From the NCBI GenBank assembly GCA_037176845.1, contig JAYKXP010000019.1:62001-126000 (forward strand): a DNA stretch of 64,000 bases, given 5' to 3'. The first letter of the stretch is position 1. The number at the start of each line of letters is the position of its first letter. Below are positions 1-64,000 of this stretch, piece by piece. Both the position numbers and the translations under genes were made by a program. The DNA comes from Paramarasmius palmivorus. Lineage: Eukaryota; Basidiomycota; Agaricomycetes; Agaricales; Marasmiaceae. Below the pieces are notes generated by a model. That model made no database searches. It saw only the letters and a program-made list of their open reading frames with translations, and was not told the DNA's origin.

Positions 1-1
1 A

Positions 2-3000
2 AGGATATCTGATGACAGACATAAAAAATATTTAATGACTTATCATGATAAAAGATTTCAAACTGACCCACATTTTCCTTTTGTAGCATTTAGTCATTCT
101 CAAGTTAAAGCTGCAACTTCTTCAGCATATCTTCTTGCTGATAGAAAACATTTTCCTCAGATAGCTGAGAGAATACTATCATTAGATCAAGATACACTTG
201 AAAACTTAACTTTAAGAATGATCAAAGGTGAAAAAGTTAAACCTATCAATGCCAAAGAAAAGGCATGCTATCAGGCAATAAAAGATTTAGATCATGTGGC
301 TGGAAAAGTAAAGGGATCTACTTCAACAAAGAAAAGCATGCGCCATGAAATCTGGTCACTTGTTGCACATTGTGGAGCTCCAACTTGGTATATTACTTTA
401 GCACCTGTAGATGTTAAACATCCAATTTCATTATATTATGCTGGCACTCAAGAAGAATTTGCTCCCACAATTCTGGATGATAATATTAGAAAACGGCTTC
501 TCTATTGTAATCCTGCTGCAGCTGCTAGATTTTTTCATTTTATGGTTGAAACTTTTTTGGAATGTGTATTAGGGGTAAATAGTGAAGATAGAGGAATTTA
601 TGGACACCATTCAGCACATTATGGAACTGTAGAACAACAAGGAAGAGACACGTTGCATCTTCATTTACTACTCTGGATTAAAAATTGTTTAAACCCACAG
701 GAAATAAGAGACAGAATTATGAACAATGAAAATGACTTTCAACAAAAGATAATTCAATATCTGGAATCTGTCTTTACTGGAGATTTTTTCACAGGCTCAC
801 AAGCTCAAGTACAGACTAGTATTGCAACTGAAAAATCTATGAATGACAATTACATTGATCCTGTCATGTCACTTCCAGAGATGCCTCCTCCTGTTTGTCA
901 TTTACATCAAAAGAATGAAAATATCAATTCAGAACTTACAAGTATGCCTGAGTGTTTAATGTGTGAGGCTTATGAACGATGGCATAGAAAGTTTCAATTT
1001 ACAGTAGATGACATTATTGCGAAGTCCAATATTCATGACTGCAATTATGGACTCAACAAAGATGGATCTACTAAAAAAAACATCCAATTTAAACACTGTT
1101 GTGATAATCCTCAACATAAATGTAAAGGTAGATTTCCAAGGCCTATCTCTCTGTATACTATCATAGATTTAGACACCGGAGCTATTACCATGAAAAAGAG
1201 GGAACCTATGATTAACACTTTTACTCCAGCTTTGTCTTATTTAATGAGATGTAATACTGATGTCACTCAATTGTTATCAGGAACTGCAATCAAAGCAGTA
1301 ATAGTCTATGTTTCAGATTATATCACAAAATCCTCACTTAAAACCCATGTTGTCTTCAATGCCATAACAACTACTTTTACTAAAACTCCAGAATTGATAG
1401 TAGGAGATGAAAGTCGTAGAACTAGAGCTAGGAAACTACTCACTAAAGTGGTAAATTTGCTTGGTACCAAAATGGAGATGGGAGCGCCCACAGTTTGTAT
1501 GTATCTGTTAGGAAATCCTGATCATTACACTAGTCATAGATTTCATTCTTTTTATTGGAGGCCGTATGTTCAGCACGTTCGGAGGTGTGTAGACAATGAG
1601 GAAGAGGAAGAAGAAAAGGTAATGATTCTCAAAAAACAAAATAAAATTATAGGTTTATCTCCTGTCTATGACTACATTTATAGACCATTGGAACTTGAAA
1701 AAATGAATTTGTATGATTTCATTCGGAGAGCCGAAAGAGTAAAAGCAAAAACAATTAAAGTGTCCGAAAACAAATCTAATGTTCAGGATCGGGATGCCGC
1801 TGAAGGATTAATGGATGAAGATGGACGAAATGAAAACACTTGTGACTCAAATATGGATGTCGATGACAACATTGTAATGAATGAGGAAAAGACCACCTAT
1901 GATCGGGGTGCCGACAAGCGGAACACCGCTGACACAAAAAATGCGGACAATGAAAACGGATATCAAGAGTATGAAGAAGACCCCTCTATTGACTATGACA
2001 CAACTAAAAACTCTAAAAGCAGATTGAGATTTCATAAAAAACATCCTCTATACAGGAACTATGCAATCAAACTAACTAAAGAAAGCCATTTAGATGTAGT
2101 TAACTTTCTAGGCCAGGATCCACCCCGAAGTGATCAAGGAGATTATGAATACTATTGTTCTACAATGCTGACTTTTTTCAAGCCTTGGAGATCTGGCTTT
2201 GATCTTAGAAGTCCTGAAGTTTCAAGTTGGGCTTCTGCTTTTCAACTTCATTGTTTTACTGACAGGCAAAAACAACTGATAAAAAATTTCAATATTAGAT
2301 ATGAATGTTTAGATGCTAGAGATGACTACCATGCTCAGCTGAAGGCAAAAGGTGAAGTTGAATTAGAAGATCTAGACCTTCCTGGTTATAAACAAAGCAA
2401 TGGATTAGAAGAAAATGACAGTGAAGATGAATGGAATGTGGAGTTGATTGGAGAAGGCCACAATGTCGAAAAAGACGACCCTTTGTCCTGGGACTGGGAA
2501 GATCTTGAAATAGGCAAACACTTTGCTAAAAAGTCTCAAGACATGAAACAAATGCATAACCTATTAACAAGAGTAGGGTGGGAAAGACCAATTATTCAAC
2601 AGAAATCAACTGATTTTGTTGCTCCTAATGAAGAGCCAGTTGAAAAAACCACTGAAATTCCTTTTAAAACACCAAGTCAATGGAAAGCTATTCTTTTGGC
2701 AAAGAAACAAGAAGTCTTGAATGGAAGAACCAAAGAAAGTGAAGATAATTTCACTGTTAATCAAGGAAAAAGTAGATCCTTTGTTGATCAAGTAGAAGTT
2801 ACTGATATGGGATACCTTGTAAAACAGCGGCTTGCCGAACAAGAGCAAGAAGATTTGGTCCAAACAACTGTAAAAATATATCGTTTAAATGAAGAACAGG
2901 AACGTGCATTCAGAATAATAGCTCAACATGCAGCAATGCCAAATAGTGACCAATTAAAGATGTATATTGGTGGAATGGGCGGCACAGGTAAATCAAGGGT

Positions 3001-5542
3001 ATTGCATGCAGTAATCCATCTTTTTAAACTCAAAGGCCACCCTGGTAGCCTTTTGATTTTAGCCCCCACAGGAAGTGCTGCTGCACTTTTAGGTGGTTCA
3101 ACATATCATTCAGTATTAGGATTGAATGAGCGAAATATTAAAAAATCTTTATCCAAAGTTACTGAAAGGTTACAAGGCGTTAAATATATATTTATTGATG
3201 AAATTTCAATGGTATCAGCAAGAGAGTTCTATAAAATTTCATCAAGACTTAGTCAGGCAAGAAATGCAGAAGATTTGCCTTTTGGGGGTGTAAATATGAT
3301 TGCAGCAGGAGATTTTGCTCAGCTGCCTCCCGCAGTTGGTGGTGAAAACATTGCACTTTACAGTCAAACAATAGGTCAATATGGAACTTCTATGTCTGAT
3401 CAAGAGGCTGCTATGGGTAAAGCTCAATGGCATGGTTTTACAACTGTAGTTATTCTCCGAAAAAATATGAGACAGACGTCACAAACTGAAGATGATAAAA
3501 AATTCCGGACTTGTCTTGAAAATCTACGGTACAAACAGTGCACTGCTGCAGACATTGCTTTTCTAAATAGTAGAATTACTTCCAATATTCCTGGTAAACC
3601 TTCCGTATGTAATAACGTTTTTAGACAAGTTCCTATTATTACAGCTTGGAATGCACATAAAGATAAAATTAATGAAGTTGGTTGTAAAAGATACGCTCTT
3701 GAAACTGAACAGGAGCTGTGTCATTTTTATAGTAAGGATGTCGGAGTGCCGCCAGGAAAACAAAAATTGGATGAAAAGGTGGCAAAAAGGATTAAGAGAA
3801 CAGTTAGGCTCACAAAAGTACCTGAAAAAATTCAAAGACATTTATGGACACTTCCCAATAGTAACTCCAATGAACAGATTCCAAGTAAATTGTCACTATG
3901 TAAAGGAATGCCAGTTATGATCCGAACCAATTTAGCTACGGAACTAAGTGTAACAAAAGGTCAAGAAGGTAAAGTATACGACTGGACTTGCCATGAAGGA
4001 AAATATGGAGTTCAACACTTAGACACCCTTTTTGTAGAACTTGTTGATCCTCCTACTCCTGTGCAACTGCCTGAATTGCCATTTAATGTTGTACCAATAA
4101 CAACATCACAAACTGAAATTACAGTAAAGATAAAAAATGACTGGGGTGTAACTGTTAATCGTAATCAAGTTGAAGTGCTGCCTTCCTTTGCAATGACAGA
4201 CTTTGCCTCGCAAGGCAAAACTAGACCACGTAATCCAGTGGACATACAAAACTGTAAAGATTACCATGGTGTATATACAGCCTTGTCCAGAAGTGCTACA
4301 GCTGAAGGAACTCTTATATTGCAAGCATTTGACCCTAACAAACTTAAAGGAGGAATTAGAGGCTCTTTAAGACAGGAATATAGAGAACTAGAGATGTTAG
4401 ATGACATTACAACTTTGAGATATCAAAATCTGCTTCCTAAAAATGTGGTAGGTCTACATAGAGGACAGTTGATTTCTACTTTCAGACAATGGAAAGGATG
4501 GAAACACAATCCTGAACATCTGCATACTTCATTAAAATGGAAAACAGAAGATGATTTTCAACAGACTACCTTGGAAGATTATTCTTGGAAAATTTTAAAA
4601 GCTAGTAACCAGAAAAAATCTCAACCTACAAAAGTGAAGATCCCACAAGAAGATGCCTCAGTGAAAAACACTAAAAGGAAACGTGAAGACGAAGATGAAT
4701 CTCAAACTAAAAGAGTGAGATACACCAACACATCAGAAAGTTGTATTATAGGTCCTACTTGGTCGGAAAATAGTTGTGCTTATGACTCAGTTGTGAGTAT
4801 TCTATATTTTTACTGGAAACAAAATGTGAATCGAGAAATCCTTTTTTTTAAGAATCCTATAATGGAAGCATTAGTTGAATTATTCAGGAAGGAAGAGTCC
4901 AATTTGATCACCATCAACACAGTAAGAAATCATTTCAGGCAAATATTATGTTCAGCATTCCCTGAAACCTTTACTGTAGGAAGATTTGCCAGTGTACATG
5001 AAATAATGAGTATTCTGTGTAACCATGATAGCTCTTTATTGTACACTTATTATGAATGTATCAATTCCCATTACTTTGATAGACGAGAGGGCAATTCCTG
5101 CAATTCTTTTATTCATTGGACTGGAAATAATGGATTCCGTTCAATATCAGAATGGATATCCAACCTTAGTATTGAAACTAACCATAAATGTCCAATTTCT
5201 ACATGTAATGAACCCCAAAATATAAAAGTTAGTTTTACTTCAACACCCGGAATAATGAGTTTTGAACTTCATAGTGAATCCAGCACTTACATTGACCATG
5301 AAATATCAATTTCGATCAACAATAGAAGCCACAGTTATAAATTGATAGGTGTAATATATTTTGGACAGAGTCATTTTACATCCCGCGTCCTGAACCCACA
5401 GAATGAAGTTTATTATTATGATGGAATAGGTAACCACACTTTCAGCTACAATGGTAATTTGATTCACCGCAACTTGAATCTAGAAGAGAGCCGAAACAAA
5501 AAAGCAACAGTTGCGATTTACGCTATACAACCCACTACGTAG
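2..5542 (+). CDS. Helitron Rep/Pif1-type helicase with C-terminal USP-like protease domain (5' partial)
   Basis: Rolling-circle transposase of a Helitron. The frame is open from base 2, so the first ATG at 35 is probably internal and the true start lies upstream. Counting from that ATG: a Helitron-like N domain with the Rep HUH motif (LHLHLLLW, about residue 207); the two-tyrosine motif YVSDYITK near 424; an acidic linker about 530-650; then a Pif1/RecD-type SF1 helicase with Walker A GGMGGTGKS (978), Walker B FIDEIS (1052), GDFAQLPP (1092), DFASQGKT (1390) and YTALSRS (1413). Residues about 1570-1835 add a domain with Cys in SENSCAYDS and, later, His and Asp in SHFTSR and YYYDG. That is the Cys-His-Asp order of ubiquitin-specific (C19) proteases. 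No internal stops, so it may be active. The window shows nothing of its 5' end. Confidence 0.93.
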   Translation, partial: RISDDRHKKYLMTYHDKRFQTDPHFPFVAFSHSQVKAATSSAYLLADRKHFPQIAERILSLDQDTLENLTLRMIKGEKVKPINAKEKACYQAIKDLDHVAGKVKGSTSTKKSMRHEIWSLVAHCGAPTWYITLAPVDVKHPISLYYAGTQEEFAPTILDDNIRKRLLYCNPAAAARFFHFMVETFLECVLGVNSEDRGIYGHHSAHYGTVEQQGRDTLHLHLLLWIKNCLNPQEIRDRIMNNENDFQQKIIQYLESVFTGDFFTGSQAQVQTSIATEKSMNDNYIDPVMSLPEMPPPVCHLHQKNENINSELTSMPECLMCEAYERWHRKFQFTVDDIIAKSNIHDCNYGLNKDGSTKKNIQFKHCCDNPQHKCKGRFPRPISLYTIIDLDTGAITMKKREPMINTFTPALSYLMRCNTDVTQLLSGTAIKAVIVYVSDYITKSSLKTHVVFNAITTTFTKTPELIVGDESRRTRARKLLTKVVNLLGTKMEMGAPTVCMYLLGNPDHYTSHRFHSFYWRPYVQHVRRCVDNEEEEEEKVMILKKQNKIIGLSPVYDYIYRPLELEKMNLYDFIRRAERVKAKTIKVSENKSNVQDRDAAEGLMDEDGRNENTCDSNMDVDDNIVMNEEKTTYDRGADKRNTADTKNADNENGYQEYEEDPSIDYDTTKNSKSRLRFHKKHPLYRNYAIKLTKESHLDVVNFLGQDPPRSDQGDYEYYCSTMLTFFKPWRSGFDLRSPEVSSWASAFQLHCFTDRQKQLIKNFNIRYECLDARDDYHAQLKAKGEVELEDLDLPGYKQSNGLEENDSEDEWNVELIGEGHNVEKDDPLSWDWEDLEIGKHFAKKSQDMKQMHNLLTRVGWERPIIQQKSTDFVAPNEEPVEKTTEIPFKTPSQWKAILLAKKQEVLNGRTKESEDNFTVNQGKSRSFVDQVEVTDMGYLVKQRLAEQEQEDLVQTTVKIYRLNEEQERAFRIIAQHAAMPNSDQLKMYIGGMGGTGKSRVLHAVIHLFKLKGHPGSLLILAPTGSAAALLGGSTYHSVLGLNERNIKKSLSKVTERLQGVKYIFIDEISMVSAREFYKISSRLSQARNAEDLPFGGVNMIAAGDFAQLPPAVGGENIALYSQTIGQYGTSMSDQEAAMGKAQWHGFTTVVILRKNMRQTSQTEDDKKFRTCLENLRYKQCTAADIAFLNSRITSNIPGKPSVCNNVFRQVPIITAWNAHKDKINEVGCKRYALETEQELCHFYSKDVGVPPGKQKLDEKVAKRIKRTVRLTKVPEKIQRHLWTLPNSNSNEQIPSKLSLCKGMPVMIRTNLATELSVTKGQEGKVYDWTCHEGKYGVQHLDTLFVELVDPPTPVQLPELPFNVVPITTSQTEITVKIKNDWGVTVNRNQVEVLPSFAMTDFASQGKTRPRNPVDIQNCKDYHGVYTALSRSATAEGTLILQAFDPNKLKGGIRGSLRQEYRELEMLDDITTLRYQNLLPKNVVGLHRGQLISTFRQWKGWKHNPEHLHTSLKWKTEDDFQQTTLEDYSWKILKASNQKKSQPTKVKIPQEDASVKNTKRKREDEDESQTKRVRYTNTSESCIIGPTWSENSCAYDSVVSILYFYWKQNVNREILFFKNPIMEALVELFRKEESNLITINTVRNHFRQILCSAFPETFTVGRFASVHEIMSILCNHDSSLLYTYYECINSHYFDRREGNSCNSFIHWTGNNGFRSISEWISNLSIETNHKCPISTCNEPQNIKVSFTSTPGIMSFELHSESSTYIDHEISISINNRSHSYKLIGVIYFGQSHFTSRVLNPQNEVYYYDGIGNHTFSYNGNLIHRNLNLEESRNKKATVAIYAIQPTT

Positions 5543-6250
5543 AAATATCAATGTCTAAGCACCTGGCTTAAAACACGAATGCGGAATGCCGACAGTTTGG
5601 TGTTGCTGAAACGAAGTGATTAATCAAAAATGCCTAGGTGCGACATTTCTCATTCCAAGCAGTAATCAATGAGTTTGTTCTTGCCGCTACAAATCACGCG
5701 GCGTCCGTACAAAAACTCATGCGGCTTGCCCGATCCATTGGTCATCTCGACCTTTTTTGTCCGGTACGTGTCTTGTCAACCAACAACGGCATCCTCGTAT
5801 ACTTGCGGAATGTCGATAAACTTAACGTCAATGAGCTTTTATGCAACAAAAACTAAGACACATACAGGGGGTTATGCCTCAGCCGGGAATCGAACCCAGG
5901 ACGTCTTGATTGTCTAGTATCAAATTTGTGGTACTATAATCAAGGGCTATTCCACTAAGCCACTGAGGCTACAAATATGTACCAAAATAGATGTCCGCAA
6001 CATTCCTTTTGAACAAGTAGGTCGCACTTCATAAAGACAGGTCTTGGGGCTTGCTCGTTCTATCGCTATATCTTCTGTCGGCCGTCCCAGCATCGGCTTA
6101 TTTACCTGCGGACGGCCGATGAACTTTTATCCAAAAGAGTAAGTCACCTTGCTGTTAAAGTGCAATGACCGTGAAGAACAAGTTTTTAATGTCGGTATGC
6201 GTCCACTGTTAAATGTCAACTAGCCGATTGAAAATACAGCCTATACAGTA
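5543..6250. other. Region after the helicase, no protein gene seen
   Basis: About 700 bases between the helicase stop and the stop of gene A. It holds the tRNA-like gene at 5875-5969, CGG-N4-CCG copies at 5582 and 6109, and several decayed versions (CGG-AATG-TCG near 5806, CGG-CTTG-CCC near 5722). No coding signal beyond short open frames. Confidence 0.6.
5875..5969 (-). tRNA. Intron-containing tRNA-like gene, anticodon unclear
   Basis: On the minus strand the acceptor stem GCCTCAG/CTGAGGC pairs perfectly, the T arm is CTGGG-TTCGATT-CCCGG, the D arm contains AGTGGAA, and the anticodon stem is CTTGA/TCAAG. The discriminator is A (5875). About 23 extra bases sit in the anticodon loop at the usual intron place. 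Normal spacing gives anticodon AUA; shifting by one base gives UAU (Ile) but costs a pair in the stem. It lies inside the putative Helitron element. It could be a functional tRNA with an unusual reading, or a mobile tRNA pseudogene. Confidence 0.7.
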
Positions 6251-7171
6251 CTATTCTCGTCTGTTCCGAAACACGGGAATTTCCACAACAGGCACCAATT
6301 TTTTAACCTTCTCTGCAATGACGTCCGGGCCGTTAAGAATGTGGGAAAATTCTTCCAACAGATCGAGGCATTCATCATCGCCGGTCTGCCCGTCCTCCAA
6401 TCGATCCAATATATGATCTAGTTTTTCAGAACGCTCTTCACCGGCAAGCCGAATCTCCTCAGAAGCCTTCTCAATTTCCTCGGCTATCTCATACAGTCGC
6501 TCTTCATCTACTCCGAAAATCAGAGTAAGCTGACTTTGAAACAAAGAAACTCACCAGCTTTGGTAAGTACCAAATTATGGACCGGAGCCGATACAGTAAG
6601 GGGTTTACTAGCGGAACCCTGAATAAAACTGGTTTTCATATCTTGATCCATATCGCTCTGAAATGTGTTAGCGAAGTTCAGAAGTCGCATATTAGGCTTA
6701 CCGAATCCAAAATTTCTATGATCTCCCGACCGCTTGGCATTTGTTTCAACCGAGCGCTAATGACATTGGGGTTCCGGGACGCCGTAAATAAGCTGATCGG
6801 CTTGCCGACATTATTCGCTTCGTCCAGTGCGTCAAAATTCGCCATGAACGTAGCGTTGATGGCCTCCCCAAGGGTGGGCGCTTGCCGTGAAGCTTCAGTA
6901 TCCATTCTAAAAAAAATGAGGTAAACAAGGAGGGACAGGAAAATAACACTGACCTTTTCGCTCGAAAGGCTTCCTTTTGTTCTGCAATCTTGGCCAAACG
7001 ATTGTCACGGAGTCCCGCGCGCACGCGATTGCGCTGATCGTGAAGTTTCTTTATACCAATTTCAAACTCAGTAAGTGGGCGGCCGGTGTCACCCCAATGT
7101 TCGTCTGTCGAAATTTCTGTAAAAGCACCCTCGTAATCAGGGGTGGGAGTCCTTGAGGGAGTAGAAGGCAT
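6251..7171 (-). CDS. Gene A: PTPDY-motif protein without zinc cluster (four exons)
   Basis: Proposed exons on the minus strand: 7171-6954, 6906-6702, 6657-6571, 6529-6251, giving 262 residues in one frame. The start at 7171 is chosen because residues shortly after it read RTPTPDY followed by an acidic stretch, the N-terminal signature shared with genes B-F. The first exon is charged and helical like its relatives. The last exon (about 92 residues) is strongly coiled-coil-like and acidic. Introns are 41-48 bases with GT-AG ends. A TATAAAAAG lies at 7193-7201. It is transcribed away from gene B. Function unknown; I do not recognise a catalytic domain. By position it is the partner without cluster of the A/B pair, though its middle exon differs from genes D and F. 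Confidence 0.7.
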
Positions 7172-7317
7172 GAAAATTGCATTCCAGTGAGGCTTTTTAT
7201 AGTAACGAATCAGAAATTCCCACACTAATGATAGAATACTGTCGAACGTTTCAGAACATCACGTAATTCTTTGGCATGGAGGATATAAACGAGTTCACAG
7301 TACTCCATACCCCAACG
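7172..7317. promoter_or_regulatory. Divergent promoter between genes A and B
   Basis: A 146-base gap separates the start codons. It contains TATAAAAAG on the minus strand (7201 to 7193) for gene A and GATATAAA at about 7280-7287 on the plus strand for gene B. Confidence 0.5.
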
Positions 7318-8099
7318 ATGTCCTCCTATACGCGTTGCCCTACACCTGACTTCTCCGAAACTGTCCCTGCAGTATTAGACGATGAAATATGGACGGGTCC
7401 CGCCACGAACTTGACCATTGAACAACTCAGGGAAAAAAACCGAATAGAACTGGCAAACATGGAAAGGCGATATCAAAGAACACTTCGGAATATCGAAATC
7501 AACCGAGCAATCGAACGGCATCGAACAGAGGAACAAAAGAAGGAAAACGCTTGGAACGCGGAACAAGCGCGGCGGATCGCCGCTGATGTAACAAGTTCAC
7601 CCAAGGTGATATACAATCGTCCGGATGACCGCGTTTATCGCTGACTCTTTTTCCAGACGTCCAAGACCAATAAATTAAAGCAACCTTCTAATAAAAAAAA
7701 CGACCCAGGTGAGGAAGACCGCTTTCGCTTTTGATTGGACGGCTCACCGTTTTTTAAGCTTGCCAGCGCTGCATAACGAACGGGTTGCCGTGTTTGCAGA
7801 CAAAGACGCGCGCCATTTATTGCTTTCCGTGTCAGGAAGCCGGAGAGTCGTCTTCGTGTTCTATCAAAAAAGGCATATCCTTGACGGATGAAGTGCCCTT
7901 ATCTGTTCAGGTAACAGAGAAACTTGAAGAAATCATCGAAAAAGTGGAAAAACGCGGAAAGGATCGCCAGGTTCAGTTGCAGAATATGGTAGACGGCGCC
8001 ACCGCTTTTATTCGAAAAAGGAAGGAAGTGGAGCATTCGTTTGATCAAATTTTGGATGAACTGGAACGGATTGAAGGGCTTGATACTACCACAAAATAA
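7318..8099 (+). CDS. Gene B: PTPDF-motif Zn2Cys6 cluster protein (three exons)
   Basis: Proposed exons 7318-7605, 7657-7708 and 7759-8099 give 226 residues. The ATG at 7318 is preferred to an in-frame ATG at 7276 because CPTPDF then sits close to the N-terminus as in the paralogues. Exon 1 is charged and helical (repeated RTLRNIE-like segments). Exon 3 opens with a binuclear cluster: CQRC, six residues, C, nine residues, CFPC, then a final C after eight residues, one or two longer than in genes C and E. A C-terminal coiled-coil-like segment follows. Fungal Zn2Cys6 proteins are nuclear DNA-binding proteins, usually dimers through a coiled coil, binding CGG half-sites. It lacks one exon found in C and E, and may be a diverged or shortened member. 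Confidence 0.72.
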
Positions 8100-8234
8100 T
8101 GTATGCGGCCCCCCGACTGAAAGTGCCATTGTTTGCGGCATTCCGATGTATTAAAATTACGTACAATATCTACGGCACCCCGAAAGCATAAATGGCAATT
8201 GTGAAGATGACAGTGTACGTCATTTTAAAATCAA

Positions 8235-8268
8235 TTACATAATTGACGTTGCCACTGTGTATATATAG
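8235..8268 (+). promoter_or_regulatory. Core promoter of gene C
   Basis: TTACATAATTG at 8235-8245 followed by TATATATAG at 8260-8268, about 60 bases before the ATG at 8327, which sits in a good context (AACCATGG). The same 11-mer precedes gene E. Confidence 0.5.
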
Positions 8269-8326
8269 AGGGCCAAAAAGTTTCATTGCTTCCTCACCCT
8301 TTCCCAACCACCCACTCCCAGTAACC

Positions 8327-9441
8327 ATGGTAGCCTATGAAAGAAACCCAACTCCAGACTTTGCAACAACCTACCCTCAAATCTCCGAGGACGAACCAGA
8401 AAGCGATCGTCCCCCGACATCACTACAAGACTTCCAGAAAAGGAACGATCGGACCCTCCGAAACATAAGTCGACAGGAAAGACGCCATGCACAACGATTA
8501 AAAATAGAGGAGCAAATTTTTGAACATCGTGAAAAAGAGGACAGTGCCAAGGCAGAGGCCGAAGAACAAGAACGGCAGCGAGCTGAACGCATCTCGACGA
8601 GGGCTAAAAAACGCCGTGCCCTTCAACGGCTGGTCGATAAAAAGGTGGAGGAATCTCAACAACTTGAAGAAGAGGCTCAGATCAGTGACCACTCCGCTGC
8701 GGCGCCAAAGAAAAAGAAAGCCCGAGTAAGAGTTCCCTGACTTACATTGGCTGAAGCTCACTATCTGAACAGTTAACACGGGGTCGCCGCCCCTTCCTCA
8801 CAGAAGGCCGGGGCTCCGACTCCGATTCCGAAAACCAATCCAACGGCAAGCCGACACGCGAACTGGAAGAACGCACTGTTGTGGTCAAGAAGGTGCGTGC
8901 TCCGTTTAACCAACAAAAGTGCCTAACCGTTTCCTAGAAAAACTATGCACCACCACAAGCACACGAAATAGGATTTGAAGACGGAGTAGCCGAAGCAAGC
9001 AAAAACAAACCGAATCAAAAAAAGAAATCGGCAACCAACAAAGAAAAGGCCAAGGAACAGCCCTCTACGGCAGTTAATAAATATGGCAAGTTCACCCCCT
9101 AAACTCACGGCTTTCCGCTCATATTAGATCAAGCATGCGAACAGTGCGTAAAAGCCAAAACTATCTGCACAAAACAACAGGGTGGCCAAACCGTCTGCTT
9201 TCCTTGCTTTGGGAGGAAGAAGAAATGCAGTCTGGCCAGCACGGCAGACCCGATGCAACGGCTTTCCGAAGCGATCGATCGCCTGAGTATCAAGCTCGAG
9301 ACCGGAGATCAGTCATTTGATGAAAAGGCAGACCGGTTCCAGACTTGGCTGAAAGAACAGTCCAACGAACTGGTCAACCGCGAAGCCGAAAAAGCGGAGC
9401 TTGTACGCCAGTATGTAGCATTACTTAGGCAGTCCGCTTGA
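8327..9441 (+). CDS. Gene C: PTPDF-motif Zn2Cys6 cluster protein (four exons)
   Basis: Proposed exons 8327-8725, 8773-8892, 8938-9085 and 9128-9441 give 326 residues in one frame. The N-terminus carries NPTPDF and an acidic stretch (ISEDEPESD), then a long basic/acidic helix. Exon 3 is lysine-rich. Exon 4 opens with the cluster C-x2-C-x6-C-x9-C-x2-C-x6-C (CEQC, C, CFPC, C), followed by a roughly 60-residue helix. The exon plan and length match gene E (328 residues). Intron 3 appears to start with GC (GCAAGT), a GC-AG intron. It is followed by gene D in the same direction, 200 bases on. Probable DNA-binding protein; target unknown, but CGG-N4-CCG copies surround and enter the gene. Confidence 0.78.
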
Positions 9442-9567
9442 AAACGTATCCCCGTTCTTTTTTTTTGAACGTCTTGATGCAATGTTGATATGTACCGACT
9501 ACTCATTTCGTACAATACATGTTAACCCTCCCTGCATGAGATAATCAGGCACCATCAATACATGTGA

Positions 9568-9590
9568 CTCACGTAACCACAGGTATATAA
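9568..9590 (+). promoter_or_regulatory. Core promoter of gene D
   Basis: CTCACGTAACC near 9569-9579 and TATATAA at 9584-9590, about 55 bases before the ATG at 9642. Gene F has the same CTCACGT plus TATATAAG arrangement. Confidence 0.45.
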
Positions 9591-9641
9591 GATGCCATTT
9601 CTCCTCGCCCATCTCAAAAAAAACCCCCATTTCCCACAACC

Positions 9642-10607
9642 ATGACTGATAACAAAGAATTTCAGAGACAGCCAACTCCCGACTTTGCTGCGGCTGAACC
9701 GGTTATCTCAGACGATGAAGACCTGGTGACCCTCCCTGCCGGCGCAGACAAAGAAACGGCCGACAAATATTTTGCGGTATTACGTAGGAACCTCAACCGG
9801 GGCAGCCGCCGAGCTGAGCAAAAATGGCGGGTCGACGACCTCGTTGCGGCGCATCGAACGAAACAGGAAGAAGAGAGAAAGCAATTTGAAGAGCGGCTTG
9901 CCGAAGAAATGGAACGGGCAAAAATGGCAGAAATGAAACGGGCTGAAGTGGCAGAAAAAACAGGTGAGCGAACATTCGTACGGGAAGCCGAAAGGGAAAA
10001 CCCAATTGCAGAAGACACCAACATGCAATGTCCGGAAGAAGCGCCAGAAGCGATACAACCCGGAAATGCCGAAGAAAGCAATCAAGACAAACCCACTGAA
10101 AACGATACCAACAACAGCGGTTCAACCGAAACAACCGACTCTGTGAGTGTGTTCACTTAGAAATGGATTCTGCTCACAACAAAACCAGATGGCGGTAGAC
10201 CGCCCCCTCCCCTCAGCCGTTGATCCCGCTACAGAGAATGGTAAATTTTTGATCGCTTTGACGTCTCTTGACTGAATACATCATCAGGTTTTGACAAAAT
10301 CGTTGCCGCAATCGACCGCCGAACCTCGCAAGAATCAGAATGCACCGCCAATCTGAAGGACCTCGTATCCGGGATAAAGGCGGGATTCGATAGCATGGCG
10401 GGAGAATATCGGGCTCTCCGCACTGAAATCAAAGCCCTGGTTGAGAGCAACACCGCCATTGCACAAAGCGTCGAGCGGTGGACCGAAGAATTGTTGAAGA
10501 AGAAAGAGAGAGAGCAAGCAGAGTCCAGTAACAGGAATAGGAAAGAAAAACGGTCTTTGGAAGAGAAGTCGACTACGCCCCCAGCCTCGAAAAAACCGAA
10601 AATGTAA
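9642..10607 (+). CDS. Gene D: PTPDF-motif coiled-coil partner protein (three exons)
   Basis: Proposed exons 9642-10142, 10189-10240 and 10288-10607 give 290 residues. The N-terminus has RQPTPDF then VISDDEDL. A long Glu/Lys/Ala-rich helix (about residues 60-120) follows, then an acidic Asn/Thr-rich tail. Exon 3 begins with FDKIVAAIDRR, has helical heptads, and ends in a lysine-rich stretch (KKPKM) that could act as nuclear localisation signal. There is no cysteine cluster. Length, exon plan and the FDKIVAAID / LDKIVDAID motif match gene F. It lies downstream of Zn2Cys6 gene C, repeating the E-F order, so a C-D protein partnership is plausible but unproven. Confidence 0.76.
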
Positions 10608-10822
10608 TCTCTAGTTGGTCGGCATGCCGGGAACATTTCTTGAGTCGTTTTAAAATGTACTGTACGATCTATTGCATTTGAAATTTTGAATAGGCGGCAC
10701 ACCGTGTGCGGCACCCCGCAATACCAATAACTGCAAAAGCAGTCAAATCTCTTTACCAACGGAATCCCGATGAAATATAACACGTAAAATGGAAGTTGAT
10801 CGAACCACTCAGAACATAATTA

Positions 10823-10853
10823 TTACATAATTGTGTCAAAACCACATATATAC
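10823..10853 (+). promoter_or_regulatory. Core promoter of gene E
   Basis: TTACATAATTG at 10823-10833 and CATATATAC at 10845-10853, about 55 bases before the ATG at 10903. The 11-mer is identical to that upstream of gene C. Confidence 0.5.
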
Positions 10854-10902
10854 AGCGCCTGAATTTTTAAATGTATCCCCTTACCTCCACCTCCCTGAAA
10901 AC

Positions 10903-12029
10903 ATGACCTACCAACGAGTCCCAACCCCCAACTTCGACAACACTCTCACTTGCGTTTCAGAAAATGAGGCTGAAAGCGATCGGGAACCGACATCGAGAGA
11001 AGACCTCAATCAAAGAACGGAGCGGACACTCCGCAATATCAATCGGCAGCAGAGGCGACATGAGCGGCAGTTGGAAATCGCACGGCTGACCGATAAACAT
11101 CGCAAGGAACAAGAGACGGCCGCCAAAAACGCAGAGAAAGCTGCAGAGAAACCAGTGGTAGCGGCACGACCGAAGCCACAGCCGCTTAAAACCCGTGCTA
11201 CCCAGGAAGCACAACGGCCCACCGCCGAAACTGAAAATAGCGGTGAATCCGACCCGCCTCGGAAAAGCCGCGGTCCCGTGAGTACATCGCAAACCCCTTA
11301 ATTTCTGACTTAATTCTTCACAGCATACCCCCCTCACCCGCACGCCCCGCACGCCACTTGAAATCGAGGATTCCGACGAGTCCAAAACCAGCGGCAAGCC
11401 GCTCGACCACACCAAACTGCTGAAACTCCCCAAGGAATCCGCGACCGTTGAAAAGATGCACCGAATTGTAAGTGGCTGTCATACAAGCATACAATAAATT
11501 AACGGCTTTCAGCAAAACTATACTCCCACGGAACGCGAGATATACGACGAAGGCCACAAAGACGGCTTGGCCGAAGCCTCCAACAACCCCAACAAGCCGA
11601 AAAAAACGTCCAGAACCAGAGAGAAGGGCAAAGACAAGGAACAGCCGTCGTCTAGTGTCAATACCATACGTAAGTCTCTTTCGCTGTATCTTCGGCCTAC
11701 CGCCCATTCCCTATCCAGCTTGCGAAAGTTGTGCCAAAACCGGGAAGACGTGCACAAGACAACAGGGCGACAAGAACGCGTGTTTTCCCTGTCATTTTGG
11801 CAAGAAAAAATGCTCCTTGGCTCGCACCACGGCCGAACCGATTCTTCGGCTTACCGAAGCTATTGACCAACTCGGAGACAGGATTGAAGCAGCGGATCAA
11901 TCGCTGGACGACAAGATCGACCGCTTTCACGCATGGCTTAAAACAGAAGCCAAAGAGCTGGCCGACCGTCAAGATAAACGGGCAGATCTATTACGTCGAT
12001 ATATCGAACTCCATACGAAAACTCAGTAG
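10903..12029 (+). CDS. Gene E: PTPNF-motif Zn2Cys6 cluster protein (four exons)
   Basis: Proposed exons 10903-11277, 11324-11467, 11513-11669 and 11719-12029 give 328 residues, all phases consistent. N-terminal VPTPNF and an acidic SENEAESD stretch are followed by a charged helix with RTLRNINRQQRRHERQ, very like gene C. Exon 3 is basic (PKKTSRTREKGKDKE). Exon 4 holds CESC, six residues, C, nine residues, CFPC, six residues, C, then a coiled-coil-like tail (LTEAIDQLGDRIEAADQSLD). Likely nuclear DNA-binding protein of the Gal4 fold. Genes C-D and E-F look like a tandem duplication of a two-gene unit. Confidence 0.8.
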
Positions 12030-12277
12030 TTTTAGAGCACCACTATCGACACTGTTACTATCATCGTTTCCGCCATATTTAGATACCCACTTCTTGATAC
12101 CAATACTGTCGGCAATCCCGTGATTTCTTGATACTTGATTTAATCGACAATTCCGTTCATTTACCATGCAATAGAACGTAGACACCATATTTCTTGATCT
12201 CAATCGTAGTATTACGCGTAATATTAGAAATTGTATTTTCCTTGCGGTCGACCGACGAACTACCTAAAACATTCACC

Positions 12278-12312
12278 TCACGTGATGCCGTAATTGTCAA
12301 AAAGTATATAAG
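12278..12312 (+). promoter_or_regulatory. Core promoter of gene F
   Basis: CTCACGTGATG near 12279 and TATATAAG at 12305-12312, about 58 bases before the ATG at 12370. Confidence 0.45.
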
Positions 12313-12369
12313 AAAGGCCTCATTCACAACAAATCCATTCAACCCCCCCCCCCAACACACACAGGTACC

Positions 12370-13341
12370 ATGACATACGACAAAATTTTTCAAAGACAGT
12401 CGACCCCAGACTTTTCAGCGGAAATCCCGCCGATCTCAGACGATGAAGACCTCACCCCCTACGCCAACCGCCGCGATGTACAAGGGACAAAACTATATCT
12501 CCGCAAAAAGAAAGACAACATGAATAGACGAGAGCTTCGAGAAGACCGCTCGCAGCGCATACAGGACCTCATAACGGCCCACCGAGAACAACAGGAAAAC
12601 GACAGGAAAGCGTTTGAAGCAGAAGTTGCGGAAAAGAAAAAGGCAGAAGAGGCGAAGAAGGCGGAAGCAAAGAAAAAGGCGGAAGAACCGAACAAAGCGG
12701 AAGAACCGAACAAAGAGACGAAGACCAATGACAGCGGTCCTTCCGCCAGCTTTTTCGACGATGTGAGTTTTTCTTCACCTACCTACTACGGTCTAACTGT
12801 ATCGTAGATGATCCCTATGGACGCCGCCTCTCCGCCCGAAATGAAGTTAATCCCTCAAGAGTTCTCGTCGCCGTCCGGTACGCCGCCTTTTCTCGAATTT
12901 TGATCTTTTCTTACCTCATTAGTTACGAGTGCCCTTGACAAAATTGTCGACGCAATCGACCGGGGTACCGCCCGAAGGCAGAAAACCGCTAACAATCTTC
13001 AGGAGCTGGTAAACGACATTACGGTGGGATTCGACAAAATGGTAAAAGAATACGGCGACATCCGATCGGAAATCAGCACCCTAGGAAAAACCAACATCAC
13101 CGCTGCTCACAGGATCAACCAATCAGCAGAAAAGGTGGGGAGCAAGTCAGCCGGTGAAGAGTCGGGGACGCGAAGGAAAACGGACGAACGATCAGCCGGT
13201 GAAGGATCGGGAACGCAAAAGAAAAAGGACAAACGGTCAGCCGGTGAGGGGTCGGGAGCCCGCAAGAGGAAGGATAAAGAACGGGAATCCGAAGAAAGTG
13301 CGGCATCACCGCGACCCAAAAAGGTTACCAGAAAGAACTAA
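12370..13341 (+). CDS. Gene F: PTPDF-motif coiled-coil partner protein (three exons)
   Basis: Proposed exons 12370-12762, 12808-12877 and 12923-13341 give 293 residues. N-terminal RQSTPDF then PPISDDEDL; a Lys/Ala/Glu-rich helix with repeated KKAEE and NKAEEP units ends exon 1. Exon 3 starts LDKIVDAIDRG and carries three imperfect repeats of about 18-19 residues around the motif SAGEGSG, very basic, before a lysine-rich C-terminus. No cysteine cluster. Best relative in the window is gene D. The internal repeat suggests recent expansion. Inferred to be the partner of gene E. Confidence 0.77.
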
Positions 13342-13630
13342 AAAACACCGCTACTTGTATTTCTTCAGCCCTCGAAACGTATTTACATATTGAAATAACT
13401 GTAGCCATCCGCAATAGATCAAATATTCGGTCCCCGATTCAACGGCATACCGACGGAAGGACGTTTTAAAAAAATCCAACTCCAACTGAAAATCGGCTCA
13501 CCGCTAGTACCTTTATTCAGTTGACCCAATTTATTATTTCACCGGCATGCCGAAGCATTGAACTGGTTCCCTAAAAATTCAGACGAGGACTCGATCCTGC
13601 CAGCAGACCCTGCTGGCCCTCATGCTACAA
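13342..13630. other. Gap between gene F and the 5' LTR, with possible KDZ exon fragment
   Basis: CGG-N4-CCG copies at 13443, 13494 and 13543 show that the left element reaches this far. From about 13560 a frame reads toward the LTR (…DEDSILPADPAGP). It continues across the retroelement into 33175 if the 5-base GCCCT at each side is a target-site duplication. This is inference. Confidence 0.45.
13616..13620. repeat. Candidate target-site duplication, left copy (GCCCT)
   Basis: GCCCT here and at 33175-33179. Ten or eleven bases (CATGCTACAA) separate the left copy from the start of LTR identity, so the duplication is not flush on this side. Confidence 0.4.
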
Positions 13631-15354
13631 GTTATTAAAGTGAGATCACTTGAGAATGAACCTATATCACTTACGATGGTATCGCTCTCGACGGCCTTGG
13701 ACTTGCCCTTGCTAACACTCTTGGTACGAGGACCAGAAGAGGTGGAAGGAGCTGACACCTAGTAAACGACCAGGTTAATAAACCTAGGAACAGGAAGGAA
13801 ACAGACTAGTGATACCTCTGCCTTGGTCGGAGCATCACGAGAAGTCTTGGCCTTCTAAAAGAGACAGTTAGTAAAGCTACCCAGCTTCGAAATAGGGGAG
13901 AGTACACTTTACCTTGGAAGGTCGAACATCGTGATCAGACCCATCCTTGTAGTCGTCGGATGAGGAATCCTCCAAATCGGCTTCAGAGATGGAAGGCTTG
14001 ACGCGAGAAGCGGGACCAACCTAAATAAGGGTAAAAACACTCGGATTAGTAACTGAAATAAAAGAGCAAGGTGAATTCACGCACCTTTGGCTGACCCAAA
14101 TCGTCGGAAGATTCGTCAGTGTTGGGAAGAGAAAGGCTTACCTGATCTGAACGACGACGCTAGAAAGGAAGCTATTAGGGAAGTGAAATCACTTAGAAGA
14201 TAGATAGGATACACACCTTAACAGTGACCGACTTAGTCGACACAGACGAGACCGGATCTACAGGCTTGGGACCGGATCGGACCCGGACAGTAGAGTCGGC
14301 AGGCTTGTGTTTGGACTCAGCCACCATCTTCTCCTTCTTGATAGGACGAGAGGCGGAAACGGTCTGATGATGAGAAGGCAACTGTTAACGGGTAGTGAGC
14401 TAGAGGAAACAAAGAAAAACTAAGATGAAACTTACGGTTGGCAAGCGTTCAGCTTTGCGTTTGCGAAGCTCAGCGTTTACGGGCACAGGTTGAGGGAACG
14501 CTCGCGAAGCGGAACGAGTGGTACGAGCAGAAATGGATTTTTTGGTGGAGGTACTCGGCTGATAGCCTGAGCTTTCCTGATCGTCCTCGAGTTCATCGTT
14601 CTCGTCGCCACTGGCGTCCTCCTCGGCGTCCTCCTCGTCGTCCTCGTCGTTGTCGTCGTCGTCGCTATCGTCCTGGTGTGGAATGATTCTACGACCTTTG
14701 CTGTCCCTAATGACCTGCTTGGTGCGCGGTCCGGGCATAGCTGAAGTTTGCGTAGTAAGCACGGGGATTGGTGGTGTGACTGGAGTCGATTTACCGGCTG
14801 GCCTGGAAAGTAGCGAATCGTCGTCTTGGTGAACGTCTTTACCGGCGTACTTGTTATTAAAGTAACCAGCCGAGGGAAGATGGAATCCGGATGGCAGAAC
14901 CTAATAGAGATCGTTAATAAGACGTTAAAAGAAATAATAGAAAGAGATACGCACCTGGATGTCGTATTTTCTCTTCCACTGTTCGATCAGGTTGGCGTTA
15001 GGAAGGTAGCTTGTAAGGGCTGCAATGCCAGGGAGAGAGGATCCGACTGTAGACGCCAAATGCGCCAGTGTCACGAGTACTTCCATAGCCTCCCTAGGGA
15101 AAGCTTTGTAATTGTGAAATTGGTGGAGAGAAGCCTATAAACAGCCAAGGTTAGCAAAAAGAAAAGAAAGAAAGCAGCGCGTGGAGACTCACCACGGAGA
15201 TTCCGGCGTGCAAGAAATGCGTCTCCAGTGAAGACTTGTCTTTGGAGGCAGAAACTTGATAAATGTTGTTGATTAATGGGTGGACCCGCTCTATCTCTTG
15301 AAAGATGCGAGAGATTGAGAGATCGTCCAGTCGTCGACTTTTTGAGGCGTCCAT
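13631..15354 (-). pseudogene. 5' half of the antisense Zn2Cys6 gene, truncated in LTR1
   Basis: This is the LTR1 copy of the exons described for the gene at 27743-31007. It starts at ATG 15354 and runs through the acidic and Ser/Lys-rich exons, but the LTR ends before the zinc-cluster exons. Transcription would run out into the flank at 13630. The exons keep open frames. It is a by-product of LTR duplication unless the truncated protein has a role. Confidence 0.75.
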
Positions 15355-15840
15355 AATTGAGAGTGGATGTGAAATAGACTATAAACACGAGTTAGCAGGT
15401 TGTAGGGGGAGCTGCACGGAAAGAAACAGGGGATAGCATACCTTGGATCGGACTGTGTGGTGGGGGGAAAGAAAGAATGAAAATTCACTAAGTACCCGAC
15501 CCAACGACTTATATGTCTCAACTCATATCACATTTAGAGTTCGGCCTACTCTAGAAAGGCAATGAAGGGACTTCTCCGCCCTTTGCGGTAGAAGCACAAC
15601 TGGTTTGGGAACTAGACGCTCCTGATCGGTCACAAGCCGAAACGGCGATCTAAGCGGTTACGCAACCTTCGGAGATAACTTTGATGGATGATCTGCGCGC
15701 CCCCAATGCCTGTCCCCTCGCGAGTGTGTAGTACCCATGGATAGCCCTGGATTTACTCTTTACAACGGTGGTCGTCACGTGTCGTAAAGCTCCTTAGTTC
15801 TTGAGATCCAAGTGAATTCACTGGATTGAGGACAATCCTT

Positions 15841-15859
15841 CATTTTGTTTGGGGGGAGA
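15841..15859 (-). promoter_or_regulatory. Shared 19-base element upstream of antisense genes (LTR1 copy)
   Basis: CATTTTGTTTGGGGGGAGA, also in LTR2 near 31494-31512 and, with one change, at 27125-27143. Each copy lies upstream of an antisense gene start (15354, 31007, 26908). Confidence 0.45.
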
Positions 15860-16512
15860 TGATACGCCTGACTTTAATCACTTCTTTTTCGAACGCAAAT
15901 ACGCTAGTTTTGCACTTTATTATTGTTGCATAAACACATAATGGTTATAGAAGGACTAGTATGAGCCCTGAATAGCTAGTCATTGGACGGAAGGTGTTTT
16001 AGGTGGTTATATTAGTGGATCCTGGTACATGGTACGCCCCACATGGGTATCTGGCCACCACTTTTACTTCTACCAGTGGTTGTCGAAGTACAATCACCTC
16101 CTGAAAACTGTAGGGAGAAGGTCCTTAAGTAAATTTACTACGGACTACACCTAGATCACCTACCGGACGCACCAAAGGGATTCTTACAAGTTAATTTACC
16201 CCTTCATACACCCAGAAGAGTTATACTGGCTCGGGCATCACTCGGGACTGATGGCAGAGGGGGAAACTGATCGGAAATCACCGATGCCGGATACGGCAAG
16301 GGTCTAGAGACCTGTCGGCCGAAGTGGAACCTATTGATCGGAGCGGAGGCAAAGCTGTTCAAACCGTTGTTACGGTGGCGGAAGCGGATTCCCTCTGATA
16401 TACCTTATTGGAACACGTCCACATGGAGTGGATAAGAAAATTTAGAGGCGGCGTTATGTGGAGGAACGGTGTTGAGCGATGAGGAGCTCGGGAGGACCCT
16501 GCCAGGCCTCTG

Positions 16513-16559
16513 ATTGGTGGAAAAGCGCTTGGCGCATGGAAAAGAAAAATTTATAAAGG
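16513..16559 (+). promoter_or_regulatory. Sense-strand LTR promoter (CCAAT + TATA)
   Basis: ATTGG (inverted CCAAT) at 16513-16517 and TATAAAGG at 16552-16559; the LTR2 copies are at 32166 and 32205. A second TATAAAAAG at 16792-16800 is an alternative. The start site is inferred near 16.58 kb, leaving roughly 0.9 kb of R-U5. Confidence 0.5.
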
Positions 16560-17521
16560 CTAAACGCCTAACCGTCGGCCAGGATTCAACTCCTGTACCT
16601 TAAAACAGAGTGTTACTACTCGCTCGTCACGCTATTTGCGCCATATATGGACGTTGTGACCTATAGATTTCCCTGATATGTATATTTTCTCGTTGTATCT
16701 CTCTCCCGACTCTGTTTCATCTCTTTTCCGTCTCGTTCCGCAGTTGTTCCGACTCAGATTACCTATTATTCAGTTTATTCACCTTGGACAGTATAAAAAG
16801 GACACCAAATGTACGGGGACCGCAGAGGATTCTGCCCCCCACTTGCACGTTACGCGTTGTATGTGGTTATCGTACGAATAGATTGCTATTGTCCGATCAG
16901 AACTCTACCCAAGTCAGGCCCTAGCCTTATTGAGAAGACTAGTTGAGATCTTACTGCAGACAAGAACTTGAGAGGTCGCGATAAAGACCAAGTTGTTGGC
17001 TTTGTGTATTGCTCTACACTTCTCCTATTAGTGAAACTTTATACTAGTTCGTCTCGGTGGCGTTCTGGAAGTGTTTTAACCAGTTGGGTTACACTTTAGC
17101 ATCGTAGAGAAGGCCTCGGTTTTGGTGGCTGAGCTTCCTTGCTTGCGTGCTTTATAGAAGACAGTTTTGGTGGCTGTTTTCCGGCAGTTGTGCTGTAGTT
17201 TTACCTTAGAGAGAGTCAGATCACTCGAGGCAGTTTAGATCGAACCAAGATCAGCTTCATATAGCCCTTGGCGCCTTATTTCCTAGCTTATAGAAGCAAG
17301 GACGACCCTATTACGCATCTATACAGGTGTACTTTCCTAGAACTTCGACGAATAGAAGTGATTTTACCCCTCTTGAGACCAAGCTTGAGTAGATATCTCT
17401 AAGCGCGGCAACTCTGATCACGCCGAACCACACTTGCACAACTACGCCACAGTAGAGTGCTTTTGTACACTGAGAGCAGTCATAGTATTAGGTGATTTCA
17501 CCGAAACTAAGTGGTATTATC

Positions 17522-17541
17522 TGGAGCCCACCGCGAGGGGT
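17522..17541 (+). other. Primer-binding site
   Basis: TGGAGCCCACC follows LTR1 directly, as expected for pairing with a tRNA 3' CCA end. I could not name the primer tRNA. Confidence 0.65.
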
Positions 17542-17712
17542 GGTTCTAGAGTATTTACTTGACTCAATCGAGAGGAATTATCCTTCTACAAGCCTTAGCT
17601 TGAAGAATTTACATCTACCCATCTTTTATAAGTGAACCTTGACGAGGTACACTACCCAATTTACCGATAAGAAGCGAGTCAAAGCAGTTTCTTGTCAACC
17701 CACGGCTAGTGA

Positions 17713-19755
17713 ATCAAAATTAGTCGCGGTAAAAAGCGTCAAGTAGACGAAGCGTTTCAAGTACCAGGTGCTTTTCCCACTGCATCACCTGAAGCGAGTG
17801 AATCTACTACTACACGCACTCAGTCGAGGTTACTTACCCGACGACAATCAAAAGCTACAGGTTCTCAACCTATTAGCACCAATCGTTTCGATAGGAAAGG
17901 TTTTCCGATCCTAGACTCGTCACCTTCCGCGTCGTCAAGTAGACTTGGAAGTAGACAAAGCGCATATACACCCGGATTTTCGTTTGGAAGAGCGTTACGT
18001 TTCAGAGATCCATCTCCGGAACCATTAGTTACTAGACCTACCAGTCCAAGAACTAGTGTTGAACCTATCTTACCTGCGAATTCCACCTCTACTCCAGATC
18101 CTTTGGAGTTAGATCACTTATCTGACGGACGTACTACGCCGACAGAACCCAAAGAGCGAGAATTATCTCCACTCACTGATATTGAATCAGAACACGAACC
18201 TATATTACCCCCAATAAATACCAACGATATGGTACAACCAGTGTTTACACTTAGAGAGTCCTGGCAGACGCTATCAGAGGAAGCGGCTAGTCAAATCCGT
18301 AACAACCAGACTGTTAAGATATTCAAGGACGTGAAAGAATTCGATGATTCGGATCCTGGCATGTTGTTGGACTGGTTGGAAGACCTTGAAACTGCGTTCG
18401 GAGCAGCTAATGTCACGGAAGAGACGGCGAAGATTTATCTGGCAGTGTATAAATGCAAGAGGGACTATCGAAGGCAGATAGCACGTAGACCTGAGGTGTT
18501 GGGACACTCCTATAAAAGGTTTGTCGAGATGATGTACGAAGATTTTCCGGAAGCTGCAAACATGGACGAAGGTTCCATGAGCAAGCTAAAGAAGGTCGTA
18601 CAGAAATATAGACAATTACTTGATTGGGATGTAGAGAAATTGAAAGCCTATCATAGAGCGTTCAAGTACGAAATAGACAAGCTCATGAAAGAGCCTGCTG
18701 TCTTGAACAATCATAATGCTGTACAATGGTACTTGAGTGGCTTGAGTGACTATTGGCGAGAGCGAATTAACCAAGTAATGGGTGAAATCACCCGTGAAGA
18801 GGCAAAGAAAAATAGAGGCAAGCCTAGAAGAGAGCAACGCCGCTTTGACGATCCTTGGGATTTGAAAGTTGTAATGCAAGAGATGGAAGTCTTGATGGCA
18901 GCTGGTGATGGAAGCGTGTACATGAAAATGAACGAGCTTTCATTGGCTGATCCATTGCTAAAAGACATGTACAAGAGTAAACCATCTGCATCACAAGTAA
19001 AATCACCTGGATTTCCTCATACGGTTAGTCCGTCTACCAAAAAGAAGTCAAACGAAGCTGAGATCAAGGAAGAGCCAGCGACTGTTGAGTTGTATGACCG
19101 ACGTCGTGAAGAAGAAGAGTTGCATCAGATGGGAGTTGCTGCGTCAGTAGATGCGCATACAGCCAAGTTGCGTGCGCAGGATCAAGAGATCCAATCGTTG
19201 CGTACTGGTATGGATTCGATCAAGACCTTGAGTGGAGAAGTGATTTCACTTAAGAAAACCTTGGATGACCTACCTACGAGGCTAGCATCGGCGTTACAGA
19301 CCAATACTAGGTCTAGCAACCCACCAATGGGTAATCGTACTTCAAACAACGGCTTTAATACCAGAAGCAATGATGGTAGCGCTTGTTTCTTCTGCAAAGA
19401 CCCTTCGCATAGAGTAAGGGACTGTCCACACCAAAAACGTTTGATGGACAAAGGTTTAATCGCGTGGAACCAGTCTGCTCGAACCATGATGATGAAAGAT
19501 GGTAGCAGATTCCCCGAACCTGGACCTAATCAGACATACAAAGACTCTGTAAATGAATACATTAAAGCTAAAGGCTGGGATAGGAATGCCGATAGTTTTA
19601 TGTTCCAGAGCGATGATGATCCTATAGAGGAATACTATCGAGAGCTTAGTGGCAGCAATGCTAGGAGTTTTACTAGTGAATTGGATTTGAAGTCGTTTGC
19701 TAATCTGGTGATAGATCAATATGTCACTAGATCTGCGGATGAGTCAAAAAACTAG
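17713..19755 (+). CDS. gag: Gag (CCHC nucleocapsid)
   Basis: Structural protein of the retroelement. The frame is open from 17713 to the TAG at 19753-19755. No ATG is found in frame before 18229 (NDMVQP), yet residues coded upstream of 18103 (Ser/Pro/Arg-rich, with SPSASSS) read like Gag sequence. So translation may begin after splicing from the leader, at a non-AUG codon, or at 18229. A helical capsid-like region spans about 18250-19000. A zinc knuckle CFFCKDPSHRVRDC (C-x2-C-x4-H-x4-C) lies at about 19384-19425. The frame ends in a slippery heptamer directly before the stop, so a share of ribosomes should continue into the protease frame. Confidence 0.88.
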   Translation: MKISRGKKRQVDEAFQVPGAFPTASPEASESTTTRTQSRLLTRRQSKATGSQPISTNRFDRKGFPILDSSPSASSSRLGSRQSAYTPGFSFGRALRFRDPSPEPLVTRPTSPRTSVEPILPANSTSTPDPLELDHLSDGRTTPTEPKERELSPLTDIESEHEPILPPINTNDMVQPVFTLRESWQTLSEEAASQIRNNQTVKIFKDVKEFDDSDPGMLLDWLEDLETAFGAANVTEETAKIYLAVYKCKRDYRRQIARRPEVLGHSYKRFVEMMYEDFPEAANMDEGSMSKLKKVVQKYRQLLDWDVEKLKAYHRAFKYEIDKLMKEPAVLNNHNAVQWYLSGLSDYWRERINQVMGEITREEAKKNRGKPRREQRRFDDPWDLKVVMQEMEVLMAAGDGSVYMKMNELSLADPLLKDMYKSKPSASQVKSPGFPHTVSPSTKKKSNEAEIKEEPATVELYDRRREEEELHQMGVAASVDAHTAKLRAQDQEIQSLRTGMDSIKTLSGEVISLKKTLDDLPTRLASALQTNTRSSNPPMGNRTSNNGFNTRSNDGSACFFCKDPSHRVRDCPHQKRLMDKGLIAWNQSARTMMMKDGSRFPEPGPNQTYKDSVNEYIKAKGWDRNADSFMFQSDDDPIEEYYRELSGSNARSFTSELDLKSFANLVIDQYVTRSADESKN

Positions 19756-21149
19756 AAAGCCCAGTGATGGGGCTCGTCAATCAGACCAGATCGACGAATG
19801 CAAAGGCCCCTGAGGGTAACAAACCTAAAAGGTCCATACCACAGATAGAACTACCGACGTTGAGTAGAGCCGAGAAAGCTAGATATAAAGATCCTACTAT
19901 AGAGGGTGAAAACACCCATAAAAATCAAAGCCAAAAGAATAAAAATGACGAGAGAACCAGTACGACTGGCAAGAATAGAGAGACGGCTAATAAAACCGTT
20001 CGCTTCGATGAACTAGAGCATGACAGACCATTTGATGATGTGGAACCACTAGACCGTCCACCTATCCCTAAGGAACATGTAGTGGAGAAGGGGATGGCAC
20101 ATCGTCAGGATCAAGTGGCAGAGTCGGCAAAACCCGAAGTCAAGCGTGGCGCAGTAATAAAATCCATTGGCCAAAGTAAAATCACTTCAAAAAGCGAGGA
20201 GACCACTATTCCGAGCTTGGAAGCGGCTGTATTGGAAAGATACCTATCTACTGGAGCTACTATACCTTTGGGGGAGCTGTTAACACTAGCTCCATCAGTC
20301 CGTAAATTGTTGGCTCGTAAATGCAGGTTCAGGAACGTAAATAAAAAGCCTATCTCGTCGTTCTATGCTGAGTTACCCCAGACCCAAGTGTTTACTATGA
20401 CAACGGAAGTACTGCAAGATCTTGATAGCAGTGACTTCGTGGTGAACGCATCAGAATTGTGCTCTCCAGATGAGACTTTCGAGACGTTCTTTGATATCCT
20501 TGAGACGGAGACAGATGGAATGCCCGCTGGGACCATAGTACATCGGGACATCATCGAATCTTACCTCAATGAGACCGACTCGGAAGGGAAAAAGATCATC
20601 TTGGTAGCTGCACCGTCCGAAGATCTTAGATGCATATTTCCAAGGTTAAATGGCCATCCAGATCCGATTGAAGGTATATTGGATATGGGGTCTATGATCT
20701 TGTGCATCGACAAGAGACAAGCTGTTGGAAGAGGGATTGAATGGGATCCGTCTACTGTATTGCATATGCAGAGTGCGAATGGCAGTCTAAATCGAACCCT
20801 TGGACTAGCTAGGAATGTACTCATGGAAATTGGTGATCTACAATTCCGTGCGCAGTTGCATGTAGTAGAAAAGGCACCTTATCAACTATTGATTGGAAGG
20901 CCCTTTGAGTCTTTAACGTGTATGGAAACTAAAGGAGCTAGGGATGGAAGCCTGGAGCTTACCTTAACCTGCCCTAACACGGGACATAAGATTCAGATGG
21001 GAACGTATCCGAGAGGTAGAGGTGTTCGGATGGAAAAGGATGAAACTGGAGGTTTAACACCTAGTGAACGTCCTCCCGTTAGTCAAAACGATTCCTCGGA
21101 TAATGCGCAAGCGGACACAAATTTTCAGACTACCTCAATGAACTGTTAG
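19743..21149 (+). CDS. pro: Retropepsin-type protease ORF
   Basis: The frame is open from 19743, overlapping the end of gag in the -1 frame; the first ATG is at 19767. The N-terminal half is basic and low-complexity. The C-terminal part has a retroviral aspartic protease fold signature: ILDMGSMI (Asp-x-Gly-Ser at about 20682-20693), a long beta-rich segment and LLIGRPF before the end, where the second psi-loop Gly usually sits. Met at the x position is unusual, Ser or Thr being common. Expected role is cutting Gag-Pro-Pol. The frame overlaps pol by 46 bases. Probably made only as a Gag-Pro fusion by -1 frameshifting. Confidence 0.82.
   Translation, partial: VKKLESPVMGLVNQTRSTNAKAPEGNKPKRSIPQIELPTLSRAEKARYKDPTIEGENTHKNQSQKNKNDERTSTTGKNRETANKTVRFDELEHDRPFDDVEPLDRPPIPKEHVVEKGMAHRQDQVAESAKPEVKRGAVIKSIGQSKITSKSEETTIPSLEAAVLERYLSTGATIPLGELLTLAPSVRKLLARKCRFRNVNKKPISSFYAELPQTQVFTMTTEVLQDLDSSDFVVNASELCSPDETFETFFDILETETDGMPAGTIVHRDIIESYLNETDSEGKKIILVAAPSEDLRCIFPRLNGHPDPIEGILDMGSMILCIDKRQAVGRGIEWDPSTVLHMQSANGSLNRTLGLARNVLMEIGDLQFRAQLHVVEKAPYQLLIGRPFESLTCMETKGARDGSLELTLTCPNTGHKIQMGTYPRGRGVRMEKDETGGLTPSERPPVSQNDSSDNAQADTNFQTTSMNC
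19746..19774 (+). promoter_or_regulatory. Gag-Pro -1 frameshift signal
   Basis: In the gag frame the last bases read A-AAA-AAC then TAG, a classic -1 slippery heptamer (19746-19752). After a five-base spacer, AGCCC (19758-19762) can pair with GGGCT (19770-19774) around a seven-base loop. Slipping back one base enters the protease frame exactly. Confidence 0.75.
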
Positions 21150-24100
21150 AAGATCAGGGAGAGGTTGCATTGGAGATTGTAGCTGATGAAAGGGGTGAAA
21201 TCACCGTAGAATCGTACTTGGTTGCAGAAAATGGAAAATTTAGAAAAGATAAATTGGCTGAAATATATACTCAGGTGGCGAGAAAGACCCCTGAAGTGCA
21301 AGAGCACCTAGAACAGAGGTTAGAACACCTCTTAGAAAGTAATCTCACTCGATTGGAGGGTAGAGACTTCAAAGTAATGGTAGATCAGGTTAATTTACTA
21401 CTCGAGGATCATGCCAGGAGCTCCGGACGGAGTGTGTGCAGTGAATACCTTTACGAAGTGAATGATCAGATACCAACTGTGAAGCTATATGACCTTGGAC
21501 AAAGTCGGACTGAAGCTATTGAGGATGTGTACGATGTTTTCGGCAAATATAAGCCGGTGGCAAAGAAAGTGCGACCTGTCAAAGCTACTTTACCGGAGGA
21601 ATTCCATGTTAAACGTCATATTACCGGTGATCCGTTAGAAGGAATGCCAGTACTACCTACCAATCCACCGGAATTTATTCCTGGTGAACGCTACACCAAA
21701 GAACGTAGTGAAATTATCGAGAACAACTTGGAAACAGGTCAGATATGGCCGGAAGAAATAAAGCTTATACACGCTATGATGAAGGGACAAGAGATGGCAT
21801 TTGCGTGGGACGCTAGTGAAGGAGGAAATTTCCGTACGGACTTCTTCCCACCAGTAAAGTTCCCAGTACTACCACACGTCCCTTGGGTGGAAAAAGACAT
21901 ACCTTTACCACCAGGCATTAGAAATGAAGTGTGTCGTATCATTAAAGATAAAATCAATGCAGGGGTTTACGAACCTTCTAGTTCGTCCTACCGATCGAAA
22001 TGGTTTACTGTCATAAAGAAAGATGGCAAGAGCCTTCGGATCGTCCATAGTCTTGAACCACTAAACAAGGTGACTATACAGTATTCTGGTATACCTCCAG
22101 CTACGGCTGAAGTTGCTAGTAATTTTGCTGGTAGAGCTTGTATAGGACTATTGGATATCTGGGTTGGTTACGATGAAAGGGAAATAGATCCTGAATCGAG
22201 AGATTTGACAACGTTCCAAACTCCGTTTGGTCCGCATAGACTAGTGAAATTACCTATGGGATGGACAAACTCTGTTCCCATATTTCATGATGATGTATGC
22301 TATATCTTCCGAGATGAAATACCTGAAATTACCGTGCCTTACGTCGATGATGTTTCGGTGAGAGGACCGGCAGATGAGTACAAGTTAGAAGATGGTTCAT
22401 TTGAGTGTATTCCGGAGAATCCTGGAATTAGACGCTTTGTATGGGAACATCTCAACAACGTAAATCGTCTGTGTCAAAGACTGAAGTATGCGGGAGGTAC
22501 CTTCTCGGGTCCGAAAGCGTTTGTGATACTGCGCGAAGGCGTAGTATTGGGCTTCAAAGTGGGTCCTTACGGTCACAAAGTGAATGAGAAATTCGCTAAG
22601 GTCGTATTGGACTGGGATCCTGAATCGTTTGAAAGCAAAAGTGATGTGAAATCACTGCTGGGAACTGCTGTGCAGATGCGCATATATATACGTGATTATG
22701 CCAGTATTACCAGGCCTTTGAACAAGGTGTCAGGTGCGAATGCTATATTTAGGATGGGAGATCTAGAGAAGCAAGCTGTACGTGAACTGCAAGAAGCGGT
22801 GAGGACGGCACCATGCTTGAAAACCATCGACTATAACAAATCCTTGTACTTAGCAGTGGATACGTCGTGGCAAGCAGTGGGCTTCTACCTATACCAGGTA
22901 GATGAAGATAATCCTAAAAGGAAGTTCTTTAATCTGTTTGGATCCATAGGTTTGAACGAGCGCGAAGCTAGATTTTCACAACCTAAACGAGAGCTATATG
23001 GACTAAAGATGGCGCTCGAAGCAACGTACTATTACACCTACGGATGTAGAGACTTAACGGTCGAAACGGATGCAAGTTATATCAAAGGGATGTTAGACAA
23101 CCCTAGTGCTGGACCTAATGCTACCATTAATAGGTGGATTGAGGCAGTACGCAAGTATCATTTTGAGTTGGTACACGTTAAAGGAGCAACTCATGGACCA
23201 GATGGGTTATCCAGACCTCCAAAGGGTGGTGCTACTACGGAAAGACCTCCTGTGGATGAGGATGACTATGCTGACGAAGATGATGGTGAACCTGTGAAGT
23301 TTAGAATGGGGGAAGGAGTGATTGAACCTCCTCTCGAGTTTGAAGACTTCAAGGATCAGATTGATTCTCGTGGCGGCTATTTCCTTGAGCGTGCGACATG
23401 TGTAGATGACTTCCAGGAAGAACTGGATGATGCTAGACGAGAAACTTGGGTGGAAACACTAGTGAGTGAACTTGCTCAGATGAAAGCAGGTGTACAGAAG
23501 GCAGATTGCTTTGCTCAGTACCAAGTGTTCCCACCACCGTTGACGAAAGACTGGAAAAAGGCGAATCCGTACATCGAATCCCATAGAACCATGCTAGGAC
23601 GAAAGTTGGATAATGCATTAAGTGATATCACTAGTTACTTAGCTGATCCAGAGTGGCGTAGGCACCAGGATCTGCGATCGGACTATAGGAAATTCTTGGA
23701 GACGCAGTCGCGACATTTCTTCGTTGATGATGAAGGAAGGCTGTATAGACGAAATGAAGAAACAGAAGGCCAACACAAATTAGTGGTATTCAAAGAGAAG
23801 CGTATGTGGATGATGTCTGCCGCACATGACTACTTAGGTCATAAAGGTATATACGCCACAGAGAAACTCTTGAAGAAGCGATTTTGGTGGCCAGAAATGG
23901 AAAATGATGTTACCTGGTTTGTAAGGTCGTGTAAAACGTGTCAGGAAAGGCAGCTTAAATTAATAAAGGCACCTCCTTCACGTACTTACACCCCTTCACT
24001 ATTCCAGAAGGTTCATATAGATGTCATGAAGATATCACCAGCTAGTAACGGCTGTAAGAATGTTATACATGGACGATGTGCACTATCTAACTGGCCGGAA

Positions 24101-25177
24101 GCCCGAGCACTGCGAAATGAGAAAGCTAGTTCTATTGCTGAATGGCTGTTCGAAGATATCATATGCAGATGGGGACCACCAGAAGAAATAGTGAGTGATA
24201 ACGCGCCACAAATGGAAGCGGTATTGCAGTGGTTATACGACAAATATGGCATCAGAGGCATTCGGATATCACCGTATAATTCCCAGGCTAATGGAAAGAT
24301 TGAGCGCCCACACTTTGACGTTCGACAAGCCTTAGTAAAAGCTACGGGAGGTGACTTGAAGAAATGGTATTGGTTTTTGAAACCAGTCCTCTGGGCTGAT
24401 CGTGCTACTATAAGAAGGGGATTAGGCTGTTCACCGTACTTCCTGGTAACGGGTGCAGAACCGATCTTACCTTTGGATATCGTGGAGTCGACGTGGTTAG
24501 TTCACTGCCCTGATAAGGTGTTATCCCATGCTGAGTTAGTTGGCTATAGGGCTAAAGCACTGGCCAAACACCGCTCACATGTACAGGCCACAATCGGACG
24601 TGTTGACAAGATAAAACAAGACAATCTACGTAAATTTGAACGAGAACATAAGAACCGTATAAAGGAATATGACTTTAAACCTGGACAGTTAGTCCTCATG
24701 CGTAATTCCGGAATAGAGAGTGACCTCGACCGGAAGATGTATCCTAGATACATTGGCCCAATGATAGTAATCAGACGTACAAAGGGTGGATCCTACATCT
24801 TAGCTGACCTTAATGGTGCGGTGAAGAAAGAGAAAGTAGGCGCTTTTCGTGTACTACCGTTTGTTGCTAGATATGAACCCCTCATACCGGCTGAAAAGAT
24901 CAAAGAGATCATTGACATATCGCAGGAGCAATTGCAGAAGCTGCTGGACGATGTGGATAGTGAACATACCTATAAGGGTGAAGATTACATCTTTAGCAAA
25001 GTACCTAAGATGAAGATTCCAAAACCTGGTCATGATCTAGTCGATGAAGAAGAGTCTAGTGATGAAGAGGAAGATGACGAAGGGGTGAATACACCGGATA
25101 CCGACGATGAAACAGATCGAGTTCGAAAGAGCAAGCGCATACAGCTACTAGAAGCATATATGCTGGGATTCTGCTAA
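21104..25177 (+). CDS. pol: Pol: reverse transcriptase, RNase H, integrase (Ty3/Gypsy)
   Basis: The frame is open from 21104 and has no ATG near its start, consistent with expression by frameshift from the protease frame. In order: N-terminal spacer; reverse transcriptase with the active-site YVDD at about 22340-22351; RNase H beginning at LAVDTSW (about 22850) with DGLSRPP near its end; integrase with the HHCC zinc domain (HDYLGHKG … CKTCQ, about 23826-23945) and the core D-D-E residues in HIDVM (24020), SDNAPQ (24196) and GKIERPH (24296). The C-terminus has a GPF/Y-like segment (RYIGPMIVIRR) and an acidic tail. All key residues are present and there are no stops, so it looks functional. No chromodomain found. 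Confidence 0.95.
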   Translation, partial: CASGHKFSDYLNELLEDQGEVALEIVADERGEITVESYLVAENGKFRKDKLAEIYTQVARKTPEVQEHLEQRLEHLLESNLTRLEGRDFKVMVDQVNLLLEDHARSSGRSVCSEYLYEVNDQIPTVKLYDLGQSRTEAIEDVYDVFGKYKPVAKKVRPVKATLPEEFHVKRHITGDPLEGMPVLPTNPPEFIPGERYTKERSEIIENNLETGQIWPEEIKLIHAMMKGQEMAFAWDASEGGNFRTDFFPPVKFPVLPHVPWVEKDIPLPPGIRNEVCRIIKDKINAGVYEPSSSSYRSKWFTVIKKDGKSLRIVHSLEPLNKVTIQYSGIPPATAEVASNFAGRACIGLLDIWVGYDEREIDPESRDLTTFQTPFGPHRLVKLPMGWTNSVPIFHDDVCYIFRDEIPEITVPYVDDVSVRGPADEYKLEDGSFECIPENPGIRRFVWEHLNNVNRLCQRLKYAGGTFSGPKAFVILREGVVLGFKVGPYGHKVNEKFAKVVLDWDPESFESKSDVKSLLGTAVQMRIYIRDYASITRPLNKVSGANAIFRMGDLEKQAVRELQEAVRTAPCLKTIDYNKSLYLAVDTSWQAVGFYLYQVDEDNPKRKFFNLFGSIGLNEREARFSQPKRELYGLKMALEATYYYTYGCRDLTVETDASYIKGMLDNPSAGPNATINRWIEAVRKYHFELVHVKGATHGPDGLSRPPKGGATTERPPVDEDDYADEDDGEPVKFRMGEGVIEPPLEFEDFKDQIDSRGGYFLERATCVDDFQEELDDARRETWVETLVSELAQMKAGVQKADCFAQYQVFPPPLTKDWKKANPYIESHRTMLGRKLDNALSDITSYLADPEWRRHQDLRSDYRKFLETQSRHFFVDDEGRLYRRNEETEGQHKLVVFKEKRMWMMSAAHDYLGHKGIYATEKLLKKRFWWPEMENDVTWFVRSCKTCQERQLKLIKAPPSRTYTPSLFQKVHIDVMKISPASNGCKNVIHGRCALSNWPEARALRNEKASSIAEWLFEDIICRWGPPEEIVSDNAPQMEAVLQWLYDKYGIRGIRISPYNSQANGKIERPHFDVRQALVKATGGDLKKWYWFLKPVLWADRATIRRGLGCSPYFLVTGAEPILPLDIVESTWLVHCPDKVLSHAELVGYRAKALAKHRSHVQATIGRVDKIKQDNLRKFEREHKNRIKEYDFKPGQLVLMRNSGIESDLDRKMYPRYIGPMIVIRRTKGGSYILADLNGAVKKEKVGAFRVLPFVARYEPLIPAEKIKEIIDISQEQLQKLLDDVDSEHTYKGEDYIFSKVPKMKIPKPGHDLVDEEESSDEEEDDEGVNTPDTDDETDRVRKSKRIQLLEAYMLGFC
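21119..21165 (+). promoter_or_regulatory. Pro-Pol -1 frameshift signal
   Basis: In the protease frame A-AAT-TTT (21119-21125) fits the X-XXY-YYZ slippery rule and lies within the 46-base overlap of the two frames. After six bases ACCTC (21132-21136) can pair with GAGGT (21161-21165), with a smaller CTG/CAG stem nested inside. A -1 slip enters pol. Confidence 0.65.
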
Positions 25178-25559
25178 GTCAGGAAGTGAATTCACTTGCC
25201 TTGCTAAGACGAAACTTCGATTGGGACCATTGTAAAAGTGAAAACACACATGACATGCAACTTGGATTGTAAACGAGCGACTGAGTTACATGAGGCGAAG
25301 TAAATAAACCTATAAAAGTTATAAACGAGTGACTCTGGCGTTACTAAACGCTAAAAGGAGTTGAAATAAAGCACAGACACCCGTTGAAGAGATATTTTGA
25401 CGGATGACGATAAGAATAATCTTTTTGGAAGTGGATAAACGACGGTCCTTTTCCTCCTTGGTACCTTTGCGAGTCCGAAGCAATTGAAGTCTCTTAGCCC
25501 ATTGGACTTTGAGATGATCAATGATTCGATCCATCGTACCTAGAGCGTCAAGGAACCAT
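25178..25559. other. Non-coding gap between pol and antisense gene 2
   Basis: Contains one GTGA-N2-TCAC at 25186 and near-copies around 25236. No gene seen; it should hold the 3' ends of two converging transcripts. Confidence 0.6.
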
Positions 25560-26908
25560 TCAAGTAGAAGAAGATGAACCTGCAACTGGAGCCGCTGTAG
25601 TAGAATCAGCAGGCTGGTCCTCTGCCATTGGAGTATTTTCCAAACCCAATTTGGCGAGACGCACACGGTTAGCTTCCTCAAGCTTTGAGTAGGCCAACTT
25701 GTACTGTCCCAACATGTATTGGATGTTGTGCTCCAAGGTAGCGACCTCAGCACGAAGGTAGTTGGCAATAGACAACAACGCATCGGGCTGGAGAGTTTCC
25801 AGTTGAAGAAAGGGGATCATGACGGTCTGCTTCAGTACAGAAGTGTAACCGGCAGCGCGTAGAGCGGCTTCTTCTAAAGATGGGAGACGTTAACCACTAA
25901 AACGACTTTAATAAAGTTAATTAACTGCTTACCAGCGGTTTCCTCACGAAGATCGACGGTAGACCTTTCGAAACGAGCGCGTTTAGCACTAGGAGGGTTA
26001 CTTTTGCCTTCGACGGCAGGAGACATAGCCTGGGAACGGTTAAATCACTTGAATACGAAGTGATAACACTTGGAGACTTACGCGAGCGAGCTTGGAACTC
26101 GACTTGGACTTTTCCTTGTCCTTGGGAGAGTCCTTCTCTTTCTCCTTCTCCTTCTCCTTGTCCTTCTATCAAGTGGAGATATCTTAGAAATGATGAATGG
26201 ATGGTGAAAACACTGAGCTTACATCGGAGTTCTTCTTGAAACGCAATTTAGAGGCTTCAGACGCCTTGGGAGCGTGGACAGAGTCTTTTAGGCCTTTGGG
26301 TTCAGCCATCTAGAAGTGAGATAACTTGAGATATGATGTGAACTATAGTGAAGGAAGTGAACATACCTCTGTATCTTCGTCAGGAACCTTGTTGACGATT
26401 TGGACGTCATCCTCATCATCGGAAGGAACCTCTGGAGCAGAGCGAATGCGTCGCTTTTTCTCACCTAGTACAATGATCAGTAAATAAACCAGTAATTGAG
26501 GTGTTTACACTCACGAGCTTTAGCAGCCTGCTCCTGGGATCGGATAACTTCCATCTCAGGCGACGAAGCTATCAAGAGCATCGAGAGCAGGAGGGGTCCT
26601 AGCCCCGCCGTTGACAAAGGCGTGAATAAGCTGCACACAGTCGGTGAACAACTTGTGAGCTTCATTGTCGAGTGCAACGATCTTGCAGACAAGCTTGGGA
26701 CGCTGTAAACCTTCGTTAGCAAAGTGAATACACTTATTGCCATGGTGAAATCACTTACCAGATGCTCGGCAAGCTGCAAAGAGATTGCATTACGAACAGC
26801 AGGAGGGTTGTTGGCCATAGACTTCTGAGCGTACTCATAGACGTCTTTGGTGTTGTGCACCCAAGTGTCGCGTTCAGGCCAAGAGCTGAGAGTGGTTTTT
26901 GGTGCCAT
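25560..26908 (-). CDS. Antisense accessory gene 2: Lys/Glu-rich coiled-coil protein (multi-exon)
   Basis: Minus strand, start at 26908 (MAPKTTLSSWPERD). Exon 1 is 26908-26759. Later exons carry an acidic segment (SDDEDD, about 26415), a Lys/Glu/Asp run (about 26120-26170) and a final helical exon of about 85 residues ending at 25560. Introns are short; several start GTAAGTGA and contain the GTGA-N2-TCAC motif. Near 26560 the frame seems to need a one-base correction or a small unseen intron, so the gene may be damaged or my model wrong. No cysteine cluster. It lies next to the antisense Zn2Cys6 gene, in the same order of cluster/no-cluster as the cargo pairs of the left element. Function unknown. 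Confidence 0.6.
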
Positions 26909-27124
26909 TGGTAGTAAAAAGACTTAGAACAGAGGTGATAGAAGTAGAGACTTGGTGAAAGACGAATTATTGAGCAAGCTTTTATACGCTGTGGCTGATG
27001 GCGCAGGGTATGGATGGACTTGTCGAAAATTTTCTTGCCAAGTTGGACTTCTAGAACTTTACGACATAGATTAGAAGGTGATAACACCGTTCCGTTCGAG
27101 CGGGTCAACTGGGAAGTTGACTTT

Positions 27125-27143
27125 CATTTTGCTTGGGGGGAGA
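27125..27143 (-). promoter_or_regulatory. Shared 19-base element upstream of antisense gene 2
   Basis: One base different from the copies at 15841 and about 31494. It lies some 215 bases upstream of the ATG at 26908. Confidence 0.45.
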
Positions 27144-27742
27144 AAGGATGCTATCACGCGGTTCAAGCAAAAATTTCGCGATTTTCACGCCGAGATTTGT
27201 CGTTTGAGCTAAAATTGGATAACAGAAAAGCTTGGAGACGTGTGGAACAGCATAATCTATAAGCCTGATACACCGGACAAGGGATAAAACGCAAGGAACA
27301 AAGTGGTAAACCAAAACTACTTCCGCGCGCGCCTAAATTGGCAATAGCCCCTGACTACGCGTTTCGGCCGAACTCAGCTTATTTGATTATTGCGTAGACC
27401 TCACATTAGTCTCTAAGGGATCACACAGAGATAAGAAACAGTCTCAAAGAGACTGGGAAACATGTTATACATTTTTAGTACTACTAGATCTACTAGTGTA
27501 CTATTACTGGTGATACAAGTCCGAATAGTAAAGTGTCTAACTAAACTACGGCTTGTGAGTATACAAGAATGTCCTCAACTACTTCTATGATATAGACAGT
27601 AGGGGACAGGGCGATATTCGATGCATCAGATATAAAAACATATAATGTCCGCGCGAAAATACGACTACCAAGCGTCAACCAACGACGACCCAAGCAAGAG
27701 CGACCAAGAAAACACGCAACCACATCCTTGATGATGAAAGGA

Positions 27743-30700
27743 TTAGGTAGATGCGGTGGTGTTTTCGGGTACGGCGGCCTTGACGTTCGAAGAATCGGCA
27801 ACAGGAGGAACAGCCAACCCACTTGAATGCGATGGGGCTGGGACTGTCTTCTCTGCACCGACTTTGACGGCAGGAGAGTCGACGACCATAGGCTCTGGAG
27901 TCGGGGGAACAACCTCGACGGTGATTTCACCACCTTTACTACCGCTGGCGGCAGTTGGAGGGTCCATCTCGTGGTCAGAATCGTGGTCGACGAGAGCAGA
28001 CCGCTTGGAGGGGCCAACAACCTTGTCCTCGACGTGTGGTGCCTGTTGGTGAAGTTAAATTAGTGCTAAGAGGACAAACGAAAGTAAAATCACTTACTGG
28101 ATTGACTGGAGGAAGTGACCACAGTGGTGTACTAACCGGGTTCTCGACGATCCGTTCGACGAACTTCTGTGGGACACGAGAGTTGGGTGGCATAAACATG
28201 TCGAGACCGTCCAAACGATACTCCTTGGAGTTCAAACCAGTAACGTCGATCGTGGTGTTCTTGACTAGTACACGCAGGTCTTCCATGGAGCATGTAAGCG
28301 GATCGGGGCCGAAAGGACGAACCAACTCCAGTTCCTCTTTGGTGAGAGGACAGAGCTCGTCGATCGTCCAGCCGAACGCAGCGCAGACCTTCTGGATTTC
28401 CGAGTCGCTAGCGGTGAAATTGTCGTTTTCCCAAAACAAGTGTTTGAGAAGGATGCGGGGGTCGGCAGATCCACATTCACGAAGGAGTTGTTGACGATCT
28501 TTGAGACGCGCCTCGATCTCGTCGCGAAGACGGAGTAGGTTGCTAATCTGGTCGTTCAACATGTCGAACTCTCGCATCGATTCCAAAATACTGTTTGCCT
28601 GGAAAAGGAGACCTAAATCACCGATAAAACAAGATATTAGAACCGAATATGAAGTAGAATAACTAGTAAACTTACCCATGGGACTAGTCAATCCCTCGCC
28701 GAAGCCTTGGACCTTGCTCTTAATATAATCCCACCACCAGGTGGAGAAAGAGCATCGTTCGAAGGTTTGACGACAAGGAGCGCACTTGATGCTAGCACCG
28801 GCTGCAGGCTTGCACCTCTGTCTGAGGTTGTCGCACTGAGTGCAGGGTGTTTTCTCGCTTTGGCGGACGTCCTGTGGGAAAGAAAGAAACAATTAGAAGC
28901 TATAACTTAAGTGAGATCACTAAGGAACCACTTACGAGGGGTTGAGCTGTCAAGGCAGTCAAGACCCTGACCAGAGACAAGTCTGCGTCGCTGTTGACGT
29001 GCAGCATGTAGTTGAGCTCTAAGTGAGATCACTGGGTTAGAAACAAAAGTATAGAACGAAGGGAGTGAATTCACTTACTCTTGAGGGTTTTGACATGTTC
29101 TCGACGCCCCAACATGTTGTTGAGACGGTCGATGATCAAAGGATCTTCACGAGGACCGACGCCACGTTTGCCGGCTTCGACCAGAACCTCCAAGTCCACG
29201 TTGTCGATTGAGACAGGATGCGCTGGATAGGGCTCTGCTTTGTCGTCGTCGTCGTCGTCCTCGATCTCCTAAGAAAGGAGGTGGTTATTAAAGTGAAATC
29301 ACTTGAGAATGAACCTATATCACTTACGATGGTATCGCTCTCGACGGCCTTGGACTTGCCCTTGCTAACACTCTTGGTACGAGGACCAGAAGAGGTGGAA
29401 GGAGCCGACACCTAGTAAACGACCAGGTTAATAAACCTAGGAACAGGAAGGAAACAGACTAGTGATACCTCTGCCTTGGTCGGAGCATCACGAGAAGTCT
29501 TGGCCTTCTAAAAGAGACAGTTAGTAAAGCTACCCAGCTTCGAAATAGGGGAGAGTACACTTTACCTTGGAAGGTCGAACATCGTGCTCAGACCCATCCT
29601 TGTAGTCGTCGGATGAGGAATCCTCCAAATTGGCTTCAGAGATGGAAGGCTTGACGCGAGAAGCGGGACCAACCTAAATAAGGGTAAAAACACTCGGATT
29701 AGTAACTGAAATAAAAGAGCAAGGTGAATTCACGCACCTTTGGCTGACCCAAATCGTCGGAAGATTCGTCAGTGTTGGGAAGAGAAAGGCTTACCTGATC
29801 TGAACGACGACGCTAGAAAGGAAGCTATTAGGGAAGTGAAATCACTTAGAAGATAGATAGGATACACACCTTAACAGTGACCGACTTAGTCGACACAGAC
29901 GAGACCGGATCTACAGGCTTGGGACCGGATCGGACCCGGACAGTAGAGTCGGCAGGCTTGTGTTTGGACTCAGCCACCATCTTCTCCTTCTTGATAGGAC
30001 GAGAGGCGGAAACGGTCTGATGATGCGAAGGCAACTGTTAAAGGGTAGTGAGCTAGAGGAAACAAAGAAAAACTAAGATGAAACTTACGGTTGGCAAGCG
30101 TTCAGCTTTGCGTTTGCGAAGCTCAGCGTTTACGGGCACAGGTTGAGGGAACGCTCGCGAAGCGGAACGAGTGGTACGAGCAGAAATGGACTTTTTGGTG
30201 GAGGTACTCGGCTGGTAGCCTGAGCTTTCCTGATCGTCCTCGAGTTCATCGTTCTCGTCGCCACTGGCGTCCTCCTCGGCGTCCTCCTCGTCGTCCTCGT
30301 CGTTGTCGTCGTCGTCGCTATCGTCCTGGTGTGGAATGATTCTACGACCTTTGCTGTCCCTAATAACCTGCTTGGTGCGTGGTCCGGGCATAGCTGAAGT
30401 TTGCGTAGTAAGCACGGGGATTGGTGGTGTGACTGGAGTCGATTTACCGGCTGGCCTGGAAAGTAGCGAATCGTCGTCTTGGTGAACGTCTTTGCCGGCG
30501 TACTTGTTATTGAAGTAACCAGCCGAGGGAAGATGGAATCCGGAAGGCAGAACCTAATAGAGATCGTCAATAAGACGTTAAAAGAAATAATAGAAAGAGA
30601 TACGCACCTGGATGTCGTATTTTCTCTTCCACTGTTCGATCAGGTTGGCGTTAGGAAGGTAGCTTGTAAGGGCTGCGATGCCAGGGAGAGAGGATCCGAC

Positions 30701-31007
30701 TGTAGACGCCAAATGCGCCAGTGTCACGAGTACTTCCATAGCCTCCCTAGGGAAAGCTTTGTAATTGTGAAATTGGTGGAGAGACGCCTATAAACAGCCA
30801 AGGTTAGCAAAAAGAAAAGAAAGAAAGAAGCGCGTGGAGACTCACCACGGAGATTCCGGCGTGCAAGAAATGCGTCTCCAGTGAAGACTTGTCTTTGGAG
30901 GCAGAAACTTGATAAATGTTGTTGATTAATGGGTGGACCCGCTCTATCTCTTGAAAAATGCGAGAGATTGAGAGATCGTCCAGTCGTCGACTTTTTGAGG
31001 CGTCCAT
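27743..31007 (-). CDS. Antisense accessory gene 1: Zn2Cys6 protein spanning the 3' LTR boundary (about 12 exons)
   Basis: Start 31007 (MDASKSRRLDDLS). First exons 31007-30846, 30787-30608, 30553-30089 and 30034-29870 are in phase. They give a helical N-terminus, a long Asp/Glu run (about 30225-30330) and Ser/Lys-rich segments. An intron from 29327 to 29269 crosses the LTR/internal boundary. Beyond it come exons with EIEDDDDDD and, at about 28760-28860, CTQC, six residues, C, nine residues, CAPC, six residues, C: the same spacing as cargo genes C and E. A large helical exon (about 28050-28600) and a Pro/Val-rich tail end at 27743. Many introns contain GTGA-N2-TCAC. Likely a nuclear DNA-binding protein made only from the 3' end of the element. 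Confidence 0.72.
29271..29283 (+). other. Polypurine tract
   Basis: AAGAAAGGAGGTG directly before LTR2, the expected plus-strand primer site. On the other strand the same bases are the pyrimidine tract and 3' splice site of an intron in antisense gene 1 (acceptor AG at 29270-29269). Confidence 0.75.
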
Positions 31008-33174
31008 AATTGAGAGTGGATGTGAAATAGACTAGAATCACGAGTTAGCAGGTTGTAGGGGGAGCTGCACGGAAAGAAACAGGGGATAGCATACCTTGGA
31101 TCGGACTGTGTGGTGGGGGGAAAGAAAGAATGAAAATTCACTAAGTACCCGACCCAACGACTTATATGTCTCAACTCATATCACATTTAGAGTTTGGCCT
31201 ACTCTAGAAAGGCAATGGAGGGACTTCTCCGCCCTTTGCGGTAGAAGCACAACTGGTTTGGGAACTAGACGCTCCTGATCGGTCACAAGCCGAAACGGCG
31301 ATCTAAGCGGTTACGCAACCTTCGGAGATAACTTTGATGGATGATCTGCGCGCCCCCAATGCCTGTCCCCTCACGAGTGTGTAGTACCCATGGATAGCCC
31401 TGGATTTACTCTTTACAACGGTGGTCGTCACGTGTCGTAAAGCTCCTTAGTTCTTGAGATCCAAGTGAATTCACTGGATTGAGGACAATCCTTCATTTTG
31501 TTTGGGGGGAGATGATACGCCTGACTTTAATCACTTCTTTTTCGAACGCAAATACGCTAGTTTTGCACTTTATTATTGTTGCATAAACACATAATGGTTA
31601 TAGAAGGACTAGTATGAGCCCTGAATAGCTAGTCATTGGACGGAAGGTGTTTTAGGTGGTTATATTAGTGGATCCTGGTACATGGTACGCCCCACATGGG
31701 TATCTGGCCACCACTTTTACTTCTACCAGTGGTTGTCGAAGTACAATCACCTCCTGAAAACTGTAGGGAGAAGGTCCTTAAGTGAATTCACTACGGACTA
31801 CACCTAGATCACCTACCGGACGCACCAAAGGGATTCTTACAAGTTAATTTACCCCTTCATACACCCAGAAGAGTTATACTGGCTCGGGCATCACTCGGGA
31901 CTGATGGCAGAGGGGGAAACTGATCGGAAATCACCGATGCCGGATACGGCAAGGGTCTAGAGACCTGTCGGCCGAAGTGGAACCTATTGATCGGAGCGGA
32001 GGCAAAGCTGTTCAAACCGTTGTTACGGTGGCGGAAGCGGATTCCCTCTGATATACCTTATTGGAACACGTCCACATGGAGTGGATAAGAAAATTTAGAG
32101 GCGGCGTTATGTGGAGGAACGGTGTTGAGCGATGAGGAGCTCGGGAGGACCCTGCCAGGCCTCCGATTGGTGGAAAAGCGCTTGGCGCATGGAAAAGAAA
32201 ATTTTATAAAGGCTAAACGCCTAACCGTCGGCCAGGATTCAACTCCTGTACCTTAAAACAGAGTGTTACTACTCGCTCGTCACGCTATTTGCGCCATATA
32301 TGGACGTTGTGACCTATAGATTTCCCTGATATGTATATTTTCTCGTTGTATCTCTCTCCCGACTCTGTTTCATCTCTTTTCCGTCTCGTTCCGCAGTTAT
32401 TCCGACTCAGATTACCTATTATTCAGTTTATTCACCTTGGACAGTATAAAAAGGACACCAAATGTACGGGGACCGCAGAGGATTCTGCCCCCCACTTGCA
32501 CGTTACGCGTTGTATGTGGTTATCGTACGAATAGATTGCTATTGTCCGATCAGAACTCTACCCAAGTCAGGCCCTAGCCTTATTGAGAAGACTAGTTGAG
32601 ATCTTACTGCAGACAAGAACTTGAGAGGTCGCGATAAAGACCAAGTTGTTGGCTTTGTGTATTGCTCTACACTTCTCCTATTAGTGAAACTTTATACTAG
32701 TTCGTCTCGGTGGCGTTCTGGAAGTGTTTTAACCAGTTGGGTTACACTTTAGCATCGTAGAGAAGGCCTCGGTTTTGGTGGCTGAGCTTCCTTGCTTGCG
32801 TGCTTTATAGAAGACAGTTTTGGTGGCTGTTTTCCGGCAGTTGTGCTGTAGTTTTACCTTAGAGAGAGTCAGATCACTCGAGGCAGTTTAGATCGAACCA
32901 AGATCAGCTTCACATAGCCCTTGGCGCCTTATTTCCTAGCTTATAGAAGCAAGGACAACCCTATTACGCATCTATACAGGTGTACTTTCCTAGAACTTCG
33001 ACGAATAGAAGTGATTTTACCCCTCTTGAGACCAAGCTTGAGTGAATATCTCTAAGCGCGGCAACTCTGATCACGCCGAACCACACTTGCACAACTACGC
33101 CACAGTAGAGTGCTTTTGTACACTGAGAGCAGTCATAGTATTAGGTGATTTCACCGAAACTAAGTGGTATTATC
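29284..33174 (+). repeat. 3' LTR (3.89 kb)
   Basis: Second copy of the LTR with about 30 differences from LTR1. It supplies the start and first eight or so exons of antisense gene 1. At 31782-31791 it has GTGAATTCAC where LTR1 (16129-16138) has GTAAATTTAC. Confidence 0.93.
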
Positions 33175-33179
33175 GCCCT
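33175..33179. repeat. Candidate target-site duplication, right copy (GCCCT)
   Basis: Directly follows LTR2; matches 13616-13620. Confidence 0.4.
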
Positions 33180-36100
33180 GGGTGCTGGAGCCCTGTCCCG
33201 AAGGACCCGCTGAAGCTCAGCAATTTCCTGGGCACATTCAGGGGTTTGTTTTCAGCCCAAGCAAGAGGGCGAACACGGAGAGGAGGACCAGCAGAAGACC
33301 AAAAAAAGCTGCAAAAGTTCAGAAAACCAGTCATCAGCCGATAGCTTTCCACGACGCCATCTCCCCCAGCGTACCTTTTGCCGTCGACAACACGGTTGTG
33401 GATGTCGCTGATGACAATCCATTCGAAATACCCGCAGATTATGCAACGGACTTCTCCCAGGAACAAAACACGGATTGGGTACCTGATCCTGCCCGTCTGC
33501 GCGAAGAAGCTTATGATGAATTTGTCCAGCTCATTGACGAGCAATATCTCACCTTTGTCCAGGTGACCACATTCCACTACGTGGTACAGGGGTTTGACGA
33601 GGATAAAAAGATGGGATTGGTGTGATAGCTCTCTTGTCGTTGCTTGTAGTGATGGTGCTAACCCTCTTGAAGGATTCATACTACCACTTCGAAGCCAGAA
33701 AGAGTGGGGACGAGTCAGTCCGCCTCAGTTGCTTGTGTCCTGATGGAAAGAGAGGTCGATGCTTTCATCAACAGTATTATGAGGATTTCCGAGAGACGCG
33801 ATTCAGATCCAATGAAGAGGCCGTCCTCACTGGTAGGTTTTCAGTTGCGTGACTTGAGCCGTATACTAACAGTACTAATAGAAGGGGTAGTTGTTCTGTT
33901 TCTCAGGAAAATGATTGGGTGGCAGGAAGAGAAATGGGTGAACCGGTTCTCAGTGGCCTGTGGGTCAGGATCGGCAGCTATCCGCAACCGAACAATCGTA
34001 TCCTATGAGGGGCCTGACTCGGGCGGAGGTCGTTGGTCGTGTATTAGGTGTGGAAAAGGTCGCTGTGCCCATGTGTCTAAAGCAACAAAGTTGCTGAAAC
34101 TCATAGTGAGCAAGTTCGATGATGGCGTTGAGGAGGAAGGTAGCACCGATGTGATGTACATGGGTAAGTGCCATGAATCTTCGATCAGCCCTCCAGTCTG
34201 ATCTGTCTTCAGTGGACTCGGTCAACGTAGGAACTGGACAGGAGAAAGCGATTTCTTACCAACGTATTATGCTGCCTGAATGGGCAATGCTACCCGAAGA
34301 CCCAATATTGTATACGCGACCCATTCCCGGAGCAGAGCTTCCATCCGTGCTACATTTAGATTGTAGCTCCAGAAGTGCTTGCGGCTGCCACTTCTATGAC
34401 CCTAATAAACCCATCACCCAGAGAGAAAGCACCATTTATACGATGACGGGGAAGAAGAAATGCATCATGGACATTCAAGCCTGCCCAGATTGTCCGTTAG
34501 CTCGAAGATGCTTCATCGGTGCTGACCCTCGGGATATTGGTCTCTTCAACTTCAACAACTCGGTACTATTCACCCACGAGCTTCTCGACGAGTACACGAG
34601 TAGGTTCACTATCAGCGAGACGCCTTTTGTGTCATTCGTGACGTGTATGGCCAGAGTCTACACTGGGAGAAAAGAGATGTTTGCCGGGGAAGACCTATTT
34701 CGGTCGGTATGGTTTGCCTTTGCAACCATCCAACATTTGGAGGGTGACATGGTATGCCCAGACTGTGGTGATACACCGGACACCATTATCTGGGATGGTG
34801 TAACGCTAGCCTTCGGTCGACGCCATGTCCGAGAGACCTTGGAACCCCCTACTCACATACCGGTGGACGCGTTAAAGCGCAACCGAGTACGAACCAAGAA
34901 ACAACAGTGGCTTCCAGACCCAAAAAAGGGTGCTTCACCGCGAGTTTTGTTGGCAAAATGGATAAGGAAGTGGGGGACGAAGAAGGTACCTATATCAGGC
35001 CCAGAAAGGTCTGAAAGCGAGGATAGTGATGGCGTTGAGACTGGTGGTAGGGGCGTCCCGCAACAAGACCAGGCTCAAGAAAGGCTCTCAGAGCTCCTCC
35101 ATGTAGCCAAAGAGCTGATCGTCATGGGAGCTGAGCCAGTGGCGAACCTGCTGTTTGCAGTTTACGGGGGTAACGCACAGCCGGAAGATGGGACGATGAG
35201 GCGGAGGTATCAGATGTTGTTCGAACAGGTGTGCTGACGTGACATTGGTTAGCGAGCCGACACTAACCAAGTCTAGCTTAGCGCAAACGAGTCAACTACA
35301 CAGATGGTGAATGGAAATGGGTTGCAGAATCTGAGGACCTTTGTACAAAACCCGACCTCCAAAAATGCCTCGCTTTTGGTTGATATCCCGGCTCTGCTGC
35401 TGGTGGTAGAAAGAGAGATGCAGGCGGAACGACGCATCCCAGAGTTGGTGGCGTTATGCAGATGGATGGAAAAACGGTCAGCAGAGGTGCTGGGTGCATT
35501 GCAGAACGGGGATAACGCAACCCTTGAAAGTGTTCGAAATGCTACGAATAAGCAAGCGGACTGGAAGGAAGTAAGTATTGCATTTCCTATCATATGTAAT
35601 CTGGCAACTTACCCGACTGAAGACGGGGTGCTGTTATGGAATGCCACAAATTCGAACCCGCCCAGCTTATCCAGGTCTAGGTGGAGATGGGCAGCCTGAA
35701 AAGGATGTGAAACGAGGTGGAAAGTGCTCAAAATACTACTCTACTTACGGTGAGCGACGTCTGACTGGAGGCCTTATGTGTGCTTGGTGTACACATAGCA
35801 TTTGCTATGGCTTCCATTGTATACCAAAGGGAGAGGGCCGAAACGACGTATTTTCGGCAATGGTAACCCGTTGGCCAAGGGCACCAAAACGTGTTATATA
35901 CAATTTCGCATGTGCACTGGGACCCTATTGCATGACGAGAGAACCAGAGTTCTTCTCGAAGACCCACTTCTTAGTGGATCGCTTCCACGCAAAAGGACAT
36001 ACGAAATGTTCTTCGGCCGCATTTCTGTCGACGTATGGCGAGGTAGACGGCGAGGTAGACAAAATCAACTCTAGTGCAGCTGAATGCGGGAATAGTGGAA

Positions 36101-36216
36101 TTGGGCGTATCCGTAAAGCTGTAAGTTACATGCGTCAGAACCGGGCAATTCTCTATGCAAAGCATTACCTTTGTATATGGAATCGTATCAGGATACGAAA
36201 AATGCGTGGGTTGTAA
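33175..36216 (+). pseudogene. KDZ-family transposase gene, split by the retroelement (multi-exon)
   Basis: Exon-like frames run from 33175 to the stop at about 36216. SWIM-like cysteine clusters read CLCPDGKRGRCFH (about 33735) and CIRCGKGRCAH (about 34042). A 350-residue segment at 34173-35237 has CGCHFYDP, CPDCPLARRC and IWDGVTLAFG. The C-terminal part (about 35640-36216) shows signatures I associate with KDZ transposases with CxC clusters: GFHCIPKGEGRNDVFSA, LVDRFHAKGHTKC and SAAECGNSG. In IYNFACALG the Asn stands where relatives, as I recall, have Asp. The 5' part seems to continue at 13560-13620 on the other side of the retroelement, so it is called broken. Exon borders are approximate. 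Confidence 0.78.
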
Positions 36217-36457
36217 TAGATTGCGAGAGTGGGGCACATATTTTGAAGTGTGGATCATGTAATGTAGCCTGGGTCGTCCAGCAACGTGATGCCTGGCAAA
36301 GGTATGTGTGGAAGTTTGTCGTCCAAAGCGGTCTGTTCATGATGAGAGGCCAATGTTACAAGATTCTGCGAGAGTCAGGGAGCTAAGTAGTTAATTATGA
36401 AAAGTAAGGTGGGAAGGCACTCACCGTGAAGATCCCCGAAATCACACTGCCTCCAAC

Positions 36458-37272
36458 GATGGTATCGACGGACTATCAGTCGTACTGGTCTTGCGGGATG
36501 GTGCAGAGGAACTATTGACGTACAGAGAAGGTGGAGGTTAGTCGAAAAGAACCATCAACGGTGTGACCTCCATGTGACGGTTTCTCTCAAAGAGTCCCAC
36601 GATGTCATCACACGGAGAAATTGCCGCTCAGTGACCATTCTCGAACTCAATACATATGTGGGCCGAGAAATAGTCTGAATGAACAAAACAAGATGGAATG
36701 TGAAGGATAGATACTATGAACTTTCTAATACATAGGGTGTGAGGGATAGTTACGATGAACCATTGCACATGTGGATGCAATAGATAGTTACGATGAATTA
36801 TCAAAAACGCGAGACGCAAAAGATGGTCCGGATGAACGAACAAAGATGAGATGGTCTGGGGACACTATCTCTATTTAATTCCGGAACTTGCCCTGCCATC
36901 GCATCTGGGGTAGTCGTCGAGAGCTTTGCGTCCGAGGTGGGAGTGGATCGTCTAAATGAATTGTTGTATTTCAACAAGTGACAGATTGTCTAAATGAACT
37001 ATCGTATTTCAATGAGTGCCAGATCGTCGAAATGAACCATCGTATTTCAAGGAGTGCCGAATCGTCGAAATGAACTATCGTAGTACGTACAGTAGAGGAT
37101 AGCCCAGGAAGACTATCGCTGGTAGGCTGCTAGTCGATAGTCTCGGAGAACTATCCTATGACAGTAAGTGGTAGAATAGTCTCGGAGAACTATCCTATGA
37201 CAGTAAGTGGTAGATAGTCTAAAAGAACCATCCGCGTGTCCGAGTACGGTATGATAGTGTAGAGAAGCCATC
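36458..37272. repeat. 38-bp-period array of GATAGT-N8-ACTATC dyads
   Basis: Twenty-base inverted repeats (6+8+6), best form GATAGT-CTCGGAGA-ACTATC, start at 36458, 36497, 36537, 36576, 36669, 36706, 36745, 36783, 36822, 36850, 36946, 36984, 37022, 37060, 37098, 37136, 37175, 37213 and 37253. Steps are 37-40 bases except at two breaks and the close unit at 36850. The 18-base spacers are partly conserved in neighbours (GTATTTCAA…, CTATGACAGTAAGTGG). Weaker units occur at 37702 and 37741. It lies just past the KDZ gene and may be its subterminal region. Confidence 0.8.
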
Positions 37273-38264
37273 CCACCTTGCCTGTAATGATATGAGAACG
37301 ACTAGTCATAGGCAAATAAGACTGGGGGGAGCTGGAATCGGCAAGGTGAGATTGAGTACAAAAGCGGATAATCAAAATGCAGGCAACCGTGATGTGACGC
37401 CTAAACGAACTATCGGCGTCGATGTCTGGGGAAATAGGTGATGCGAACTAACGCAGTCAAATCGTGCAGGGCGCAACGGTAGCACAATGTACGAAACATG
37501 GACATCGATCATAGGTTCATGCGAACCTGCACCCAGCAGCTTGAAATCCATCCTGTATTCCTACGCATGCAGTATGTGACAGTAGTAAGATGGACGAGTT
37601 CGTCCAACCAAACGATCGACACGAATTCTGGAGGTCATAGTTCATATAAACCAGGAAGAGTAGATGCAAACCAACGGATAGATACGGGACAATTCTGGTT
37701 GGATAGTCCATTCAAACTATTGACGATGTTCGGGATATTGAATAGTCCATATGAATAGTCGGTAGGAACGATCAGGGAAGGGGGTATTTGTGGGATATTA
37801 GCCGAATACAGGGGAAGGGATAGTCTATTTTACCTATCCGAATGACGACCACAGTTCAGTTAGACGAACGGACAAAAATCCTTAATGCTCGCACCTGATG
37901 CCTGAAAAATGACGATCCTTTCCGTTTTATGCAGGGGCGAGCATCTAAAAACGACGGTTCAACAGAACCACCCTCCGTGGTGTGGTCCATACGGTGGTTC
38001 GGCGTTGAGATAGTTTCCCTCAACCGTGAGAATTGACAATCCTCTGAAACGATCCCACTTCACACCACTGTCGCACCCCGTTTTCTTTTTGTATTAATCG
38101 AATATATGATATTTCCGTACACCTCTCTATACTCGTTATATGGTCTAAGGACAGCTAAGGACCCGAAGATTTTGCGTGGGAATGTGAGCGGGCTCACATC
38201 ACTTTTTCATACAAAGACCACATGTGTTCATGGGTACAGCCTGCCGCGGCTGCCCCATAATTTT
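37273..38264. other. Intergenic stretch after the dyad array
   Basis: Two late GATAGT-type dyads (37702, 37741) and otherwise no recognisable feature. The outer end of the KDZ element probably lies here; no terminal inverted repeat could be assigned. Confidence 0.5.
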
Positions 38265-38493
38265 CCAACCATCACATGATTGCCTGCTCACAACAAGCAG
38301 ACTACACATATCCACTGAAGAGCAAGTTGTGCACCTGATTGAGGGTATTAGAGCGTGATACGTGTAAATCGACGAGCAAGTACGAACCATATGGGATGGC
38401 CATAGCCAAAAGTTTTACGGTATCAAGAATAATAAATGACCCAACGTCTGGGGGAGCGTCGCAACTTGGACTTAATGATGACATAGTATGCAT
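38265..38493 (-). pseudogene. Fragment of the membrane-protein gene family
   Basis: On the minus strand a stretch with AIPYGSYLL and QVHNLLFSGYV matches, at DNA level, the 5' part of the copies at 54.7, 58.1 and 63.9 kb (AIPYGSC, then CAGGTGC…ACTTGTTCT-like DNA). Only this piece is present. Confidence 0.6.
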
Positions 38494-38933
38494 GTAAAAA
38501 AACGGCTGTCAGATCCCTCATATAAAGATATAATACGCAAAGTTCGGGAGGTGACTAACTGCGCAGCGCACCGCTGTAATGGTTTTGGAGTCGAGCGCAA
38601 TGGCACGGGCCGTCATCATGATCTTGTTGTTCGACTACGATCCAAGTATACCCTTCGCGATTCGGCAGAAACATCTGAATAAACCAGAATAGCTCACGTC
38701 AGGGAGAATGAACAAAGTGTTCTCACCGTATTTTACATGGTCAGCATTATAGCAAGGGCGCCGGCGCCGCGAATGAAAGCATACTGTGTATACCAGTGAT
38801 GTTTAGATGTCTGTGGTACATCACGATGGTGGAGCATCATGATAATGGGGCACCACGGTAATGGAGCACTTTACGCCTGTGAAACGGATAGCATTCCACA
38901 TACTCGACCATTTGGCCACTAAGGTCAGCTATC

Positions 38934-41900
38934 TTATACTTCAATTGCGCTTCTCAACCGCTCATCTCGACTGCTCGCTCCAACTACTACCCCAAACTCC
39001 CCATCAGGCTTCTGCCATCCTTGACCGACGGTGTCCCATACGCTCAATGAATACCTCGACAAATGTATCGTGACACGCTTGCTCTGTCCGGGTTGTAGGA
39101 ACACATCGGAGAATCCTTTGAGTAAGAGAGGCGGTTCGTTAGCTGATGGAGGATGCGCAATGTACAGCTGCGGTATCTGCAAAACGTACGTTAGCCTGAA
39201 TTGAGAAGAAAAGAGTACAACACGTACCTCGCCTCCAGCGACTTGACCAGTATTCTTCACGTTGAACGATACTTCGAACGCAGGTTCATGGAGCCTGGCA
39301 AGAACTCAATCATTTGTTCGTATAGATAGTATGAACATACGCACCACAAGGCTGTAGAAGAGCCAAATCCAGACTGACTTGTCTGCCCCGCTTCCCAGTT
39401 ACTAATCTCTTCCTCTGCACCGTCATTAGACGAGACACTCGTGATTTCAAGCCCATCGTACTCGAACGTGGTATAGCTCAACCCAAATCCAAATTCGAAT
39501 CGCGGTGCGATGTTGCGCTTCAACGTGAAATTAGTCCCGGGTCGTTCAAGGAGTCAGGAAGATGGGGTACGCACCGCATCGAATGCACGATAATCGATTT
39601 CCAGTCTACGTCCATGTTAGAACACAGCCTAACCTAGAGATGTAGAGCATGCGTACCCTTCTGTATACGGAACACTTACAATCCCATTCCCGGACACGAC
39701 ATCCGCAGGGTAATCCTCCAAGCTCTTCGCAATGGTATACGGCAACCTTCCACTCGGGTTGAAATCCCCATATAGCACATCTAGTATAGCATTGCCTGCT
39801 TCTTGACCTGGTGCACCGGCCCATAAAACCTTCATCCCGTTTCGTTAGCATAGGCCGCGGAGAAGGAAAGGAAACACCTACGGCAGTGACGTTTGGATGA
39901 TCGATCCACTCATCTACAATCACCTGCCCCACAGTATGCGCAACCACAATCGTATTATTGTTTTGCGCTGCGACGGCTTGGATGAGTTGTTCACCGGCGT
40001 GCCAGAGTGTCAGGTTTGCTCTGCCAGTACAGTTACGTCAACGCTGGAAGAAGGATGTGCAGAGCAAAAGGAAGCCCACCTATCAGACCCCTCACCCGAG
40101 TCGGCATTGACGAAAACAATCGCTGCCTCGCGGCTAATTGCCATGTTCCCAGCTCTAGCAAGGTTGAAATCGTCGAATATCCACGAAATACTAGTATGGT
40201 CCTCTCGAGCGCGGCGCTGGATCGCTTCGTATGGCTACAACTGTGTCACCTCAATGTCAAGATGAGAGAGACGAAGCAACTCACCGAAACGAGATACGTA
40301 AAGTTGGCGGTTCTGTACCCGTCAACATACGTATGAGAAAGAAATAGAAGAGAAAAGGTATAACGCACCCACTTCCCCAGCCCATACCTAGAATTCCATC
40401 ATTACCATTCTGATCTCTAAACGGATTTGGCCCAATCCTTCCCGGACCTGCATCACTCCCAGCCAGAAATAGCGTCCTCGGTTTCTTCAATGGTAACACC
40501 CCGCCTTCATTCTTCAGCAAAACGACACTCGCTCTTCCAACATCTCTCACATTCCTCCAATGGTCTTCTTGCACGTCGACGTGCTCGTTGGTACTCTCGT
40601 CGAGGGGGTTATTACCGTTGAAGTTTACTGCAGGGTACGAAGGCGAGTCTTGGTGTAAGAAAAAGTACGCTGCGAGTATGCGTGTCGACATGTCTTGCAG
40701 ACGAGAAAGTGGCACTGAGCCGTTTTGAACGGCAGCGAGTAGAGTAGGGCCGAAGAATGAGTTGTTGGGACCGCCAGAGCCGGGCATGTCCATCTATATT
40801 AGTGTGACATTAGTTTGGGTGGAGTGGGATGACAGGAGAAAGGAGACTCACATCAAGACCAGAAAGTGTACTCGCAACTGTGGAATGCGTGGCGCCCCAG
40901 TCGGACATGACAACTGAAAGCTTCTCGTCAATTATCGCACAAAGATGAAGTAGCAGAACAGCCTACATCCTCTAAACCCAAACTCATCCTTCAATATCCC
41001 ATTCAAGGTGCTGTTGTTTTCGCATGCGTATGTCCCGTTGATCTGGTCTGCACTCCTTCACGTCAGCGCGCTCACCAAAAGGAAAGGATGGGCTCACTAT
41101 AGCTACACATAACACTTCCCACGCCAGCCATGACACTCCTCAAAAATGGATGTGCGTAAATCTCGTGTTGGGTTCGGTCGTCCACATTGGATGTCGAAGT
41201 TGTCCTGGCGGTTTCTTGTTCACTGCGAGTACCTCATTAGCAACTGTGGACGAGCTAGACAAACCTGAGGGCTCACTTGTCAATGAAATGCTTCGCACAG
41301 GCTTGTACACCGCCCTGTTGCATACCCAGAATTGTTTCGTATGCCGCTGTTCGCCATCCATCTCATCAGTACCCATATATATCGCCAGAATGAGACGTAC
41401 CTTCCCCAGCCAAAAATGGATCCGCGCCAAACCCCTCAAAGTTGCGCCCCGCTCTCGGCACACGCAGTATATTCATCATAGGCCCCAGAGCGATATTGAC
41501 GCCCTTGTTCTTATGTTCGAGACCCATGAAGAGTCCGCGTTCGCGGATTAGGGTGCGGTTGAACCTGCGTACTGTCATTCATGAAGGTCCATCGCCGAGA
41601 AGAATATGACTCACGTAGCAGCAACATTGATCCCAGTCGAGAATGACGTGACAAAGTCAGCGAGACGGACGCCCAAGGGTGAGTCCTACATTCAATGACG
41701 GTCAGCAAAAAAACGTTAGGAAGAGCATGAGAGCTTGTACCTGTAAGCACAGCCCATCCCAGTCCCCTACACTCCCTATGTTCCCTACACAGCGACCTGG
41801 GATACGGAATGCAGCAATCCCGGTGGTAGTGTTGACGAGTTGCTCGGGGGTTAGACGGGAGACCTATGTAGACCGATTAGTATGTATACGGAGAAGAGAA

Positions 41901-42349
41901 TAATACCAAAGACAGACCATCTCTTTAGCCTTCTCGTACGCTGCTTCCCATGCAGGCTCGAAATCCGGAACAACGACTCCGCTATCTTGGACTGGTGGCG
42001 GATCGAGGGGGTCGGTCGATGGGAAAAGACCTGGTATCGGAGTTGACGTTGGCCTGGGTGGTTGAGATTGAGATTGAGATGGGATGGGGTTTGACGCAGA
42101 GGAAGGAATCGAGATAGTGGCCGAAGCTTGGGTCTGGCTCTGAGATTGGCTCGAAGAGAGGGAGATAGACGCAGAAACTTGGGTGCTCGAGGTTGCAGAT
42201 GAGACTGGTACCAAAGTTGAGACCGATATCGAGGGACTGTTTGTGATTCCCTGCGATGAGCTCTGCGCGACGACGATATCATGATCTCTGAGGAAAGCCA
42301 GGACCAGGATAAGAAAGCGTCGGGTTTTGCTATTGGTTTTCAATGACAT
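38934..42349 (-). CDS. Secreted GH3 beta-glucosidase (about 14 exons)
   Basis: Hydrolyses terminal beta-glucosides such as cellobiose during plant cell-wall breakdown; expected to be extracellular. Start 42349 with a hydrophobic stretch (FLILVLAFL) as signal peptide, then a Ser/Thr/Gln/Pro-rich linker of about 90 residues. Conserved GH3 segments in order: KAKEM and DSPLGVR, GMEH-like [21 protein letters not shown] (read in parts, about 41420-41500), KHFID, the nucleophile region VMSDWGA (about 40890-40910), [34 protein letters not shown], and the C-terminal fibronectin-III-like domain ([12 protein letters not shown] … [13 protein letters not shown]) to the stop at 38934. First exon 42349-41918. 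Introns are about 45-60 bases. No internal stop found in the exons I traced, so it looks intact. Confidence 0.9.
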
Positions 42350-43048
42350 CTTTGAAGTAGAAATTTCAAGATGTGGGAGAGTAACCTGAGGTTTGAGGAC
42401 TCACCACCGCTTCTCTTCCTTTACATATATATCCTACGACCTGTCCTGTATAGCCTGGCGAAACGCCATCGACATCAGCATGTGCCGCTCATCTTGCTTC
42501 TCGCGGATGATCATGACGGTTAACTCTTCGAATAGGAACACTAAATTCAGATGGTCGCGGTTGTCAGGTGCCCCAGAGGCTCAAAATGACTGGTCTATAA
42601 GCCCTTTCTCCTGTGAAAACTTTGACAAAAGAGAGAGGTCCTCGCGCGTTGGAATGGTTGTGACCGTTTCGAATGTTGGAGAGCCATGAGGACGAGTGGG
42701 TTCAGGTAAAAGGATGTAAGCTGTTGAAGAAGATACCAATGGGCTTCGCCTTTCAATCCCGGGGCATATTGAGGATGCACCGAGATTCGAATCTGATGTT
42801 GGTAGAGTGGGTGAGATGAGGACATGACAGACAGGAATGTCTACAGCTGTCAGTGTCTACAGTCATTACCCCACGTTGCTCTCCCCCATATACCCTTTAT
42901 ACCCTTCTTTCCCATCTTTTGTATACCCCTCAATTCCAGACTTTTTACTGTCTCCTGCACCCCACGCATCGAACACCGTGCCTTCATTTGACTCATATCT
43001 GGCCTACAGACCTTCACTATACAAACCGTTCTTTGAAGTGTTGGCTGC
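42350..43048. other. Divergent intergenic region, GH3 and NACHT copy 1
   Basis: Contains a minus-strand TATATATG near 42423-42433 for the GH3 gene. From about 42793 it contains the 5' edge of the NACHT duplication (shared with 47241 onward). Confidence 0.5.
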
Positions 43049-46000
43049 ATGTCGTTCAACAGTCCGAAAGACTTTACCATTCACGGAGGTGTTTATAACA
43101 CCGTCAACGGTCCTCAGACTATACAGAATATCACACAGTCTAGTAGTAACGGTGAGTTCTCAGCTCTGTCTTGTCGAGTTACATCGCTCATCAGAAACAC
43201 GAAGAGGATATACTCAGATTTCTTGCAACGTATGCAGCCCTTAATGCAACATCTGATGCGGAGGCACGTTATCCTCCCCCAAACTGCCATCCGAACACTC
43301 GGGTGAGCACCCTTCAGAGGTTAAGCCAGTGGATACAGGACAAAAACAGCACCACTAAGGTCTTTTGGGTTCACGGAGCCGCTGGTGTTGGAAAGTCGGC
43401 CATCGCACAGAAGACTGCAGAGGATCACAGAGATCGAGTGCTCGGAGCGTTTTTCTTCTCAAGAAATGATTCTACTCGGGATAAACTTCGACCGTTTGCT
43501 GCCACACTTGCCTACCAATGTTGTACATCGGAACCCCTCAGAAGCGTCGTCGGTCCCTTGATCATCGAAGCGATCCGCTCCAACCCGATGATCTTCCAGT
43601 CCACATCTGAAGCCCAGTTTCAGAAACTGCTCCTCGAACCATTTTCAAACATTCCATCACGCGAACGAATACACCTTCCAAATACCATCGTCGTAGACGG
43701 GTTAGATGAATGTATTGATATACCCTCCCAAGAAAGGCTCCTGGGCATCATTGATCGTGCTGTCTTCTTTGCCATGCCCAATTCATTCCCTTTCATATTC
43801 CTTCTCTGCAGCCGTCCCGAACCACAGATTTGCCACGGCATTAACAGCGCACGGTTTATATCGGTATTGGAGCGCATTGAGATATCGGCCACGACAGTCC
43901 GTTTCACAGGAACGTCTGACCGAGTCGGATTTAGATATCGAGAGATACCTCTTGGAAAAGTTCGGCGAGCTCCGAAAGAAGTATCATTCCGTTCTGCGGT
44001 ACGAAGGGGAGGAATGGCCAGATTGGATGGACATGATAACACTCGTTAGGAGAGCGAGCGGACAGTTCATCTTTGCCGCCACTGTCATCAGGTATATTGA
44101 CACTCCTGACGAGCGACCACAAGACCGGCTGCAAAGAATCTTGTGTACGGAACTCCGAGACATCCAGGAATCCCCGTATCCTGCGCTAGACATGTTGTAC
44201 CGCCAAATCCTGGCTTCATGTCACAACTGGGATAAAGTCAGTCCAATCCTCAGGCTACTCATCACCCCCCAGCCAAGAATGGAGGATGAATTGGTTTTCT
44301 ATGGGTTTCCTCTCAATTTACAACTCATCAAAGAGCTTTTCCAGCTCGAACCTGGCGAAGTTGAAATGCTCCTATCAAAACTCCATTCCGTGATCCATAT
44401 TCCTCAAAATGGCGGAGAAGTACGTATACTTCATACATCCTTTACGGAGTTTCTCTCGGATAGGGCTCGGGCAGGGAATTTGTCAATCCTGCGGTATTCA
44501 ACCGACGAGAACTGTCAACTTTTTGCTTCCTATATCCTTCGCATGTACACCCTTTGCGCGCCATTATATCCCCCATACTACTCATCACAACAGTTATTTG
44601 AGGCTGCATGTGTTGAATGGCAAGAGATGGTATATGAGATGTTTGGGTGGATTGGCCCACGACACCTCGAATTGGCCACTTACTGTTGTCAAATCCAAAC
44701 GCCAAGTGCTAACTATCTAGCCGAATTAGACAAGTTTGAGCCTTCTTGCGCTGTGGCAGTAGTGTGGATGAAAAGAGGAATGACGGATGTGGATGTTTTG
44801 ATGGTTGAATTCAGAAATTGGCTACAGTGGGCAAAGGTATGTGGATCCTCTGTAATATGCCTACAGGCTTCTCATTTAAATGGCGTAGTCACTCAGAAGA
44901 ACAACACCTCAGAGATTTATCAAGAGAATGGAAACTTTTCTTGATGGGTTCTATATTGTTTATCCTATAGAACATCTGCGGCTTCAAGCTATCGAACAGG
45001 TCTTTGAGATGGAGAGTAGTTTGCGCCCTTTCGAACGTGATGAAGTGGATCGTTATAATTCACAGGCCTTCTATCCTAAACAATCTTACCGCTTCGCTTC
45101 TTCATATTTCCAACAGCAATGGTTCAAATCGGGGGAAGACAAGGACGACAAGTACACACCCATAAAAGAATATGAGTTCAGGCCGCCCCTCCAGTTCATC
45201 CTTCCCACTACATCTGATCTAAGCATGACCCTTCCCGACGGCTATGTCCCGGTTCACATCACCAAAGCCAATGCAGAAATGCTGGCAATGGTCTATCGCG
45301 TTTACAACTCCCTAGAAAACGACGCCCATATGGTATTCAACGACGATGTCATACACGACACTTCTGTAAGTGTTCGCCTAGGCCTAGTGAAGGTATGTGA
45401 AATGCACTGGCGCATCTGGAACAGGAGAATTGATTCATTATAGGAGGAAGATCTCGCTGCATTCAAAAAGCTATTATACGAACGTCGGGACTTCCTCGAA
45501 AACCCAAGATCCTATCTGACTCCCCTGCCATCCACATCTCTGTCCCAACATGGTCAATCGCCCCATAACGAGTTCAACCTATGTTGGTATACCTGCCTCG
45601 CCTTTGTCGGCCTTTTGGTAGCATTGGTAGTACCACTAGCAATTGGGATGGCAGGTTACTCATAGTGAACCCAGAATCGTACGTGGAGTCAGAAACAGGT
45701 TGGATTCTGCTAGAGAAAGTACATCGATTAGAGGTGTCTTTGGGCCAGGAAGAAAACTGACCACTTCGCGGCGTCATCTTATCTTCCCCTTCGATTACTT
45801 ATTACTATCCCACATGCACCCCAGCTACCGAGAAGTGACCGACCGGGTCGGTCTTTCTTCATCGCGTGTCGGCGCCCGCGCAGTAGTTGAAAGGGAAGCT
45901 CTTTGTTCGTAGCGGATGTGGAAACTTGTAGCGGGTACAATTCGAACTGTCTATCAAGAATCCGAATCATATTTTGATCTGATTTGAATTATGAAGTATT

Positions 46001-46840
46001 CATTAGAGACCTATGTTTGGACAGTAAAGGACGAGCACTCACTACGTCACGGTCTCCTCTCACCTTGACAGTTCTGAGGCTGCGGACCGACTTTTCCTAG
46101 CAGCTAAGCGTTCCGAGCCTGAGTACCCAACACAGCGCACCGGCCTCTCTACAGTTGTTCGCCGAGATAGGTACATCTGATGTCGTGACCGGAGATGTCT
46201 CTGAACGAAGACCGGTCCAGGAAGGAGAAAGTGCTATCTCACGAGCTCTCCTACGGAACAACGTTGAACGAGGAAAAGGGTCGGTCACGGCGGCTAATGC
46301 TGACGACGAATTGGATGTAGGTCCCTTGGTGGCGGTATGGGTCTCCGAACAGCTGAGCGTTGGCATCTGAGGAACGTGTGGACGCTTCGACCATAAAGCG
46401 AGCGTCAATGTCCAGAGTCCACTTTGGAAACATAAGTTGTGCCGCCAAAATTTCGACTTGGAAGTGCGATAATGACGAGTTCAGGGTGTCATGTCGTCTG
46501 TGCAGGAAAGAGAAAGCGAGGATACTAATGCACGGCTTCTCTCATGCAGACTCGAAATCGAAAAGAGGTCGGGGCTGGGGTTTCGTGTTGACGACGGTTG
46601 GGGATTGGACATCGAAAATGAGATGTAATGCGCTTGCGAGCTACTAGATGTAGCACTTGTCCAGTATGCAGATGTCGATATTGGAGGTTCAGAGGTCAAC
46701 AGTAGCTTTTGGAATAGCACCTTTCAGAACGAGCTCTTGAGCGACCAAAGATTGGCACTCACCTCTCCATATATGTCCTTATACATCCTGCATGCTAGCT
46801 GTTCTGGGGCGGTTCATGTACATGTATCTGACGCACGAAG
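42793..46840 (+). repeat. Tandem duplication unit 1 (NACHT gene plus flanks)
   Basis: The bases from about 42793 (GAATCTGATGTTGG…) match those from about 47241, through promoter, NACHT gene and a downstream non-coding stretch (for example 46266-46365 against 50733-50832). Intergenic parts have diverged more than the coding part. Confidence 0.75.
43049..45665 (+). pseudogene. NACHT NTPase (NLR-like), copy 1, frameshifted
   Basis: Fungal STAND/NLR-type protein, thought to act in non-self recognition. Start ATG 43049; N-terminal FTIHGGVYNTVNGPQTIQN, PPNCHPNTR before the NACHT, Walker A GAAGVGKS (about 43376-43399), Walker B VVDGLDEC (about 43688). Two indels relative to copy 2: one A missing near 43196 and one extra base near 43913-43916. 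They have opposite sign, but the whole NACHT core between them is read in another frame unless splicing corrects the first. Past 44900 introns (GTATGT…TAG) match copy 2, and the last exon codes a membrane helix (FVGLLVALVVPLAIGMA) that copy 2 lacks. No WD40, ankyrin or TPR repeats seen. Confidence 0.78.
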
Positions 46841-47491
46841 AGATGTAAGAACCACGATTTGAGCAAGTATAACAGGTCAGCTCACTTATAAATGCCATTG
46901 TGCCGATGAACCGTCGATGAGTCGTCGAATAATGTGTTTTCAATTTCTGAGTATGCGATGAAAATGGCCAAAATTTGAGTGAATCTGAGTCGACTTCGAA
47001 TGCATGGTCGGTGAGCTCGTCGTCTTCGTTCTGTCAATAGCATTAAGTGCTCGTTTTAAAAACGGAGAAGAAGGGAACGTACCATTCAATGTCAATCTAT
47101 CCTCTCTTCTTCCATTGCCCCATTGATACCAACTGGATTGAAATGGTCTGAGGTTATTGATCGCCGATGACAAGTCCAGAACCTGAGGCGCAGCAGAATT
47201 GAAGAAAGGATGAAAAATGAAAAAGTATGCGTCGAAATTCGAATCTGATGTTGGTAGAGTGGGTGAGAGAGGACATGAGTTCAACATGCTTGTCATCCAT
47301 AAGGCTACTGTGTCATTACCCCGCGTTGCTCTCCCCCATATACCCTTCTTTCCCCTCTTGTGTATACCCCCTTCAATTCCAGGCTTGTTGCTGTCTCTTG
47401 CACCCCACGCATCGAACACCGTGCCTTCGTTTGACTCGTATCGAGCCTACAGACCTTCACTATACAGACCGTTCTTTGAAGCGTTGGCTGC
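45666..47491. other. Intergenic region between NACHT copies
   Basis: No gene I can support. Short minus-strand frames (around 46097-46720) recur in altered form at 50.9-51.3 kb, but their protein sequences do not stay alike as coding duplicates would. About 46.0-46.8 kb is the duplicated downstream flank; 47.24-47.49 kb is the duplicated promoter. Confidence 0.55.
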
Positions 47492-50400
47492 ATGTCGTTC
47501 AACAGTCCAAAAGACTTCACCATTCACGGAGGTGCTTATAACACCGTCAACGGTCCTCAGACTATACAGAATATCACACAGTCTAGTAGTAACGGTGAGT
47601 TTTTAGCTCTGTCTTGTCGAGTAACATCGCTCATTAGAAAACACGAAGAGGATATACTCAGACTTCTTGCAACATATGCAGCTATTAATGCAACATCTGA
47701 TGCGGAGGCACGTTATCCTCCCCCGAACTGCCATCCGAACACTCGGGTGAGCACCCTTCAGAGGTTAAGCCAGTGGATACAGGACAAAAGCAGCACCACT
47801 AAGGTCTTTTGGGTTTATGGAGCCGCTGGTGTTGGAAAGTCGGCCATTGCACAGAAGACTGTAGAAGATCATAGAGATCGAGTGGTCGGGACATTTTTCT
47901 TCTCGAGAAATGATTCTACGCGGGATAAACTCAGACCATTTGTTGCCACACTTGCCTACCAATGTTGTACATTGGAGCCCCTCAAAAGCGTTGTCGGTCC
48001 CTTGATCATTGGAGCTATCTGTTCCAACCCAACAGTCTTCCAGTCCACATCTGAAGCCCAGATTCAGAAACTGTTGCTCGAACCATTTTCGCAAATTCAG
48101 CCATCCGAATGGGAACAGCTCCCAGACCTCATCATTGTAGACGGATTAGATGAATGTATCGACCCACCCTCGCAAGAAAGGCTCCTAACCATCATTGACC
48201 TCGTAATGTTCTTCGCCATCCTCAAACCATTCCCTTTCAGATTCCTCCTTTTCAGCCGTTCCGAACCACAGATTCGCCACGGCATTGGTAACGCACATTT
48301 TGCATCGGTCTTGGAGCGCATTGAGGTTTCGGCTACGACAGTCCGATTCACGAGAACGTTGACTGATTCGGATCTGGATATCCAGAAATACCTCTTGGAG
48401 AAGTTCAACGCGCTCCGAAAGAAGTATCATACTGTTCTGCGGCATGAAGGAGAGGCATGGCCGAATGAAGCTGAGGTGATGAGTCTTGTCAAGAGAGCGA
48501 GCGGACAATTTATCTTCGCGGCCACGGTCATCAAATATATTGATACTCCCGATGAACGACCACAAGACCGACTGAAAAGAATCCTGCGTATGGACCTCGA
48601 TGGTATTCAGGACTCTCGGTACCTTGCGTTGGATATGTTGTACCGCCAAATCCTGTCTTCGTGTCTAAACTGGGACAAAGTCAGCCCAATCCTCAGGCTA
48701 CTTGTCACCCGTGTTCCAGATATGAACGGCATTATGCCAAGTTTGCCTTGGCCCTCATTAAAAATCCTTACAGAGCTCTTCCAGCTCCAGCTTGGCGAAG
48801 TTGAGATGCTCCTATCGAAACTCTATTCCGTGATCCACGTTCCTGAGGATATCTACACCAAAGTACATATCCTGCATGCTTCCTTCGCGGAGTTTCTCCT
48901 GGACAGGGTTCGGGCGGGGAATTATTTGATCCAGCCATATTCAATAGAAGAATACTATCAACTTTTTGCTATCCGTAGCCTCCGCATGTTTTCTCTGTGC
49001 ATGTCACGCTATCCCCCGTATTGCCCATCAGGACAGCCACCTGGTGCTGGATTTCTTAGGCGGCAGGGGTTGCTAGACAAAAAGTACAGCGACATAATGT
49101 GGAGTGGCACGTCACAGTCATTGCTCGACTTGATGTGTCTCTGTCGTCGGATTAAAACTCCAAGTGTCAGCCTTCTAGCTGAATTGGATAATTTTGAGCC
49201 TTGTCATACTATAGCAATGATATGGGAGATTCCATGTTCAGTGCTATTAGGGAGGTTTTTGATGGCTAGATTCAGAGAATGGCTGCGGTGGGCAAAGGTA
49301 TGTGAATCCTCTATAGTGTGTCGACAAATTTCACGGCCATATCATTAGTCACTCGAGGGGCCAGCACCCCAGGAATTCATTGAGAGAGTAGAAGCCTTCT
49401 TTGATGGCTTTTACATTGGTTATGCTAGAAATTGTCCACGGCGTTTGGCCATCAATGATATCTTCACTCTCGAAAGTCATTTACACCCAATCAACACCAG
49501 GCATTGCGGAGATATAGTGAATGACTTTATTTTTTCGTGTTTCAACCCGGAATGGTTGGGCCCAGGAGGAAGAGGATATACGGACACAAGGTTGCTCCTT
49601 CCTACTACGTCTGATCCGAGCATGATCCTTCCCAATGACTGGATCGTAGTTCACGTCACAAAAGCCAATGCAGACATACTGGTTAAGGTTCGGGACATTT
49701 ATAAGCACCTCGAAGAAGACGCCCAAAAGGTATTCCACGACGACATCATACATGACACCTCTAAAAGTGTTCACCTAAACCTGGTGAAGGTATGTGATAT
49801 ACTGTTGGTGTTTCTGGAGCAGATTGATCCGTTCAATGTAGGAGGAAGATCTCGCTGCATTCAAAAAACTATTGTATGAACGCCGGGATTTGCTTGAAAA
49901 CCTACCCCGTCCACAGCCACCCCCATCTTCTTCCCCATTGGATCTGTCAAACAATAACTTCCCTGCTCACAACGTAACTTTATTGCGTGAGCTCAGAATG
50001 GTCTGGCATAGGCTTCGCCACTTGGTTATATCAGAGGCTGGCCAGAGCGATATCGATAGGTGAAAGATATGGTAGTCGCTACGTATCCGGTCGGGCCGCC
50101 ATATACAGTGTGTAGCGTTTGTCATCATTGCTGATAACATACGTGATGTATTTCTCCGCTGCTACCATGCACAGAAGTTGTCTTGAAGTCTTGCTAGAAC
50201 GATGTATAGTCTGAGATATCTATAGCATTCTGATGTACCTTGAATTAAAAGGACTCTTAGAGACGTGACTTAGGACGGTAAAAGACGAGACTCGCGTTAA
50301 GGTTTCATTTGACTCTCCCCTTCATACTCCCCACATCCCGCAACCGACTTTTCCCGCAGCCACGCGTTCCGAGTTGACAGGAACGTGCGGTAACTCTGAG

Positions 50401-51360
50401 CACCCAACATCCAACACACCGGCCTCTCTACAGTTGATCGCCGAGTCGGAGATAGGTACTACATCTGATGTCGTAGAACCAGAGCTGTCTCCGAACTCCC
50501 AGAGGAATCTGTGAACACTTCGAGCCAGCGAACTCCACAAGCGTGCTTTTGGAGAATCCGCTTGGTTGCCCAGGAATTCAAGTCGTGCCGTCGAAGTTTT
50601 GACTGAAACGCCATGATAACAAGTTGTCCGGGGTTAGTAGTGCCATCTGTGCAAACCAGTAAGAAAAAGGGAGCAGGCCAGTTCACGAAATCGCCCATAG
50701 AACGACGTTGAACGATTCCTCTGAAGTAAAGGGGTCGGTAACGGCGGCTAATGTTGACGACGAATTAGATGTAGGTCCCTTGGTGGCGGTATGGGTCTCC
50801 GAACAGCTAAGCGTTGAGAAACGTGAAGTAACTCTAAGCACTCAGCGCGTCCTGGCCGCCTGCCGTACGCCGACTTATAGTAGACGCATCTGATGTCGAG
50901 TCCCGTGGATGGTGGTGGAGGTGGAACTGTCACAATAGGAACATGTGGACGAGCGGCATGTCCCTGTTTGAAGACATGAATCCGAGTCGTACCGCCAAAG
51001 TAAGCGCGATGATGACGAATTGTTTGGGGTGTCGTGTCATCTGTACTGTGTACAGGAAAGAGTATGCTAATGCATGACTTCTCTCATGCAGACTCGAAAT
51101 CGGAAAGAGGTCGGGGATAAGAGTTCGTGTTGACGACGGATGGGATTGGATTTCGAAATGAGCTTGCGAACTACTAGATGTAGCATTTGACAAAGGGCTC
51201 CAGAGTCCAAACGTTGATATGAAGGTCGACAATCGCTTTTAGAATAGCATCCTTCAGAACGAGCTCTTGAGCGACGAAAGATCGGCACTCACCTCTCCAT
51301 GCATACCTTTATACATCCTCCACACTGGCGGTTCTGGGCGGTTCATGTACCTGTACTGTC
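47241..51360 (+). repeat. Tandem duplication unit 2 (NACHT gene plus flanks)
   Basis: Second unit, offset about 4.45 kb from the first. Right edge approximate (the GGCGGTTCATGTAC-type text at 46809 recurs near 51335). Confidence 0.75.
47492..50063 (+). CDS. NACHT NTPase (NLR-like), copy 2
   Basis: Start ATG 47492; the first exon is one open frame to about 49297, where GTATGT opens an intron (acceptor TAG near 49350). A second intron follows near 49792-49842, and the last exon ends at 50063. N-terminal FTIHGGAYNTVNGPQTIQN; then CHPNTR, Walker A GAAGVGKS (about 47823), FFFSRNDSTRDKLRP, Walker B IVDGLDEC (about 48138), and the NACHT winged-helix-like region with ASGQFIFAATVIKYIDTP. The C-terminal part is shorter than in most NLRs and has no obvious repeat domain. 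Compared with copy 1 it lacks the terminal membrane helix. Probable intracellular sensor or orphan NTPase; ligand unknown. Confidence 0.85.
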
Positions 51361-51780
51361 TGAAGCACGAAGAAATGTAAGTTACAGATGCCGTCTCCCA
51401 GTGGGCCGCACATCATCGTGTCGATGAGTGGTTGAACTTTAATGATGTTTCAATTTCTGAGTATGCAAACAAAATGTCCAAGGTTTGAGTCATTTTGAGT
51501 CGACTTTGCGTGTGTTGACGAACTTGTCGTCTTCGTTCTGTTAATAATAGCATTCAGTGCTCAGGTAAAGAAGGGTGAAGACGAGGTGAAGAAGGGAACA
51601 TATCATTCAATCCAATCTCTATCGCAAATCCTCTCTTCCTCTATTGTTGAACAAATGGATTGAAATGTTCTGAGGTCATTGACAATGATCATAATAGCCT
51701 ATGAAAAGAAAAGTCCAGACTCTGAGGCCTGAGGCGCAGCGGAATTGGAAGAATAAAAACGTCAAACCCTTGCATGCAGG
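50064..51780. other. Intergenic region after NACHT copy 2
   Basis: Holds the duplicated downstream flank (about 50.7-51.36 kb) and then unmatched sequence. No gene seen. Confidence 0.55.
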
Positions 51781-51880
51781 TGTCTCGGGAGGGAGTCGAG
51801 CCCTCGGCTTCTCGGTTGCTTACGCATGTCATCGAGTTACAAACCACAACGAGATGATTTAACCACTAATCGACCAAGAC
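51781..51880 (-). tRNA. tRNA-His (GTG) with intron
   Basis: On the minus strand: acceptor GTCTTGG/CCGAGAC, D arm GATT-AGTGGTTA-AATC, anticodon stem TCTCG/CGAGA, loop TTGTGG with anticodon GUG, T arm GAGGG-CTCGACT-CCCTC, discriminator A. A 28-base intron follows base 37. TCGATTAGTGGTTA and CGTTGTGG are typical of eukaryotic tRNA-His. The T loop starts with C instead of T. Confidence 0.88.
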
Positions 51881-52187
51881 GTTGCAGATTGCGGCTGCAA
51901 AATATCTATACCTGTCATTCGTGATAAAATGGGGAAATACCCTCTTAAAAATCCTAAATCTGCGAATAAATCGCCCTCTGACACGGGCTGCATAACGAGA
52001 AAAACAGAACCGTTTATCCGACTATGTTGAATGCTAAATATAAGGCAACGCCGACACATGACATCACTACCCTTATCGCGTGAACGCGTGTTCCTTTTTT
52101 CGACGTCGATTTGTAAGTATGGGAACGTCCAAACTCCACCATCTCTTATAAATCCATCCACTGTCACACCTTCACCCCCATCACAAC

Positions 52188-53133
52188 ATGAGCTTCTGCA
52201 AAGACTGTGTCAAAGGTACGTCTCCCAGCACTTTCCAAAGACCCATATCTAATCGCGTTCACAGGTGTCGTACACGAAGGTACTCCCACAGGTACATTCA
52301 AGCTCTATCTTCCATCGATAAGCCATTCAACCACCCAATCACCACAGGCACCTGGGAAAAGATAGGCGGTGTCGACTGCTACGTCGCAACCCCCACGTCC
52401 GACTATCCCAAAGACAAAGTTGTTCTCTATCTCGCAGACGTGTTCGGTCCTCAACTCGTCAACGCGCAACTTCTCGTAGATTCGTTCGCTGAGAATGGGT
52501 TCAAGGTATCTTGGATTCCTTCTTACACATGAGCCTCGCTAACACCTCACAGACAATCGCCCCAGACTACCTTAACGGTGACCCCATCCCAGCAGACGCT
52601 CTCATCGGCGAAACATTCGACATCATGAAATGGTTCCCCAACCACACCCAAGAAAAGACCCGTCCTACGCTCGACAAAGTCATCAACGCGCTCAAAGAAC
52701 AGGGTATCAAAGAGTTCGGTGCAACAGGGTACTGCTTCGGCGGTCGATACGTCTTTGACCTCGGATTCGAGAATGTAATCAAAGTCGGAGCAACGTCCCA
52801 TCCTTCACTTCTTCAGGTCCCAGCGGACTTGGAGAAGTATGTGAAGGAGTCAAAGGCGCCGTTGTTGATTAATTCGTGTACTGTGGATACGCAGTTCCCG
52901 CTTGAGGCGCAGGCTAAGGCGGACGAGGTATTCAAGGGCTTTGCGCCTGGTTACAAGAGGTATGAGCGCTCTCTGTCTGTTATCGTTTGTCCGCTAAGGC
53001 CACGTATAGGGAGTACTTTGACGGCTGTACCCACGGATTTGCCGTTCGCGGTGACTTGAGTGATCCAAAGATCAAGGCAGGGAAGGAAGGAGCGTTCAAG
53101 AGTACCGTAGAGTGGTTGATCAAGTACCTCTGA
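52188..53133 (+). CDS. Dienelactone hydrolase family protein (five exons)
   Basis: Exons 52188-52215, 52265-52291, 52348-52505, 52553-52959 and 53010-53133 give 247 residues, the usual length of the family. Start MSFCKDCVKG. The alpha/beta-hydrolase nucleophile is Cys in GYCFGGR (about 52730-52748); the His is in GCTHGFAVRGD (about 53024). The Asp is expected in INSCTVDTQFP. Family members open dienelactones in chlorocatechol breakdown or act as related cytosolic hydrolases; the real substrate here is unknown. Two very small exons at the start were placed by matching the reading frame of the family. Intact. A decayed copy lies at 56.6 kb. Confidence 0.9.
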
Positions 53134-53404
53134 CTAGCTGGGGTCGAGGAAAGAAACGAAATGTACAATTACAAGTAGAATGTAACAGAAGATGAGAGAT
53201 AAGTCGGGCGTCTGCCAACTTCACAGGATAAGCGCCCGGTCCGGATAACCTTCGTTCAGGTTGACCAAGTACCATCATCAATGCCAAACTCTTTCGCTCA
53301 AGGACACACAGTGCCCATGGACCATCATATATCTCAAGCTCGAGAATCTCGAAACGAAGCGAAACGCGTCTGGCGTCGGTAATTGGGGCACAGTTGAATT
53401 CAAC

Positions 53405-54140
53405 GTTGCCTTTCGGACGGTAACTAGGGGCACTAGGTGCCTACTCGAGCTTGCGTTTTTCGTCGACCACCACATGCCATGAGAACATCAAGATTCAAAA
53501 CTCGAAATGTAACGCGGAAATCGGGCGCAGTTGGATTGAACAATGGCTTTTCCCGACGTGAAGGAGAGGGTACTTATTGAGCACTAGGTGCGTACTCGGG
53601 CTTGCGTTTTTCGTTCATGTATTCAGGTTATTCGTGCTACTCAAGACTAGGAAGATGGATACATGCAAACCTGAAGCTTTAGAGTTTAAACGACCCTTGT
53701 CCGTCGAGCACCACCCTCAATGTCAAACTCATTATTCATGCACCGGAACCGAGAATTCTCAAACCTTGAAACGAATTGCGTCTAGCTCTGACATTGAGGC
53801 ACGTGAAAGACGGGAAAGAGAGGGTACCTATTGGGAATTAGGTGCGTATTTGAGCTTGCGTTTTTCTTCCATGTATTTAACTCGTGTTGAAGCTATTCGT
53901 GCTACTCAAGTCTAAAAAGATACATGCAAGCCTGAAGCTTCAAACAAACCTTTTGCATCGACCAGCACCATCAATGTCAAACTCATATTCATACGTCGGA
54001 ACTTCGAACTCGACGAAAAGGAGAGGGTACTTGTTGGGCATTAGGTACGTACTTGTCATTGAGCTTACGTTTTTCTTCCGTGTGTTCAACTCGTCTTCAA
54101 GCTATCCGCGCTCATTAAGACTGGGAAGATACCGCAAGAC
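53405..54140 (+). repeat. Cluster of a roughly 230-bp dispersed repeat
   Basis: Partial to full units begin near 53405, 53565, 53815 and 54015. Each has a GGGCACTAGGTGCGTAC-type start, GAGCTTGCGTTTTTC, then a TACTCAAGACTGGGAAGATAC-type segment and a CTGAAGCTTCAA end. More units lie near 57100, 57400, 60095 and 60370. Non-coding. Confidence 0.65.
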
Positions 54141-54654
54141 GTTTCGATTATGAAGATAGGTCTGTGGCCTATAGCCGGTAGCTGTTATACACAATCCAAT
54201 CTTCTCGCAGCTTAGAGACTATATTCCGAAGCACTACTACTTCCAAACGCGCCTGGCTGCTATGTCACGCACCTCATTTTCATGGTTCTTTTGCCTTCCT
54301 AGAGCCGCGGCTCGACGGCACCATCATTGTTGAAGTATTGCGATTATTAAAGGTGGGTGTTGAGAACCTCGGTGAAGAGTCTGCGCCGGTGCGAATCAAG
54401 ATGCAAGTCATGACATGCATGACAGTCAAGTCTACGGTGTTCCACCCTAATCGGATTCCAATAAACACAGTCGCAACCTCTTTGCGCAAACATTCAAAGG
54501 TGTTCAATGGTCAGAGAGCGGTTATGACTTTTCGCGGGGTGAGCTTTCAAGTTGATCCGGTGGGTCTCTTGGGCCGCTGCAATCGGTACAACAGTACGAG
54601 GCTTTCTTTCACTCTTATACTGGGGCAACCTGTTGCAGGCCCTCGTCATCAAGC

Positions 54655-55632
54655 ATGGATACCTGCGATACTTTACAGACTCGGCATATGAGATACAATG
54701 TCATTATCGGGGCTGTGGGTACTGTGGCCTCGGCCATTCCATACGGTTCGTGCTCCTTCCTCCGAGTCAACGCGAGCTCTTCAAAAACTCACACTGGCAT
54801 CAGGCGCACAGCTTGTTCTTCAATGGATGTGTATTGTGATTCTAAGGTGAGTCATTAGACTTGTCCGCACATATATTGTTGATTTTTACGTTGGTTGTCG
54901 TCATAGACGACCCACTTCTACTTCAGCAAGGGCAAGAAACTTACTTCTCGGAGCAACTCTCTCTATGACGACTTCGTCAACAGTCTTTGTAGCTTGCTCC
55001 GCTGCCGTTGTACCTATGTTAGGCTGCCTGGATGCCTCTTTGCAGGACCTTCGTCGCCTGTGGCCTGACGTGGGGATGAATATTACATTATTCTTAAATG
55101 TATGTGATCAACAAGCGTCGTTTCGTCAGCTATGCCTGATTTCTGGTCCCTATAGATGTTGATTGGTGATGCCGTGTTGTTCTGGAGAGTCTGGGTATTG
55201 TGGAAAAACAACAGCAGAGCGGTTTATGTTCCTGGGGTACTCCTCATCTGCTCGGCCGGTTCGCTCACATTCAACTTGTATTTGTACGTTTTAACCTAGA
55301 GTGTTCTCTAGCGGAGGTTCTGGGGTATTCGCTCTTTAGAATTGTGGTTACGAGCATCGGGCGGCAGCTTGACGGACCAACCCTTATCCTTCCCTATCTG
55401 GGAACCGGACTCTCAATCGTGACAAATCTTGCTACAAACATTTCAATCGGATACTACACCTGGAAAGTTCCAAACCATGTCTAGGACTGGAACCATTACT
55501 AAATCAACACTTACCCTTGATCTAGGTTACATCGGAAAGCCGTACGTGGATTCCTTGCAGATGGCAACCAAAGCGCTCGGCATGAAAAGGTTCTCATACT
55601 TGTTCTGGAGAGTGGCATTACCTACACAGTAA
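54655..55632 (+). pseudogene. Fungal multi-pass membrane protein, copy A (decayed)
   Basis: Starts ATGGATACC at 54655, as copies B and C. Exon-like parts: AVGTVASAIPYG, then SSTVFVACSAAVVPMLG (about 54970), then LIGDAVLFWRVWVLWK (about 55158) and NLATNISIGYYTWK (about 55425). Relative to copy B, the part after CSAGSL loses frame (about 55265-55320). The LIGDAV-WRAW-LWK signature is common in Agaricomycete membrane proteins of unknown function with about seven helices. Confidence 0.65.
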
Positions 55633-56587
55633 TCCTCGTACGTCTCTTCAATTGAACATTGCATGGTTGAAGACTGAGGCTCAGGATAAAATATGGGCTA
55701 GGTGCTTGGTGGGACCATAGGTTGTGTATCGCTTTGCCTAGAGAACCAAACAAGGACGTGGGCGTTGGTACATAATGTTGTAACAACCTTGGGGATGGGC
55801 ATGATAGTGAGTGTATAAATCATCGCTGCCAGGAAATCAGTCTTTAACTCGCCGCCAGAGCATCTACCCCAGCCTTCTCATCGTCGCGGTTTTCCTCCGA
55901 AAATCGACTTGGGATTCGGCAGGGGATATGTTATCCACACAACCATGAAGCTTAGATGGCTTTCTTAGATCTATATACGACTCGGAAGATAATGACATGT
56001 GTATAAAGTCATCTACTTTATTAATTCTGACTTAGTGCTTCAAGAAAAGTCGACGGCCTGATTTAACCTTCCCGAGAACTGGTACCGAAGTGTTGAGATA
56101 CAAATACTGGTGTCATGGTATCGCTACAACTCTTGGACTATTACAATTTTCTGGCGATGCCCATTCCCCGTTGATATACCTGAAGGCCCTGGCCATGGCC
56201 TGAAGCTGAGTATGAGCGCCGTAAGTTAAAGCGCCTGGAACCGAGTATCGATTCCGAAACGAATCACGATGTTCTGTAAAAAAACTTCTTTGCTTCTTCT
56301 CTGCTTGCGACTATGACCTCCCGACTTCGTTCAATCACTTTGACACTCCACATCTACCCTTGAGAAGACGATATGCACATGGTACACAGATCCGCGTTTA
56401 GGGCCCGAACTCGCGACCGGTAGATTCTGGATTCCAAGCAGCGACAAGATTGGAATATAATTACTTCGGGGATTCAAATATTCAGGACGAGGAGCCCAGG
56501 TGCGTTGTGTTGTGCTTTTAAGTTCCATGCTTTTGCTGAGAGTGAGCTCGAGGTTCTTTCCCTCATACCCACCCGCTAACACCTCGC
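55633..56587. other. Downstream part of segmental duplication, no intact gene
   Basis: 55.63-56.1 kb matches 59.05-59.5 kb (for example TTCTCATCGTCG…TTTTCCTCCGAAAATCGACTTGGGA in parts), so the duplication covers more than the gene. No gene seen. Confidence 0.55.
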
Positions 56588-57020
56588 ATGACAATCGCCC
56601 ACAACTACCTCATCGGCGAAATATTCGACATCGTGAAATGGTTTCCTGGCCACACCCAAGAAAAATACAGGTTATGTCTGTGCTCAAACAGTCAAGTATA
56701 CGTCTTTGACCCGACATTCCAAAATTTAGTCAGGCTTGGACTCGGAGCAACGCCCCATCCTTCAGTTCATCAGGTTCCTGCGGATCCCGAGAAGTATGTA
56801 AAGGAGTCAAAGGCGCCTTTACTTGTACGATAATACGCAGTTCCCGCTTGAGACGCAGGGTAAAGTGGATGAGGTGTTCAAGGACTTTGGACCTGGTTCT
56901 AAGAGGTATGCATGTTCTCTGCCCGTTTTCGTTTGTTCGCTAAGGCCGTGTATGGTGAAGGCGGGCAAGGAAGGGGCATTCAAGAGTACTGTAGAGTGGT
57001 TGATCAAGTACCTCTGTAGA
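56588..57020 (+). pseudogene. Decayed dienelactone hydrolase copy
   Basis: Matches exons 4 and 5 of the gene at 52188: IAHNYL, GEIFDIVKWFPGHTQEK, VPADPEKYVKESKAPLL and KAGKEGAFKSTVEWLIKYL. The nucleophile segment GYCFGGR is lost, an internal stop follows LLVR, and the first exons are missing. Confidence 0.8.
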
Positions 57021-57099
57021 GGGAAAAAAACAAGAGAAGAGAGAACGCATCTAGTGTTGGTATCGGGGTATAGGTGCATTGAACGTCGACTTGTTCGAC

Positions 57100-57540
57100 G
57101 AGGGCACTTACTGGGCACTAGGTATGTGCTTGAGCTTGCGTTTTTTGTCCATACATTAACTGGTCTTCAAGGTATCCGTGTTACTCAAGACTGGGAAGAT
57201 ACATGTAAGCCCGAAGCTTCAAGTGACCATCTTTTGTCGACCGACAACATCAATGTCAAACTCATTAATATATCATTGACATATGTCATTAAAACATCAA
57301 GTTTATGCATCAAGAACCGAAACTCGAAACGAAACGCGTATGTATGGCACTGGAACTCGGATGCAGTTGGGTTAAACGTTGACTTTTCCGACGTGAAGGG
57401 GAGGGGAGCGGACACTGCGTACGTACCTAGTTGAGCTTCATTTTTTTGTCCGCGTATTCAACTCGTCTTCAAGCTGTCTGTGCTACTCAAGACTGGGAAG
57501 ATACACGCAGGCCTGACGCTTCAAGCGACCTCTTTCCCCC
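57100..57540 (+). repeat. Dispersed 230-bp repeat, two more units
   Basis: Units near 57100 and 57400, same text as in 53.4-54.1 kb; the second half of the first unit (CATCAATGTCAAACTCATT) also occurs near 53730 and 53970. Confidence 0.6.
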
Positions 57541-58023
57541 TACATTTGGTACTCGCCGGTTGACAGTTTGCGCAACCTTGATGGTCATATTTCCTTTGCC
57601 TTCGTAGAGCCGCCGTCAACATCACCATTGATCATCTCCCGAGGCAGTATTGCTTTTACTTGCGGACGGCGATTGTTCTTGTCCCTTACCCAACCTACCG
57701 TGACCGCAGGTTTGGGATTACTATAGATTTTGTTGGGAACCTCTGCGGAGTCTGTGCCTGTGCGAATCAAGGTGCACTATTATGTTACAAGTCGTGACGG
57801 CCAACCACGATGCTTCTATTTTCTACCATTATTTATCAGTACTCAATAATCACAGTGCTTCGTTACGGCAGTTCTCGCTAAGTGAACTTTCAAGTTGATG
57901 TGGCTGCATTCTGGTTGCATTTGTTGTGCCACTGCCATCGTGAGTATATCAGTAAGAAGGTTTTGTGATGGTTTCTTTCACTCTTCTATAAGGACAGCTC
58001 ATTGTTGGCTTTCGTCATCAAGC

Positions 58024-59053
58024 ATGGATACCTTCGACGATCTACCGACTCGGGATGTTCGATCCATCATCATCACAGGCGCTGTACGTACTCTGGCATC
58101 AGCCATTCCATATGGTTCGTGCACTATTCTCCGAGTCGGCGTGATTCCCTCGAATATTCATGTTGGTATCAGGTGCGCAACTTGTTCTCCAGTGGATATG
58201 TATTGTTATTCTACGGTGAGTGATATTGAGTTTACGCGTTGTGTTTATGATTTTTATGCTGGTTTTGATTGAAGGCGCCCCGCTTCAACTTCAGTGAGGG
58301 CGAGAAACTTACTACTTGGAGCAACACTGTTGATGACGGCTTCATCGACTGTCTATGTGGCTTTGTCTGCCGCTGCTGCACCTGTTTTATACCGTCTGGA
58401 TGTCCCTTGGCAGGATCTTGACCACCTGTGGATTGGTGTGGGGCAGGATGTTACTTTATTCCTGAATGTATGTTATTGATACTATACCATTGGCCGTGCC
58501 TAACCTCTTAGCACCACAGATCTTGATCGGTGACGCTGTTGTGTTCTGGAGAGCTTGGGTATTGTGGAAACACAAATGCAAAGCTGTTTACATTCCTGGT
58601 ATACTACTTACCTGCTCGGCCGGTTCGCTCGCCGTTTCCAAGTTCATATTCGTGCGCTCTAACCCAGAGTACTTGCTAGTGGGAACCCTGGCGCTTGTAC
58701 TCTTTACAATCGTGACAGTGAACATTGGACGACAGCCCAAAGGGCCTTACCTTATCCTTCTCTACCTTGCACTGGGTCTCTCAGTCGTGACGAATCTTGC
58801 TACAAACATTTCAATCGGATACTACACCTGGAAAGTCCCAAAGCTGTATCTGGGACCGGAATCATTACTAAAACAGCTTCTCCTTGATCTAGGTTACACC
58901 GGAAAGCCGTACGTGGATTCCTTGCAAATGGGAGCCAATACGCTCGGCATGAAAAGGTTCTCATGCTTGTTCTGGAGAGTGGTATTACTTATACAGTTAT
59001 ACTTGTACGTCTCTTCAATTGAACATTCTATGGAAAAACGAGGCTCAGCATAG
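58024..59053 (+). pseudogene. Fungal multi-pass membrane protein, copy B (best preserved)
   Basis: ATG 58024 (MDTFDDLPTRDV). Exons suggested: TLASAIPYG segment; LLLGATLLMTASSTVYVALSAAAAP to FLN at about 58468 (donor GTATGT); acceptor CACAG before LIGDAVVFWRAWVLWK at about 58521; then a long frame with three or four hydrophobic segments ending NLATNISIGYYTWK (about 58828). After AIPYG the text matching the fragment at 38.4 kb (YQVRNLFSSGYVLLFY) is in another frame, and the 3' part (LVLESGITYTV-type helix near 58965) is also out of frame. So it is probably broken at both ends unless introns were missed. Confidence 0.6.
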
Positions 59054-60094
59054 AATATGGGCTAGCTGCTTGGTGGGACCATAGGTTGTATATCGTTTTC
59101 CCTTGAGAACCAAACAAGCCTGGCATGGGTATTGGTGAATAATGTCTTCACAGACTTGGGGATGGGCATGATAGTGAGTGTATATATCATTACTGCCAGG
59201 AAATCAGTCTTTAACTCGTCGCTAGAGCATCTACCCCAGCCTTCTCATCGTCGTGATTTTCCTCCGAAAATCGACTTGGGACTTGGCAGGGGATATGTTG
59301 CCCACACAACCATGACGCTTGGATGGCTTTCTCGGATGTATACGACTCGGAGGATACGACATGTAGCTGTGAATTCCGAGTCGTAGTAGAAAAGTCGACG
59401 GTTGATTTATCATTTCCCGAGAAATGGTCTCAAAACTTTGAAATACCAATACTGGTGCCACGGTATTGCTGCAACTCCTGGATTAGTATAATTTGCTGGC
59501 GATGCCCATTCCCCGTTGAAACCTGAAGCTATGCCGTCGCAGCAAAGAACGGCGTAAGCGCCCGGAACCGAGTATCGGTTCATTGCGACGCCGCTTCAGG
59601 CCGCTTCTCTGTTAACGTTTCTTCTCCAACTATGCCAACTCGGACCTCCCCACTTCGTTCAACCACCTCGACATTTTGCATTGACCTTGAAAATACGATA
59701 CGTGCACAATACAAAACGAGTAACGTCTGGCATCTGAACTCGCGTCGACTTGTAGATTCTGTCGCACTAGGTACGTAGCATCAGCAAAATGACATAAACT
59801 TGCCGCTTTTTCGGCATTTTACGGCACAGTGAGTCCCCAAAATCAAGTCCTATACCCCAAAATTTGCCATGAATCTGCTACATTTTATGTCATCTGGAGA
59901 GAATAAGTTCACCTGAAGAGCTTGGTGCAATCTTTGTGACTCCAGAGCGAGGGAGGGATGAAATGGGAACCGTCGTTTTCTGCTGAAATCACATAGCCTG
60001 CGGCTTGTGACTTTTCGCTCTTTTTTCACCGTTTTTGGGCATAAATAGCCCGAAAAGTTGATCAAAAAAGTTCAAAAAGAATTTGCCGATTTGC
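59054..60094. other. Duplicated downstream flank and unassigned sequence
   Basis: 59.05-59.6 kb copies 55.63-56.25 kb. 59.8-60.07 kb is unrelated to anything else in the window; no gene seen. Confidence 0.5.
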
Positions 60095-60530
60095 TGATGT
60101 ACCCGAGCTTGTGTTTTTCCTCCAGACATTCAGCTCGTGTTCAAGTTATCCGTGCTATCCCAATCCCAAGATACACGCAAGTCTGAAGCTTCCGACCATC
60201 TTTCGCCGATCAACTTCAAACTCATTACTCATATATCATTGACATGTCATCAGAGCATCAGGAACCCAATCTCGAAACAAAATGGGCATGGCACTGGAAA
60301 TCGGGTGCAGTTGACCAGGGATTGCCAGGATTGAACGTTGAACACTGACTTCTACGACGTGAAGGAGAGGTGAGCGGGCACTGGGTGCGTATTTGAGCTT
60401 GTGTTTTTTGTCCGTGTATTCAACTCGTTCTCAAGTTGTCCATGCTACTCAAGACCGGAAAGATACTCGCAAACCTAAACGTCTTCAAGCGACCTCCCTC
60501 CTCCCATTCGGTACTCGTTATTTTGCGGAA
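60095..60530 (+). repeat. Dispersed 230-bp repeat, two units
   Basis: Units near 60095 and 60370, same family as at 53.4 and 57.1 kb. Directly after, 60530-60700 resembles 57600-57770, the lead-in of copy B, so a further truncated duplication starts here. Confidence 0.6.
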
Positions 60531-60965
60531 CCTTGATGATCATGGCCGCCGTCAACATCATCATTAATCAAAGTTGCTTTTATATACGGACGGCAATAGT
60601 TGTTGGAGTTCCTTATCTAACCTATCATGACCACAGTGTGCCGATTACTATAGGCTTTGTCGGGAACCTCCCGGTGCGAACCTTGAATATTCAGTGCAGG
60701 CTGGGGAGTATCATTCTATTAGTGCCTGTGATTAACAACACTCATGTTTCGATTCGATCGAACTCCAATCTTTAACGTTCGTGCATGCAAATTTGGGGGT
60801 ACTGTTCTATTTTCAATATTCGATCACCAGCAAAATGTCCGAATGGGTGCAAGCCGCATGCGATCGACTTGCACTTGATTTCGGTGGTTGCATCGAGGTA
60901 AAATTCTTACATGTATATACAATTAGAAAACAATGCAATGATAATAGCATTATAATAGACATGTA

Positions 60966-61140
60966 ACGGGCTTGCAACCAAAGTGAAAATGGCAACTGGC
61001 TGAAAGAATCACAGGGTATTGCAACCCGATTTCAGCCAGATTGTAGCCGGATTTTAACCTGCTTACAATGGGGTACCATTCTTGTGGCCAATTACAACTT
61101 GATTTTAACTATCTTGCAAGTGGTTCCGGCCATGTAAAAG
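60966..61140. repeat. TTGCAA / TTGTAG-rich cluster
   Basis: Repeated short words CTTGCAACC, ATTGCAACCC, ATTGTAGCC, ATTACAACTT, CTTGCAAG separated by about 15-25 bases and joined by GATTTTAAC or GATTTCAGCC. The denser cluster at 63.34-63.67 kb is of the same kind. Confidence 0.5.
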
Positions 61141-63335
61141 AATCGCGAGCGATTGTGTCCTGATGGTTATCAAATCATAGTAATGTAGCCGTCCAATCGC
61201 AATGAACTAGAAAAAAATTTAACTTTACAATCAGAATATAGAACTAATACAACACAACTGTATTCTATGCTGGAAGGATCAATTTGACGCAGCTTATACC
61301 GTCTTAAAGAATGGGATGACAATGGTGACGGCGATGGAGACAATGATATGAACTGAGGAGACGAGGATCTAGAGGGAGGCCGTTGACGGCTGCGGCTGCG
61401 ATGGTGGTGACGTTCGCAGGATCTGGGGATGGTACCTTGGATGTTCATTGCTTGCCTACTTGTGTTTAGCCCTTAGTCAACATAGGAAAATGAGGAATCG
61501 TCTCGTAGCGAGCAGGTATGTCGGCCATGTCAGCCAAACCGAAATGTTAGGACGAGACTCGGATGCGCGAGTGCCAGAGCGAGTCAACGCAAAGGTGGCC
61601 ATGATGAAGATATTGATATTGGTCTCGGAAATGGTGTGGGTAACCCATACTCAGAAGTCCTAGAGTAGCCTCTGCGATGACGATAACAACGAACTCGTTG
61701 CTACATACATGCGCAGAGGCTAATGGACATTTCTGACGTATGGGTGATATTTCAGCGAGCGGCATTCGAGCAGGTTGGGATTGGGAAGGAATTGAATGAA
61801 TCGGAGGTGGCAAGGTAGCTGAATAAGTAGTTGTAGCGTCGAATATTTGAAGAAGGCGGTGGTTCTCGAAAGAGGGGCTTGTGGCGGATGGAAAGGTGTG
61901 TGATGAATGAGGTAAAAGTTTGGCTCTACAAAAGAGGAATTCTATTGAGCGAATGTAAGAAGCAAAAGGACAATGGGTACGCACCTTGCACCCATAAGTG
62001 CCAACTATTCTCCCACCTTCGACGTTCCTTCCAAATCCAGACACATAGCACTAGAGTTGAGAGTCAGTAATAATAAGAAACAAAAGAAAAGAGAACTCTA
62101 CCTTCAAGAACTTGAGCTCATAGTCTCAGCTCGATGTCGTAGACGATGAGCCAGTTGAAATGTTGATGTGCTGGCAATGGCCGCGGTGGAAGGGGTTCAT
62201 GGACCCGCACGTGCAATGTGCGGGACCATGGAAACCTCGGCCCAAATTCGGGTCGCGTGTGACGTCATGTCACTTTTCCCTCTTGTTCTGCTACCACCAC
62301 CATCCCCATCCTCACTGCCCACCATTGCTGGCGATGACGAGCAAAAGAGCTTGCTCGTCGTCTGTACTGGTGAGCACTGTCACCAACCTCTCAATTCCAG
62401 TTTTATTGACACCTCAACAAGGCCAGAAAGATCTCGACACTGTGATGTCGTATCCAGACAACCCTCTGCCCTGACGCGACTATCTCATAGCATACCTTGG
62501 CGACACCTAGGTAAGTCTTACACTGTCTTTCATCCTTCATCAATATTGCCCCTACGCCCCCTTCACTAACCCATATACTCACATAGATACCGTCCCCTTC
62601 AAGCTAGTTTCTCTCTATGCCTCCACTATCTACCTCAACTCCAGACTGCCGTTGTTGATGCGTCGAGTGTCTAGATGTATGTATCTCCCCTATGTTTTGG
62701 TGTTTCACGCTGACCTGTTGTGTCTTAGGCGTCTTCAATTCCACGCACATAGATCGTAGCGGTGAGGTAAATTAATGCCTTTCTGCTTGTTTTACTACTC
62801 ATTCCAATCATGTTCAGAATACACGTTCCGACTGGGCTGTTATTGATCCTGACTGAGCAGGAGAGGTGCAAAGTTTTCGGTATGTGCTCATCGTTTCTGA
62901 TCTGAGCGTGATACTTAGTACTTGAGGCAGAAAACAGTTCTCCGTCAATGTCAATCTTATGCTCTGCGCCCCCTCAAGTAGCTGACTGCCTCTTCGCCAC
63001 CCCAAACGGAATCGCTGACTATCACCTGGAATGCTTTTCTCCCTCGGCGCATACACCCTGTCATCCTGCACATTTTCACCTTGAAGAATTAAAGGTATGT
63101 TTTATATGTTGTGTATATATGCAGTTGACTGAGATATTGATATAGGTTACTGCCTCGATGGGTGTATGTCATCTAGATAATGTAGTATAGATACGGTGTA
63201 AATATATCATAGGTAGCATGAATATGATGCCTTTCTGACACCTGTTACGATGCTGTGAAAGGTGTGACCTACGCATAAGCGCATCCCCTCTTTTTACGAG
63301 GGCGCGAAGGGGATTGGAACCTAATTGTGAGTACT
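61141..63335. other. Unassigned region with possible small-exon gene
   Basis: On the minus strand, frames at 61170-61448 and 61547-62044 are Ser/Pro/Arg-rich and unrecognised. On the plus strand a TGACGTCA palindrome (62260-62267) precedes ATG 62266; the frame from there (MSLFPLVLLPPPSPSS) could be a signal peptide. Several plausible GT-AG introns follow up to 63.15 kb, but I cannot assemble a convincing protein. An inverted repeat CCCGCA…TGCGGG sits at about 62213-62234. Confidence 0.35.
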
Positions 63336-63670
63336 TGCAACCCTCGAAACCCTAGTACCTAGTTGCAAGCTAGGTTGGGTTGTGGTAATGGGGTTAAAAT
63401 CGGGCTGCAATCCAGTTGAAATCCGGTTGCAAGAACCCGCGTCGGTTGCAAGCGCCCTGCAATAAGCGCCGGCGCTTGCAATCATCTTGCATTAGGCTTG
63501 CAATAAACCCGCCTTCTTGTAATATGGTTATAATAGTATTACGATCACATTGTATTTACTTACAGTTTAATTACAGGCCGCTGATCAGAAGGTAACCTAC
63601 CTTGCAAGCAGCTACCAGTATTCCCGGCGCTGCAATTGAATTTGGGGGGCTGCAATCCACCTGCAGCCGT
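63336..63670. repeat. Dense TTGCAA / CTGCAAT cluster
   Basis: More than ten TTGCAA or CTGCAAT words within about 330 bases, many joined by CC or GG triplets (GGTTGCAAG, CTTGCAATC, CTGCAATCC). It lies right before membrane-protein copy C and may be the end of a non-autonomous transposon. Confidence 0.55.
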
Positions 63671-63828
63671 TAGGACATTTTGCTGGTGATGGTCAGCGTG
63701 CCGAGTGGACTTTCAAGTGGGTGCAATTACATCTGTTGGACTGGCACTGCCATCGTGATCATATCAGTACGGCGGTTTCCTTCACTCTTATACTGGGGCA
63801 ACTTGTTGTAGGCTTTCGTTGTCAAACA

Positions 63829-64000
63829 TGGATACCTGCGATGCTCTACCGACTCGGAATATTCGATACGCTGTCATCACCGGCACTGTGTGTACTGTAG
63901 TATCAGCCATTCTGTACGGTTCGTGCTCCCTCCGAGTCAACGCGAGCTCTTCAAATATTCACACTGGCATCAGGTGCACAGCTTGTTCTTCAATGGATGT
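63829..64000 (+). pseudogene. Fungal multi-pass membrane protein, copy C (cut by window end)
   Basis: ATGGATACC at about 63829, then DALPTRNIRYAVITG and AILYGSC as in copies A and B; the upstream text (CACTCTTATACTGGGGCAAC) also matches copy A. The window ends within the first exons. Confidence 0.6.

Follow-up and report, generated by a model that had tools for sequence, protein, structure and literature searches.

Sequence-specific anti-silencing by the proteins of mobile elements is known in detail from the VANDAL elements of plants. For VANC of the VANDAL transposons of Arabidopsis, the available text of two papers describes motifs that are mainly non-coding and lie in one orientation as tandem repeats (PMC5735166, PMC10398659). 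The fungal elements described here resemble these in having an element-encoded protein and a dense, short, element-specific motif, and in that related families have different motifs, for which coevolution of protein and motif has been proposed, but they differ in that their motifs are palindromes which occupy exons as well, and in protein type, kingdom and element classes, and anti-silencing is here what we infer (PMC5735166, PMC10398659). TET/JBP dioxygenases are carried by fungal DNA transposons, Helitrons included, and are thought to allow escape from methylation silencing; in that study, as far as its available text goes, they were found on no retrotransposon (PMC12730594). The likeness is that of fungal elements, Helitrons among them, with putative silencing-escape genes, but TET/JBP is an enzyme without a private motif (PMC12730594), and the Pfam results for the frames tested in both of our elements held no TET/JBP domain. 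The HELPO1 Helitrons of Pleurotus carry one to four captured genes downstream of RepHel, several of unknown function, with capA, capA2, capB and capC lacking a conserved domain (PMC4289320). The left element of our locus, E19, is likewise an Agaricomycete Helitron with genes downstream of RepHel, but unlike in E19 a zinc-cluster gene or a dispersed motif goes unmentioned for HELPO1 in the available parts of that account (PMC4289320). Helitron2-type elements of Fusarium are described with RepHel, a 3' hairpin and a short asymmetric inverted repeat (PMC5148889). E19 likewise has RepHel, a 3' hairpin and a short inverted repeat (CGAGTCC), and it differs in its length of 26.4 kb, its six cargo genes and the GT after its right end.

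We analysed 64,000 nucleotides of Paramarasmius palmivorus (the window), in which a Helitron and the retroelement that hosts it each carry zinc-cluster genes, and on balance we lean towards the reading that the protein of each element binds that element's own palindrome as a dimer, probably marking the element for activity. Zinc-cluster proteins classically bind inverted repeats of CGG, and Gal4-type zinc-cluster transcription factors combine a six-cysteine spacing with CGG inverted half-sites. Both traits recur here, but these proteins are element-borne and score below the Pfam cut-off, and the motifs in relatives are GTG, CATATG and CTWATATWAG.

A Helitron inserted in a tandem retroelement

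The left block of the window is the 3' cargo end of E19 (C19:49229-75630), inserted into an intron of an antisense gene in a tandem Ty3/gypsy-like element (Table 1). The initial annotation had seen two unrelated elements here, which proved right, but the left one is larger than was then thought, reaching to window position -12771 and including a RepHel helicase. The RepHel frame starts at window position -2749 and counts 2763 codons between its stops. Its scores of 115 bits for Helitron_like_N and 84 bits for PIF1 both exceed the Pfam cut-off, and E19 is a Helitron by these Rep and PIF1-type helicase domains, its conserved ends, its 3' hairpin and its empty site. The left end is common to the Helitron copies E19, E9 and E50, and a 3' end like that of E19 was seen at three further places, with GT directly after all four of the right ends seen. 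CGAGTCC (7 bases) lies inverted near the 3' end, the traits of the Helitron2 subgroup being an asymmetric terminal inverted repeat together with a hairpin at either end. The empty site lies in the retroelement near 29284-29288; up to 4 bases (GTTA) of the junction are ambiguous, and E19 alone leaves a 4-base target duplication possible. RepHel of the second copy is 73% identical, and a C48 stretch is identical to part of E9. The tRNA-Ser-like sequence was not called in a default aragorn search.

Judged by its LTRs, RT-RNaseH and integrase, the host element is a Ty3/gypsy LTR retrotransposon, its class being taken from domain order; RT_RNaseH, RT_RNaseH_2 and Integrase_H2C2 scored above the Pfam cut-off. 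The 3.9 kb repeat at 13631-17521 had been read as a single LTR, which we rejected, as it consists of the end of an upstream tandem copy and a 1.66-kb LTR.

Table 1. Features located in the window, with positions counted from its first letter.
Feature	Position	Strand	Remarks
RepHel frame, 3' two thirds	1..5539	+	Helitron_like_N and PIF1 domains; open frame
tRNA-Ser-like sequence with intron, within Helitron	5875..5969	-	aragorn, introns allowed
CGG-N4-CCG (n=39), CGG-N5-CCG (n=23)	6000..13630	.	coding and non-coding; spacings 0-15 otherwise <=6
Cargo gene A, divergent from B, no cluster	6251..7171	-	PTPDY near N-terminus; frames only, exon borders approximate
Cargo gene B, zinc cluster from 7761	7276..8099	+	frame, unspliced
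Cargo gene C, zinc cluster 2-6-9-2-6 from 9136	8327..9441	+	introns 8726-8772, 8893-8937, 9086-9127
Cargo gene D, cluster-less partner	9642..10607	+	introns 10143-10188, 10241-10287
Cargo gene E, zinc cluster 2-6-9-2-6 from 11721	10903..12029	+	introns 11278-11323, 11468-11512, 11670-11718
Cargo gene F, cluster-less partner	12370..13341	+	introns 12763-12807, 12878-12922
Helitron 3' terminal hairpin	13599..13617	+	8-bp stem
Helitron right end	13630..13631	.	CTACAA then GT
End of upstream tandem retroelement copy	13631..15859	.	with start of its antisense gene
GTG-N4-CAC (n=31)	15447..33174	.	core AGTGANNTCACT
LTR common to upstream and downstream retroelement copies	15860..17519	+	borders from LTR copies elsewhere
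gag-pol frames, Ty3/gypsy-like element	17713..25177	+	with 11 GTG-N4-CAC sites
Antisense partner gene, charged, no cluster	25560..26908	-	splicing by eye
Antisense zinc-cluster gene	27743..31007	-	840-aa model, 12 introns; cluster 28844-28752
3' LTR	31513..33172	+	borders from LTR copies elsewhere

Zinc-cluster genes and their partners

Splicing of genes C and E results in open reading frames, and the gene E model was 100% identical to the NCBI protein VNI00_006309 (Paramarasmius palmivorus) over 328 aa. The antisense zinc-cluster gene of the retroelement could be spliced in our model as tabulated; over the part searched, it shares 70% identity with an annotated relative, VNI00_014895. Frame reading bore out the claim that C, E and this antisense gene share the exact spacing C-x2-C-x6-C-x9-C-x2-C-x6-C, and a cluster-less partner was indeed found beside each cluster gene (D and F by C and E, A divergent from B, and the second antisense gene of the retroelement). 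In the Helitron, partner and zinc-cluster protein are paralogues, the partner being without the cluster, and in E19 the zinc-cluster/partner gene pair is duplicated. The coiled coil of gene A was judged by eye.

The fungal Zn2Cys6 family PF00172 has the spacing C-x2-C-x6-C-x5-12-C-x2-C-x6-8-C, which genes B, C and E and the retroelement gene satisfy; the last interval of gene B is x8 rather than x6, and in the E9 copy of gene B it is x4. The Pfam Zn_clus gathering cut-off of 21 bits was missed by gene E (12.2-13.2 bits) and by its E9 orthologue (16.8), and the Pfam search did not report Zn_clus for genes B and C and the retroelement gene, while UniRef labels two proteins as having a Zn(2)-C6 fungal-type domain. 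Structure prediction of the domains, which the initial annotation had proposed as a check, gave two models too poor for use (pLDDT 60 and 51). Most of what a profile search of the PDB returned were coiled coils (best E 0.0054), with zinc-cluster proteins absent from the results, and protein database searches, two of which covered 7996 candidates sharing most words, returned P. palmivorus proteins alone.

Density of the palindromes

The palindrome of the left element was confirmed to consist of CGG inverted half-sites (Table 1), with 74 CGG-N4-CCG and 32 CGG-N5-CCG in the whole of E19 against 1-8 for each remaining spacing (0-12). CGG-N4-CCG occurs 65 times in E9 and 26 times in E50, and E19, the copy with the duplicated gene pair, is alone in having CGG-N5-CCG at high frequency. 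A genome-wide search for TCGGN4CCGA with CGGN4CCG within 30 bases gave 37 rows on both strands (reversed control 7), 33 of which fall in E19, E9, E50 or the C48 stretch. Single CGG sites are not distinctive and density alone is, because CGGCAWGCCG matched the genome close to control counts (79 and 62 versus 49 and 53). Five CGG-N4-CCG sites were also seen in C321 (L031), in sequence matching none of E19, E9 and E50.

The retroelement has a different palindrome, as had been claimed, with 31 GTG-N4-CAC observed versus 3.9 expected. GTGA-N2-TCAC occurs 22 times in 13631-33174 and nowhere in the remaining window, and AGTGAWWTCACT has 144 sites genome-wide versus 6 for the reversed control.

For sites inside coding exons, synonymous-codon shuffles (1000 per frame or pool) served as the null. 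None of the 1000 shuffles reached the observed count for RepHel of E19 (10 sites versus 0.19) or of E9 (7 versus 0.11), for the pooled coding sequences of C, D, E and F (N4 16 versus 2.5, N5 20 versus 3.0) or for pooled gag-pol (11 GTG-N4-CAC versus 1.86). Single frames were weaker, the observed count being reached by 15 of 1000 shuffles for N4 in gene C, by 10 and 8 of 1000 for two gag-pol frames taken singly, and by 29 of 1000 for the N5 class in RepHel of E19. Spacing counts and shuffles together rule out that the palindromes are a chance or codon artefact. The proteins may be ordinary self-activating transcription factors that bind palindromes near their own promoters, the other sites being by-products; zinc-cluster proteins are mostly activators, and the cargo region is rich in sites, while others occur in 5 of the 12 introns of the antisense zinc-cluster gene. 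We regard this as doubtful, however, as sites exceed the shuffles within RepHel, gag-pol and cargo exons and are distributed over the entire element.

Elsewhere in the genome, eight or more LTR copies carry palindrome motifs as well. The initial annotation had named, as contrary to its proposal, copies that bear the motif in a genome devoid of the zinc-cluster and partner genes; this was checked for and was not what we found. Dispersed copies might serve copy counting, in which the protein on its sites represses the element, or is titrated by copies, and proliferation halts; the motif-bearing derivative E50, in which the zinc cluster was not found, could titrate it. This seems improbable, as the first 40 of 198 LTR candidates are 93-100% identical and the retroelement family has therefore spread recently, and rapid motif switching suits escape better than control.

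Change of motif and protein among relatives

Relatives of the retroelement were compared within this one genome, where 23 of 30 loci were tabulated and the remaining 7 overlap places shown. AGTGA-N2-TCACT was found at every one of the 13 loci (12 places) whose zinc protein has 39-100% identity to that of the window, CTWATATWAG at all four with 32-33% identity, and CATATG at five of six with 25-28% identity; the sixth, C267, has a zinc-cluster gene, yet over 8.4 kb no palindrome is enriched there. Across the genome CTWATATWAG is frequent (379 versus 319 for its reversed control), so that its density alone is telling, and each of its four loci also holds GTG-N4-CAC twice. The C30 relative is 81% identical to the window element in polymerase, 41-60% in pieces of the partner and 32% in the zinc protein, and none of five window motif sites survives in the aligned pol stretch, one having been lost by a single base. 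Motif and zinc-cluster protein thus switch together, as judged from these loci, with four motif types in one genome (CGG-N4/N5-CCG, GTG-N4-CAC, CATATG and CTWATATWAG). As in VANC-type systems, motif density is confined to an element's own family and the motif of related families differs, C267 being the exception. The proposal of an element-encoded factor for its own dispersed motif accordingly gained from this covariation, from the exon excess and from the half-sites kept between copies (see below). C267, where 8.4 kb yielded no palindrome, speaks against it, as do the low or missing Zn_clus scores and the poor structure models.

The sites could instead be targets of host factors, which elements would be selected to recruit or to escape, with the zinc-cluster genes incidental, and binding of the motifs by element proteins is indeed a prediction. 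This is a still less probable account, as each retroelement motif goes with a single clade of zinc proteins encoded by the elements, and as stretches of about 5 kb on the downstream side of four further RepHel genes contained neither zinc-cluster/partner genes nor the CGG motif.

Under the reading that we prefer, in which each element's zinc-cluster protein recognises its own palindrome, a dimer would bind two inverted triplets separated by four bases, as in CGG-N4-CCG and GTG-N4-CAC, and CTW-ATAT-WAG may be read in this way too, and the neighbouring coiled-coil protein would probably take part as a partner. Binding along the whole element would most likely open or protect chromatin and so raise expression, as plant VANC does, and the private motif would confine the effect, sparing the host and rival elements. 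The masked CpG ratio and motif density rise together (rho 0.72 and 0.86, or 0.45 and 0.86 as partial correlations that allow for GC), although as a methylation proxy it is partly circular because CpG decay destroys CGG sites as well. In E19, duplication of the gene pair may have been followed by a shift of one pair to the five-base spacer. We give about even chances to the broader view that fungal elements of at least two classes have private systems of zinc-cluster dimer and palindrome, the latter running through all of the element and its exons too, which protect or activate their own kind, the passwords coevolving faster than the polymerase and pair duplication being able to split one. If true, this would be a second, independent invention, in fungi, common to a rolling-circle transposon and LTR retrotransposons, and private recognition motifs would be a general strategy of mobile DNA. 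Coevolution of DNA recognition is directly testable here, because one genome holds four motifs with their proteins, two close families that have exchanged motifs (that of the window element and that of C30) and a duplicated gene pair accompanied by a new class of spacer.

Sequence specificity of the sites

When all 64 triplets were counted at spacing 4, the one triplet to stand out was CGG in both E19 and E9, and GTG in the retroelement; in E50, TGT-N4-ACA was enriched too (37 versus 9.4 expected). Because one triplet of 64 stands out, the sites are sequence-specific and not generic hairpins, selection for which is rejected by this test with the exception of E50. That the palindromes work as nucleic-acid structures, such as hairpins in rolling-circle or packaged strands, is very improbable, for although CGG-N4-CCG could fold into a short stem that closes a loop of four bases and E50 has its second triplet, this single-triplet signal in E19, E9 and the retroelement argues against it and CATATG allows no loop. 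Between E19 and E9, 19 of 45 ungapped aligned CGG sites were kept (1.7 expected), compared to 42 of 333 other triplet-N4 sites, and spacer identity at the kept sites was 42/76, so that it is the half-sites, and not the spacers, that are preserved between the two Helitron copies.

Two unrelated elements with zinc-cluster genes

In the assembly (68.3 Mb in 393 contigs; window = C19:62001-126000), a retroelement copy upstream of the window (contig 39999-49231) matches window 20062-29287 with 99.4% identity, breaks off at contig 49231 and continues at window 13631. The intervening insertion of 26.4 kb is the Helitron E19, whose empty site is seen in the uninterrupted retroelement copy at window 29284 (GTTA is ambiguous at the junction), and by the retroelement gene model E19 would lie inside an intron (29327-29269) of the upstream copy's antisense gene. 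The left end of E19, TTACGAGTCCGAG, is also present in the copies E9 and E50 on other contigs, its last 50 bases are found at three further places (89-94% identical), and its 3' end has a hairpin with an 8-bp stem, with CGAGTCC in inverted form nearby. E19 contains a frame of 2763 codons in which Helitron_like_N and PIF1 both score above the Pfam cut-off, and its gene content is that of an autonomous Helitron.

Six cargo genes, A to F, are held at the 3' end of E19, all with a PTPDF-like motif near the start, and the six-cysteine cluster is found in B, C and E and in none of A, D and F. Genes B to F cross-match each other's E9 counterparts and are therefore one paralogous family, while gene A matched its own E9 counterpart only, its kinship with the others being suggested by the PTPDF-like motif. 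The E9 counterparts are ordered A, B, C/E, D/F, and thus the pair C-D/E-F is duplicated in E19. The NCBI protein VNI00_006309 (Paramarasmius palmivorus) equals the gene E model over 328 amino acids. In the window's Ty3/gypsy-like retroelement, two antisense genes, zinc-cluster and charged partner, sit between pol and the 3' LTR, the former encoding 840 amino acids with 12 introns in our own gene model.

A further Helitron protein is well conserved (75% between copies) and had no match in a Pfam search. tRNA-like sequences lie mostly in the 5' part of E19; five were called in E9 (one without a named tRNA) and none in E50, and they could serve as boundaries or Pol III promoters.

Positions of the elements and other features
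Feature	Sequence	Position	Strand	Remark
gag-pol	window	17713-25177		integrase and RNaseH domains above cut-off
LTRs	window	15860-17519 and 31513-33172		borders from LTR copies elsewhere
E9	C9	457311-480732		Helitron copy, left end common with E19
E50	C50	134299-147914	minus	Helitron copy, left end common with E19
Conserved protein	E19	9026-9634		L011 6254-6865
Conserved protein	E9	9349-9843
tRNA-like sequences	E19	731-823, 1337-1425, 1808-1896, 18647-18741		last = window 5875-5969
KDZ transposon remains	window	34155-36213
NTPase genes	window	42772-49902
Repeated units	window	52600-64000

Each element is dense in its own palindrome

CGG-N4-CCG occurs 74 times in E19, 65 in E9 and 26 in E50, and CGG-N5-CCG 32, 2 and 4 times, so of the three copies only E19, where the pair is duplicated, has many sites of the N5 spacing; the remaining spacings from 0 to 12 gave at most 10 sites in these three. 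The retroelement has 31 GTG-N4-CAC sites against 3.9 expected, and they are present in 5 of the 12 modelled introns of its antisense zinc-cluster gene. When the 64 triplets were compared at spacing 4, CGG was the sole standout in E19 and E9 and GTG in the retroelement, with TGT enriched besides CGG in E50. Genome-wide, AGTGAWWTCACT was found at 144 sites and the reversed pattern at 6, and at least eight single sites among the listed ones checked were within LTR copies; for Helitron-type motif pairs, 33 of 37 genome-wide entries fell in Helitron copies, the reversed control giving 7.

Shuffles holding protein and codon usage constant did not reach the observed site counts (0/1000) for the Rep-helicase (RepHel) of E19 and E9, the pooled cargo coding sequences or the pooled gag-pol, all of which were far above the shuffles. 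Single frames were weaker (gene C, N4, 15/1000; two gag-pol frames, 10/1000 and 8/1000), and the N5 count in the E19 RepHel was reached by 29/1000. On alignment with E9, 19 of the 74 E19 sites stood at the same column, and among the 45 with a gap-free alignment 19 were retained (1.7 expected), though in non-coding DNA the aligner may favour placing motif on motif; the spacers of these kept sites matched at only 42 of 76 positions. Within RepHel, 3 of 10 E19 sites were kept.

Of 59 RepHel matches scored in the genome, 43 belonged to frames that run for 2400 amino acids or more without a stop. Apart from E9, the long frames are 47-53% identical to E19, for a single genome an unusually diverse set of Helitrons that appear intact. 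Stretches 3' of four other RepHel genes (4444, 5000, 5000 and 5000 bases; protein 50-53% identical to E19) had neither PTPDF nor the cluster pattern, and no notable palindrome enrichment. E50 is a Helitron derivative in which a RepHel match and a zinc cluster were sought and not found; its palindromes have long flanking symmetry and cluster near the 5' end, and a 1163-codon frame, read by eye, resembles retrotransposon gag.

Motif and zinc-cluster protein change together

A genome search with the frame of the antisense zinc-cluster gene yielded 30 matches, from which 23 loci were tabulated. AGTGA-N2-TCACT was present at 13/13 loci (12 places) with zinc proteins 39-100% identical and absent from the four tabulated at 32-33%, which each had five to seven CTWATATWAG and two GTG-N4-CAC. 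At 25-28% identity, five of six loci had 12-18 copies of CATATG, and the sixth, C267, had none of the tabulated motifs. A longer stretch of C261 (8.4 kb) contains 28 CATATG against 2.6 expected, 7 of them in pol, where shuffles give 2.3 (0/300), and one of C30 (9.1 kb) contains 13 CTWATATWAG, 3 of them in pol, where shuffles give 0.23 (1/300); CTWATATWAG was counted as zero in the window retroelement, E19, E9, C261 and C267. Identity to the window element is 81% for the polymerase piece of C30 and 68% for that of C261, and 32% and 26% for their zinc proteins. None of the five window sites in the part of pol that aligns is preserved in C30, one of them lost through a single-base difference, and both C30 sites there are missing from the window. 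Motif and zinc-cluster protein change together across relatives in the same genome, in line with the initial annotation's proposal that each element encodes a factor for its own dispersed motif.

Possible function and known parallels

In the simplest reading, a dimeric zinc-cluster protein would read inverted triplets four bases apart. Coverage of the whole element by protein would probably promote expression or shield it from silencing. With motif half-sites masked, the CpG ratio is strongly depleted in motif-poor RepHel (0.36 in E19, 0.23 in E9), and this depletion is absent from motif-rich cargo (1.03, 1.16). The CpG ratio rose with motif density (rho 0.72 and 0.86, or 0.45 and 0.86 as partial correlations controlling for GC), and GpC in the same analysis showed no clear trend. 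This pattern is a weak hint of silencing protection, and cause and effect could run either way, because CpG decay would remove CGG sites too.

The VANC proteins of Arabidopsis VANDAL transposons bind short motifs that are densely placed in VANDAL DNA, for the most part outside coding sequence, and these motifs differ between VANCs (PMC5735166; PMC10398659). The likeness is one of logic, and the systems differ in protein type, kingdom, element classes and the presence here of motifs in exons. Among fungal proposals for how elements escape silencing, the closest that we found concerns DNA transposons with TET/JBP genes (PMC12730594), and downstream of RepHel, Pleurotus Helitrons have genes with no known function (PMC4289320). 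Titles and abstract openings of non-subscription papers gave no described fungal case for Helitrons with Zn2Cys6 genes or basidiomycete cargo Helitrons, nor, among the matches listed, for fungal retrotransposons accompanied by antisense or zinc-cluster genes or for anti-silencing that is encoded by fungal transposons and tied to a binding motif.

Other features of the window

The KDZ transposon remains have a CxC4 domain above the cut-off and a KDZ transposase below it. The NACHT/NPHP3-type NTPase genes are tandemly duplicated (DNA about 83% identical over 1.8 kb), and the longest pair of the repeated units lies 3.4 kb apart, one frame there matching dienelactone hydrolase.
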